Both the position numbers and the translations under genes were made by a program. Below are positions 1 to 64,000 of a stretch of 64,000 nucleotides of DNA, piece after piece. Origin of the DNA: Tubulanus polymorphus (lineage: Eukaryota > Nemertea > Palaeonemertea > Tubulaniformes > Tubulanidae); NCBI RefSeq assembly GCF_964204645.1, contig NC_134030.1:21767210-21831209 (forward strand), in the 5' to 3' direction. Positions within the stretch are counted from its first letter, which is position 1, and each line of letters opens with the position of its first letter. The notes beneath the pieces were generated by a model. The model saw only the letters and a list, made by a program, of their open reading frames with translations, was not told the DNA's origin and did no database searches.

Positions 1-41
1 ACCTATAGTTTGTTTTAAGTTTATGTACGCATGGGATGTAT

Positions 42-170
42 GTAAACATGCGCATGTGAGTTATGTGAACATGCACATGTGAGTAATGTGTACATGTACA
101 TTTGATTGATACATAGTAAGTTGTGAGTTGGGTAAACATGTTCATGTAAGTTAACATGCACATGTGATTA
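42..170. repeat. ACATG/CATGT-rich low-complexity intron tract
   Basis: Irregular repetition of acatgt, gcatgtga and tgtaaacatg words between the window start and exon A1. The same tract lies at 33483-33611 before the matching exon of gene C, so it predates the duplication. No coding sense. Confidence 0.7.
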
Positions 171-220
171 GTTTACGTGTTTTAAGTTAACACAAGTTTG
201 ATCAATGTTTATATTTTCAG

Positions 221-3200
221 GTATGTTAGATTTGGTGAAAGAAATTCTAAGTAAGTTCACGAAATGACTTAATATTTCCTCTTCAACTCGAATCGTGGAT
301 TCAAATGTGTTTATAATTATCTGTTGACAGGAAAATACGTGAGAATAAACGATTTAAAAACGAAACTATCAAATGAGATCGGTAAGAGTTGATTGAATTC
401 AGTTATTGATTTATGAGTTTATTGATTATTATTCTACTGTCAACTCATTTTGTAAATGTATTACAGATACATTACTGAACAAGAAGAGGTCAATAGATGG
501 CGCTGATGCAGTTTATAATAGAGATGAAGGTACATGATTATTTACTGTTCAAATAAAATATTCAGCTTTGCTGATAGAAATGTAGTGAATTCTATTCAAC
601 ATGGCCGCATGGCAGCCTTTTGGCAATAATCTATAAACCTGATAGAAGCGACCAATTGGGAATTTGTAATAATTCAGTGTGTTAATTTCGTAAATGGAAT
701 GTTACTCTAATGTCATTTTTTTGCCTAAATTCGTACCGTTTTGGCCAAATTGGATGCATCAAAATTAGTGATGGAAATTTCATCTTAAACATATCAGACT
801 AGGAGCTTCAGAAATACTCAAGTTACAACAAAATAATCAGATTTACACAATCCAGAACAAAAAAACTAATTGAGAAATAAGATGTGATATAAATCAGGGG
901 TAATGATACAGCATGAAACAAAATTTCAAATGAACCAATTTCAAATCTATTTTTTCCGTGTTTCAGATGAAATTCATGTTAGTTTTATGACGCAATCTAA
1001 TGAAGAGAAAAGACCCCTGACAGACAAAGAGAAACAGTTCATCAGAGATGGTCAGTAAAACTATGAATTCTAACTCTGAGTTCCAGTTTGATGTCGGGTT
1101 CACCACACAGATTTACTGAGAGTCTAAAAAAGTGTTTAAAGAAAGCTGTTTACAGGACTTACTAACGACAATTGCTAACTTTTTGGAAAAAGGTCTTCCG
1201 CATTTTTCAAGTTTTATACAGATGTCTGTTAGTAATGATTATTCTTTTAGTGACCAGGGTTCAGTGATTCACCGTGTCACCAATGTTATAGATATTTATA
1301 GATTTGTAAAATGAAGCAAGCGCCAATAGAGGAACTGCTCTGTGTGAATCACATTGAGCTTTTTTTGTGAAGTTTCAAATCCCCAGTAAACGGTTGTAAT
1401 GAATTTCTATATTTTCAGTTGATTTAGCAGTTGTATCTATTGTTGATTTTTTTGCTATAATTTCCGGTAGGTTCCATAAATCATTTCAGTAAAAATACTG
1501 TGGAGTTTGTTGTGGAATCATTGAATAATTGATTGTGTTTATTTTTACTGTAGATGCTGAATTATGTGAACGAGGGATATTGGACATTAAACGTAGGTTT
1601 TAATTCTCATTTTATCCTCAACTGAGTTTATAAATACATGTGCTCTATAATCTACTGTACATGTTCTCTGTACATGTACATGTGAGTTTTCTGTACATGT
1701 ACCTGTGAGTTCTCTGTATTTAAAAGTATCGTAACTTGAAAGTTCTGTGGTAAATACTTTTTCGTTATATTTCAGCTACTGTTGAAATTGCTGGTAAGTT
1801 ATAATATTCACTACGATGTTTAAACTGGTGCTAAGTCTGTTAATTGAAATATCGCTGTATCTATTTATAGAAATGTTTGTGAAAGAAACACTTCAAACAG
1901 AAGTTAAACAACAGAATGGTGAGTGTTCGGTTAATCTAGGAATCTATCAAGGGAGGAGGGCTTACAACTATAAACTGATTAGAAATTAAACATATTTTGT
2001 TTAATTACAGAAAATCTCGTCACACAAATAGAAAACCAGAAAATACACGATGAAACAAAGACAGGTTTGTTATCGAATAATCTAATTATCGTAATATTTA
2101 TGCGTTAATCAAGATATTGTCAATGAATCTTTTAAATACAATTTAACCTCACAATAGTAAATAATTGAAGCCCTGTCAGTTATTCTGATTGATCAAAGGA
2201 TATTTTGATGGAAACTGTTCATAATGGTTGGTATTACAGAAATGGACGTCGCCGACCGGGACCGTTTTGTAAAAAAAGATATTTGTGGTAAGAACGAAAA
2301 TATGATCATTTGAATATCCATTTCTTATTTTTTAGAAAAAATTGTTTTGGATTTCTGAGGTACAAATAAAATTTACTTAATCCGGAACGAACAATTGGCA
2401 CCGATCAAATTCATCCTCTTTATGAAACCCAGATGTATATGGATGAAATTCTAGTTTGAACTGATCTGGTCAATATTTATGTTATTCTATTCATGTGTTC
2501 ATTTGTAGAATCAGTTTTATTGGCGTCAAGTTTGCAGAAATTAGAAGAGAACAAACATTCGACTGAACTATATGATAAAAGTAAGTGTAAACTTTCTTTG
2601 TCCCTAGAACTAAATTTACAGAGTATTTGATGACCATGAATTGAAGATGAAATTTATTGATGTCATCAGATCGTCATAGGCATCTGTTTTGATTCAGAGC
2701 CAAGTTTTAAGTGGTGTTAAACTAAGAATGTATCTAAGAGACAGTTTGTATCGATATGAATACTCTTCAGACCAAGTTTTTCATCAGTTGTTAGAAAGTA
2801 ACGCAGTGTAATTGTTTCAATTGTCTGCTTAAAATCAATCATAGCTTGAACAAACCAGGTTTCGACTGTCATGCATATTAGATTCCAATGGGTTGGCTCC
2901 GAGAAAATCCGAATTACATCATCATTAGAGGATGGCCCCGCGTGGACGTGGCATCGATATGTTCAATTACTGGGAAATGAGTTTCTGTTTTGTTAATTCA
3001 GTTGTTCATCTGTTTTCAGATATTTATGAAATAAGCCGAGATGTTTTAGGTAAGAACTAAATATAGCGATATACCAAGCAATAAATCGAGAAATAATATC
3101 GAGGTCTAGGGTCGAAAGCTACGGAAACGGGGACATAATTAATTTTTTCATTTTTTTCTGATTGACAAATCATAAAATTAAGTAGAAATTCGATTCTTTA

Positions 3201-4541
3201 TTAAATGTTATATTTTTTCGATCGGTCAAAAAGGAAAAAATAAATATTCCGTGAAAAAATGTCGGAATTAAATCAACGCTGGTCGAAATAACATTTAATA
3301 AAAAATCGATTTTTTATTTAATTTTATAATTTTTCAATCAGCAAAAAAATAGGAAAATTTATTATGTCCCCAGGACGTTTCTGTAGAAAGCAGACGCTCT
3401 AAAAGAAATTACCAGTTGACAAATTGTAAATGATATTTTCTAGTTGTTTTTCGTGATTTTCTGTTTGAACAAAAACTTGTTGCATTGAATTTATTTTAAA
3501 TGTTTGAATAGATGAAAAAGGAAGCCTCGATGTTGCCGGATGGTGTGTTGTAATCGTGAATAAATTTCTTTTTTTCAGAAATTAAATTGAAAATCGCAGT
3601 TTTTAAATCTATCAAAGGTAAGAGATCTATGTAAGGATTGCATCAGAATCAGCAGGGTTTATTCCATCATTTTCATCAAAGCTCAATTTTTTCCAAGAAC
3701 TCAATTTCTCAATGTTTTCACGGTGAATCACTTGTAGAATTGTATGCTGGACGAGCTGAGAGATTTCTGAAAGAACTCGAAGAGAAACTGAAACAAGTGG
3801 AAAATGAAGAGAGTAAAAATGAGGAGGAATTGAACAGAATAATTCACAGTTCAGTTTGTCAGGCGTTTAAATATATCACTGATATGAATGAAAGTAAATA
3901 TCGATTTTGTATCTCAAATTATACACACATGTGGCAAAGTACATACACATAAAATGATTATGTTTACACATGTTACATGCACATGTGCACAAACACGTAA
4001 CATGTACATGTGTATTATACTCGAAATGTTCTACGCACAATGTATTGTTACATATTTCATTTAGAGTTAGATTATAAAACATGTTTATTGATGTAACAGT
4101 GATTTTCATCGCGATTCGTGTGAGAAGGTCTGAAGTAATGGCGGATGGGATATATCACTCACTGGTTTTCCCGAGCCTTAGAGTTCACTGGTACCAGAAT
4201 TCAGCCGTTCCAAAGAACTCTAAAAGACACTGGGGAAGAATTTATCAGAACTTTAAACTGATAGTAAAAGAGTTTATTTTACGAACGTCGTCTTCTCTAT
4301 AAGAGCATGCATGCATAGGACATTTTACAGAATGGCGCCCGAAACCGACATAAACCCACTCAGCCCCTCCTCACATTTCATGTGAATGTACGTACATGTT
4401 ACATGTGAACATGTTACATGTGAACACGTAATGAATTAATGTACTTGTAACATGCTCATGTAAATTAATGCACATGTAACATGTTGGTTCTCTGATAAAT
4501 TTCAGGAAATCTTATGGATAATAAAGTTGTAGGATATGGAG
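221..4541 (+). CDS. Gene A exons A1-A15
   Basis: Exons: 221-250, 331-381, 467-529, 967-1050, 1419-1466, 1554-1592, 1776-1793, 1871-1918, 2011-2064, 2240-2287, 2509-2580, 3020-3049, 3579-3617, 3738-3893, 4506-4541. All are phase 1 to phase 1. A7 (1776-1793) is only 18 nt. A14 (3738-3893, 156 nt) is the longest internal exon and encodes a charged, heptad-like helix (RFLKELEEKLKQ followed by a Glu/Asn-rich run), a plausible coiled coil. A1 and A2 are identical to their gene C partners; A4 and A10 carry several replacement changes. The introns over 300 bp here (531-966, 1051-1418, 2581-3019, 3050-3578) show no gene and no clear repeat; 3894-4505 holds ACATGT-rich DNA. Confidence 0.8.
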
Positions 4542-7500
4542 GTTTGTATATAATTCACATGTTTCAATCACAAACCAGTTTTTATCATAAATAATCTGTT
4601 TGATTTTCTCTATTTATATTTCAGTGAGTCCAGAAGAGATAAGTGAGTTCTGATTGATATTTATAAATGTTATCAGTACAGTAGACTGCGCGCTTGCCTC
4701 TGATTTCATGTTGTAATTTGTCATATTTACCTGTTTATAAGTTGTTTGTGATGTTAGTGATTTTCTATATTGATAGATTCTAAACTACATGAATTAGCCG
4801 ATAAAGAGTTTGAAGATAGGAAATTAGGTACTGTACACATTACAAAGTGTAAAATTCACATTTTTAGCCAACTTGGGACTTAAGTCCCAGTGGGCTATTG
4901 CGTTCACTCTTCGTCCGTCGTCCGTCCGTAGACGGAATCCAGTTATTTTGGGAAGTTTTGAAGACGCTTCTTTGCATTGTTTTGATATTGGATTTATACA
5001 TGTATCTACCCTTGACACATCTTCTGCTCATAAACTGGCCCAGTTAGTCAAGATGGTCGAATGGCGACCATCTCTGCATTTCTCGCCGTTTTGAAGTTCT
5101 AAAGGCAAATTTAGGTTCTATCTCAACTATTTATAATCTGTTTGTAAATGGCCATAAAGGCTTCGTGTTTCGTCTGCAATTCACTGCAAATAGTTATATT
5201 TTACTACGTATGCCAATCTATATGTTTTAGACTGCTGTACACTCGTTTGATCCACTCAATCGTAACAGTTCCTATCTAGCTTCACTGCGTCATTATCATT
5301 TATTAACTTCGCCATATCACATCATATACTTACATTGTGCCTTAAAACACTAAGAACTGAAATAATGGAAATTTATGCACAGCCAAAATACTGAAGTGCG
5401 GCCATTTTTGCTTTCTGCTGCTTTGCGTAAAACCCGCGCGGTGGCGAATCCGCGCGCGTGGAGTGGGGCCAAAACTTCCAGAGACCAATAGAACTAGTCC
5501 ACTGGACCAGTATCAATACAGCTTCTCCTAAATGCGTAACACTGTGATCTTTTTGTGCCCAACAAATTAACTTTGCCCTGAATTCCGAAACTGTAGCTTC
5601 CGATTGGTTGCCATATATCACTGATATTCGTGTTGGGTACTATGTGATGTGTTTACTTTGAAAAGTGATCTTAAACATATCAGACCGGGTTTTCCGATAA
5701 GTTGACGTTGAATCGAATAATGAAATTTTCTGATTGTTGAGCATTTCAAATCACTTCCCAACCGGGTGTGGTGTCCCTGGAACCCTAGTTTTATGTTTTA
5801 AATCTTATTGATGTTTATTATCAATGTTTATTACAGTCGGTTACTTCAATACTTTAAAGACACCTGAAGAAATATTGCCTCTAACACTGAATATACCGGC
5901 ACAACTCCGCACCGGTAAGTGACTACCCTGAAACTGTATGTTTGTTATTCAGATTGTAATAATTGTAATAAATTGTGATAATTTTGTTTGGAATTCAACA
6001 CTAGACTATGCCTTAAATGAGTTGAGAATCAGGCAAATCCGTTTATCATTATTTCCAAAACTTTTATTCTCTTCGAATTTCATTTAATTTTTGTAGAGTT
6101 GGATTCAGCTGAACGAGATCCAGTTATTCTGTGGTATCGAGCAGGTATTGTATAAGTCTGTTATAAATCTAACCTGTTTAATGCCACTGATCTCTTATAA
6201 CGCCTACTTTTTTCCCAGTGAACAAATCCCGTAAATCTGACTTAAATTCAAAGGAAATACCATTCTTCATAACGCCATTTCATCAGTGGCATAAGGAAGG
6301 ACTTTTACTGTGAAAACTAAATTTTCAGCTTCCTATGAGCACCAGCCTGAAATATTCTGCAACTGATTTTTGTCCCCGTTTAGATGATTAACTCTTCTAA
6401 GTTCTTGTTAAAAATCCTTAAACTGCGGTATTCGTTAGGAATACCAGAAAATGCTCTTCTATCATATGCCGGATGTTTAGGAACAGACCTTGAACACGAT
6501 GTTCTAATCCCCTGCTTTACTGGTCTTTTAAATGTCCAGCGGAACTGAATGTCTTTAAGCAACAAAAGTTTAGAATTGAAACCGCACTCAATGAATGTAG
6601 TGTCTATATTTTTTTGTTTTATATGAATTTCAGTGGAATATTTCAAGGATGAATTCATTAGCGCAATACAATCTGATGAATCATTGAAAACTGCTACTCA
6701 AACTGCTTTAGATAACAGTAAGTTACGTCTACAGTAAACTACATTTACATCTACAGTAAACTACATTTTCATCTACAGTAAACTACATTTTCATCTACAG
6801 TAAACTACATTTACATCTACAGTAAACTACATTTACATCTACAGTAAACTACATATAATACATCTATACATCAACAATTATATATTTATTCACTAAAATT
6901 GTCGATTCTTGAAATGTTTTTCCTTTTTTTAGACTCAAGCAGAACCATTTATTTGCTGAAGAGAGAAAACTGGAAAGGTAAATTGTTTGATGAAATGTGT
7001 GTACAATGTATATTTTCTAAAATCAAAAAATAAATATTTTAAGAACCGTAAATGACTTGTTTATTTCAATCACTTCTATGAATTCATATAAACTGCTGAT
7101 TTTACTGTGTAAAATAATAATTCAACGATTTTCTTCTATTTTCAGTTGTTGATAGAATTTATAATGATGTGAAATCCAGAATACAATCAATTTCTACAGG
7201 TTTGTATTTCAAACGATACGCTATCAATCCTTGTATTAAAATGTAACCGTATTCTCCCCCGGGCAAGCGCCCTTTTTGTGACCCATATCATATCATGTCA
7301 ATGTATCATATATCATGTATCATATATCAGCCGGTATATACACTTGTATAACGGTTTATTCCCATTTCGCCGCTTATTTATTCCGATTTGGCCTTTTTCC
7401 CAATCCACCCCTTTCCTATTTCGTCCCTTTGTTCACATTTTCGCCTCTTTTTGTACATTTTCGAAGAAGTTTAGTTTAATTTTCGGAGGGGCTGAAAAAA

Positions 7501-10500
7501 ATGGTAAGGGTGAAATTTGAAAGGAGCGAGATGGAAAGGGGCTAAATGGGAAAGGGGTCTACTAGGAAGGGCAGACATCTTGTATATCAACACGCACGTC
7601 GCATGCACGCACGTCGCACGCACGCACGCAAACGTCCTTAATCATATCACGTTTATGTCATTTATGCTTGTAAAATGTAATTTCGAAGTTGATTAACTTC
7701 ATTTTATTTTTCATCACGGATTGATTCGTTGCTGAATTTACGTTCTATTTCTATTTGTGATTTCAGAGGAATTAAATGAACGAGGAATCGTAGTTTATAT
7801 AAGTGAGTAGAATGCGTGTTTGAATTATTCGTCAATTCCACAGTGTTGAGTTACCCTAAACTCCTTAAACATCAGCAGAAATGAATACTCGTGTAAAAAA
7901 TAAATCTATAAAAGTAATTTTTGAAAGATGATAAAAGCGTTTAGTCGCAATGATATTCTACAAATGAATAAGATTTAAAGAAATTCAGATTTAAATGAAA
8001 AGACAATAGTTATATAGATAAAGTAAACTGTATTAATTAACCTGTTTATATATATATGTTTTCTGTTTTTCAGTAAAAGATGAAACAGCGAGTAAGTACT
8101 GATATCAACTTACACATTAGAGTGAATGATAGCGATTCTCATATAGCTCCTAACTCCAGTAAACAGTTCAGGGTAACTTGAAATGCTGCTCGAAATGCTG
8201 TCTTAAAAAGGAAACATTTCAGAGGCTTCCCAAATTCATCAATGGATAAAATTGCCCGTGGAGGCTTCAGGGGCGGATCTATCCTAGGTTTCTGTGAGTA
8301 CCGCTGAACTGTGGAAGGGTCAGCCTACCTTTATCATAACCCAATACGGTACTCCCTCAGAAAATCGTGAAGTTTTGTAGGAAATATTCATAAAAGAAAT
8401 AAGAAGTTTACCATTTTCGATTATTCGAATTAACCATTTCTATTACTACTACCAGAATATCAGCCGGAAATATAACATACATGTCTGTACAAGTCAATCC
8501 CTGATCAAATTCAAATCAACTCATCGATAATAACTCGCTTGCCAGGAGTAATTTCTTCCTGTTAAAACGAGATTTTCACGAGGAACGTGAAAAATAGAAG
8601 GGTTTTTCTACAAACTGAGTACCGCTCAAAGCGGTAGTAACGGTAGGCTGGATCCACCCCTGTGCGGCTTGTTCCACAAATTTGGGGTACTACATGTACT
8701 ATTACTTCTTCATGGCTCGTAGTATTTGACTCGCAGTGGCTTTCGACTTAAGTGAATAAATCTTTGAAGATGGAAAAACTTTCTTCATTGATCTTCGATA
8801 TCCCGGTTTATTTATAAATCAGTACAATCAATATTCAATCTCTTGTTTATTGACTTGATTTGTAGATGTGAAAGAAGAGCATGTTTCCCTCTCCCTGCAG
8901 TAATCTATTGTGTTTATTCTGTTACAGTGAGTCACATCAAACCAATTATTGCAGACAGAATCCCGGAATTTAAAGGTGAATACATTGTGTAGACTGTTAA
9001 GTTATACTAGCAAAGAACCGGCCGTCCTGAACGGGTTTTATCGTGATTGAGTTTGAGTTGATTATTTTGCTTCTTGTGTGGAAACCACAGTTATTTCGCG
9101 TAAGGTCGACTGTATTTTGTAGGAGGATATTGTGACGCGATAGCAACATAAATAGTTTATATCAGTAATTGTTGACATCATCATAGTTTTCTAAATATGT
9201 CTCTGCTTCTTGCTACGTGCATTGTTACATGTATAATTACAGGCTCACTAGTGACTGTTTTAGAAGAGAAATGTAAAAATTCTTCCAATTGGCTGACCTT
9301 GGTTTATGATATATCTACCACATGGGTTTATGATATATCACTCGTGTGTAAGTTCACAGTGAAATCAGTTTGTGATTTATAATAGAATTCTATTGTATAA
9401 AAACTTGTCTATTGTTTATTTCGTATAGTGTCTGTACTCAGTGAATTAACCAGTAAAACTATAAAGACAAACACAGGTTATTGGAAACAAGTCAAAGAAT
9501 GTTTCGGTAAATTATAAATTCTCGTTTCACTGAATATTAAGCTTTTTATTAAATAATTCAATCTAAATTTTGAATAATAATTGTTTGTTCTGTTTGAATA
9601 GGAGATGAAATTGACAGTGAAACAAATACAACTGAACTGACAGAAATAGGTGAATATAAAAAAGATTCAGATAAACAAAATCATTGAGTTCATTGAAGAT
9701 GAAATTAATCAGATCTCCAGAGGCATCAGTTTTGATTCAGAGTAATGTAAAATAAAAGTGTTTGAAAGACGTCGTCACTGTTTGATTGTTCACAGATTGT
9801 ATCTATGTGAAAATTTAATTTGTTTATAGTTACTGAGTGTTTGGGTGAATGCACTAAAACAATGCGTGATAAATGGAGTTCTGGTGAGTACCCCTCATCA
9901 GTACTTCTCGTGAGTACATCTCATGAGTACCAATTATGAGTACCCCTCATCAGTACTTCTGACTACCATATTCAAATAACTACCTGGCATCTTGGGTACG
10001 TCAAGTACAGGACTCAAATACAAATCGGAAATTGAGTACCCGCGAGTAACATATAGAAACCCGAAGTTTAGTGAGTTTAGTTATCTAACACTGATTAACA
10101 GTCCGGTACCTGAATAAAGACGTTTCCAGTTTCAAGGCGCCAGTGAGTTTCTAGTGAAATGGCGGTGCGCAGTGGGAGGCCCCTTTTTCGCGTAATCTCG
10201 AACTCAAGCGGTTACAAATTAGTCGTCAGGAAAGATATTCAAAGAATCTTAATGCAGGCCCAAACTGCAAATAACCCTCTTTAACCTCTGTGAAAATTGG
10301 AAATATAGCTTTAAGAGATACTTAGACATTTCAAAATTAATAAATATCGCGATTTCTTTTACGCACGGTTAAGATATGCGGTCCTTGGTTCAACATTGTC
10401 ACTGTTCTCAATGTTTGCGTTCAAAACATCCAAAAATCATGTATAAATGCTGTATAACTTAAGTTCATCGAGCAAGGGACTGCAGAACTATATGATATTC

Positions 10501-13500
10501 AATCTAAAGTTATGTTTGAAAAATGAGCGCAAATTATCGCAACAATGGGGACCTCGAGGGACCGCCACAAAATGACGCCTAGAAACTGGAAACCCTTTAT
10601 TATGACATTTAAATGATGCAATTCATTGATCAAGTTAAACTAGCAGTAAACTGGACCAGTCTGAATGACTAGTTTTCTTTAAGCTTTTATTTCATGTTTT
10701 AGTATTTTTAGACGATTTCAAGACCAACAAGATGATTGTAGATTCAGGTAAATATGGAAATTCATTCACAGGTAACAGATAAGACTCAATCTTGAATTGA
10801 AATAAACTGGTCCCTAAATCTTCAAACTGTTTAATAAAGTTTTCTAATTTAAATATCCATCTTTGAAATAAATATATAGCGAGTTTAGCCCGCCGCACAC
10901 GGCAAAACATTTGTTTCGCCGAAACAGAAAACACGTTTTTGAAAAACGTTTTTTGCTCGAGAAAAACGTTTTTCAGTTCGGCGTTTTGTGTTTTGCCTCC
11001 CCCGCACACGGCTCAACAAAAAAAAATCGAAAACGTTTTTTCAAGAGGAAAAAACATTTTTTTGGTGCCGTGTGCGTTGGGCTTTATTATTCAACTTAAA
11101 ATCTGTCTCTTGCACGTGCAAGTCACGGAGTAAACGTTTTAATTTCTTAGAGAATGTCATAGAGTTAACCATTAATTGTTGTTTCCAAATACAAATGTTT
11201 ACGACAAACCGCAGTCTTTAAAAATCTTAGTAAATAACAGCCAGGGGCTCTTAAACCTATCCTTAACATACAGGTTGAAAGATATTTTATAGAGAATGTT
11301 GCATTAAGTTTAGTTTGTTTGCACGAAATCATTTTAACCCAAAAATTAATGATTCTACGCTTTACAATTGTAGGAAAAATGCCAGGGGTATAAAAGTACA
11401 ATAGTAAATACAAGTAAAAGCTAGGAGTAATATACGACATCAAATCAGCCACGTTTTAGGAAATTTAAAGAGGGGGAACTTAGGGTACTAAAATACAACC
11501 AAATACAATAATTAGTTGGAAATAGAAAGAGATCATTGATAAAATGACTGATAATTAACGCATTCAACTTGAATCTATGTAAATAACTGAATTTTTTCCT
11601 ACGATGGTATTTTTCCTACTACACAATAAGTGGCATTTTTACCGGTGGCATTTTTCCTATGTCGCAAAAGTTTTAAAAGTTTCTAAATGTGTCTAAATTC
11701 GGAATGGTTTCGAGAAGTTCAGTAAGAAGGGTGCAATCAAAGAGAAAATGTAATTCATCCCCAGAAACATTGCAAATTGGGCACATTCTTTCATTTCTAG
11801 GGAGATGGAGATGTGAAGTTGTCCCGGGAAAAAATGTATCCAGAAAAATTATGTCCCAGGGAATAAGCGCCCTCGAAAAAAAATGTCCCTTTTCTAAGAA
11901 AGGAAAAAATGTCCCAGTCTATCATTTCAAATTTGGTAATTAAGAAAAATTTTATATAAAAAACATGAGAGTTCAAACTTGTTAATTATGTAAATTGCAC
12001 ACTAAACATCAAAAGAAAGAATTCATAAGTGATCATACGATCTATCAAATTTTAGTATCAGTTCGTTTTGCTTATTGAGAATTGTTGTCAACTCAGTAAG
12101 GAATCAAAACGATTATATCACTCTGGGTAATCCTAATAATCAAAATGTATGATTAGTGAATATCTCAGTGTATCAGCAAATGACCTGATTTCACTTAAAT
12201 TCATATTCGTAGAATTCGATAGATGATTCCATTAAGCTTAGATTGTTTGCCAGATAAAGTTTTACACCTAAAATCAATCATTCAACGCTTTACCTCAATG
12301 AACAAAGGATAACGCGCCCTAACTCTGCTAACACCGGTAAATACTTCGTCACTATCATTAGAATTTTGCAAAAATACATATTTTCTAATGAGTCCAAATT
12401 TTCATATCCGCATACCTCGCAACCATACATGGCAACAGGGGCAGCGCACATATCAAATAATTTAAACATTACGTAGATTGGAAGTTTCAGGCGCCTGCCC
12501 TTTTGAATAATCGAAAACATAGCTCTCATAGCTTTATCGTAAAGATATTTTCTTGCTTTTGCAAAACTTCCGTTCCAGTTAAATTTAACTCAGAGATACA
12601 CATTATCTTCAACTTCAATCTCCAATTCCCGATTACCGAACATAAATTTCTGAATTTGCTTAATTCTGGTTTTACTTCGCACAAAGACTAATATTTTCGT
12701 TTTATTGACGTTTATCCCGAGTTCAGATTTGCTATAAACGATTAAGTTGGGTTGCCACGGTCATTAAAAAAGTCCTAAATATCATTCAAAAATAAAAAAA
12801 AAAGGAATAGGCCACAGGTTTTCTTGTCCTTCTGTCTTGTCTATAATAATTTACGCATATGTCACTAATTTGCAATTTTTCCTTCAGCCCAGTACTGCCC
12901 CCTGGTGACTGTATGAGATGTAACTATTCTGTTATTTGTATTATAGAAGAGATTGTGAATGAGGTCAAACACGAATATTTTCAAACTGCCGAATTTAAAA
13001 GTAAGTTTCCAATAAAATCACAACCTGTTTTAACAACCAGAACTCAAATATTAATATCTGTATGTATTGTATTATTATTTATAGAATCAGTTGTGACTGC
13101 AGTGAATGAAGCTATCGATAATTCAGGTATTTATTGAATATCCTTCAAAAGTTTGAATTCTGTGATTGAATTGAGTTCAGTTTGGCTGAAGGCGCTTTCT
13201 TTAAATGTATAAACTTATATCTTACAGAAAAATCACAAACCGGCAAAACACCAAACTATGAAGCTGCAGGTTTGTAAAACTCTAATTTCTGTAAATGAAT
13301 TTGACCTGATGTGGTTGCTGCCCTGGACCGAATTTCATAGATTGGGGGGGGGGGGGCAAAATATTCCCCTGGACCCAGTTTTATAGACTGGTATTATCTT
13401 TAACACGGGAGTTAACTTAATTGAAAATGAATCAAGTTAGCCCCCCGGGTTAAAGTTAATACCAGTCTATAAAACCGACCCCTTGGCCCTGGAAACTTTT

Positions 13501-16500
13501 TGAAAATTGTCAGTCATCAACATAGTTTCTCAATGTTTCTTTGGTGGTTGTCAGCCTGTTTGAGGATTTTCCCCAAATGGATCATCCATTTATTACGTAT
13601 GCAAATAATTCAGAAAAATCCTCGAGTATGCTGATAATAGTTAGATCGAGTCCACTATGTAGAAAAAGAGTGGATGAAAATGTAGGCACCTGATAAAATT
13701 CATCCGGAGCAGAATTGAATTTTAAAAATCATTAAGGTGCGCACAATACGCATTATTATTTACCCCTCCCCCTTTTGTACACAAAAGTATGCAATTTAAT
13801 AAGACCCCCTTTGTACAATTTGATTTTTGAGTTTAACCCCCTCCCTACCCAAAATGCGTACCTAATAAATGGGTGACCCCTTAAAAGGTAACTTTGAACC
13901 CGCCCTATAAATGAAACTAGGCCCACGATTATGACCACAAAGATGAGGTAATTTTCAGTTGCTTTCCCTTCAGAATTTTATTCTATTATTTCAGTGAAGT
14001 GGATAGCTGTTGAAATGAAAGGTAGATTGACAGATAATAATACTCAATTTCGTGATGAATTTGTGTTGATGTTTACAAAAGAATTCTAATTTCAGGTTTC
14101 ACGGTTAAACCATCTGAAACATCATATGGTATGTAATATAATTGTTAAATACAGTTGATTATAATGGTCGCTGTTATCGTTTTTGTCACTGTCACTTTCC
14201 ACTCAACACGAACATAGAAATTCAGAGAAATTCAAATTCAATGAAAATACCATTTATAAATCGCCAAATTCATTATGTTGTCATATTTTTCATGTGTCCC
14301 AAAAGTGGCATAAGGGACTTTTACTATATTCATACATGTATCTTGTGTGGATGCCTCATCTGTCAGACAACTGGGCGGGAAGTTGAGTAACAATTCACTA
14401 AAAATCATGATGTGGCTGATTCGGGCCATACTAGAAAAAAAATTTTCTGTACGGCTAGAGCAACGATAAAAAATTTTCACAGTGGCCCTTTTGTTTTCCT
14501 GCGCGAGAATATAAAACTTTTAGAATTCTCGCGCGAGAAAACCAAAAAGGGCCACTGTGAAAATTTTTTTATCGTTGCTCTAGCCGTACAGAAGAATTTT
14601 TTAGTATGGCCCGATTCAGCCACCATACATAGAGGACTTGGGTATATGTTTTGTGGGTGCCTTTTATATCTATATATGTTGTATGGGTGCCTCATCTGTC
14701 AGCCAACTGGGCGGGATGTCGAGTAACAATTCATTTTTAAAATCTTGACATTTTTTCATTGGTCCCAATAGTGGCATAAAGGACTTTACTTATATCCATA
14801 TATCTTGTGTGCCTCATCAGTTAGTCAACTGAGCGGGAATTTGAGTAACAATTCACTAAAAATCCTGACGTTTATTTCAGAGCGTAATGAATTTGCTAGA
14901 CTTGCACGAGCAGCAGGTAATGCATAAATGATGTGTGTTAAAATTGATGCTATCGATTTTTATAATGTTTTATAATGTTATACGTAATTCAATTTGTTTC
15001 AGTAAAGAGGAAATCAAGAGAGTTGATAAATGAGATACGTGCTATAACAGATAAAGGTAATCAATATTGACTTCTATAAACATTTTACTGACTCAATAGT
15101 TCCAGATTCATGAATTCATGTTTCCACATTTATATATAACGTGTCTTATGGTCCCCAAACCGGGAAATCAGGAATTTCAGAAAAATATTCTTTAAATTTA
15201 TTTCGCGCTTCAACTTTCTTCGGCAATCTTTCTAGAAAATCACTTTCATCAACCGATCACCGGTAAAATGTTGACGTCACTGTAGTGTATGATGTTATCT
15301 GCTTAACTTCCATCTGAAAATGAAAATCACCCATGAAATACTCGGGTTTATTGACTTCATAAAATTATGAGAACTATCCTTAATTATGTTTTGAGTTCGA
15401 TCACAAACTTGTTTGGTCTTAACTTCTTTAGATTTGAAGTTGGTCTGATGCTACATGTGAATGATATTGATGTTTATAGTTTGGATGCATCAGTTTTTCA
15501 AGAATATTTCATTTCATTTTCAGAAAAATTAAAAAGTCTCGGTTTACTGGTAGATGATGAATCGAGTAAGTAAATTATACAGTCATCACTTTCTGTTGAT
15601 GCTACGATAACGAATGCATTTAATTTCACTTTTAGAAAAATCAAACAAAAAAGGTTTCCCGGAGTCGAGTAAGTAAATTGTACAGTCATCACTTTCTGCT
15701 TTAAACCATAATCAAATTACAATCGTTTGGGATGAAATTAAGTTTCCTTTTCGTTTATGAGAAATCTGAAGTATGATTAAACCGGTTTAATCTGGATTAG
15801 CGGGACACCAGGATGAAATTCATGTAGTTTGAGAAATCCGGATTTAAAATCGTATTCCATGAGATACTAGTTGATTATTAAATGAATATTAGTAACCGAA
15901 TCGAATCTGGATTAAACTGATCTCTTTCCCGCATGGCATTCATCGATCTACCGATCTATGTTTTCGGTAGATCATTAAACGTCAGTTCATTCCTTTGTCG
16001 GAGATCTCATAAATATGTATGTGGTGTAAGGAACACTTTGGACTTAATAAAGCACCAAGAAAAAATTCAAAGCTAATTCTAACTGAATCAGGGGTGGAAT
16101 TAGTTGAGGTATTATTAACCATTGTCACTGTTAACAGTAAAGCCGTAATTAGTTGATTTTTGCATTGTGCATTTTATGAAACAGACTGTAGCGGGTGATA
16201 TATAGTTGTATAAAAACAGTTACAAGCTGAACACATCTAAAACAGAGCAAACTCTAGGGGCTACTGATAAAGTATTGTGAATATAAGTTAAAGTTGACGG
16301 GTATCTACATTTAGGGAGTGTGCAGTTGTATTCGGTGTTTGGTTTATATTGTAGGGCTTAGTCGAAGGTATGAAACTGCTGGTAGATCAAGTATTGAACG
16401 GACATCGAGTAGTGATGGTGGGTCGCCTGGTGGTGGTTTAGGGAAATATGAAGATGAACCTAAAGGTGACTTGAGTCAAACTGCTGCTGATGATAGTCAC

Positions 16501-16560
16501 ACAAGTGATACCGTATCGAGTGGTGATCGTGACCAGGGTGATATCGGTACAGTAGTCTAG
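221..16560 (+). CDS. Gene A: long-type Ig receptor, 3' part (microexon intracellular tail only)
   Basis: This is the 3' part of a multi-exon gene paralogous to gene C; its signal peptide, Ig domains and membrane exon should lie upstream of the window. I place 40 coding exons (A1-A40). All internal exons are multiples of 3 (18 to 156 nt), flanked by AG/GT and joined in phase 1. Spliced they give about 2,186 nt, roughly 728 residues, with no in-frame stop until TAG at 16558-16560. No known domain is recognised: the product is hydrophilic, rich in Lys, Glu, Asp and Ile, and looks like many short amphipathic helices. By comparison with C it is the cytoplasmic part of a receptor. Exon groups are listed separately. 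Exon boundaries are predicted from splice consensus, frame and conservation with gene C. Confidence 0.8.
3922..4490. repeat. ACATGT-rich tracts in intron A14-A15
   Basis: Two stretches (about 3922-4030 and 4378-4490) of self-complementary acatgt and tgtaac words. Gene C has the second type at about 37001-37155 but lacks the DNA between, so 4100-4370 is extra in A. Open frames here are by-products. Confidence 0.6.
4625..10747 (+). CDS. Gene A exons A16-A30 (single copy of the 15-exon block)
   Basis: Exons: 4625-4642, 4777-4827, 5837-5914, 6097-6144, 6634-6717, 6933-6977, 7146-7199, 7767-7802, 8074-8091, 8928-8975, 9243-9347, 9429-9506, 9602-9649, 9830-9883, 10712-10747. A16 and A24 are 18-nt exons. 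A26 (105 nt) encodes VLEEKCK and a repeated VYDIS motif; A27 encodes YWKQVKECF. Gene C has this block twice (37284-42917 and 43153-49021). A19 resembles the first C block, while A21 to A30 and their introns resemble the second, so A's block looks like a fusion of the two. The intron 9884-10711 has short GAGTACC-like repeats near its donor and is otherwise featureless to me. Confidence 0.8.
4862..5480. mobile_element. Dispersed repeat insertion of unknown class in intron A17-A18
   Basis: A block starting with a ttgggacttaagtcccagtg palindrome-like segment and a run of cgtccgt words, largely missing from the second block of gene C. Fragments of the same family occur in intron C28-C29 and at about 32125-32160 (catgtatctaccct). 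No coding capacity is seen. The right-hand part of the intron, after about 5480, is shared with gene C. Exact ends and class are uncertain. Confidence 0.45.
6380..6600 (-). pseudogene. Degenerate mobile-element-like ORF remnant in intron A19-A20
   Basis: The minus strand reads a short frame ending in IPNEYRSLRIFNKNLEELII and a stop, in the style of a retroelement C-terminus. Related decayed copies occupy the same intron in both gene C blocks (38301-38567 and about 44240-44520), so the insertion predates duplication of the exon block. The family is not identified. Confidence 0.35.
6726..6856. repeat. Minisatellite, about 23-bp units, intron A20-A21
   Basis: About six units of acatttacatctacagtaaact just after the donor of exon A20. 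Both gene C blocks carry the same array at the same place (38703-38895 and 44643-44735) with different copy numbers. Each unit contains a ctacag word that mimics a 3' splice site. Confidence 0.85.
7244..7632. repeat. Pyrimidine/purine-rich foldback segment with ACGC microsatellite
   Basis: A left arm rich in cccttt/cgcc words and a right arm rich in aaagggg words form an imperfect inverted repeat, followed by a run of acgcacgc. The same element lies in the matching intron of the second gene C block (about 45131-45622) but not of the first. Confidence 0.5.
8268..8662. mobile_element. hAT-like non-autonomous DNA element in intron A24-A25
   Basis: It starts caggggcggatct and ends ggatccacccctg, a terminal inverted repeat type common in hAT-derived elements. 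It is flanked by similar octamers (ggaggctt and tgcggctt), which could be a decayed 8-bp target duplication. No transposase frame is visible in its 395 bp. The matching element in gene C is at 46564-46956, with its left end trimmed. Confidence 0.6.
10888..11082. mobile_element. Foldback MITE-like element in intron A30-A31
   Basis: Ends are gcccgccgcacacggca and, in reverse complement, gcccaacgcacacggca; the interior is full of aaaacgtttttt words that can also pair. Copied at 49162-49356 in gene C. Several short open frames on both strands here are artefacts of the inverted repeat. Confidence 0.6.
11690..12760 (-). pseudogene. Non-LTR retrotransposon (LINE) reverse transcriptase remnant
   Basis: Read on the minus strand from about 12760 downwards, the order is LGINVNKTKIL, then NWNGSFAKARKYLYDKAMRAM, a LFDMCAAPVAMYGCE segment, ELGR, and near 11770 a Cys/His motif CPICN..GDELHFLFDC. 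This is the usual C-terminal half of a CR1/RTE-like ORF2 reverse transcriptase. Stops and frameshifts show that it is dead. It lies in intron A30-A31 and has a copy in gene C at 49990-51085, so insertion preceded the duplication. The flank 11100-11690 shows no further gene. Confidence 0.75.
12947..15056 (+). CDS. Gene A exons A31-A37
   Basis: Exons: 12947-13000, 13085-13126, 13228-13269, 13995-14021, 14096-14128, 14881-14916, 15003-15056, all phase 1 to phase 1. A31 encodes EEIVNEVKHEYFQTAEFK; its C partner (51279-51332) has 7 of 18 residues changed although the two flanking introns are 97-99% identical. A35 encodes a short FTVKPSET segment and A37 a basic-acidic helix ending in EIRAITDK. A lineage-specific hairpin element sits between A35 and A36. 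No known domain is recognised. Confidence 0.8.
13371..13482. mobile_element. Short foldback element, tatagactggtat family
   Basis: The arms ttttatagactggtat and ataccagtctataaaa flank a centre in which gttaactt and aagttag pair. Relatives are at 51698-51809 (same intron of gene C) and 33141-33251 (another intron). The rest of intron A33-A34 (13483-13994) shows no gene. Confidence 0.7.
14412..14623. mobile_element. Near-perfect 212-bp hairpin element, present only in gene A
   Basis: The left arm begins gtggctgattcgggccat and the right arm is its reverse complement, ending atggcccgattcagccac; pairing continues through ctgtacggctagagcaacgat, tttcacagtggccctttt and the centre (gcgcgaga). The homologous intron of gene C lacks it, so it inserted, or was lost, after the duplication. 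Around it a tgtcagncaactgggcggga segment is repeated three times, against once in gene C. Confidence 0.8.
15524..15668 (+). CDS. Gene A exons A38-A39, absent from gene C
   Basis: Two in-frame phase 1 exons, 15524-15565 (42 nt, EKLKSLGLLVDDES) and 15636-15668 (33 nt, KKSNKKGFPES). Both have a TTTTCAG or TTTTAG acceptor and a GTAAGT donor. About 0.8 kb holding both is missing from gene C: C runs from the homologue of about 15370 straight to that of about 16189. Deletion or insertion is frame-neutral because the exons are symmetric. The intron 15669-16354 holds no gene that I can see; its last 165 bp are almost identical to gene C. Confidence 0.65.
16355..16560 (+). CDS. Gene A terminal coding exon A40
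   Basis: Last exon, entered in phase 1 after TTGTAG and ending at TAG (16558-16560). It encodes 68 residues rich in Gly, Ser and Asp, including KYEDEPKG and AADDSHTSDT. The tail looks disordered; YEDE is a tyrosine in an acidic context but not a standard SH2 motif. The partner in gene C (53450-53658) uses an acceptor shifted by an inserted 17 bp and differs at about 20 residues, although the preceding 160 bp of intron differ at only two bases. Confidence 0.85.
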
Positions 16561-16888
16561 TTCCAAGCCGTCGTACCCCAAAAGGTTTGATTTGACACTA
16601 AAATCAGTTGTCGGATTGCAAGAAACAGGAGTTAATCTCTATTTGACAGTTTATCATCAAACGTTGTAGGGAACCCGTGACAACGACTGGTATTCAGACT
16701 AGTACACAGGATTATAACCGCCAGTCTCTAGTGGTGGCAGGGGCTGGGTGGAATTGGGTGTAACTCACAACTGTGGAACTGTGTTTTGTATCACGCTATT
16801 ATCAAGATGTTTGTTAATCTCTTTTTGGGCTTGAATCATTTGAGATTTTATACGAAAGGAAAATGAAAAAGAGATGAACACAGTTTCT

Positions 16889-16894
16889 AATAAA
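16889..16894 (+). terminator. Candidate polyadenylation signal of gene A
   Basis: An AATAAA lies 329 bp after the stop codon, and an equivalent AATAAA lies 322 bp after the stop of gene C (53980-53985). Conservation of spacing supports use, but the cleavage site is not visible and other AATAAA words occur further down. Confidence 0.5.
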
Positions 16895-17671
16895 ATCATT
16901 GAAATCTTTATCTTTGTTATTTGGTTGTATGTAATTTCTGCGCTATTTGATTACTGTAGATCATTGATTAATTCATTAAGATCATCGATTAATAATTGCT
17001 GTAACAATTAATTGTAATTACATTAGTTGATTATAAAATATATTTTCTGCTTTATCTTTCATAAAAATCTGATTATATATTTCTCGTTTTTCCGCGTCGT
17101 ATCGAGAAAACTTCTCTTTGTTTTGCTGAAATCTGTGAAGGTTCACATTTGATTGTTTGACTTTTATTAGTCAAAATACTGAAATGTGCTAAAATATACA
17201 GTGCAACTGAAGTAGATGAAATTCAGTGTAACTGAATGATTGCAGTATTGTACCGTAGTTGTAACTATATCGAGCAGAAATAAATTGTAAACGAATTTGC
17301 ATTTCAATAAATTATCAGCGGTTGTTCTTGGGGAATATTAGGCCTACATTGTAGTCAAACTTACGCTGTATAACTGTATTTTGATACAATGTAACTGGTT
17401 TACTATTTTACTATACATAAAATATGTTTTAAGTTAAAAACTGTAAATATGCATCACTGATTGATTTACTGATTTGATAAGTTACTGCATTACTGATTGG
17501 TTTGATTGATCATTGAAAACTGTGATAAGTTTTATTCCATTTGAAAAAGTTTTAAAAAACTTCGTGCTGTATTTTTGCTAGAAATTGCTAACGATGTAAC
17601 GTGCTAATTCTATTCGCTTAAATAAATGAATTTATCTATGTAAATAAAGTCATTTATTTCTTTTCTATCAA

Positions 17672-17831
17672 CTGCAGCCGGAGTAGAAGCGACCCCGGGT
17701 CGGGTGAGGTTGACACTTGGTCATCTCAAGTCTTACCAATAGCTTCCCGTTAACCCCAACTATAGCCGAATAGGACGCGAACCTAAAATCTTCGGTGTGC
17801 CAGCCGGGCACGCTAACCACTAGGCCATAGA
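17672..17831 (-). mobile_element. tRNA-derived SINE, copy 1 after gene A
   Basis: On the minus strand it has a pol III A-box-like tggcctagtggttagcg (17811-17827) and a B-box-like aggttcgcgtcc (17773-17784) at tRNA spacing, followed by a tRNA-unrelated body. Small open frames over it are not genes. Confidence 0.7.
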
Positions 17832-18160
17832 CAAATAGTTCTTCAACGGGTTTGTAAATGCGTCTGATCAGTGTGGTGAACATTTATCTGTGGTGACTAT
17901 CAGTCGGGTGTGTGGTGACTGATGACCATTCAGGTGCGGTGACTGGTGAGTCAGATGTGGAGACTCTATTCACTAACAGTGCCCGCTCTATCATTGTGTG
18001 TTACATCCTCGCTCCTTTATGAAACCATTGATGCGGTTTATAAGATCAGCTACACGCGGACTCCTGGTAAAACTTTGTGCTGTGTTTTTTGCTTTATTCG
18101 CTTAAATAAAAGAATTTATCTTTATAAATAAAGTCATTGTTTTCTTTTCTATCAACTCAA

Positions 18161-18320
18161 CTGCAGCCGGAGTAGAACCGACCCCGGGTCGGATGAGGTT
18201 GACACTTGGTCATGTCCAATCTTACCAATAGCTTCCCGTTAACCCTAACTCTAGCCGAATTGGACGCGAACCTAAAATCTTCAGCGTGCCAGCCGAGCAC
18301 ACTAACCACTAGACCATACA
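18161..18320 (-). mobile_element. tRNA-derived SINE, copy 2 after gene A
   Basis: Same family as the element at 17672-17831, with A-box tggtctagtggttagtg and B-box aggttcgcgtcc on the minus strand. It lies in a tandem duplicate of the gene A 3' flank; gene C has only one copy (54820-54978). Confidence 0.7.
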
Positions 18321-19068
18321 CCAGTAGTTTGTAAGTGCGTGTCTGGTCAGGTGTGGTGAACATTTATCTGTGGTGACTATCAGTCGGGTGTGTGGTGACT
18401 GGTGACCATTCAGGTGCGGTGACTGTCGAGTCAGATGTGGAGACACTATTCACTAACAGTGCCCGCTCTATCATTCTGTGTTACAGTTACAGCAGTTTCA
18501 ATGCAATTGTCAGAAAGTTCTAAGGAAGTCGTTTTGTCCTGCAGCTCCTAGAAGTTGCCTCTTTTTCCATAGATGAAGTAGTTAAAATTACACCTTGTAT
18601 CCATCTCTGACACTTCTGCCTTCGCGACGTCGTGAATGTATTTTACAATCTCTCGGAATTGATATCTTTTATTGTATTTCACTAAGAATTTCTAATTGAT
18701 ATCTAAAAGTTTGATAATTTTTGATTTTTCAGTTTCTAAAAATGTATACCTTATTTTGAGTGGAATGGATTGATTTTAGAGACCCGCAGTTTATGGAGCG
18801 TAGATGGATTATAAAAGTAATAGTTCATTGACTCCAATAGGTGTAAAATGCGATACATTGTTAAACCATTCTTGTCGTACGTGGCGTTGACCTCTTTTAC
18901 CCGACTGGTATTTCTTCACACCTAAAGGTGCTCGCACATGTCACCCGTTATATCAAACGAGCACCGATACCTCTTGTGAAAAAATCATGAAATTCAACGA
19001 AAAGCTTAAGATGTAACTGATTAAAGGTGAGTTTGTTGACGTATTTAACTCCACTCCAGTCGGATCTG

Positions 19069-19210
19069 TTCAACTCGGAGATAACCGTTCAACTCAGAGA
19101 TAACCGTTCAACTCGGAGATAACCGATCAACTCGGAGATAACCGTTCAACTCAGAGATAACCGATCAACTCGGAGGTAAGCGATCAAGTCGGAGATAACC
19201 GCAACTCGGA
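19069..19210. repeat. 19-20-bp tandem repeat upstream of gene B
   Basis: About seven units of ttcaactcggagataaccg with ttc/atc and cgg/cag variants. The same array stands before gene D (55729-55870) with one extra base. It is about 0.5 kb upstream of the start codon; a regulatory role is possible but not shown. Confidence 0.85.
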
Positions 19211-19721
19211 TGTTGAAATATGTTTTTACGGCAGTATTTAAGAAATACATATCATCCAACTCGGATATCCCTCATCAAGTCGGACACATTTTTTTGCGGT
19301 TCCAAAAGATCCGACTTGAGCGGAGTCTACTGTATTCAAGAATAAGAGTCAAACTTATACAGGCCTATATGCCACAATTTCATCTTTCAATTTTCTGACC
19401 TAAATTCTAAAATTCTAGTGAAACTTTCGACGATTTTGAAATATTTTCTGAAAGCGGTGAAAACTATGCATTTTGTACAAAAATAAATTTACAAAGCAGT
19501 CACTATTTGTGCCCCTGGACTTTGGACCCCGGGGCTGATATGTAGGTCATACGATTATTGAAGGACGACCAGTGATTTTAACACCTTTCGCTTCCTGCTC
19601 AACGCTCGAATATACTGAATGTATCACCGGCGCTGATCATCAAAATCTTATCTTTAACTTCCTCAATTATCAGACGAAGTGGAACTCGATTATTATCCTT
19701 TATTCTGTACTCTGTATCACA

Positions 19722-22700
19722 ATGATGAACACACGTTCGTTCTTGATAATATACGCGATTTTATTACAACTTGGGAACTTAAACAGCGCAGAAACATCTG
19801 GAAATAAGACGCATAATTCAAGTAAGTCACTCGAACCAATGATAGCTTTTTCTGTTGTGTCGATTTCATAGATTTCTGTCGATGAGAATTCAACAATTCA
19901 AGGTGTTTGAGACTCCCCGTACATAGGTCTAGCTATACTAACGGGATCTATAAAGGGCCTGTCATGTGAATAAATTACCTAGAAGATGTTGCAGGCCCGT
20001 ATGCTGCCTTTCTTTGTTGTGGGCAGTTCTCGATTACTGTATAGGAGGGGGAGCGTTTTGTGGGGATTCCCCAAGAAAACTTTGATCATTTAAAGCCATC
20101 AGTTTGAATTCATTACTGGCTAATTTATGTATAGCTGTAAACAAACGACTGTGTAGGACGATACGTGATGGGAAATGTAGTCTAAAAATTCGGAACTAGA
20201 GATTTTGCTGGGGGGAGGGGGTCACGTGGTGGAAAAAGGACCTCAATAGATTATTCGAAGTTTGTGCGTTTTACTGTTTCATAGACTATTCATATTTATT
20301 CATTCGTTTTCAGTGATTTATCCGAAGCCTGTTCCCGATGGAAAACCCGACATCAAAACACAAGGACAATCGATTGAATATATTTGTAGAACTAGTGTTA
20401 AATATCCTACAGTTATATTCCAAAAGAAGAGAAGAGATTCAGAACAATGGGAAACAATTCCAGACGAACTGATTCGTATAACTAGAAATGTGAAACATAT
20501 TACTTCTGCTTCACTAGAATTCAAAGCAGATTTCAAACTGCACAATGGAACAACATTTAGATGTCTCGTTCTTAAGGAAGGCCAAACAGATTTTGATTAT
20601 CTTCAGTTTGATCTAATCGTAGTTCATCGAACTGGTAAGTAACAGTTTTAAAATGTGAACCTTCCCAGTCTGGAATCCTGCTACTAAATAAACATCGAAT
20701 CTATCAAAACAAATTAATATTGAAACACAGCATCTCTGTTACTTTTAAATTACTTCGCAGTCGATTGCATGAATTTATAGTTTAGCAGCTACGTATCAAA
20801 AGTGCGTTTATTGTAGCGTATGACATGTACATTTTAATGCATTCTAGAATTTATAGAAATAATTCTCAATAAGACGGCCATACGACTCAGCGTGAAATTC
20901 ATATTTCTGTTTAACGGATATATAGCCGACAGTTTAATTTGTTGTAGCTTCCTCTTTCATATACCCGTCATTTGTTCATCCATTTCTATCTCCGCACAAA
21001 CATATCTTCTTGTGTCAACTATACTAATTTCAAGGTCGCTTGATGAGTTGTTGATTTTAAATTTTGTATATTTGATATCTAAAAACCTGAATTTCTTCAT
21101 TTAAAAAGTAAATATTTGTCGCCCTCGTCACTTTTGGAATTGGGAATAAGGTTTTTTATTTATGTCTTTTTATTTCAAAAGGGATGTAAAAATAATAAGT
21201 ATCGGCCGTTCTTGTCACTTTCCCAAAAAGGGGTCGATGAGAAACAACCATATTTATTGCGTGGTCTTAATGCACGCGTCAGTAAACTAACCAAACTAAA
21301 CCCAACCACAAACAGTCTAAGTTACTTTCTACATTTGATTGTTTTTCTCATTTCAGATTTGAATCAAATCCCGGCGACTGAAATCAGTAAATCAGGGTCA
21401 GTATCTATTTCACTTAGCGCACTACAAATAAATCATATTCTATATGTGAATCATTTCTTTGTTGTCGATGCTTTTTGTGAAATAATTTTGAATTGATATC
21501 TCACTCGTCTCATTGGCTTCCGATTAACAGTTCACCTATCATTATTCATCTCAATTTTCACATTTTGCCACAAAAGGTAACAGTACGGGCAATTGCAAAA
21601 TATGTGACCTCGATATCGCTACCACGAGCCCTGCCTTTTCACTTCTGAGCCCAGTTGCACAGTCGTGACTTAAGTCCAAAAGTAGTCTTAAATCTTAAGA
21701 CTAGTCTTAATTTCTTAGATTAGCTATAGAACTAAGTTGGTCTTAGACTGGTCTTAAGTCTAAGCTTTGACTATGCAACCGGCCTCTGTTCTGCTGATTT
21801 ATCTTAATTGTAAATTTCGTCCTTTTCATTCAGAGTTCGTCTGCTTACTGCTGAAAATGTGGCCTCGAAAAATAAGGTCATTATAAATTTAAGTAATAAT
21901 CAAACTAACTTGTCAAATATAGTCCCCGGATCCCAGACACAGAGTCGAATTAAACCCACTGAACTGTGAACCTTGATTTAGGATATAAAAGCGAATTGAA
22001 TTTTATAATATAAACTGAATGATTAATTGATTGATATTTGCAGCTTGTGTTGAGGTTTGATTCTATTCTGTTCGTTTCTAGTTTATACCCGCGAATTGTC
22101 ATCCGGTATATTCTACATCCTTCGAGTTTTCCTTATTTTTCTTTCTCTGACCAAATCGGTTTACAGACTAAACTGGACCACAAACCTGACTGGACCATGA
22201 TGATAATTTACATCGCTTGTGGAGCTATCGGTTTCCTCCTCGTCATCGTTATCATCGTTGTCATCGTCATTTGCAGGTTTGTACTCAATAATCTCGGGCA
22301 GATTTCATATCTAAGATAATCCCCCTATGACGTCATATCAAAACGTGAAATAATTTGATAAATCAGTGACGTTTCCAAAAAAGATGTCTTCATTCGTAAA
22401 TTTGTATCTACCTATGCGCCGATTACTGGCTGAGTCAATCTCAAATCAGCAGGAATAATTCAATATAATGACCGAAATATCCGAAATCTAAAATCTCTTC
22501 AACGCTTAAATTACCCATGTTTCAGACGCAGGCGATTGCCAGGTGAAGGTCGTGTGGAGGTTGCGACACCGCAGGTACTCGACGTCTATGACGAGTTGTA
22601 TGATGACATAGATTCTGTTACTGTGACTGACAAACTGCACACCAGCGATCAGAAAGTTACTACAGATCCGTACGTGAATATTGAGGCCGGGAACGGCAAA

Positions 22701-23036
22701 GACACAACTCCGTACATGGATATGGCAGCCGCGAAGGGTAAAGACACAGCTTCATATATAGATATGGAAGCCGGGAAGGGCAAAGACACAACTCCTTATA
22801 TGGATATGGGACCCGGGATAGAAGAGGATACGTACAGGAGTACGGAAACCGGGAAGGACAAACACACAACTCCTTACACGAATACCGGAGCCGAGAAGGA
22901 CAAAGATAGACATAGTTACGTGAATACCGAAGCCGGAAAGGCGCGCCATTTGAAGAAAGATACTGATGAACCCGTGAAAGATGATGTTGAACTTTATTCT
23001 TACGCTACTGTTCAATATACTCGCAATAGGCGTTAG
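19722..23036 (+). CDS. Gene B: short-type Ig receptor with tyrosine-repeat tail
   Basis: Predicted type I membrane receptor. Exons: 19722-19821 (signal peptide), 20314-20634 (Ig-like domain), 21357-21396, 21834-21876, 22167-22276 (transmembrane), 22526-23036 (tail, TAG stop). Total 1,125 nt, 374 residues. The start is the first of two ATGs (MMNTRSF), followed by a hydrophobic core; the open frame upstream has no ATG. Intron phases are 1, 1, 2, 0, 2. The small exons 3 and 4 are least sure, with GTC-type donors and alternative acceptors. The Ig domain has Cys in EYICRTS and TFRCLV and is homologous to Ig3 of gene C. N-glycosylation sites include NKT and NGT. The tail is described separately. 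Gene D differs at about 10 residues. Ligand unknown. Confidence 0.8.
20314..20634 (+). CDS. Gene B Ig-like domain exon
   Basis: A 321-nt phase 1 to phase 1 exon encoding one Ig-like domain, the classic one-exon-one-domain layout. The cysteines in EYICRTS and TFRCLVLK would form the B-F strand disulphide. The usual strand C tryptophan is replaced by a VIFQKKRR segment, with a Trp seven residues later (SEQWETIP). FKADFKLHNGT before the second Cys is shared word for word with exon 28345-28680 of gene C. Confidence 0.85.
21647..21786. mobile_element. Foldback element in the gene B intron before exon 4
   Basis: Ends gagcccagttgcacagtc and, reversed, gaggccggttgcatagtc, with interior paired cttaagtc/gacttaag words. 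The copy in gene D is at 58273-58412. Confidence 0.7.
22167..22276 (+). CDS. Gene B transmembrane exon
   Basis: Encodes a short stalk (DHKPDWT) and a helix of about 25 residues very rich in Ile and Val (IACGAIGFLLVIVIIVVIVIC, residues about 180-203). Four arginines made across the next splice act as a stop-transfer signal, so the following exon is cytoplasmic. The polypyrimidine tract before 22167 is strong; an in-frame acceptor at 22043 would add a longer stalk. Confidence 0.8.
22526..23036 (+). CDS. Gene B cytoplasmic tail with 14-residue tyrosine repeats
   Basis: The tail begins RRRLPGEG. Tyrosines lie at residues 254 (YVNI), 268 (YMDM), 282 (YIDM), 296 (YMDM), 308 (YRST), 322 (YTNT) and 336 (YVNT), an almost exact 14-residue period from a 42-bp tandem repeat whose spacer is EAGKGKDT-like. 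YxxM is the known docking motif for the SH2 domains of PI3K p85; YxN is the known GRB2 SH2 motif. Before the repeats lies DVYDELYDDID; the C-terminus has LYSYATVQY. Phosphorylation by a Src-family kinase is inferred, not seen. Confidence 0.85.
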
Positions 23037-25105
23037 AGGGCGCCGCTGAGCAAACAACGACTGATTATACATATGTAAAACATAAGGCTAGAAACAATTG
23101 AAACATTATTTTTCATAATCTGCTGAGCTTGAAAGTAGAATCAGCTGCATGCATACATTATTCATTTCTAAAAATAACAGACCCGGCAGTTTTAGAAATG
23201 AACTGACTACATATTTTATTCTAGTTCACAAAAATGACCCGGTCGACTAGGAGAAACAATTGGGTATGATTCACTAGCCTAAGTTTTAAGTTTTTGATAT
23301 GTACCAGTAGTGTATTTGATGATCAAACTAAGGAACATCAATTCACTTCGACAATCATTCACTTTTAGCAAATGAAGATTAGGTGAAATAACGATGTCAA
23401 ATGATTCAGTTTACCGGGCAGTATTCAAACTGTGAAAGTATAAATTCATGATATTCAGCTACCGATGGCCTTTAAATCGTAGACTGTTATGAGGACTTAA
23501 ATTTTTTAAATGGCAAATTGACATGTCAATCATCTTCAGGGGCGGATCCAAGTAAGGCCGAAGCCTCCCCTTATCTCTTTTGCCAAGAAAATATTCTCAC
23601 AACCCGGATTAGGAATGTAACAAATATAATAGAAAGTCTTTGTCATTCATTTTGTTCTTGATTTACTCTAGATGCCCCCAGAAAATGATCCATTCCTTGA
23701 TTCCCTTAAAAAGATATATAAAATATAGTACAATATTCGCAGTCAATCAGTTGGTTTGTCTCATTCTTTTCTTGATGATTTATTTTCTTTTTTCCTCTTA
23801 ACTACTTCGGTCAAACAAGAAACATTACACGATGGTAAAAGCTTTCCTAAAATAGATGTGCTTTAAGATTTCATTCAGAAGTATCGACAGGATGAGGATT
23901 CCGGAATACTGGACGGTCAAACATTCCACATTGCTGGGACAGTGAACTTCAAAGCTCTATTGCCAAATGACCTTCTTGGAGACAGGTTTGACTAGAGGTG
24001 TTATCATTTATATCGACTCGTATTCTATTCATCCATTATTAGATCAAGCACATTCTAATGATCTTAAAATTTTTATCAATATGTTCATTTCAGTTACTTT
24101 CACTTTGTCTCACTTTAAACCCATGTTTTAGTCTCTGGTTTGCTGTTACACATTTTTTCAGTTAATCAGACGGTTCACAGATCATTTTGTGCCTCGATAA
24201 GTACAAACCAATCACTTTGTGCCTCGATATTTACCAACCATTGATATGTAGATGAACCGACCGATGTGTTTTACCAGGTGTTATCATTATATTGACTCAT
24301 ATTCTATTCATGCACAGCGTTTATCGTTGACTCAATACATTTTGTATAGTTCCATTATTCACCCTCTAAGGATTATATTTTATAGGATACTTCCATTTTT
24401 CAAGATATTTTCTTCGGGCTGATAGAACATCTTACGTGAAGTTAACAATTGATCGTTCAGATTTTTTTGACTTTTCAAATGCATATCAGAATCGAGGATT
24501 AGTTGCTTTGTTTATGGATATTTAGAGTAGTTTCACTTTGTTTTTTTTTCATTAAGGTAAAAATCATTTCCTCATTAAACTCTTTTCACATCTGGGTTTC
24601 GTTTCATGAAAAGTTTTAAGCTTTAGACAGTTAAATATGAATTGTTGTCCTCATTACAAACTTGAAGTAACCAATCATAGCAGCTGACCTTGAGAGATTC
24701 AAGTTATTTTCACTCTGCTTTGTAATATTGGACCCCGAGCGAGACTCCTGGTTTTGATGTACACAGTCTTGTATGCAGTGACTATCCATCACTTGGACGT
24801 TACCAAAAATACAAATGAAATTGAAATGCTGGTCGAATTAATACTAGGAATAGTTCGTTAACTCATTCGTCGCCTAGGAATCTAATTGACGTTTCGTCTT
24901 CGTAGTTCTCAACTTCCGCGACGATTCTAAAATGAGAACTACTAAACCGAAACGAAATTTCGATTCCTAGGTAGTTAAAGAAATACGATCTTATTCCTAG
25001 AATTAATTCGGCCATCATATCACAAACTCCCAATCAGTCTAGTTTTCTGTATGTGATAATGATCTGAAGTTTGTGTCTTTATACTTAGGCAATGAATGAA
25101 CCAAG
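23037..25105. other. Intergenic region B-C
   Basis: No gene found. No AATAAA stands in the first few hundred bases after gene B. At 23538 a caggggcggatcc word marks the left end of a possible hAT-like element. A foldback element lies at 24831-25013. The region is conserved with 59666-62833, which has an extra insertion of about 1.1 kb with LINE remnants. A promoter for gene C is expected near 25000 but no TATA box is evident. Confidence 0.55.
24831..25013. mobile_element. Foldback element upstream of gene C
   Basis: The outer arms ggtcgaattaat and attaattcggcc flank inner paired words cctaggaat/attcctagg and gtagttctc/gagaactac. Copied upstream of gene E at 61438-61620. Confidence 0.7.
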
Positions 25106-25109
25106 ATGA
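25092..25109 (+). promoter_or_regulatory. Possible uORF overlapping the gene C start codon
   Basis: A five-codon frame, ATG-AAT-GAA-CCA-AGA-TGA, ends on a TGA that overlaps the main ATG (ATGA). Gene E has the same arrangement at 62820-62837. It matters only if the transcript includes these bases; a tacttag acceptor directly upstream suggests that they may be part of a spliced 5' UTR. Confidence 0.45.
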
Positions 25110-25220
25110 AGAATCTATGGAGGAATCCGCAGAAGTGTTTAGTGATCTACGTGATTATACTGTTGAATCTCATGGCGAACAACAACAGCCCACAAGCGTT
25201 TAGAGTCAAGAGAAATACAG
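25106..25220 (+). CDS. Gene C signal-peptide exon C1
   Basis: It starts MKNLWRNPQKC, then a hydrophobic core (LVIYVIILLNLM) and a probable cleavage region near NNNSPQA, and ends in phase 1 before GTAAGA. Gene E has the same exon at 62834-62948 with only K2R and N25Y. The length of 38 codons is typical of a secretory leader. Confidence 0.8.
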
Positions 25221-28200
25221 GTAAGACAACGTGAAAGAACATATCATAGAGTTTATATGGAGAATGTATTACATAAGATGAAACTTATCACCAGACTTTG
25301 GAAACTTGTATTTGAAATATCTGGGACAAAATGATAGTAGCTGAATAGTCCACTTGAACTGATACATTTACCTCGAATGAAAACCCACAATCTCTCAAGT
25401 GTTTTACATTTTACCATTAAACATTTTAACTATTCAATAATTGTATTTTATCTTCTAAAACTCCATCTACACTTGATTCTTATACCCGGGTTATGCGTCT
25501 CCACTACGATGCTGGTTTTCCGCAAAACCTGGGTTTTAGAAACCGTATTGAAAAAGAAGGGTCCACTCCTTATTCAACCACGTTCGCGTAAAACTTTTAG
25601 AATTTTTACTAGAAGTGTAGAAAGTAGACCCGCGCAACGATTGAACTTAAAATTGAACTACAGATTGGTAGAAATCCCACAATAAAATCAGCGAAAGAAA
25701 TTGAAATCAGAATTCAGAATTCATTGTAAACGAGAATATATTTCGAGCAACGTTTCGGCTAAACACAACTATGAGCCAATCATCAGGCGTACCGATACAC
25801 GAGATATATTTAACAAGATATTTATACAGAAAATGAACTGAAGAATGAGTGATCGAAGTTAAATACAGAGTAAAGTTATTCAAAACATAGACAAGGAAAC
25901 AATAGTAGAAAGAGTTAAGCAACAGCAAACAGCAAACTAGGGGTAAAACGAGGAGGTAAATAAAACACAAAACCCGAAACTAAAACGAGGAGGTAAACCA
26001 CAGGGTAATCTAACAATCACAGAATACATCACAGGCTGTGTCTCAAAATCATAGATAATGCGTGTGAATATTAGATCTTAAAAACATCAAATCAGATTAT
26101 TGTTTATTTCTTGTCGAACCTCTTCAAACGGTGACAACTATCGGAAGACAATTTGCTTAAACAAGTCTGGGGCTCTAGTTCCTCTGAAGTCGGTTTAAGG
26201 TGAATGAAATTGAGATGTTAATTGGTCAATTCTGAACAATGGCTCTGACAGAAAGATTGCCATTTATTTCAGCACCTGATGGAGTTGTACTGGACAGTGT
26301 GAATGTATTACCGGGTACAAGAATATTACGTATATTGTGTATTTGATATTTCAGCACCTGATCTAGTTGTACTGGACAGCGTGAATGTATTACCGGGTAC
26401 AAGAATATTACGTATATTGTGTATTTGATATTTCAGCACCTGATGGAGTTGTACTGGACAGTGTGAATGTATTACCGGGTACAAGAATATTACGTATATT
26501 GTGTATTTGATATTTCAGCACCTGATCTAGTTGTACTGGACAGCGTGAATGTATTACCGGGTACAAGAATATTACGTATATTGTGTATTTGATATTTCAG
26601 CACCTGATGGAGTTGTACTGGACAGCGTGAATGTATTACCGGGTACAAGAATATTACGCATATGGTGTATTTGATATTTCAGCACCTGATGGAGTTGTAC
26701 TGGACAGTGTGAATGTATTACCGGGTACAAGAATATTACGTATATTGTGTATTTGATATTTCAGCACCTGATGGAGTTGTACTGGACAGTGTGAATGTAT
26801 TACCGGGTACAAGAATATTACGTATATTGTGTATTTGATATTTCAGCACCTGATGGAGTTGTACTGGACAGTGTGAATGTATTACCGGGTACAAATATGT
26901 TACTGTCGCAGGAAGGTAAAACTGTTAGTATTACCTGTAAACAGAGCAGCTCTGCAGCGACTGGTGTAGCATTCCAGCTACAAGTGAATAATGGACCAGA
27001 AGGGACCTGGATTGCATTACCTTCAGAATCAGCACCAGTTTGGGTTTTTCAGCCCGATGCTCGTAAAATGTATAAATGTGTGGCCATTAATTCAGCCGGA
27101 ATTAAAGAAAGTCAAATCTACCAATCAGATGTAATCAGTGAGTATGCATCACTTATCAAATAATGCTGGGAAAATAGAAAAAAAGTTTCCTGTGCACATG
27201 TTATATTTTTTCGTGCATATAACTTTTATTTCAGGTATAAAGATAAATGAAAACCCGTGTAAACTGCATGAATTCAAACCATCACTAACTTGTACTTGTA
27301 AAGCCACTAGTAAGATTGGTAATCCAATCATCAAAGTAAAATGGTATGCTGATGGATTTACTGAAGGTTCAACGGATATTGATCAGATTCCCGATCAAGG
27401 CGTAAATACTCCGGTGAAAGATGGAGTTATCAACAGGAATCAGATGCGGTTTAATTTAATGCTGTACGCAATATTGATTCAATGTCGGTTATGGAAGTAT
27501 AATGGGATAGAGTTACCGAAACAAAAACTTCAAGAACAAATACTACATCAAACTCCAATGAACGTTACGTGTAAGTTGGAGAATATTTTCATGAGAGATT
27601 TTTCATTCGATATCAGAGTGACAATAATACATGTTACATCGTTTATTCTATTGGTAACTGCCCATAGTTGGAGATTTAAGAGTTACTATTTCATAACGAC
27701 TGGTGATAATGCCTATGAAATTCTTTCGTTTTAATATTTGGTCCCAAGAAGGTATTTCGAATACTGAAGCGAATTGTTAATAATAACATTAAAAGGACTA
27801 GAATATGATTGTGCATGAATTTGCTTTTGAAATCGAACCTACTAGAAAACGATTTCACCTTCAATGATTAGGCTTAAGATTTTGAGCCCACATGGAAAAA
27901 TTGCAGCGAAATTGGTTAAAATGTTGACGTAAAAAGTTCGTTTCTGTAACAATTGTCGTCTTCGGGTATTCTTATGGCTATATCAGGGATTTTTAGTTTG
28001 TAATATGGGACAAAGCTTCTTGAACCGGGACAATAGGATCACGCACAACTCACCAGAACAAAGGATTCTTTTCATGAGTGCGATAGATACGCCACCTATC
28101 GTTGATATGTATTGTTGCAAAAACAAATAAACTATATTACAATATAATTATGTCGGGAGTTACACCGTTACATTTCCGTCGATTCAAATTTCGACGCCCT

Positions 28201-31200
28201 TGATAAACACACATTCCTCGGAGCGCAAGTAATATTTTACCATGTTTTATGGACGGACGTTTTCTCGATTTTGCACCGATCAGTGAAATTGAAGTGGATA
28301 AACATGATATCATCCAAAAATATATTTGCATCTTTATCTTTTAGATTTTCCCGATGAAATTGAAACACCAGATACTTTCACCGGAGAACCTGACATTAGA
28401 AATGAAGGAGATGTTGTAGAATATACTTGTAGAACAGTGATAGGAAGGCCCGATCCTACAGTGATATACCAACAGAAGAGAAGAGATTCTGAACGATGGC
28501 AGCCAATTCCTGATCCACAACCTCGTAAAGTACCTCTCAAAATGGGTTTAAAAGGTTTTGATACGACGTACAAGTTCAAAGCTGATTTCAAACTGCACAA
28601 TGGAACGTCATTTCGATGTGCTGTAAAGGAGAACCTTACGTTTCCAGAACCTCGACAATTTAATCCAATCATTGTTCATTGTAAGTAACAGTTTCTTTCT
28701 CGAATTCGAGAAATAAGTAATTTTCCCTGCAACAATACAGACCCCAGTGATAGTACAGACCTATCCACACATATAGTATGACACAATGTAACCATGCTAA
28801 GGAGGAACATGGCAGAATCTCATGATGTCATCAGGTTCAAATCCCTGCCGAGGGAGGAACGTGGCAGAATCTCATGATGTCATCAGGTTCAAATCCCTGC
28901 TAGGGAGGAACGTGGCAGAGTCTCACGATGTAATCAGGTTCGAATTCCTGCTGAGGGAGGATGTGTCTACTATGTGTCTACTGTGTTTGTACTGTGACAG
29001 AGTCTCACGATGTCATCAGGTTCGAATCCCTGCCGAGGATGATGGGTCTACTATGACAGGGCTTAAGAACTGTGCTAGGTTAGATACTAATGTTTCTTTG
29101 TTTTTCAATCAGATTTTGCTGCACCAGTTTACAAGAAATCCAGTGAAAATGAAACAAATGCAGCGTATATTGTAACAGTTAATAGTTACCCATTGACTCA
29201 ACAAGTTACATGTGACCCTCCAGCTGTCGTTCAAAAACTATCAAACTCTCAGTGGAATATAACGATACCTATCGTAAACAGTACCACAACTGACTATAGA
29301 GGGCGGTGTTTGGTTGATGGTATTAATGAAAGGGTTATTGATGTCGCTGGTTATCATCACGCCGGTCCAACTGATGAACCAGGTAAGATTCCGGGTCACG
29401 ACTGGATGAATTTTACATGAATTTGAAGATTCAAATGATTCAATTCCATGACATTATAAAACTCGAGGCCATCATCTCTTAACTCGAAATCATTTCTACA
29501 CAATCAAACAATTTACTTATGAAAGTCGTTATTTTCTAAATTGTCACAAAACCTATTAATATATTTCAAAGTCTCAATTTACTAAGTCATTTGTCATTAT
29601 TATTGGGTCTCATTTTACTAGGTGTAAGTCGTCATTCATTTAAAGCGTCACATACATACATATTACAAAAAAATAATTTTTGTATTTTACCTAAAGTGTA
29701 AATCATTTAGATTAGTCAGCACAGCGGAGGAGTCTCGTGACGTCATCAGATTTTAAATCCGTGCGCGATGACGTAATTCTCTGTGTCGTCAGAATTGAGC
29801 GTTTTCTATTATTATCTGTGAATTCATCACATTCAAATATTACACAATGATTTAGCATCTTTAACTTTCTATCTTGAGGCTGTTTGACCCAATCAAGGAA
29901 CGATTAATTTTCTCCCATTTTAAAAACAACTTATTTGCTTTATTCAGAGACTATTTGAGCTTTGAAATTAAGGAACAATTAATTTTTGTTTGACCTAGTT
30001 AATTATTCAATTAAATTGCTGTTACTTTTATCAATAGTTACAATGGAACTATTTCTAGCTTTATCTAATTCAATTCAATCGCATCACCGATTAGTTTGAA
30101 TTTCCGTTTCAGATGCAGGAAATGGAGGAATTGTGGCTGGTGTTGTAATCGGTATATTACTGATATTACTGATTCTAATAATACTGTTTATACTGTGGCG
30201 TCGTGGCTGCTGTAAGTTTTACATAAAACCATCAATAAATCTGAAAAACAATAATAAACAAACTGCAGAAATGAAATACTCTATTAGGGGTAGAAAACCT
30301 AATGATGAACTGGTGGAAATTGTTAGTTCTATAATATATCATATACAGAATGCTAGAAATCCAAAAGTAGTGAACACAGCTGGAAGAATTCAGGGGTCCC
30401 AAGGTGGCCAGATACAGTTCATTCTCAATTATCTGTTCAAATTTCATTCATGCAATTGAATTCAAGAATGTTTGGAACTTAGAAGAACAGAATGTTATCA
30501 TTTCTGGGATTCAGCACGGGTTGGGTCGTAGTTTCAGATGGCAGCAAACATGAAATGTGCTACGACCAAACATTCACCGATTCCATAACAATCATTTTGA
30601 TAGAAACCGCCGGCATAGGTTTTCTTAGCCTCCAGGAGAAGCTACTAAGTAACATCGTTCTCTTCACAAATAACGGTGTTTGAAAAAGTATCCATTTTAT
30701 AATGTTTAGCATCATTCAACTTTCAATCAATTTTCTAGACACAATACGCGCATTATTCAAACCAGAATTTAGATGCACGAGACGCATTAAAAATCTAAAG
30801 CCAGAATATGCATAATGTTTATTTATTTTCGTCTGACATCGATCACTTTCAGATCTGAATCAGTGCGGTCTAAATAAAATATCGTTTTTATATCTATTGT
30901 AAAATGCAGCATTAATTGAATTATCTAATGGCGAATGAATTACTCGTAGATGCACAGTCTTCGGTACAGGCTCGATACAAGTCTCTGCGGGGTCATCAAT
31001 CAACGTTGATAGGTTAAGATTTCTTGCCTACGTAGGTTCTGCATTTTCTCGTTGGGAAGTATCGTTAAGTTGTTGGGTGACGATAGTAATAAATTATCAC
31101 ATATGCCTACCGGGTATCGGTAATGAAAACTTGCGCCCGGTTCCTTGTCCCAGTTACCATTTATTGCCAACTAGAAGAAATTCCGTAAATCTCTGATTCC

Positions 31201-34200
31201 GAAAAATGACAGTACCGGTTTAAACTCGAAAAAGTTACGCAGTATCATTGGTTCAATTGTCTCATGGCATTAGTATCCATGACTATCTTTAGTGGGTGGC
31301 TCCATGAATATCCAAATCACACTGTTTCTTTATTGGGTTGATTTGTCAGGTGAATGTGCATCGTGTAAATAAACAGTATTTCTGTTTTCTAATTTACAGT
31401 ACCGTGTTTGGGTCCGAAATCTAAAGATGTGATTGAATTGTTGCGTTGGACAAGTGAAACCTGGTATGAAAAAGGTAAGATTCTCTCACATGATTTACTG
31501 CACATATTCTCAGATATCGGTTTGATAATTTTAGGTGTTGTTTTCTCTTTGTAGATCATGAGAATTGGGTGAAAACACGTGACCAACTGCAGCCGGGTAT
31601 TCATAGAATTATTAACCCTTTATTTCTATTACCTGTAGAATATCTTGCATGAATAGAGTTCATAGTTTTAGAAATCATCCACTAATCATCTGAAAGATAC
31701 ACAACTGATTTTGCTTCATTATCTAAACTGTAATTATCAATTTAAGTTTATGGTTAACAACGTAATTTCTTGAAGATTTCTTGAGAATTGTTTGATCAAT
31801 TGTGTTGATATTTCGTCTATATATGTTTTAACACACATCTGCAGTCTTTCTGGTGCATGCCTAGCGATCATTGTTCTTTAAAGAAATCAGCATTTCATGC
31901 ACATTTTCGAAGTCTATGGGAAATTTCAAAGATATTTGGCTCATTTTTATTGAGGTCTGAAGTGGACAAAACAACATGCTCCGTAAAAAGACATTGGCTT
32001 GATCGAAATCAAGATGACTAATTTTCGATTTTCGTTTTCAAAAATCAGTACTATTTGCACATCATATTTTGAGGTTTTCTAGAGAAATTTTAATAGATTC
32101 TTTAATCTATTTTTTTTAATGTTTGGTTTATACATGTATCTACCCTAGATGTATCAGCAGTTCTAAAAATGAATAGTTGGAATCAAGACTGGCGGCTATT
32201 GTTACTCGGCAGGGCGGTTAAAACGACCCTCTCCTTTTTTACCAGGTCTAGAGGCTTTAAAAGATGGTCGTTTCTCAATATTTGTTTATTATGGAAATCT
32301 TCTTTCTGACCAGAAACTAGTCCATATTCACTTACGTGGAAATCCTGGACTTCACTTGTAGCAAGTGAGGATCCACCAGGTGCAAGGAGGCAATTCCTTG
32401 CTATTTTTAGAGTCTGACCTTTTCGTGAGAAAGAAGAAAAAGCATGTGAAAATCCCTGATAATGTGTAGGCCTAAGCGTTGTTGTCGTCGTTAACCGGCG
32501 CTTTTTTCGGCAGTCCTCCAGTTCATGGTGTTTCATCGATAGTTCATTGATGTGTTTGGTTGAATGACTGGACTGGTTCCGGGTCAGGCGTATTGTCTGA
32601 TCGTGCCTAGAACGCGTCACCACGCATCTAATTTTAAAACGTTTTCCGCGGGAGGACGCCCACTAATTTAACCCCTCCCTCAAATCCTGGATCCGCCACG
32701 TAAGATGCGGCAATTGAGAATTCCCATTGAAAATCAACTATACACGAGAAACGTTTTTGGATGTCGTTTTTTCATGTTTATCTGTAGCTAATATTTGTGT
32801 TGTTTGTTTAACAGTTGAAACTGGAGACTTTGAGGTCATTGAAAGGTCATTAAGTCCAGGTATATATTTAATGGTTATTGTAATTTCATTTCAATAAAAC
32901 AATATAAACTCAGATAATTCAGTTATAAATCAACTACTTGTTCGTAACGTCGATGAATTCATTTAAACAATTAATTTATTGTCAATTTTTCTTTCTAGAA
33001 ATTGTTAGAATAATTGTCGATATTTATGGAACTAAGAATGATTGGGAGTTAACGAGGGATAAGGATAAACAAGGTAAGAGGAGTGATGACTCAGTTGCCA
33101 AGGTAAGAGCCAAACCGGCTGATTTGTTTGTTGCAACCCGGGGCCGGGCTTATAGACTGGTGTTAACTTTAAACCCGGGGGTTAATCTAATTAATTTTCA
33201 ATTGAGTTAACCCTCTGGTTAAAGATAATACCCGCCTATAAAACCGGGTCCTGCATACAATACTGTACCGGAATATAACACTTCCCCGGGCCTCCTATCT
33301 TCATCCAGCAGTAATTCAAACTGTTTGATGCTCAGTTTATTCAAATATTGAAAAAAATGCTTTCTATATTTCATTTCAGCAATAGCTATCAGAGAATTTC
33401 TGTTTGGACAGTTATCAAGTGATCAAAGTAAGTAATTGTTTACCTATAGTTTGTTTTAAGTTTATGTACGCATGGGATGTATGTAAACATGCGCATGTGA
33501 GTTATGTGAACATGCACATGTGAGTAATGTGTACATGTACATTTGATTGATACATAGTAAGTTGTGAGTTGGGTAAACATGTTCATGTAAGTTAACATGC
33601 ACATGTGATTAGTTTACGTGTTTTAAGTTAACACAAGTTTCATCAATGTTTATATTTTCAGGTATGTTAGATTTGGTGAAAGAAATTCTAAGTAAGTTTA
33701 CGAAACGACTCAATATTTCCTCTTCAACTCGAATCTTGGATTCAAATGTGTTTATAATTATCTATTGACAGGAAAATACGTGAGAATAAACGATTTAAAA
33801 ACGAAACTATCAAATGAGATCGGTAAGAGTTGATTGAATACAGTTATTGATGTATGAGTTTATTGATTATTATTCAACTGTCAACTCATTTTGTAAATGT
33901 ATTACAGATACATTACTGAACAAGAAGAGGTCAATAGATGGCGCTGATGCAGTTTACAATAGAGATGAAGGTACCGTTATTATTTACTGTTCAAATGAAA
34001 TATTCAGCTTCGCAGATAGAAATGTAACGAATTCTATTCAAGATGGCCGCATGGCAGCCTTTTGGCAATAATGAATAAACCTTATAAAAGCGACCAGTTT
34101 AAAATTTCATCTTAAAAATATCAGACTAGAGCTTCAGAAATACTCAAGTTACAACAAAATTATCAAATTTACAATTGTTATTTAAGAAATAAGATGTGAT

Positions 34201-37200
34201 ATAAACTAGGGGTAATGATACAGCATGAAACAGATTTTCAATTAAACTAATTTCAAATCTATTTTCTCCGTGTTTCAGATGAAGTTCATATTAGTTTTAT
34301 GACGCAATTGAATGAAGAGAAAAGACCCCTGACAAACAAAGAGAAACAGTTCATCAGACATGGTCAGTAACACTATGAATTCGGTCTGAGTTCAATTTTC
34401 ACATTTAGTTGACTACACAGGGTTACCACGAGTCTTAAGAGTGTTTAAAGAACTTACTGGCGAAAATGGCTTACTTTTTGGAAAAAGTAGTGATTTACTG
34501 TGTCGCTAGTGTTTAGGATTTATCTGTATTTATCGATTTGCAAAATAAAACGAGCGCCTGTGAATCACACTGAGCTTTTTTTCGTAGGTTTCAAATCCCC
34601 AGTAAATGGTTATAATGAATTTCTATATTTTCAGTTGCTTCAGCAGTTGAATTTATTGTTGATTTCTTTGCTAAAATGTCCGGTAGGTTCCATAAATCAT
34701 TTCAGTAAAAATACTGTGGAGTTTGTTGTGGAATCATTGAATAATTGGTTTATTTTTACTGTAGATGCTGAATTATGTGAACGAGGAATATTCAACATTA
34801 AACGTAGGTTTTAATTCTCATTTATCCTCAACTGAGCGTATAAATTCACGCGCGCTCTAATCTACTGTACTTGTACATGTGCTTTATAATCTACTGTACA
34901 TGTACAAGTCAGGTCTCTGAAGTTTATGTACGTTCTGTAAATACTTTTACCTTGTATTTCAGCTACTGTTGAAATTGCTGGTAAGTTATAATATTCACTA
35001 TGATGTTTAAACTGGTGCTGAGTCTGTTCATTTATAACTGAAATATCACTGTATCTTTTTATAGAAATGTTTGTAAAAGATACACTTAATAAAGAAGTTA
35101 AACAACAGAATGGTGAGTGTTCAGTTAATCTAGGAATCTATCAAGGGAGGAGGGCTTACGACTATAAACTGATTACAAATTAAACATATTTTCTCTAATT
35201 ACAGGAAACCTCGTCACACAAATAGAAAACCAGAAAGTAACTGATGAAACAAAGACAGGTTTGTTGTACATTAAACTAATAATCATAATTTATCCATAAT
35301 TTATTCAGATGTTGTCAATATTAAACTATTTACCGGTACGAAAAAAGTGTAGATACAAATTTATCCTGCAATAGTGAATAATAGAAACTGTCCTTATGGT
35401 TGATATTACAGAAATGGGAGTGGCCGACTGGGGCCGTTTTGTGAACAAAGATATTTGTGGTAAGACTGAAAATGTTATTCTTTCCCGTTTTTTCACGCTA
35501 ATTACAATCGTTTTGTTAATGAGAAATCTGAAGTACAATAAAACCAGCTAGACCCGGTGATGTGGAACAATTGGCAACGTTGTCAAAATTCATCCGCTTT
35601 CTGGGAAATTTAACGTGTTATAAAACCCGGTTAATCCAGATGTATTTGGATGAAATTCTAGTTAGAACTAATCTACCAGATCAGTTCAAACTAGAATTTC
35701 ATGAATTTCATGTATTGTAATTTCATTAGAATAACATGAATATTGACCAGACAAAGATATTTGAGCGAAAGTTTTATTCTTTTATTTTTTACGTTTATTA
35801 CAAATCGTTTCGTTAATGAGAAATCCGAGGTACAATAATAATATCACTACCTGGTAATGTGGAACAATTGGCAACGTTGTCAAAATTCATCCGCTTTGTG
35901 AAAAATTTAAGGTTTAATAATACCCGGTTAATCCAGATGTATTTGAGTGAAATTCTAGTTTGAACTGATCTGATCAATATTCATGTTATTTTATTCTATT
36001 CATTTGTAGAATCAGTTTTATTGGCGTCAAGTTTGCAGAAATTAGAAGAGAACAAACATTCTACAGAACTAGATAAAAGTAAGTGTAAACTTTCTTTGTC
36101 CCTAGAACTAAATTTACAGAGTATTTGATGACCATGAATTGAAGATGAAATTTATTGATGTCATCAGATTATCAGAGGCATCTGTTATGATTCAGAGCCA
36201 CGTTTTAAGTGGTTTTAAACTAAGAATGTTGCTAGGTGACAGTTTGTGTTGATGTGACTATTCTTAAGACCGAGTTCGAATCATAGCTTGAAGAAACCGT
36301 GTTTTGATTGTCATGCATACATCACATGGGGTGGCTCTGACAATATCCAAATCATATCATCATTAGAGGCTAGCTGAGGGTGATTTCTGTCCAAATCTTG
36401 CATTATGGGAAATGATTTTGTGATAAGTTTATTTCATTGTTCAACTGTTTTTCAGGTATCTATGAAATAAGCCGAGCTATCCACGTGATTTCTCTTAATT
36501 TTCTGATAAAAAAACTTGTTGGATTGAATTTTTATCAGATATTTGAAAAGAGGTTTAAAATAGCAGTGTTGATTTTAGCAGTAGTTGATGCTGTGTTGGA
36601 ATCATGAATTATATTCTTTTTTTCAGAAATTAAATTGAAAATCGCAGTTTTTGAATCTATCAAAGGTAAGAGGTTTATGTATAGATTGCATCAGAATCAG
36701 CAGGGTTTATTCCATCATTTTCCAAGATTCAACTTAAGCTCAATTTGTTTTCTGAGAACTCAATTTCAGTTCTGATGTCATTTTCCTGGTAATTTATCTT
36801 CACGAATCACTTCTAGAATTGTACGCTGAACGAGCTGAAAGATTTCAGAAAGAACTCAAAGAGAAACTGAAACAAGAGGAAAATGAAGAGAGAAAAAATG
36901 AGGAGGAATTGAACAGAATAATTCACAGTTCAGTTTGTCAGGCGTTTAAATATATCACTGATATGAATGAAAGTAAATATCGATTTTATATCTCAAATTA
37001 TACATGCACTTAACATGTCACATATTATGTGTGAATGAATGCTCATGTAACATGTTCATGTGAATGAATGCACATGTAACATGCTACATGTAACATGTGA
37101 ATGAATGCGCATGTAACATGTTCATGTAAATTAATGCACATGTTGCATGTTTAGTTCTCTGATATATTTCAGAAACTCTGATGGATAATAAAGTTGTAGG

Positions 37201-40200
37201 ATATGGAGGTTTGTAAATAGTTCAATCACAAACCAGTTTTCATCGTAAATAATCTGTTTGATTTTTCTCAATTTATATTTCAGTGAGTCCAGAAGAGATA
37301 AGTGAGTTCTGATTGATATTTGTTAATATTCTCAGTACAGTAGACTGCGCGCTTGCCGCTGATTTCATGTTGTAATTCGTCATATTTACCTGTTTATAAG
37401 TTGCAGTGATTTTCTATATTGATAGATTCTAAACTACGTGAATTAGCCGATAAAGAGTTTGAAGACAGGAAAGGTACCGTACACATTACAAAGTGTGATG
37501 ATGCTTGAATGGATTGTTTTGATATCGGTTACCCTAGATCCGGGTGTCGTACATAGAAAGCAAGCTAACCATTAGACCATGGGCGTATAAATTAGTCTAG
37601 TTTATACGCTCATGAGTAGACCAATAGAACTGTTTAGTGTTTATACAGCTTGTCCTATATGCGGAACGCTGTGACCTTTTTTGAGCCCAAAAAGTTCATT
37701 TTTGCCCTGAATTCCGAGACCTGTAGCTTCCGAATGGTTTGCCATTTTTCATTGAAATTCGTTATGGATATTTTTCGAAGGGCTCTTAAACATATCAGAT
37801 GGGCTGACGTTGAATAATGGAATTTAGTAATGTTTTAAATTTTATTGATGTTTATGATCAATGTTTATTACAGTCGGTATAAAGACACTTGTAGAGATAG
37901 TGCCTCTAATACTGAATATACCGCACCAAATCAGCACTGGTAAGTGACTACACTGAAACTGGATGTTTGAATTGAAATTCAATACAGTAAACTTTAAATT
38001 TGTCGAGAATCAGGAAAATCGGTTTATCACAAACTTAAGGAATCTTTATTTGAATTTAATTTAATTTGTAGACTTGTATTCAGCTGGACGAGATCCAGTT
38101 ATTCTGCCGGATCGAGCAGGTATTGTATAAGTCCGTAAAAAACTTAAGATAACCAGTTTAATTCCATTCCATAATCATGCCGTTATCAAACGCCAACATA
38201 TTTCAGGGAATAAATCCCGCAAATCTAAATTCAGTGGAAATACCATTCTTTATAATGCCTTGTACTTCATCGGTCCCAACTGTTGCATCATGAAGGACTT
38301 TCACTGTGAACAAAATTTGAGTTTTTTAAGAGCATTAGCCTGAAATATTCTGCAACTGATCTTTGTCCCTGAAAGGACGATTAATTCTTCTAAGTTCTTG
38401 TAACGAATCCTTAAACTGCTCGTTATTAAAACCAGAAATCGCTCTTCCGTCATATACCTAATTGTTTGGTTAAGGCCCTGAAAATGGGGTTCTAACCATG
38501 GTTTACTGGTATTTTTAATGTCAAAATGCAAACTTAAAGCAACAACGGTTTTATAATGAAACCACACTCAATGAATGCTGTGTCTATGTTTGCTGTTTTT
38601 ATGTGAATTTCAGTGGAATATTTCAAGGAAGAATTCATTAATGCAATACAATCTGATGAATCATTGACAACTGCTACTCAAACTGCTTTAGATAACGGTA
38701 AGTAACATCTACAGTAAACTACATTTGCATCTACAGTAAACTGCATTTACATCTACAATAAACTACATTTACATCTACAGTAAACTAAATTTACATCTAC
38801 AGTAAACTACATTTACATCTACAGTAAACTACATTTAATACATCTACAGTAAACTACATTTACATCTACAGTAAACTACATTTACATCTACAGTCAACAA
38901 TTAGATACGTTTATTCACTAAGATTGTCAATCATAGAAATTTGTTTGTGGTTTTTTAGAATCAAGTAAAATCAACGAATTCTTGAGGAAAGAAAAGTCGA
39001 ATGGTAAAATTGTTTGATAAAATGCGGATAATTTGTTTGTTTTCACGAACCGAAAAATAATTCAAACGTTTTTCTTCTATTTCTTAGTTAATAGAATTTA
39101 TGGTGAAGTGAAAAAGAGAATAGAATCAATATCTACAGGTTTGTATTTTAATGATTTTCTATCAATTCTTGCATTTAAATGTCGGATATATTTCCTCGTG
39201 TTGAGGTTTCTTTTCATAAAGCATGTTATAATATATCATATTTCTAATAAACATATCATATCATATCATATACCACTATCATATACAATGTCATCAAGTA
39301 CATATATAAAATACGTATATCACATATCATATCACGTCATACCAGACATCATTTATGCTTGTAAAATGTGATTTTGAAGGTGATGAGTTTTGTTTTACTT
39401 TTTATCACGGATTGATTCATTGCTGAATTTACGTTATATTTCTATTTGTGATTTCAGAGGAATTAAATGAACGAGGAATCGTAGTTTATAGAAGTGAGTA
39501 AAAGTCAATTTGTCTGATTTGAATTCTAATCTGTTCATCAATTCCATAGTTTTCCTGTTCCATAGTTACCCTGATCCCATAAACTCCTAACAAGAGACTC
39601 CCAACACTAGAATCATAACCCCCCAGTTATTTTTAATTCAGATCTAAATCAAATTAAGTAAGAATTTTATAGTAAAAGTGAACTGTATGAATTTAACTGT
39701 TTAGATCTAATTAATGTATATTTATTAGTTACTGTTGTTTTCTGTTTTTCAGTAAAAGATGAAACAGCGAGTAAGTACTGATAACAACTTCCATGTTAAA
39801 GTTTAGATAAATATATATATGTCATGTCCTGTTTTAAATAGTAGTGGTTCTTATTAAAATCCAGTGAAACCGTTTTACAGATGATGAAAATACTTCCTTC
39901 AAGACTAAAGGAAGGATTGTGAAAGAAGATCATGTTTCTCTGTCCCTGCAGTAATCTATTATGTGTATTATTTTTCAGTGAGTCACATCAAACCAATTAT
40001 TGCAAACAGAATCCTAGATTTTGAAGGTGAATACTGTTGACTGTTAGGTGTTCTTATTAACGAATTAAACCGGTACCGAGTGGTCGACTAGTACTGAGTT
40101 AGGGTGAAGGTCGACTGGCATTGAGTAAGGGTGAAGGTCGACTGGTACTGAGTAAGGGTGAAGGTCGACTGGTACTGAGTAAGGGTGAAGGTCGACTGGT

Positions 40201-43200
40201 AGTGAGTAAGGGTGAAGGTCGACTGGTACTGAGTAAGGGTGGCGGTCGACTGGTACTGAGTAAGGGTGAAGGTCGACTGGTACTGAGTAAGGGTGGCGGT
40301 CGACTGGTATTGAGTAAGGGTGAAGGTCGACTGGTACTGAGTAAGGGTGAAGGTCGACTGGTAGTGAGTAAGGGTGAAGGTCGACTGGTATTGAGTAAGG
40401 GTGAAGGTCGACTGGTACTGAGTAAGGGTGAAGGTCGACTAGTACTGAGTAAGGGTGAAGGTCGACTGGTATTGAGTAAGGGTGAAGGTCGACTGGTATT
40501 GAGTAAGGGTGAAGGTCGACTGGTACTGAGTAAGGGTGGCGGTCGACTGGTACTGAGTAAGGGTGAAGGTCGACTGGTACTGAGTAAGGGTGAAGGTCGA
40601 CTGGTACTGAGTAAGGGTGAAGGTCGACTGGTACTGAGTAAGGGTGGCGGTCGACTGGTATTGAGTAAGGGTGAAGGTCGACTGGTACTGAGTAAGGGTG
40701 AAGGTCGACTGGTAGTGAGTAAGGGTGAAGGTCGACTGGTACTGAGTAAGGGTGAAGGTCGACTGTATTTTTAAGAGGATATTTGACGCTGTAGCAGCAT
40801 ATGAAAAGTTTACAACATCAGTCGATGTCACAGTTGTTTCTAATGAGCATTATATAATTACAGATTCACTAGAGACTGTTTTAGAAGAGAAATGTAAAGA
40901 CAATCTCAGTATGTGGTCATCAAAACAGTGGGAATATGATATATCTACCGCGAGTAAGTTCAAGGTGAAATCAGTTTGTGATTTATAATAGAATTCTATT
41001 GTATAAAAACTTGTCTATTGTTTATTACATGTAGTGTCTGTACTCAGTGAATTTACCAGTACAACTTTAAAGACAAACACAGGTTATTGGAAACAAGTCA
41101 AAGAATGTTTCGGTAAATGATAAATTCTTGTTTCGCTTCTGAATGTTTTTAGTGATCAGATTTTTATGTTTTGAATAATAATTGTTTGTTCTGTTTGAAT
41201 AGGAGATAAAATTGACAGTGAAAAAAATACAACTGAACTTACAAAAACAGGTGAATATCAATAGAATAACAGTTCTTTACTCAAATTAACAAATTGAATT
41301 TTGAAGTTGGATATCGAGTCTAGATATTTTAATTTCTCTGGTAAACTATTCCAGAATTTCGCTCCTTGAATTTTCATAGATATATACTTGTATTTAGATT
41401 TAGCAAAGATTTTGGGTGTTCCTGAGAATGAAAAAATCTTAGTGAAAATATTAGTTTATTTACTCCACAATTATACAATTGCGCAGAGCAGAAAATTATT
41501 TTACAATATACATTGCGACATTTAACATTTGAAATGTATTAAACATTTGCGTATATACAACGCCAGTTTTTTAAGGGTTTGGCAATTTGACTTGAACAAA
41601 TCATACAATTTTACGTTATTGGGGAATCTCTAATAACGCTCCGGGATGTATCTTGCTCTGGATTCCTGGGGCAGACGAGTAAAAAGTGATATTCGTCCCC
41701 CACCGCCTCTAAATCACACTTTTGGCACGGCCTATTGGCACGGGCAATTATATAGGACTATATATATAACCACTGACCAAGTGAACTAGTTCTATTGGTC
41801 TAAATTTTTAAGTGTGTAACTGTAGATGAGTTAAATCCGTTGCGTTTAAACTAGGAAGTTACTCATTATCATCGGTTCAATTCTCGGCTAGAAATCGAGC
41901 ATAGCTTGAAAAAAAACATGTTTAGAGTGTAAAACTAAGAGGTGTTTGAAAGTCGTCTTTGTTTACATTTTTTATCGGTATGAAAATTAAGTCAAACAAA
42001 TTTTGTTTGTTTATACGTAGTTGATGAGTGTTTGGGTGAATGCATTAAAACAATGGTTGATGAATGGAATCCTGGTGAGTACCCCTCATATGGTGGCTGA
42101 TAAGGGCCACGAAAATATGTCCTGACAAAAAAATAATTGCGTAATGAAAAATGAATTTCCATCTAAAAATATTCGTGAGTAAAAATAATTTGAGTTCAAT
42201 TTGAGTACAGGACTCAAATGCAAATCGTAATTTCAGTACCTGAGTACCATAAGCTATTGGACCTTGAGTGAGTACCATTTATTGACTGTCGGAATAAGTC
42301 AGTATGATGAGAGTACATGCGGAGTACTTTAGCAAAAATAATAGACATGTATACTTATAATCGCGCTGTTGTTTTAATTCACCATTAATTAATTATTACT
42401 CACACAATCAGTTAGACAGCTGTCAATTCGACGCCTGTGATAACAGTTTGTTTTGTAATTAATTGTGTGCTCAAACATGTCTGTCAACTTTTATAGTATT
42501 ATATAAATAGAATGTAAATCCATGAACAGCAGTTGAGTTTGAGACGAGTCTTGGAGCCTGATACATCTTTCAGGCAAATTCCCAAGCTACTCGATTGAGA
42601 ATCTAAAGAATAAAATCGTCTACGTTTAGTGCTGAAAACTACTAGCTTTCTCATTGTTGCATAACTCAGGATTTAATCGTAGCTGGAGCTTCCCCGAAAG
42701 ACGAGTTAGAACAATTAGTTTTGTTAAAGTACAGTCATACAGTCACTCAACTGAGTACCCGGCCCCGGTTACATGAATTGTGTGTAAAGGAATTAAAATG
42801 ATGCTATTCAGAGATCAAGTTGAAACAAACTGCAAAATGAACAAGGTTAAGTGACAGAATTTCATGTTTTGTTGTTTGTAGATGCTTTCAAGTACAACAA
42901 GATGATTATAGGGACAGGTGAATATATCGTATATGAATCACCTAGGGCCGGTTCTATAGTAATCATTATAGTTAAAACCAGTCTAAGACGATTTCGGTTT
43001 TACAGCCGATCTAACAACTTAGAACCAGTTGTAAGATTTAAGACGAATTTTGGATTCAATTTTCGATTATGGAGCCGGCCACTGGTTCAATGAAAAACCA
43101 ATTTGAATTCATAATAAAAATCTGTTTGATTTTCTATCTATTTATATTTCAGCGGGTCCAGAAGAGATAAGTGAGTTCTGAGATGAGTAGAATTTATTTT

Positions 43201-46200
43201 AGATTTTCACTATTTTGATCTTTAAAGTGATTGTTAGATGTGTGTAGTGACGGGTACCGGCATCTGTGTGAACTGATGCAGACAATCACGCACGATTCAT
43301 TGGCTTCACAAGAGCAACAATCATTATGAGTTCAGTGATAACTTGTTATTCATAATTGCCGCCCCCATAAAACATTTTAATGCAATTTATTTCTCCAGAT
43401 ATTTTATACAGAAAAAAATATCACTAAAATAGAAGCCAGTTGTCAATATCATCACGTGGTGGACCTAAAACCTTAAGTAACACTTATCTGTTTATCAGAC
43501 AGTTGTAGTCAGCGCTTGCCTCTGATTTTGTGGAAACAATGAATAATAGTGACGTCGAATTACAAGTCACACGAGTTTGTTTAAGTCAGTGATTTTCTAT
43601 ATTGATAGATTCTAAACTACATGAATTAGCTGATAAAGAGTTTGAAGATAAGAAAGGTACTGTACACATTACAAAGTGTGAAATTCAACATCTTTCATGT
43701 CTTAAATCTTATTGATGTTTTATGATCAATGATGTTTATTACAGTCATTAGGGAACAATCATTCGAACGTATAAAGACACCGGAAGAAATATTGCCTCTA
43801 AAACTGAAAATACCGGCACAACTCGGCACTGGTAAGTGACTACACTGAAAAACTGCATGTTTGAATTGGAATTCGATACAGTAAACTTTGCCTCGAATAA
43901 ACTGTTAATATTTCACTGAGTTGAGAATCAGGTTAATCCTTTTATCACAAAACTTTCAGTATTTTCAAAATTTTAAGATTTTATCTAAAATTTTTGTAGA
44001 TTTTGATTCAGCTGGACGAGATGCAGTTATTCTGCCGGATCAAGCAGGTATTGTATAAGTTAAGTCTGTAAAAAAAACTTAAGATAACCCGTTTAATGTC
44101 ACTGATCTCTTAACGCCAACATATTTCAGGGAACAAATGCCGCAAATCTAAATTCAATGGAAATACCATTCTTTATAAAGCCACATATTTCATCGGTGCC
44201 AACAGTGGTATTATGAAAGACTTTTTCTGTGATAACAAAATTTTCAGTTTTTTAAGAGCACTAGCCTGAAATATATTCTGCAACTGATCTTTGTCCTTGA
44301 AAAGACGATAAATTCTTCTAAGTTCTTGTAACGAATCCTTAAACTGCTCTTTATTAATACCAGAAATCGCTCTTCCGTCATATACCTAATTGTGAGGTTA
44401 AGGCCCTGTTTATGGTGTTCTAACCCATGGTTTACTGGTCTTTTGAATGTCCAGGAAGTGAATGTCTTTTAAAGCGACAAAAGTTTTAAATTCAGAAACC
44501 ACACTCAATGAATGTTGTGTCTATGTTTGCTGTTTTTATGTGAATTTCAGTGAAATATTTCAAGGATGAATTCATTATTGCAATACAATCTGATGAATCA
44601 TTGAAAACTGCTACTCGAACTGCTTTAGATAACAGTAAGTTACGTCTACAGTAAACTACATTTATATCTACAGTAAACTACATTTACATCCATAGTAAAC
44701 TACATTTACATCTACAGTAAACTACATTTGTGTACATCTGTAAGACTACATTTATCTACAAAATCAAAAATTAGATACAGTTATTCACTAAGATTTTCGA
44801 TTCTTGAAATTTTTTTCTATTCTTAAGCATCAAGCGAAATCAACAATTTGCTGAAGAAAGAAAACTGGAAAGGTAAATTGTTTGATGAAATGTGTGTAAA
44901 ATGTTTATTTTTACGAATAAAAAAAATGAATATTTTAGGAACCACAAATGACTGGTTTATTTTAATCACTTCTATGATTTCAAATTAACTGCTGATTTTA
45001 CTGTGTAAAACAATTTAAAGATTTTCTTCTATTTTCAGTTAATGGAATTTATAATGATGTGAAATCCAGAATACAATCAATGTCTACAGGTTTGTATTTC
45101 AACGATTCACTATCAATTCACCCATTAAAATGTAACCGTATTCTCCCCCGGGCAAGCGCCCTTTTTGTGACCCATATCATATCATTTCATCACATCATAC
45201 ACTTGTATAACGGTTTATTCCAATTTCGCCGCTTATTTATTCCAATTTGGCCTTTTTCCCAATCAACCCCTTTTCCCATTTTGCCCCTTTCCTATTTCGC
45301 CCTTTGTTCACATTTTCACCCCGTTTTTGTACATTTTCAAAGAAGCTTAGTTGAATTTAAGCTGCATTGTAACATGATTATGTTAATTGTGCCTGTGCCT
45401 AAATAACTTCAGTCATTTAGATTATGTGAATTTCAATCAAAAACAGAAAGGTACAAGGTGGAAAAGGGGCAAAAAAAAGATTGGCGGGGCTGAAAAAATG
45501 GTAAGGGTGAAATTGAAAACGAGTGAGATGGGAAGGGGCTAAATGGAAAAGGGGTCAACTAGGAAGGGAAGACATCTTGTATATCATGTCAACACGCATG
45601 CACGCACGTCGCACGCACGCACGCACGCACACAATCATATTGCGTTACGTCATTTTTGCTTGTAAAATGTAATTTCGAAGTTGATTAACTTCATTTTATT
45701 TTTCATCACGGAACGATTTTCATTGCTGAATTTACGTTCTTTTTCTATTTGTGATTTCAGAGGAATTAAAGAAACGAAAGGAACGAAAAATCGTAGCTTA
45801 TAGAAGTGAGTAAAATGCGTGTTTGATTTATTCAACAATTCCACAGTTTTGAGTTACCCTAAACCTATTAACACTAACACTAGACTCCCTTCCCCTAACA
45901 CTAACTAGACTTCTAAGCTGTCCACTATTGAGATGAACAAAATTCAAAGAAATAGAAAATTAGGATATTTTTTTCTCAAAATCGCTTCACATCGCAAAAA
46001 TACCTCAAACTCTTGACAAAAAACATAGACCAATATTACATACAATCTTGAAAATAAAGTATAGAATTAAAGCACACTGAATAATCATATAATGAATAAT
46101 AATGATAATTTCAAAAAAAATAACAGAATTAAACATCAGCAGAAATAAATACTCATGAAAAAGAATAAATCTATAACTTTTTTTTGAAAGATGATAAAAG

Positions 46201-49200
46201 CGTTTAGTCGCAATGATATTCTACAAATGAATAAGATTTAAAGAAATTTAGATTTAAATGAAAACAAGTGAAAAGTGAACTGTATGAATTAACTTGTTTA
46301 TATATACTCAATGTTTATATATGAATTATTGTTGTTTTCTGTTTTTCAGTAAAAGATGAAATAGCGAGTAAGTACTGATAACATCTTCCACATTAGAGTC
46401 TAGATAAATAGATATTTGTCATGTCCTGTTTTGAATAATGGTTCTCATATAGCTCCTAAATCAGTTCAGAGTACTTGAAATGCTGCACGAAATGCTGCCT
46501 TAGAAAGGAAACATTTCAGGGGCTTCCCACATTCATCAATGGATGAAATTGCCCGTGGAGGCTTCGGGCGGATCTAGCCTAGGTTTCTGTGAGTACCGCT
46601 CAACTGTGGAAGGGTAAGCCCAATCATAACCCAATTACGGTACTCCCTCAGAAAATCGTGAAGTTTTCTAGGAAATATTTATGAAAGCAATAAGAAGGTT
46701 ACCATTTTCGATTATTCGAATTAACCATTTCTATTACTTCTACCAGATTACTAGCCTGGAATATAACATACATGGTGTACAACTCAAACCCTGATCAAAT
46801 TCAAATCAACTCATCGATAATAACTCGCTTGCCAGGGGTAATTTCTTCCTGTTAAAACGAGATTTTCACGAGGAACGTGAAAAATAGAAGGGTTTTTCTA
46901 CAAACTGAGTACCGTTCAAGGCGGTAGTAGGTTACGGTAAGCTGGATCCACCCCTGGGCGGCTTGTTCCACAAATTTGGGGTACTACATGTACTATTACT
47001 TCTTCATGGCTCGTAGTATTTGACTCGCAGTGGCTTTCGACTTAAATGAATAAATCTGTGGAGATGAAAAAATTGTCCTGATTGATCTTCGATATCCCGG
47101 TTTATTTATAAATCAGTACAATCAATATTCATTCTCTGGTTTATCGACTTGATTTGTAGATGTGAAAGGAGAACATGTTTCCCTCTCCCTGCAGTAATCT
47201 ATTGTGTTTATTCTGTTTCAGTGAAAAACATCAAACTAATTATTGCAAACAGAATCCCAATATATAAAGGTGAATACATTGTGTAGACTGTTAAGTTATA
47301 CTAGCAAAGAACCAGCCGTCCTGAACGGGTTTTATCGTGATTGAGTTTGAGTTGATTATTTTACTTCTCATGTGGAATACACAGTTATTTCGCATAAAGT
47401 CGACTGTATTTTGTAGGAGGATATTGTGACGCTATAGCAACATAAATAGTTTACATCAGTTGACATCATGATAGTTTATAAATATGTCTTTGCTCCTCAT
47501 TAGGTACATTTTAACATTTATAATTACAGGCACGCTAGTGACTGTTTTAGAAGAGAAATGTAAAAAGGCTTCCAGTTGGACATTCAAGAACTGGGTTTAT
47601 GATATATCACTCGTGTGTAAGTTCACAGTGAAATTAGTTTGTGATTTATAATAGAATTCTATTGTATAAAAACTTGTCTATTGTTTATTACATATAGTGT
47701 CTGAACTCAGTGAATTAACCAGTAAAACTTTAAAGACAAACACAGGTTATTGGAAACAAGTCAAAGAATGTTTCGGTGAATTATAAATTCTCGTTTCACT
47801 GAATATTAAGCTTTTTATTAAATAATTCAATCTAAATTTTGAATAATAATTGTTTCTGTTTGAATAGGAGATGAAATTGACAGGGAAACAAATAAAACTG
47901 AACTGACAGAAATAGGTGAATATAAAAAAAGATTCAGATAAACAAAATCATTGAGTTCATTAAAGATGAAATTAATCAGATCTCCAGAGGCATCAGTTTT
48001 GATTCAGAGTAATGTAAGATAAAAGTGTTTGAAAGACGTCGTCACTGTTTGATTGTTCACAGTTTGTATCTATGTGAAAATTTAATTTGTTTATAGTTGA
48101 TGAGTGTTTGCGTGAATGCACTAAAACAATGCGTGATAAATGGAGTTCTGGTGAGTACCCCTCATCAGTACTTCTCGTGAGTACATCTCATGAGTACCAA
48201 TTATGAGTACCTCTTTTAAGTACTTCTCATGAGTGAGTACCATATTCAAATAACTACCAGGCATCTTGGGTACGTCAAGTACAGGACTCAAATACAAATC
48301 GGAAATTGAGTACCCGCGAGTAACATATAGAAACCAGAAGTTTAGTGAGTTTAGTAATTTAACACAGATTAACAGTCCGGTACCTGAATAAAGACGTTTC
48401 CAGTTTCAAGGCGCCAGTGAGTTTCTAGTGAAATGGCGGTGCGCAGTGGGAGACCCCTTTGGCGTGTAATCTCGAACTCAAGCGGTTACAAATTAGTCGT
48501 CAGGAAAGATATTCAAAGAATTTTAATGCAGGCCCAAACTGCAAATAACCCTCTTTAACCTCTGCGAAAACTGGAAATATAGCTTTAAGAGATACTTAGA
48601 TATTTTAAAATTAATAAATATCGCGATTTCTTTTACGCGCGGTTAAGATATGCGGTCCTTGGTTCAACATTGTCACTGTTCTCAATGTTTGCGTTCAAAA
48701 CATCCAAAAATCATGTATAAATGCTGTATAACTTAAGTTCATCGAACAAGGGACTGCAGAACTATATGATATTCAATCTAAAGTTATGTTTGAAAAATGA
48801 GCGCAAATTATCGCAACAATGGGGACCTCGAGGGACCGCCACAAAATGACGCCTAGAAACTGGAAACCCTTTATTATGACATTTAAATGATGCAATTCAT
48901 TGATCAAGTTAAACTAGCAGTAAACTGGACCAGTCTGAATGACTAGTTTTCTTTAAGCTTTTATTTCATGTTTTAGTATTTTTAGACGATTTCAAGACCA
49001 ACAAGATGATTGTAGATTCAGGTAAATATGGAAATTCATTCACAGGTAACAGATAAGACTCAATCTTGAATTGAAATAAACTGGTCCCTAAATCTTCAAA
49101 CTGTTTAATAAAGTTTTCTAATTTAAATATCCATCTTTGAAATAAATATATAGCGAGTTTAGCCCGCCGCACACGGCAAAACATTTGTTTCGCCGAAACA

Positions 49201-52200
49201 GAAAACACGTTTTTCAGAAAACGTTTTTTGCTCGTGAAGATCGTTTTTCAGTTCGGCGTTTTGTGTTTTGCCTCCCCCGCACACGGCATGACAAAAAACA
49301 TCGAAAACGTTTTTGCACGAGGAAAAAACGTTTTTTGGGTGCCGTCTGCGTTGGGCTTTATTATTCAACTTAAAATCTGTCTCTTGCATGTGCAAGTCAC
49401 GGAGTAAACGTTCTAATTTCTTAGAGAATGTCACAGAGTTAACCATTAATTGTTTTTTCCAAATACAAATGTTTACGACAAACCGCAGTCTTTAAAAATC
49501 TTAATAAATAACATCCAGGGGCTCTTAAACCTATCCTTAACATACAGGTTGAAATATATTTTATAGAGAATGTTGCATTAAGTTTAGTTTGTTTGCACGA
49601 AATCATTTTAACCCACAAGTTAATGATTCAACGCTTTACAATTGTAGGAAAAATGCCAGGGGTGTAAAAGTACAATAGTGAATATAAGTACACGCTTGGG
49701 GTAATATAAATTATCAAATCAGCCACGTTTTAGGAAATTTAAAGAGGGGGAACTTAGGGTACTAAAATACAACCAAATACAGCCAAATACAAACAAATCA
49801 ACCAAATACAACAAATAAAACCAAATACAACCAAATACAATAATTAGTTGGAAATAGAAAGAGATCATTGATAAGATGACGGATAATTAATGCATTCAAC
49901 TTGAATCTATGTAAATAACTGAATTTTTTCATAAGATGGCCTTTTTCCTCCTACACAATAAGTGGCATTTTTACCGGTGGCATTTTTCCTATGTCGCAAA
50001 ATTTTTAATAGTTTCTAAATGTATCTCAATTCGAAGTGGTTTCGCGAAGTTCAGTAAACAGAGTGCAATCAAAGAGAAAATGTAATTCATCCCCAAAACA
50101 TTGCAAATTGGGCACATTCTTTCATTTCTAGGTATATGGAAATTATGTGAATATGTCTATCGGGAATAAATCTATCCAGGAAAATTATGTCCCAGGGAAT
50201 AAACGCCCTCTGAAAAAATATCCCTTTTCTAAGAAAGGACAAAATGTCCCAGTCTATCATTACCGGTACTTATTTGGTAATTAAGAAAATTTCATATCAA
50301 AATAACACGAGAGTTCAAACTTGTTAATTATGTAAATTTCAAACTAAACATCAAAAGAAAGAATTCATAAGTGATCATACGAATTATAAAATTTTAGTAT
50401 CAGTTCGTTTTGCTTATGAGAATTGTTGTCAACTCAGTAAGAAATCAAAACAATTATTTCATTCAGGGTAATCCTGATAATGAATATCTCAGTGTATCAG
50501 CAAATGACTTCACTTTAATTCAAATTCGTAGAATTCGATAGATGATTCCATTGAGCTTAGATTGTTTACCAGATACAGTTTTACACCAAAAATTAATCAT
50601 TCTACGCTTTACCTCAATGAACAAAGGATAACGCGCCCTAACTCTGCTAACACCGGTAAATTATGCGAATACTTCGTCACTATCATTAGAATTTTGCATA
50701 AATACATATTTTCTAATGAGTCTAAATTTTCATATCCGCAGACCTTGCAACCATACATGGCAACAGGGGCAACGCACATATCAAATAATTTAAACATTAC
50801 GTCGATTGGAAGTTTCAGGCGCCTACCTTTTTGAATAATCGAAAACATAGCTCTCATAGCTTTATCGTAAAGATATTTTCTTGCTTTTGCAAAACTTCCG
50901 TTCCAGTTAAATGTAACTCAGAGATACACATTATCTTCAACTTCAATCTCCAATTCCTGATTACCGAACATAAATTTCTGAATTTGCTTAATTCTGGTTT
51001 TACTTCGCACAAACAAAGACTAATATTTTCGTTTTATTGACGTTTATCCCGAGTTCAGATTTGCTATAAACGATTAAGTTGGGTTGCCACGGTCATTTCA
51101 AAAAGTCCTAAATATCATTCAAAAATAAAAAAAAAGGAATAGGCCACAGGTTTTCTTGTCCTTCTGTCTTGTCTATAATAATTTACGCATATGTCACTAA
51201 TTTGCAATTTTTCCTTCAGCCCAGTACTGCCCCCTGGTGACTGTATGAGATGTAACAATTCCGTTATTTGTATTGTAGAAGAGATTTTTGAAGCGATAAA
51301 AGGCGAATATTTTCAAACTCCCGAATTTAGAAGTAAGTTTCCAATAAAATCAGAACCTGTTTTAACAACCAGAACTCAAATATTAATATCTGTATGTATT
51401 GTATTATTATTTATAGGATCAGTTGTGACTGCAGTGAATGAAGCTATCCAGAATTCAGGTATTTGTTAAATATTCTTCAAAAGTTCGAATTCCGTGTTTG
51501 AATTGAGCTCAGTTTGACTGAAGGCGCTTTCTTTTTCAAAATGTAAACTTATATTTTACAGATAGATCACAACACGGCAAAACACCAAACTATGAAGCTG
51601 CAGGTTTGTAAAACTATAATTTCTGTAAATGAATTTGACTTGATGTGGCTGCTACACAGGACCGAATATCATAGATTAGGGGGCAAAATATTCCCCTGGA
51701 CCCAGTTTTATAGACTGGTATTATCTTTAACCCGGGAGTTAACTTAATTGAAATTGAATCAAGTTAGCCCCCCGGATTAAAGTTAATACCAGTCTATAAA
51801 ACCGACCCCTTGGCCCTGGAAACTTTTTGAAAATTGTCAGTAGTTAACATAGTTTCTCAATGTTGCTATGGTGGTTGTCAGCCTGTTTGAGGATTTTCCC
51901 CACGAGGATCATTCATTTATTACGTATGCAAAAAATTCAGAAAAAGCCTCGAGTAAGCTGATAATAGTTAGATCGAGTCCACTATGTAGAAAAAGAGTGG
52001 ATGAAAATGTAGTCACGTGATAAAATTCATCCGGAGCAGAATTGAATTTTAAAAATCATTAAGGTGCGTACAATACGCATTATTATTTACCCCTCCCCCT
52101 TTTGTTCACAAAAGTATGCAATTTAATAAGACCCCCTTTGTACAATTTGATTTTTGAGTTTAACCCCCTCCCTACCCAAAATGCGTACCTAATAATTGGG

Positions 52201-53658
52201 TGACCCCTTAAAAGGTAACTTTGAACCCGCCCTATGAAACTAGGCCCATGATGATGACCACAAAGATGAGGTAATTTTCAGTTGCTTTCCCTTAAGGATT
52301 TTATTCTATTATTTCAGTGAAGTGGATAGCTGATAAAATGAAAGGTAAATTGACTGGTAATAATACTCAATTTCGTGATGAGTTTGTGTTGATGTTTACA
52401 AAAGAATTCTAATTTCAGGTTTCACGGTTAAACCATCTGAAACTTATGGTATGTAATATAATTGTTATATACAGTTGATTATAACGGTCGCTGTCATCGT
52501 TGTTGTCACTGTCACTGTTCACTCAACACGAACATTTATCAGAGAACAAATTTGTAAAATCAAACTCAAATTCAATGAAAATACCATTTATAAATCGCCA
52601 AAATTCATTATGAAGTCATATTTTTCATTGGTCCCAATAGTGGCTTGACTATATTTATACATGTATCTTGTGTGGATGCCTCATCTGTCAGACAACTGGG
52701 CGGGAAATTGAGTAACAATTCATTAAAAAATCCTGACGTTTTTTTCAGAGAGTAATGAATTTGCTAGACTTGTACGAGCAAAAGGTAATGAATGAATTAT
52801 GTGTGTTAAAATTGATGTTATCGATTATGATAATGTTTTATGATGCTATACGTAATTTAATTTCTGTTTCAGTAATTGAAAAATCAAGAAATTTGATGGA
52901 TGAGATACGTGCTATAACAAATAAAAGTAATCAATATTGACTTCAATAAACATTTTACTGACTCGATAATTCCATATTCATGGATTCATGTTTCCACATA
53001 TATATATATATATAACGTGTCTTGTGGTCCCCAAACCGGAAAATCAGGAATTTCAAAATAATGTTCTTTAAATTCATTTTGCGCTTCAATTTTCTTCGGC
53101 GATCTTTTTTTGAAAATCTCCTTCATCCACGAATCACCAGTAAATGTTGACGTCACTGTAGTGTATGATGTTATCTGCTCAATTTCCATCTGGAAAATGA
53201 AAAATCACCCATGAAATACTCGGGTTTATTGACTTCATGTAATTGTGAGAACTATCCATAAATTCTGGAGCGGGTGATATATAGTTGTATAAAAACAGTT
53301 ACAAGCTGAACACATCTAAAACAGAGCAAACTCTAGGGGCTACTGATAAAGTATTGTGAATATAAGTTAAAGTTGACGGGTATCTACACTTAGGGAGTGT
53401 GCAGTTGTATTTGGTGTTTGGTTTATATTGTACATATATCTATTTATAGAAGCTCCTCGTAAAGAAACTGCTGGTGATCGTAGATCAGGTATTAACCGAC
53501 CAGTGAGTGATGATGGTGGGTCACCTGAAGGTGGTTTAGTGAAATATGAAGATGAACCTAAAGGTGCCTGTAGTCAGAGTGCTGCTGATGATAGTCACAC
53601 AAGTGACACCGCATCGAGTGGTGATCGTGAGCGGGGTGATATCGGTACACAAGTCTAG
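25106..53658 (+). CDS. Gene C: long-type Ig receptor with a 57-exon intracellular tail
   Basis: Complete predicted gene: signal-peptide exon 25106-25220, four Ig-like exons, transmembrane exon 30113-30211 and 57 tail exons ending at TAG 53656-53658. I sum 63 exons and 4,572 nt, an exact multiple of 3 (1,523 residues), with no in-frame stop. Every intron is phase 1 and every internal exon a multiple of 3, so all are removable cassettes. The extracellular part is about 450 residues and the tail about 1,040, with no domain that I recognise. Alternatives: tail exons may be mutually exclusive or mostly skipped, so the full-length mRNA may be rare; or the tail may be a separate transcript, though no signal peptide or start exon is seen before 31400. 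The family resembles invertebrate IgSF recognition receptors in layout only. Confidence 0.75.
25707..25970 (-). repeat. Repeat segment with minus-strand ORF in gene C intron 1
   Basis: The 87-residue minus-strand frame is identical in gene E intron 1 (63452-63715). It carries a gcctgatgattggctcatag plus cgaaacgttgctcg phrase that reminds me of dispersed retroelement termini, but I cannot assign a family. It is probably a mobile-element fragment rather than a gene. In gene C the two copies part after about 26000; the rest of the intron to 26270 is unremarkable. Confidence 0.4.
26273..26846 (+). repeat. 82-bp tandem array duplicating the Ig1 splice acceptor
   Basis: Seven extra copies of the exon C2 acceptor and first exon bases lie upstream of the real exon, starting at 26273, 26355, 26437, 26519, 26601, 26683 and 26765; the true exon is 26847. 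Each unit reads tttcag, then APDGVVLDSVNVLPG, then ends in TGA (APDLVV in units 2 and 4). The period of 82 is not a multiple of 3, so entry at a decoy acceptor hits the TGA. A GTACAA after the 42nd base could act as a donor and make each unit a symmetric 42-nt exon, but the 40-nt gap between neighbours is too short for a usual intron. Confidence 0.9.
26847..27137 (+). CDS. Gene C Ig-like domain 1 (exon C2)
   Basis: A 291-nt phase 1 exon. Cysteines in SITCKQSS and YKCVAINSAG give the Ig disulphide pair; W in TWIALP and VWVFQP. The KMYKCVAINSAG motif is typical of the F strand of I-set or C2-like domains. Confidence 0.85.
27235..27570 (+). CDS. Gene C Ig-like domain 2 (exon C3)
   Basis: A 336-nt phase 1 exon. 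LTCTCKATS holds the B-strand Cys, KVKWYADG the strand C Trp and LIQCRLWKYNG the second Cys. It continues past the fold to NVT before the donor GTAAGT. The open frame runs through the donor, but the following intron encodes no Ig sequence. Confidence 0.8.
28345..28680 (+). CDS. Gene C Ig-like domain 3 (exon C4), homologous to gene B
   Basis: A 336-nt phase 1 exon. EYTCRTV and FRCAVKEN hold the Cys pair. QQKRRDSERWQPIPD and FKADFKLHNGT closely match the single Ig domain of genes B and D, which ties the two receptor types into one family. An N-glycosylation site is at NGT. The flanking intron 27571-28344 shows no gene. Confidence 0.85.
28798..29040 (+). repeat. Tandem tRNA B-box-like repeat in intron C4-C5
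   Basis: Four degenerate units of about 52-60 bp, each with catgatgtcatcaggttc followed by aaatccctgc, like the B-box and T-arm end of a tRNA-derived SINE. A further decayed unit lies near 29725-29770. A short open frame across it is a by-product. Confidence 0.65.
29113..29382 (+). CDS. Gene C Ig-like or membrane-proximal domain 4 (exon C5)
   Basis: A 270-nt phase 1 exon. QQVTCDPP and RGRCLVDG give a Cys pair; DYRGRCLV resembles the Ig F strand. N-glycosylation sites at NIT and NST. It is shorter than the other Ig exons, so the fold call is less sure. The intron 29383-30112 has no gene. Confidence 0.7.
30113..30211 (+). CDS. Gene C transmembrane exon C6
   Basis: It encodes DAGNGGIVAGVV, then an unbroken Ile/Leu helix and WRRGC. 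The basic residues after the helix place the following exons in the cytoplasm. It ends in phase 1 before GTAAGT. If the intron is retained, the frame stays open to 30459 and adds about 80 residues. Confidence 0.85.
31400..33427 (+). CDS. Gene C membrane-proximal tail exons C7-C11
   Basis: Exons: 31400-31474, 31555-31596, 32815-32859, 32999-33073, 33380-33427. C7 encodes LPCLGPKSKDVIELLRW, C10 IVRIIVDIYGTKNDWEL, C11 AIREFLFGQL. All are phase 1, with regular AG/GT. Their gene A partners lie before the window. The intron 30212-31399 is gene-free; 31597-32814 holds an unassigned minus-strand frame and a dispersed repeat fragment. Confidence 0.7.
32183..32623 (-). other. Unassigned 146-codon minus-strand frame in intron C8-C9
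   Basis: An open minus-strand frame with a basic, Ser/Thr-rich product (TRSRHDQTIRLTRNQSSHS and on). I see no known motif, signal peptide or splice structure. A ctggatccgcca word at about 32687 suggests mobile-element DNA nearby. It is most likely part of an insertion; there is no second copy in the window to test conservation. Confidence 0.25.
33141..33251. mobile_element. Short foldback element in intron C10-C11
   Basis: Same family as 13371-13482: gggcttatagactggtgtta at the left, and reverse-complement matching cccgcctataaaaccgggtc at the right. Confidence 0.65.
33662..37208 (+). CDS. Gene C exons C12-C26 (partners of A1-A15)
   Basis: Exons: 33662-33691, 33772-33822, 33908-33970, 34279-34362, 34635-34682, 34765-34803, 34963-34980, 35065-35112, 35205-35258, 35412-35459, 36010-36078, 36627-36665, 36817-36972, 37173-37208; C23 at 36456 is dead (listed separately). 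C22 is one codon shorter than A11. C25 carries the heptad-like helix FQKELKEKLKQEENEER. An ACATGT-rich tract fills 37001-37155. The intron 35460-36009 holds a duplicated stretch of about 300 bp (35520 and 35820 regions share gtggaacaattggcaacgtt). Confidence 0.8.
36456..36484 (+). pseudogene. Dead tail exon C23 (partner of A12)
   Basis: The acceptor and ISRA-type coding start are kept (gtatctatgaaataagccg), but the A12 donor ttttag/gtaaga is replaced by ctatccacgtgattt. The only nearby GT would give a 29-nt exon and a frameshift. Skipping costs nothing to the frame because neighbours are phase 1. Confidence 0.65.
37284..42917 (+). CDS. Gene C exons C27-C41 (15-exon block, first copy)
   Basis: Exons: 37284-37301, 37426-37473, 37874-37939, 38072-38119, 38614-38697, 38959-39003, 39088-39138, 39458-39493, 39753-39770, 39979-40026, 40864-40953, 41035-41112, 41203-41250, 42021-42074, 42882-42917. 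C27 and C35 are 18 nt. This copy is more diverged from gene A than the second copy, and its introns carry a 27-bp minisatellite and a LINE insertion not found in the other two. Confidence 0.8.
37530..37592 (-). mobile_element. tRNA-derived SINE head fragment
   Basis: The minus strand reads ccatggtctaatggttagc, an A-box-like tRNA 5' part, and ends near a weak gatctagggta. Only the head is recognisable. Confidence 0.45.
40090..40765. repeat. 27-bp minisatellite, about 25 units, intron C36-C37
   Basis: The unit is ggtcgactggtactgagtaa plus gggtgaa; the variants gaa/ggc and act/att/agt alternate. The period is a multiple of 3 and lacks stops, so both strands read open (the + strand as SKGEGRLVL repeats). 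It is intronic: gene A and the second C block have just one partial unit (aggtcgactgtatttt) at this place, and the exon at 40864 follows a normal acceptor. Confidence 0.9.
41270..41765 (-). pseudogene. LINE remnants in intron C39-C40
   Basis: The minus strand reads CQKCDLEAVGDEYHFLLVCP near 41650-41735 and GAKFWNSLPEKLKYLDS near 41300-41375. Both are typical C-terminal pieces of non-LTR retrotransposon ORF2. It is present only in this block, so it inserted after the block duplication or was lost elsewhere. Confidence 0.7.
42944..43080. mobile_element. Weak foldback element in intron C41-C42
   Basis: Ends gggccggttctatagt and, reversed, ggccggctccataatc; the interior has paired agacgatttc-like words. 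It sits at the junction of the two 15-exon blocks. Confidence 0.45.
43153..49021 (+). CDS. Gene C exons C42-C56 (15-exon block, second copy)
   Basis: Exons: 43153-43170, 43609-43656, 43745-43831, 44000-44047, 44551-44634, 44828-44872, 45039-45089, 45761-45805, 46350-46367, 47222-47269, 47530-47616, 47698-47775, 47868-47915, 48097-48150, 48986-49021. C42 replaces VSPEEI with AGPEEI. C49 has a 9-nt insertion (EELKKRKER). From C47 on, the introns are close to gene A (hAT-like element 46564-46956, foldback 45131-45622), so this copy is orthologous to A's block there. C51 differs from A25 at 6 of 16 residues. Confidence 0.8.
46564..46956. mobile_element. hAT-like non-autonomous element, gene C copy
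   Basis: Partner of 8268-8662; the right end ggatccacccctg is intact, the left end has lost its cag. Confidence 0.55.
49162..49356. mobile_element. Foldback MITE-like element, gene C copy
   Basis: Partner of 10888-11082, with the same gcccgccgcacacggca end. Confidence 0.6.
49990..51085 (-). pseudogene. LINE reverse transcriptase remnant, gene C copy
   Basis: Partner of 11690-12760. The frame here keeps the piece MYGCKVCGYENLDSL through SHNLPVLAELGR more intact than gene A, plus CPICN..GDELHFLFDC near 50105. An aaccaaataca repeat lies just outside at about 49765-49845. Confidence 0.75.
51279..52926 (+). CDS. Gene C exons C57-C63 (partners of A31-A37)
   Basis: Exons: 51279-51332, 51417-51458, 51562-51603, 52318-52344, 52419-52448, 52749-52784, 52873-52926. 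C57 encodes EEIFEAIKGEYFQTPEFR. C61 is one codon shorter than A35. Flanking introns are unusually similar to gene A while the exons differ. A foldback element lies at 51698-51809. The homologue of the A38-A39 pair is missing after C63. Confidence 0.8.
51698..51809. mobile_element. Short foldback element, gene C copy
   Basis: Partner of 13371-13482; arms tatagactggtat and ataccagtctata. Confidence 0.65.
53450..53658 (+). CDS. Gene C terminal coding exon C64
   Basis: Entered in phase 1 after ctatttatag; encodes 69 residues with VKYEDEPKGACSQ and AADDSHTSDT, ending at TAG 53656-53658. It begins differently from A40 (APRKETAGD against LSRRYETAG) because 17 bp including a new acceptor stand before it. 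Confidence 0.85.
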
Positions 53659-53979
53659 TACCTACCCGTCGTTCCCCAAAAGGTTTGATTCGACACTAAA
53701 ATCAGTTGTTGCATTGCAAGACATTGTATGGACAGTTTCTCACCAAACGTTGTAGGGAACCCGAAACAACGACTGGTATTCAGACTAGTACACAGGATTA
53801 TAACCGCCAGTCTCTAGTGGTGGAACTGGGTCTGGGTGGAACTGGGTGTAACTCACAACTGTGGAACTGTGTTTTGTATCACGCTATTATCAAGATGTTT
53901 GTTAATCTCTTTTTGATTGGCTTGAATCATTTGAGATTTAATACGAAAAGAAAAAGAAAAAGATATGAACACAGTTTCT

Positions 53980-53985
53980 AATAAA
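53980..53985 (+). terminator. Candidate polyadenylation signal of gene C
   Basis: AATAAA 322 bp after the stop codon, matching 16889-16894 of gene A in position and context. Confidence 0.5.
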
Positions 53986-54819
53986 ATATTTATCTTTGTT
54001 ATTCGGTTGTATGTAATTTCTGCGCTATTTGATTACTGTAGATCATTGATTGATTATTGCTGAAACGATTAATTGTAATAACATTAGTTAATCAAATAAA
54101 TATATTTTCTGCTTTTATCTCTCATAAAAAACTGATGTCTCGTTTTTCCGCGTCGTATCTGGTTTTTTTCACTAGCGAGAAATCTTCTCTTTGTTTTGCT
54201 GAAATCTGTGAGGCTCACATTTGATTGTTTGACTTTTATCAGTCAAAATACTGAAATGTGCTAAAATATACAGTGTAACTGAAGTAGATGAAATACAGTG
54301 CAACTGAATGATTGCAGTATTGTATTGTACCGTAGTTGTAACTCTATCGAGCAGAAATAAATTGTAAACGAAATTTCTTTTTGCTAAATCATCAGCGGTT
54401 GTTCTTGGGGAATATTAGGCCTACATTGTAGTCAAACTTACGCTGTATAACTGTATTATGATACAATGTAACTGGTTTACTGTTTTACTATATATAAAAT
54501 ATGTTTTAAGTTGAAACTGTAAATATGCATTGCTGATTGATTTGATAAGTTACTGCATTACTGATTGGTTTGATTGATCATTGAAAACTGTGATTAGTTT
54601 TATTTCATTTAATTGAAAAATTGAAAAAAATTTTGTAAAAACGTGACATTTAATGAAACCATTGATGCGGTTTATAAGATCAGCTACACGCGGACTCCTG
54701 GTAAAACTTTGTGCCGTGGTTTTGCTAGAAATTGCTGATAATGTAACGTGCTAATTTTATTCGCTTGAATAAAAGAATTTATCTTTATAAATAAAGTCAT
54801 TTATTTCTTTTTTATCAAC

Positions 54820-54978
54820 CGCAGCCGGAGTAGAACCGACCCCGGGTCGGATGAGGTTGACTCTTGGTCATGTCCAATCTTACCAATAGCTTCCCGTTAC
54901 CCCCAACTCTAGCCGAATAGGACTCGAACCTAAAATCTTCAGCGTGCCAGCCGAGCACACTAACCACTAGACCATACA
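54820..54978 (-). mobile_element. tRNA-derived SINE after gene C
   Basis: The minus strand carries A-box tggtctagtggttagtg and B-box aggttcgagtcc, the best match to the pol III consensus among the three copies. Confidence 0.75.
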
Positions 54979-55728
54979 CCAGTAGTTTGTAAGTGCGTGT
55001 CTGGTCAGTGTGGTGAACATTTATCTGTGGTGACTATCAGTCGGGTGTGTGGTGACTGGTGACCATTCAGGTGCGGTGACTGGTGAGTCAGATGTGGAGA
55101 CACTATTCACTAACAGTGCCCGCTCTATCATTCTGTGTTACAGTTACAGCAGTTTCAATGCAATTGTCAGCAATTTCTAAGAAAGTCGTTTCGTCCTGCA
55201 GCTCCTAAAAGTTGCCTCTTTTTCCATAGATGAAGTAGTCGAAATTACACCTTGTATCCATCTCTGAGACTTCTGCCTTCCCGACATCGTGAATGTATTT
55301 TACAATCTCTCGGAATTGATATCTTTTATTGTATTTCTTTAAGATTTTCTAATTGATATCTAAAAGTTTGATAATTTTTGATTTTTCAGTTTCTAAAAAT
55401 GTATACCTTATTTTGAGTGGAATGGATTGATTTTAGTAGAGACCCGCAGTTTATGGAGCGTAGATGGATTATAAAAGTAATAGTTCATTGACTCCAATAG
55501 GTGTAAAATGCGATACATTGTTAAACCATTCTTGTCGTACGTGGCGTTGACCTCTTTTACCCGACTGGTATTTCTTCACACCTAAAGGTGCTCGCACATG
55601 TCACCCGTTATATCAAACGAGCACCGATACCTCTTGTGAAAAAATCATGAAATTCAACGAAAAGCTTAAGATGTAACTGATTAAAGGTGAGTTTGTTGAA
55701 GTATTTAACTCCACTCCAGTCGGATCTG

Positions 55729-55870
55729 TTCAACTCGGAGATAACCGTTCAACTCAGAGATAACCGTTCAACTCGGAGGATAACCGATCAACTCGGAGAT
55801 AACCGTTCAACTCAGAGATAACCGATCAACTCGGAGGTAAGCGATCAAGTCGGAGATAACCGCAACTCGG
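55729..55870. repeat. 19-20-bp tandem repeat upstream of gene D
   Basis: Same units and order as 19069-19210, with a single extra g in the third unit (cggaggataacc). Confidence 0.85.
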
Positions 55871-56382
55871 ATGTTGAAATATGTTTTTACGGCAGTATTT
55901 AAGAAATACATATCATCCAACTCGGATATCCCTCATCAAGTCGGACACTTTTTTTTGCGGTTCCAAAAGATCCGACTTGAGCGGAGTCTACTGTATTCAA
56001 GAATAAGAGTCAAACTTATACAGGCCTATATGCCACAATTTCATCTTTCAATTTTCTGACCTAAATTCTAAAATTCTAGTGAAACTTTCGACGATTTTGA
56101 AATATTTTCTGAAAGCGGTGAAAACTATGCATTTTGTACAAAAATAAATTTACAAAGCAGTCACTATTTGTGCCCCTGGACTTTGGACCCCGGGGCTGAT
56201 ATGTAGGTCATACGATTATTGAAGGACGACCAGTGATTTTAACACCTTTCGCTTCCTGCTCAACGCTCGAATATATTGAATGTATCACCGGCGCTGATCA
56301 TCAAAATCTTATCTTTAACTTCCTCAATTATCAGACGAAGTGGAACTCGATTATTATCCTTTATTCTGTACTCTGTATCACA

Positions 56383-59300
56383 ATGATGAACACACGTTCG
56401 TTCTTGATAATATACGCGATTTTATTACAACTTGGGAACTTAAACAGCGCAGAAACATCTGGAAATAAGACGCATAATTCAAGTAAGTCACTCGAACCAA
56501 TGATAGCTTTTTCTGTTGTGTCGATTTCATAGATTTCTGTCGATGAGAATTCAACAATTCAAGGTGTTTGAGACTCCCCGTACATAGGTCTAGCTATACT
56601 AACGGGATCTATAAAGGGCCTGTCATGTGAATAAATTACCTAGAAGATGTTGCAGGCCCGTATGCTGCCTTTCTTTGTTGTGGGCAGTTCTCGATTACTG
56701 TATAGGAGGGGGAGCGTTTTGTGGGGATTCCCCAAGAAAACTTTGATCATTTAAAGCCATCAGTTTGAATTCATTACTGGCTAATTTATGTATAGCTGTA
56801 AACAAACGACTGTGTAGGACTGTGTAGGAACTAGAGATTTTGCTGGGGGGAGGGGGTCACGTGGTGGAAAAAGGACCTCAATAGATTATTCGAAGTTTGT
56901 GCGTTTTACTGTTTCATAGACTATTCATATTTATTTATTCGTTTTCAGTGATTTACCCGAAGCCTGTTCCCGATGGAAAACCCGATATTAAAACAAAAGG
57001 ACAAACGATTGAATATATTTGTAGAACTAGTGTTAAATATCCTACAGTTATATTCCAAAAGAAGAGAAGAGATTCAGAACAATGGGAAACAATTCCAGAC
57101 GAACTGATTCGTATAACTAGAAATGTGAAATATATTACTTCTGCTTCACTAGAATTCAAAGCAGATTTCAAACTGCACAATGGAACAACATTTAGATGTC
57201 TCGTTCTTAAGGAAGGCCAAACAGATTTTGATTATCTTCAGTTTGATCTAATCGTAGTTCATCGAACTGGTAAGTAACAGTTTTAAAATGTGAACCTTCC
57301 CAGTCTGGAATCCTGCTACTAAATAAACATCGAATCTATCAAAACAAATTAATATTGAAACACAGCATCCTGTTTCTTTTAAATTACTTCGCAGTCAATT
57401 GCATGAATTTATAGTTTAGCAGCTACGTATCAAAAGTGCGTTTATTGTAGCGTATGACATGTACATTTTAATGTATTCTGGAATTTATAGAAATAATTCT
57501 CAAATTGACGGCCATACGACTCGGCGTGAAATTCATATTTCTGTTTAACGGATATATAGCCGACAGTTTAATTTGTTGTAGCTTCCTCTTTCATATACCC
57601 GTCATTTGTTCATCCATTTCTATCTCCGCACAAACATATCTTCTTGTGTCAACTACTTATTTCAAGGTCGCTTGATGAGTTGTTGATTTTAAATTTTGTA
57701 TATTTGATATTTAAAAACCTGAATTTCTTCATTTAAAAAGTAAAAATTTGTCGCCCTCGTCATTTTTGGAACTGGGAATAAAGCTTTTTATTATGTCTTT
57801 TTATTTCAAAAGGGATGTAAAAATAATAAGTATCGGCCGTTCTTGTCACTTTCCCAAAAAGGGGTTGATGAGAAACAACCATATTTATTTGGTATTAATG
57901 CACGCGTCAGTAAACTAACCAAACACAACCCAACCACAAACAGTCAAAGTTACTTTCTACAGGTAATTGTTTTTCTCATTTCAGATTTGAATCAAATCCC
58001 GGCGACTGAAATCAGTAAATCAGGGTCAGTATCTATTTCACTTAGCGCACTACATAAATCATATCATATATGTATATCATTTCTTTGTTGTCGATGCTTT
58101 TTGTGAAATAATTTTGAATTGATATCTCACTCGTCTCATTGGCTTCCGATTAACAGTTCACCTATCATTATTCATCTCAATTTTCACATTTTGCCACAAA
58201 AGGTAACAGTACGGGCAATTGTAAAATATGTGACCTCGATATCGCTACCACGAGCCCTGCCTTTTCACTTCTGAGCCCAGTTGCACAGTCGTGACTTAAG
58301 TCCAAAAGTAGTCTTAAATCTTAAGACTAGTCCTAATTTATTAGATTGGCAATAGAACTAAGTTGGTCTTAGACTGGTCTTAAGTCTAAGCCTTGACTAT
58401 GCAACCGGCCTCTGTTCTGCTGGTTTATCTTAATTGTAAATTTCGTCCTTTTCATTCAGAGTTCGTCTGCTTACTGCTGAAAATGTGGCCTCGAAAAACA
58501 AGGTCATTATAAATTTAAGTAATAATCCAACTAACTTGTCAAATAAAGTCCCCCGGATCCCAGACACAGAGTCGAATTAAACCCACTGAACTGTGAACCT
58601 TGATTTAGGATATAAAAGCGAATTGAATTTTGTAATATAAACTGAATGATTAATTGATTGATATTTGCAGCTTGTGTTGAGGTTTGATTCTATTCTGTTG
58701 GTTTCTAGTTTATACCCGCGAATTGTCATCCGGTATATTCTACATCCTTCGAGTTTTCCTTATTTTTCTTTCTCTGACCAAATCGGTATACAGACTGGAC
58801 TGGACCACAAACCTGACTGGACCATGATGATAATTTACATCGCTTGTGGAGCTATCGGTTTCCTCCTCGTCATCGTTATCATCGTTGTCATCGTCATTTG
58901 CAGGTTTGTACTCGTTAATCTCGGGCAGATTTCATATCTAAGATAATGCCCCTATGACGTCATATTAACACGTTAAATAATTTGATGAATCAGTGACGTT
59001 TTCGAAAAAAAGATGTCTTCATTCGTAAATTTGTATCTACCTCTGCGCCGATTACTGGCTGAGTCAATCCCAAATCAGCAGGAATAATTCAATATAATGA
59101 CCGAAATATCCGAAATCTAAAATCTCTTCAACGCTTAAATTACCCATGTTTCAGACGCAGGCGATTGCCAGGTGAAGGTCGTGTGGAGGTTGCGACACCG
59201 CAGGTACTCGACGTCTATGACGAGTTGTATGATGACATAGATTCTGTTACTGTGACTGACAAACTGCACACCAGCGATCAGAAAGTTACTACAGATCCGT

Positions 59301-59665
59301 ACGCGAATATCGAGGCCGGGAACGACAAAAATACGGCTCCGTACATGGATATGGCAGCCGCGAAGGGTAAAGACACAGCTTCATATATAGATATGGAAGC
59401 CGGGAAGGGCAAAGATACAACTCCTTATATGGATATGGGACCCGGGATAGAAGAGGATACGTACAGGAGTACGGAAACCGGGAAGGACAAACACACAACT
59501 CCTTACACGAATACCGGAGCCGAGAAGCGCAAAGATAGACATAGTTACGTGAATACTGAAGCCGGAAAGGCGCGCCGTTTGAAGAAAGATACTGATGAAC
59601 CCGTGAAAGATGATGTTGAACTTTATTCTTACGCTACTGTTCAATATACTCGCAATAGGCGTTAG
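56383..59665 (+). CDS. Gene D: short-type Ig receptor, tandem copy of gene B
   Basis: Exons: 56383-56482, 56949-57269, 57985-58024, 58460-58502, 58794-58903, 59155-59665; 1,125 nt and 374 residues, as in gene B. The signal exon is identical. About ten replacements: three in the Ig exon (Q to K, S to T, H to Y), one in the stalk and six in the tail. The tail motifs are YANI, YMDM, YIDM, YMDM, YRST, YTNT and YVNT, so all YxN and YxxM motifs survive although the first changes V to A. No disabling change is seen, so both copies look functional. The same doubts apply to exons 3 and 4 as for gene B. Confidence 0.8.
58273..58412. mobile_element. Foldback element in gene D
   Basis: Partner of 21647-21786, in the same intron. 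Confidence 0.65.
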
Positions 59666-61437
59666 AGGGCGCCATTGAGCAAACGACCACTGATTATACA
59701 TATGCAAAACATGAGGCAATTGATACCTAATTTTTCATAATCTGCTGAGCTCAAAAGTAGAATCAGCTGCATGCATACATTATTCATTTCTAAAAATAAC
59801 AGACCCGGCAGTTTTAGAAATGAACTGACTACATATTTTATTCTAGTTCACAAAAATGACCCGGTCGACTAGGAGAAACAATTAGGTATGATTCACTAGC
59901 CTAAGTTTTAAGTTTTTGATATGTACCAGTAGTGTATTTGATGATCAAACTAAGGAACATCAATTCACTTCGACAATCATTCAAATTCCACTTTTAGCAA
60001 ATGAAGATTATAGGTGAAATTGCGATGTCAAATGCTTCAGTTTACAGGGCAGTATTCAAACTGTGAAAGTATAAATTCATGATATTCAGCTACCGATGGC
60101 CTCGTAGACTCTTATGAGGACTTAAGTTTTTTAAGTGCCAATTGACTTGTCAAAATCATCTTCAGGGGCGTATCCAAGTAAGGCCGAAGCGGCCTCCTCC
60201 CCTTATCTATTTTGCCAAGAAAATATTTTCACAACATGGATTAGGAATGTAACAAATATAGTAGAAAGTCTTTGTCATTCATTTTGTTATTGATTTACTC
60301 TAGATGCCCCCAGAAAATGATCCAATCCTGATTCCCCTAAAAAGATATATAAAATATGGTATAAAATCCGTCAGTCTTATTCTTTTCTTGATGATTTATT
60401 TTCTTTTTTCCTCTTTTACTACTTCGGTCAAACAAGATACATTACACGATGGTAAAAGCTTTCCTAAAATAGATGTGTTTTAAGATTTCATTCAGAAGTA
60501 TCGACGGATGAGGATTCCGGAATACTGGACGGTCAAACATTCCACATTGTTGGGACAGTGAACTTCAAAGCTCTATTGCCAAATGACCTTCTTGGAGACA
60601 GGTTTGACTAGAGGTGTTATCATTTATATCCACTCATATTCTATTCATCCATTATTAGATCAAGCACATTCTAATGATCTTAACATTTTATCAATATGTT
60701 CATTTCAGTTACTTTCACTTTGTCTCACTTTAAACCCTTGTTTTAGTCTCTGGTTTGCAGTTACACATTTTTTCATTTAATCAGACGGTTCACAGATCAT
60801 TTCGTGCCTCGATATTTACCAACCAATCACTTCGTGCCTCGATATTTACCAACCAATGATATGTAGATGAACCGACCGATGTGTTTTACCAGGTGTTATC
60901 ATTTATATTGACTCATATTCTATTCATGCACAGCGTTTATCGTTGACTCAATACATTTTCATAGTTCTATTATTCACCCTCTAAGGATTGTATTTTATAG
61001 GATACTTCCATTTTTCCACATATTTTCTTCGGGCTGATAGAACATCTTATGTGAAGTTAACAATTGATCGATCAGATTTTTTGACTTTTTAAATGCATCA
61101 GAATCGAGGATTAGTTGCTTTGTTTATGGATATTTAGAGTAGTTTCACTTTGTTTTTATTTCATTAAGGTAAAAATCATTTCCTCCTCTTTTCACATCTG
61201 GGTTTCGTTTCATGAAAAGTTTTAAGCTTTAGACAGTTAAATATGAATTGTTGTCCTCATTACAAACTTGAAGTAACCAATCATAGCAGCTGAACTTGAG
61301 AGATTCAAGTTATTTTTACTCTGTTTTGTAATATTGGACCCTGAGCGAGACTCCTGGTTTTGATGTACACATGTCTTGTATGCAGTGACTATCCATCACT
61401 TGGACGTTACCAAAAATACGAATGAAATTGAAATGCT

Positions 61438-61620
61438 GGTCGAATTAATACTAGGAATAGTTCGTTAACTCATTCGTCTCCTAGGAATCGAATTGACGTT
61501 TCGTCTTCGTAGTTCTCAACTTCCGCGACGATTCTAAAATGAGAACTACTAAACCGAAACGTAATTTCGATTCCTAGGTAGTTAAAGAAATACGATCTTA
61601 TTCCTAGAATTAATTCGGCC
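61438..61620. mobile_element. Foldback element upstream of gene E
   Basis: Partner of 24831-25013, with the same gtcgaattaat outer arm. Confidence 0.65.
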
Positions 61621-61699
61621 ATCATATCGCAAACCCCCAATCAGTCGCTTGCCGGCTCTGCCAAGACTGAAGATCCTTTCAGAATCGAATCAATTATAC

Positions 61700-62185
61700 C
61701 AAGATAAGATATTTATTTCACTCCAACCATAAGAATGGTACATGGAGGCAAGATTGAATACAAAATATGAAATATAAAAATTTACAAAACATAAACAGAA
61801 TTTTATACATATATACTTTCAGACGAAGCAAATGGGAAAATAATTCTATAACAAAGTTAAGATCCAATTTTTCAGTAAAACAATTTACAGACAAAGCAAG
61901 TACAGAGATTGAATTATATACAGCAAAATATACCACACGTATATACATATACACAATTTACTGGAGGGATTTTTATAAACTTAAACCTAACTCGATAAAT
62001 TGAGCTATTTGTGGGTTAGGATTCGTTAATATTTCAGAGTTTCTGGACATACTTAAATGGATGGAATTATCACGCATATCATATAACATTAATGAAATGC
62101 AGGTCATCTCCTCTCTGACTACGTTACAGGCGGGGCACAGTCTTTCACTTCTGTATGAGCGTTCGATCGATTATCTACCGGTAAC
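61700..62185 (-). pseudogene. LINE C-terminal remnant upstream of gene E
   Basis: The minus strand from about 62165 reads RSERLCPACNVVREEMTCIS and MLYDMRDNSIHLSM, the Cys-motif end of a non-LTR retrotransposon ORF2, and continues open to about 61920. It is absent upstream of gene C, so it inserted after the duplication or was deleted there. Confidence 0.65.
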
Positions 62186-62833
62186 AAATAGGAACCAATT
62201 CTGAATTCGAATGAGCTATAACGCGCAAGACGATACTTTCAAATTTTCAGATATTTTCTTGAACATGTGAATTTAAAAATCGATCATGTATAAGTTTGTT
62301 AGACTTTTAAGTGCATATCAGAATGGGTTCACTTAGAATGGTTTAGTTTGATAGAATAGTTTTACTTTTCTGATAAACCGTTTTTCTTTTCATTAAGGAA
62401 AAACTCACTTTTTCCTAGACTCACTACACACCAGAGTTTGGTTTACTCCAGACGGTTATATTTGAAATCCATTATGAGTTTGAATTACTGTCCTCATTAA
62501 AAACTTAAGTCCTCACCTCATCAAGTTTTCTTCACTTTTTTGTGAATCGGACCCTGACCTACTAGTCTCCTAGACTTGATGTATATCTGTCTGCGGTAAA
62601 ACATTGAACACTTTTAATTTTTGAACACCATTAATTTCCTATTCTTTTTGCATACCGGTAGAGATATTTACATCTTAACAATTGAACACCTCGTCTATAG
62701 AATTTCATAAAAATGCTTGTCGACAAGAGGTTCCCTGTGCAAGAGCGTCGTTGTAAGATGTGTTTAACTGTTTTCTGTATGTGACGATGATCTGAGGTTT
62801 GTGTCTTTATATCCAGGTAATGAATGAATCAAG

Positions 62834-62948
62834 ATGAGGAATCTATGGAGGAATCCGCAGAAGTGTTTAGTGATCTACGTGATTATACTGTTGAATCTCA
62901 TGGCGTACAACAACAGCCCACAAGCGTTTAGAGTCAAGAGAAATACAG
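62834..62948 (+). CDS. Gene E: long-type receptor, signal-peptide exon only
   Basis: Start of the next long-type gene. MRNLWRNPQKC and LVIYVIILLNLM match gene C exon 1, with a phase 1 GTAAGA donor. Intron 1 continues to the window end; the Ig1 exon is expected beyond. The uORF overlap (62820-62837) is conserved. Confidence 0.8.
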
Positions 62949-63451
62949 GTAAGACAACGTGAAAGAACATATCATAGAGTATATATGGAAAATGTATTAC
63001 ATAAGATAAAACTTATCACCAGACTTTGGAAACTTGTATTTGAAATATCTGGGACAAAATGATAGTAGTTGAATAGTCCACTTGAACTGATACATTTACC
63101 TCGAATGAAAACCCACAATCTCTCAAGTGTTTACATTTTACCTTAAACATTTTAACTATTCAATAATTGTATTTTATCTTCTAAAACTCCATCTGCACTT
63201 GATTCTTATATCCGGGTTATGCGTCTCCACTACGCTCGCAACACGCCTTCAATGCTGAGTTTTCCGCAAAACCTGGGTTTTAGAAACCGTAGTTGAAAAA
63301 GAAGGGTCCACTCCTTATTCAACCACGTTCGCGTAAAACTTTTAGAATTTTTACTAGAAGTGTAGAAAGTAAACCCGCGCAACGATTGAACTTAAAATTG
63401 AACTACAGATTGGTAGAAATCCCACAATAAAATCAGCGAAAGAAATTGAAA

Positions 63452-63715
63452 TCAGAATTCAGAATTCATTGTAAACGAGAATATATTTCGAGCAACGTTT
63501 CGGCTAAACACAACTATGAGCCAATCATCAGGCGTACCGATACACGAGATATATTTAACAAGATATTTATACAGAAAATGAACTGAAGAATGAGTGATCG
63601 AAGTTAAATACAGAGTAAAGTTATTCAAAACATAGACAAGGAAACAATAGTAGAAAGAGTTAAGCAACAGCAAACAGCAAACTAGGGGTAAAACGAGGAG
63701 GTAAATAAAACACAA
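63452..63715 (-). repeat. Repeat segment in gene E intron 1
   Basis: Same as 25707-25970, with an identical minus-strand frame. After about 63745 the sequence departs from gene C and no feature is evident to 64000. Confidence 0.4.
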
Positions 63716-64000
63716 AACCCGAAACTAAAACGAGGAGGTAAACCAGGGGGTAATCAAACAATGGCAAAAACATAACAAGGTTAATCAGAGAGTGAGGGGA
63801 AACAAAGAGGGCAGGATAGAAGGGAAAATTAATATAATGCGGGGACAGGTGAAGCGAGAAATTTTGAGATCAATAAGTTGTGGGGAAAATCGATATTCGA
63901 ATTGTGGCAATTTTCCAGATGTTCAATTATCAGAGCTGATTTCTTAACGTGTCGTTTGGTTTGATTGGGACAGGGACACCGCACGAATACGTTTGTTCAC

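Follow-up and report, generated by a model that had tools for sequence, protein, structure and literature searches.

We found that LOC141906744 (gene B) of Tubulanus polymorphus, a marine palaeonemertean ribbon worm, belongs, judging from its sequence, to a membrane Ig-NLR family, in which it stands out by lacking NACHT and having expanded modules, and that it sits in a tandem array of immune-receptor-like genes. It seems reasonably likely that this membrane receptor descends from an Ig-TM-module-NACHT ancestor, that it lost NACHT, and that its modules act as assembly surfaces that tune NACHT-bearing relatives. The window, that is, the whole 64,000-nt stretch analyzed here, corresponds to C6:21767210-21831209 in the 267.8-Mb genome, with a G+C content of 32-38% per 4-kb block. 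Within it, gene B lies on the + strand at 25106-53658 in 63 exons: six for the ectodomain and transmembrane (TM) segment, and 57 (T1-T57) for the tail. Self-BLAST of the window also detected an upstream paralogue, represented by its 3' part (gene A, 1-17565), and the start of a downstream one (gene C, from 62770). The features are as follows.

221..16557, + strand: upstream paralogue A, only its 3' tail in the window; 653 of 659 spliced residues match LOC141907917 (P0009), the last two called exons excluded
25106..25220, + strand: exon 1 of gene B, start codon and hydrophobic signal-like start, ending in phase 1; matches the NCBI model
26847..27137, + strand: exon 2, Ig-like domain A (IgA), phase 1-1; Ig_2 at E 0.01 in 7 of the 14 scanned family members
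27235..27570, + strand: exon 3, Ig-like domain B (IgB), from the exon chain and the NCBI match
28345..28680, + strand: exon 4, Ig-like domain C (IgC); C2-set_2 at E 0.01 in 5 of the 14 scanned family members
29113..29382, + strand: exon 5, Ig-like domain D (IgD), from the exon chain and the NCBI match; used as a genome-search marker
30113..30211, + strand: exon 6, TM helix (hydropathy peak, residues 459-477) followed by WRRGC
31400..34682, + strand: block U0, T1-T10 (31400-31474, 31555-31596, 32815-32859, 32999-33073, 33380-33427, 33662-33691, 33772-33822, 33908-33970, 34279-34362, 34635-34682)
34765..36972, + strand: block U1, T11-T18 (34765-34803, 34963-34980, 35065-35112, 35205-35258, 35412-35459, 36010-36078, 36627-36665, 36817-36972), T18 being the genome marker exon
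37173..39138, + strand: block U2, T19-T26 (37173-37208, 37284-37301, 37426-37473, 37874-37939, 38072-38119, 38614-38697, 38959-39003, 39088-39138), missing as a block from P0024 and P0015
39458..42074, + strand: block U3, T27-T33 (39458-39493, 39753-39770, 39979-40026, 40864-40953, 41035-41112, 41203-41250, 42021-42074)
42882..45089, + strand: block U4, T34-T41, close duplicate of U2 (42882-42917, 43153-43170, 43609-43656, 43745-43831, 44000-44047, 44551-44634, 44828-44872, 45039-45089)
45761..48150, + strand: block U5, T42-T48, close duplicate of U3 (45761-45805, 46350-46367, 47222-47269, 47530-47616, 47698-47775, 47868-47915, 48097-48150)
48977..52926, + strand: block U6, T49-T56 (48977-49021, 51279-51332, 51417-51458, 51562-51603, 52318-52344, 52419-52448, 52749-52784, 52873-52926), the most confidently modelled block (in the relative P0014)
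53450..53658, + strand: exon T57, the Ser/Gly/Asp-rich terminus with the stop codon
62834..62948, + strand: first exon of downstream paralogue C

The exon chain was obtained by a splice-site scan, dynamic programming on trained scores for splice sites and codons, and hand curation. Of 79 exons proposed, 17 were removed by eye (five copies of a repeat at the start of the IgA exon and 12 low-scoring calls); the exons at 30113 and 36757 were re-cut, exon 1 was added, and the last exon was lengthened to its stop. When the T49 acceptor is set to 48977 instead of 48986, the translation equals the 1526-aa NCBI product of LOC141906744 letter for letter, and since this single 9-nt shift suffices, the curated chain is backed by an independent model. 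Curation and the NCBI prediction pipeline agree down to five 18-nt exons, which strongly supports the exon structure at the level of gene models. Two of the 12 low-scoring calls, weak exon-like stretches at 48285-48344 and 50055-50081 with counterparts in A at 10011-10070 and 11723-11749, were omitted from both the curated and the NCBI models. The first-pass annotation is thus confirmed in that gene B is real: the Ig ectodomain and the small-exon tail that it placed in one gene are annotated as one gene, with one TM segment and Ig domains in the relatives, and the curated CDS (4572 nt, a multiple of 3) is open throughout to one stop, as it had stated. Its claim that all 57 tail exons have AG/GT borders and lengths divisible by 3 holds for 56 of them, the 209-nt stop exon having neither a GT border nor such a length; it overlooked both the link to NACHT and the tandem arrangement.

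Because the scan itself demanded AG/GT borders, an open frame and a length divisible by 3, these traits are not proven by the chain; the tests are instead the resampling, strand and phase controls, the NCBI match, and a frame-free DNA alignment with gene A. The + strand yielded 41 strong candidates for symmetric 1-1 exons between 31300 and 53700, whereas 20 Markov resamples averaged 2.6 (sd 1.2). The minus strand contained none, and the other eight + strand phase classes had 2 to 10 each.

Gene B has the features of an immunoglobulin-superfamily (IgSF) membrane receptor: an Ig-fold ectodomain, assigned through homologous relatives, a signal peptide predicted by eye from the hydrophobic start, and a single hydropathy peak over threshold (residues 459-477). 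A Pfam scan of the gene B protein listed no Ig family; in relatives, Ig families scored above the Pfam cut-off in P0011 (C2-set_2) and P0023 (I-set, Ig_2 and C2-set_2). The AlphaFold model of the relative P0016 contains strands at a mean pLDDT of 34.6. Through an 82-bp tandem repeat (7.7 copies, 26265-26894), the IgA exon has its 3' splice acceptor and opening codons in multiple copies, and the NCBI model takes the last of these acceptors; on C9, about ten similar 82-bp steps span ~303195-303990. Read-through at the TM-exon donor (30212-30458) is open for 82 codons, and that after T2 (31596) for 18 codons. The end of P0016, ..QPGIYRIINPLFL, resembles the T2 read-through GIHRIINPLFL, and short-tail forms through intron retention are possible on these sequence grounds. 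A transcript ending soon after the TM exon had been named beforehand as an outcome that would speak against the long tail; a short tail does occur, as the separate protein model P0016, which is no evidence against gene B.

The tail exons measure 18-209 nt (median 48), with 12 of 57 at 36 nt or less and 37 at 51 nt or less, and the 56 internal ones are all symmetric phase 1 with lengths in multiples of 3. The lengths 36/39-18-48 follow one another in three blocks, none a close duplicate of another, a pattern that only 2 of 200000 permutations reached in a post hoc test. On exon lengths alone, this suggests that the blocks are old internal duplicates, which profile comparison does not confirm. 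With hhalign, clear matches between blocks were U2-U4 and U3-U5, the close duplicates. U4 also matched N, one 60-aa stretch of P0015 (E 1.5e-8, probability 94.5), and U2-N gave no corresponding match; U1-U3 reached E 8e-4 at a probability of 9.7, and with shifted block borders the best values were E 0.01 (V1-V3) and E 0.013 (V4-V7). We therefore dropped an ancient repeat defined by sequence profile, as hhalign offered no confirmation of it beyond the close duplicates. AlphaFold, which the first-pass annotation had recommended for the tail, gave module models with a mean pLDDT of 41.9, in which the last block alone was mostly confident. Foldseek returned no match at E 1e-3, and the analysis established no known interaction fold for the modules; U6 bears a weak likeness to a KIX domain, to be taken as a tentative lead. 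A 27-bp minisatellite of 25 copies (40082-40765) lies in the T29-T30 intron.

We then consider the genomic setting. The IgD exon has 29 genome matches, 28 on C6 (four of them only 51-52% identical) and one on C9, and T18 has 18, of which 16 lie on C6, one on C9 and one on C19 (all 18 candidates scored). In the main array, at 21.687-22.093 Mb of C6, 12 IgD exons lie 25-43 kb apart, all on the + strand, with T18 downstream at 11 of the 12 loci. The remaining IgD, at 22067718, would fit the short-tailed P0016. Between the genes, the spacer at 18016-25039 is repeated at 54650-61646 with 95.6% identity. It holds a second small receptor-like gene (19722-23036, with a copy within 54650-61646) that has a signal-like start, a single Ig exon (20314-20634) with roughly 50% likeness to IgC, and a TM-like stretch near 22200-22280. 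The tail of this spacer gene includes 42-nt repeats bearing tyrosine motifs such as YMDM, YIDM and YVNI. As ten copies of the spacer gene at 93% or higher were found in the C6 array, the array looks like alternating pairs of tyrosine-tailed and module-tailed receptors.

Protein searches with the tail and the ectodomain, in which the best 7999 candidates by shared words were scored, returned 16 and 17 proteins, respectively, and a search with the N-terminal part of P0015 (E up to 0.1) returned 20; all were from T. polymorphus. P0015 carries modules ahead of a NACHT domain (Pfam E 8e-17), and P0017, P0023, P0024 and P0025 combine an Ig ectodomain homologous to that of gene B with TM and NACHT. 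P0024 combines all parts, namely Ig, TM, modules and NACHT. At its locus on the minus strand of C6, the TM, module and NACHT exons follow in order, with an IgD exon just upstream; NACHT is encoded in a single long exon with a phase-1 acceptor, and most module exons likewise have phase-1 borders; the exact-match method left a few ends blurred. Similarly, a putative + strand locus on C9 presents a signal exon, IgA-IgD, TM, module pieces and NACHT (320167-323010) with a phase-1 acceptor. This order was assembled from tblastn matches, of which some extend into introns and contain stops. IgD and NACHT also lie close together on one strand, with no T18 between them, at 18.35, 18.44 and 22.31 Mb of C6. 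The family also includes Ig-TM-NACHT loci and short-tailed loci. NACHT exons related to that of P0024 gave at least 24 matches on C6, C8, C9, C19, C32 and C56 among the 20 of 363 candidates scored, an abundance that probably reflects a large NLR-type expansion.

Gene B itself is neither an NLR/STAND protein nor an Ig-TM-NACHT protein of the AjNLRC4 kind, as it is without NACHT, whereas four annotated relatives have Ig, TM and NACHT. No NACHT appeared in the domain listing of its protein, and NACHT queries found nothing better than E 3 in the 64-kb window. In a midpoint-rooted U1 tree, which did not include P0010, the two NACHT-bearing copies grouped apart from the 13 NACHT-less ones (support 0.978). 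The IgC-D tree, with weak nodes, did not separate NACHT-bearing from NACHT-less genes, and in the NACHT tree the Ig-less P0019 paired with P0017 (support 1.0).

The tail could be a duplicated set of phase-1 exons that drifts neutrally, a long helical spacer under little constraint with no combinatorial or signalling role, a reading that seems improbable to us. In its favor, A and B, which pair at 37 tail exons (every B exon type within A's range is present in A), differ by 0.093 substitutions per site in exons and 0.095 in introns (24 introns of up to 900 nt, differing by no more than 60 nt and lying between consecutive pairs), with dN 0.101 and dS 0.095 in the tail (dN > dS in 64% of bootstraps); the 36/39-18-48 motif, too, points to old internal duplication. 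Nevertheless, in a frame-free DNA alignment of 36 internal A-B exon pairs, all six gaps were multiples of 3 and no stop occurred, with aligned AG in 35 pairs (one had moved) and aligned GT in 36, while 10 of 49 A-B intron gaps were divisible by 3. The exception in the free alignment was A's last exon, with a 1-nt gap, another acceptor and stops in B's frame. This alignment was preferred as frame evidence because the scan also demands suitable lengths and open frames in A; the scan-derived counts (all 8 length changes in frame, 180 substitutions without a stop, GT in 36 of 36) were set aside as biased. Drift is also at odds with the duplicated blocks within B (dN 0.185, dS 0.109; dN > dS in 98% of bootstraps) and with the uneven mean identity among 12 paralogues, which is 0.86 in U0 and 0.89 in U1 against 0.79, 0.78 and 0.69 in U2, U3 and U6, the ectodomain being at 0.86 (66 pairs; 55 for U3 and 45 for U6 once gapped pairs were dropped). 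A versus B in block 1 gave dN 0.160 and dS 0.130 (dN > dS in 83%). Amino acids thus change about as fast as introns while the frame is kept, so the tail is either diversifying or weakly constrained. In addition, A-B intron divergence is patchy, from 0.00 to 0.34 (1-17565 versus 33442-54636), a mosaic suggesting gene conversion between array members.

Another reading keeps the variation within one gene, whose symmetric exons would yield very many intracellular variants by exon skipping, as has been proposed for the microexon genes of schistosomes; this was the interpretation of the first-pass annotation, and we consider it possible, though on the unlikely side. It agrees with the symmetric phase of all 56 internal tail exons, with the label 'isoform X2' on 11 of the 14 module-tail proteins (P0001-P0014) in the source, and with the two in-frame acceptors of T49 (48977 and 48986), one a candidate second acceptor. 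The gene B model, however, has no isoform label, and exon differences between paralogues can be germline. Whole exons do appear lost or duplicated between paralogous gene models, from which germline and splicing origins can mostly not be separated. When 16 related proteins were tiled with A and B exon peptides, 652 of 730 neighbouring tiles abutted at exactly one split-codon residue, a somewhat favourable figure since the tiling score rewards that spacing; the long gaps (55 of 730) include chance matches of 18-nt exons outside the tail. By this tiling of gene models, T3 is missing from P0011, P0012, P0013 and P0024, P0008 has a six-exon gap, P0002 has a long block doubled, and P0003 and P0014 have single exons doubled. 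Tiling replaced a plain pairwise alignment, in which 10 of 33 gaps fell at junctions against 7% by chance, because repeats render the pairwise gap test ambiguous, and the latter was dropped. One difference is germline: exon x16b of A (3020-3049) has lost its aligned donor in B. Finally, the Ig receptor, the tail gene and the NLR could be separate genes fused by prediction. The gene models are indeed predictions, and P0015 sits on a 179-kb contig, but IgD is followed by T18 on one strand at nearly all main-array loci, and this order continues into NACHT, through a phase-1 acceptor, at two loci on different contigs. We consider such an artefact very improbable.

We return to descent from an Ig-TM-module-NACHT receptor, a membrane-tethered NLR, as the simplest history. 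The gene B array would have shed the NACHT exon while its modules expanded, a loss made painless by phase-1 borders: because phase-1 introns link the exons all the way from the ectodomain over TM and modules to NACHT, loss of any exon run is frame-neutral. The direction, NACHT lost and not gained, draws on the two full-length loci, P0024 and C9, and is not proved by them. The ectodomain may bind a ligand, and clustering would draw the tails together, where modules could pair as assembly surfaces with the same modules in NACHT-bearing relatives. In animal NLRs, partners are usually recruited by the region that precedes NACHT, so a membrane-bound copy without NACHT may be a co-receptor, decoy or tuner that modulates or competes with NACHT signalling. 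Symmetric exons would let array members, and possibly isoforms, vary the length and content of the tail without a frameshift. We infer this function of the tail from its architecture, and a tail dN/dS near 1 also fits weak constraint. A bolder version, to which we give little credence, is that the array supplies NACHT-less partners whose tails differ from gene to gene and with splicing, and that these differences encode which tails co-assemble and whether NACHT relatives fire.

In the gene B family, an array of IgSF receptors and NLR-type signalling are tied together, and the family is a concrete case in which phase-1 borders, from the Ig exons through the NACHT exon, allow whole intracellular parts to be lost, duplicated and rejoined. 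It makes two questions testable, namely whether a protostome has membrane-bound NLRs and whether symmetric small exons serve intracellular receptor diversity. We found no paper on a nemertean Ig-module-NACHT family in the open-access PMC literature, the scope of our search.

Long runs of small in-frame exons in one gene are familiar from structural proteins, such as the titin PEVK and collagen exon arrays, and we know of no link between those arrays and NACHT or IgSF immune receptors. Schistosome microexon genes (MEGs) are reported to devote ~80% of the coding region to short symmetric exons of 6-36 bp and to encode secreted or exposed proteins (PMC5825161). Gene B shares with them runs of short symmetric exons that are skippable in frame, but falls outside this MEG exon definition, as only 12 of 57 tail exons are 36 nt or shorter, and its exons encode a predicted cytoplasmic region. 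By architecture, the nearest published receptors are the Ig-TM-NACHT proteins of the sea cucumber Apostichopus japonicus. AjNLRC4, reported as a membrane receptor for bacteria, is described with extracellular Ig, two TM segments, intracellular NACHT and no LRR, and Ig with NACHT in one protein was previously unreported to the knowledge of its authors (PMC8699970). AjNLR-new, from the same animal, has the same combination of Ig, TM and NACHT as the relatives of gene B, with a topology reported as opposite, NACHT outside and Ig inside; the consulted parts of that article contain no mention of a microexon tail (PMC13133943). Together, these echinoderm receptors indicate that membrane NLRs can work in bacterial phagocytosis (PMC8699970, PMC13133943). 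Ig-TM-NACHT is thus common to AjNLRC4 and the relatives of gene B as a likeness of architecture, whereas gene B is without NACHT, and in P0024 and at the C9 locus a long stretch encoded by microexons separates TM from NACHT.
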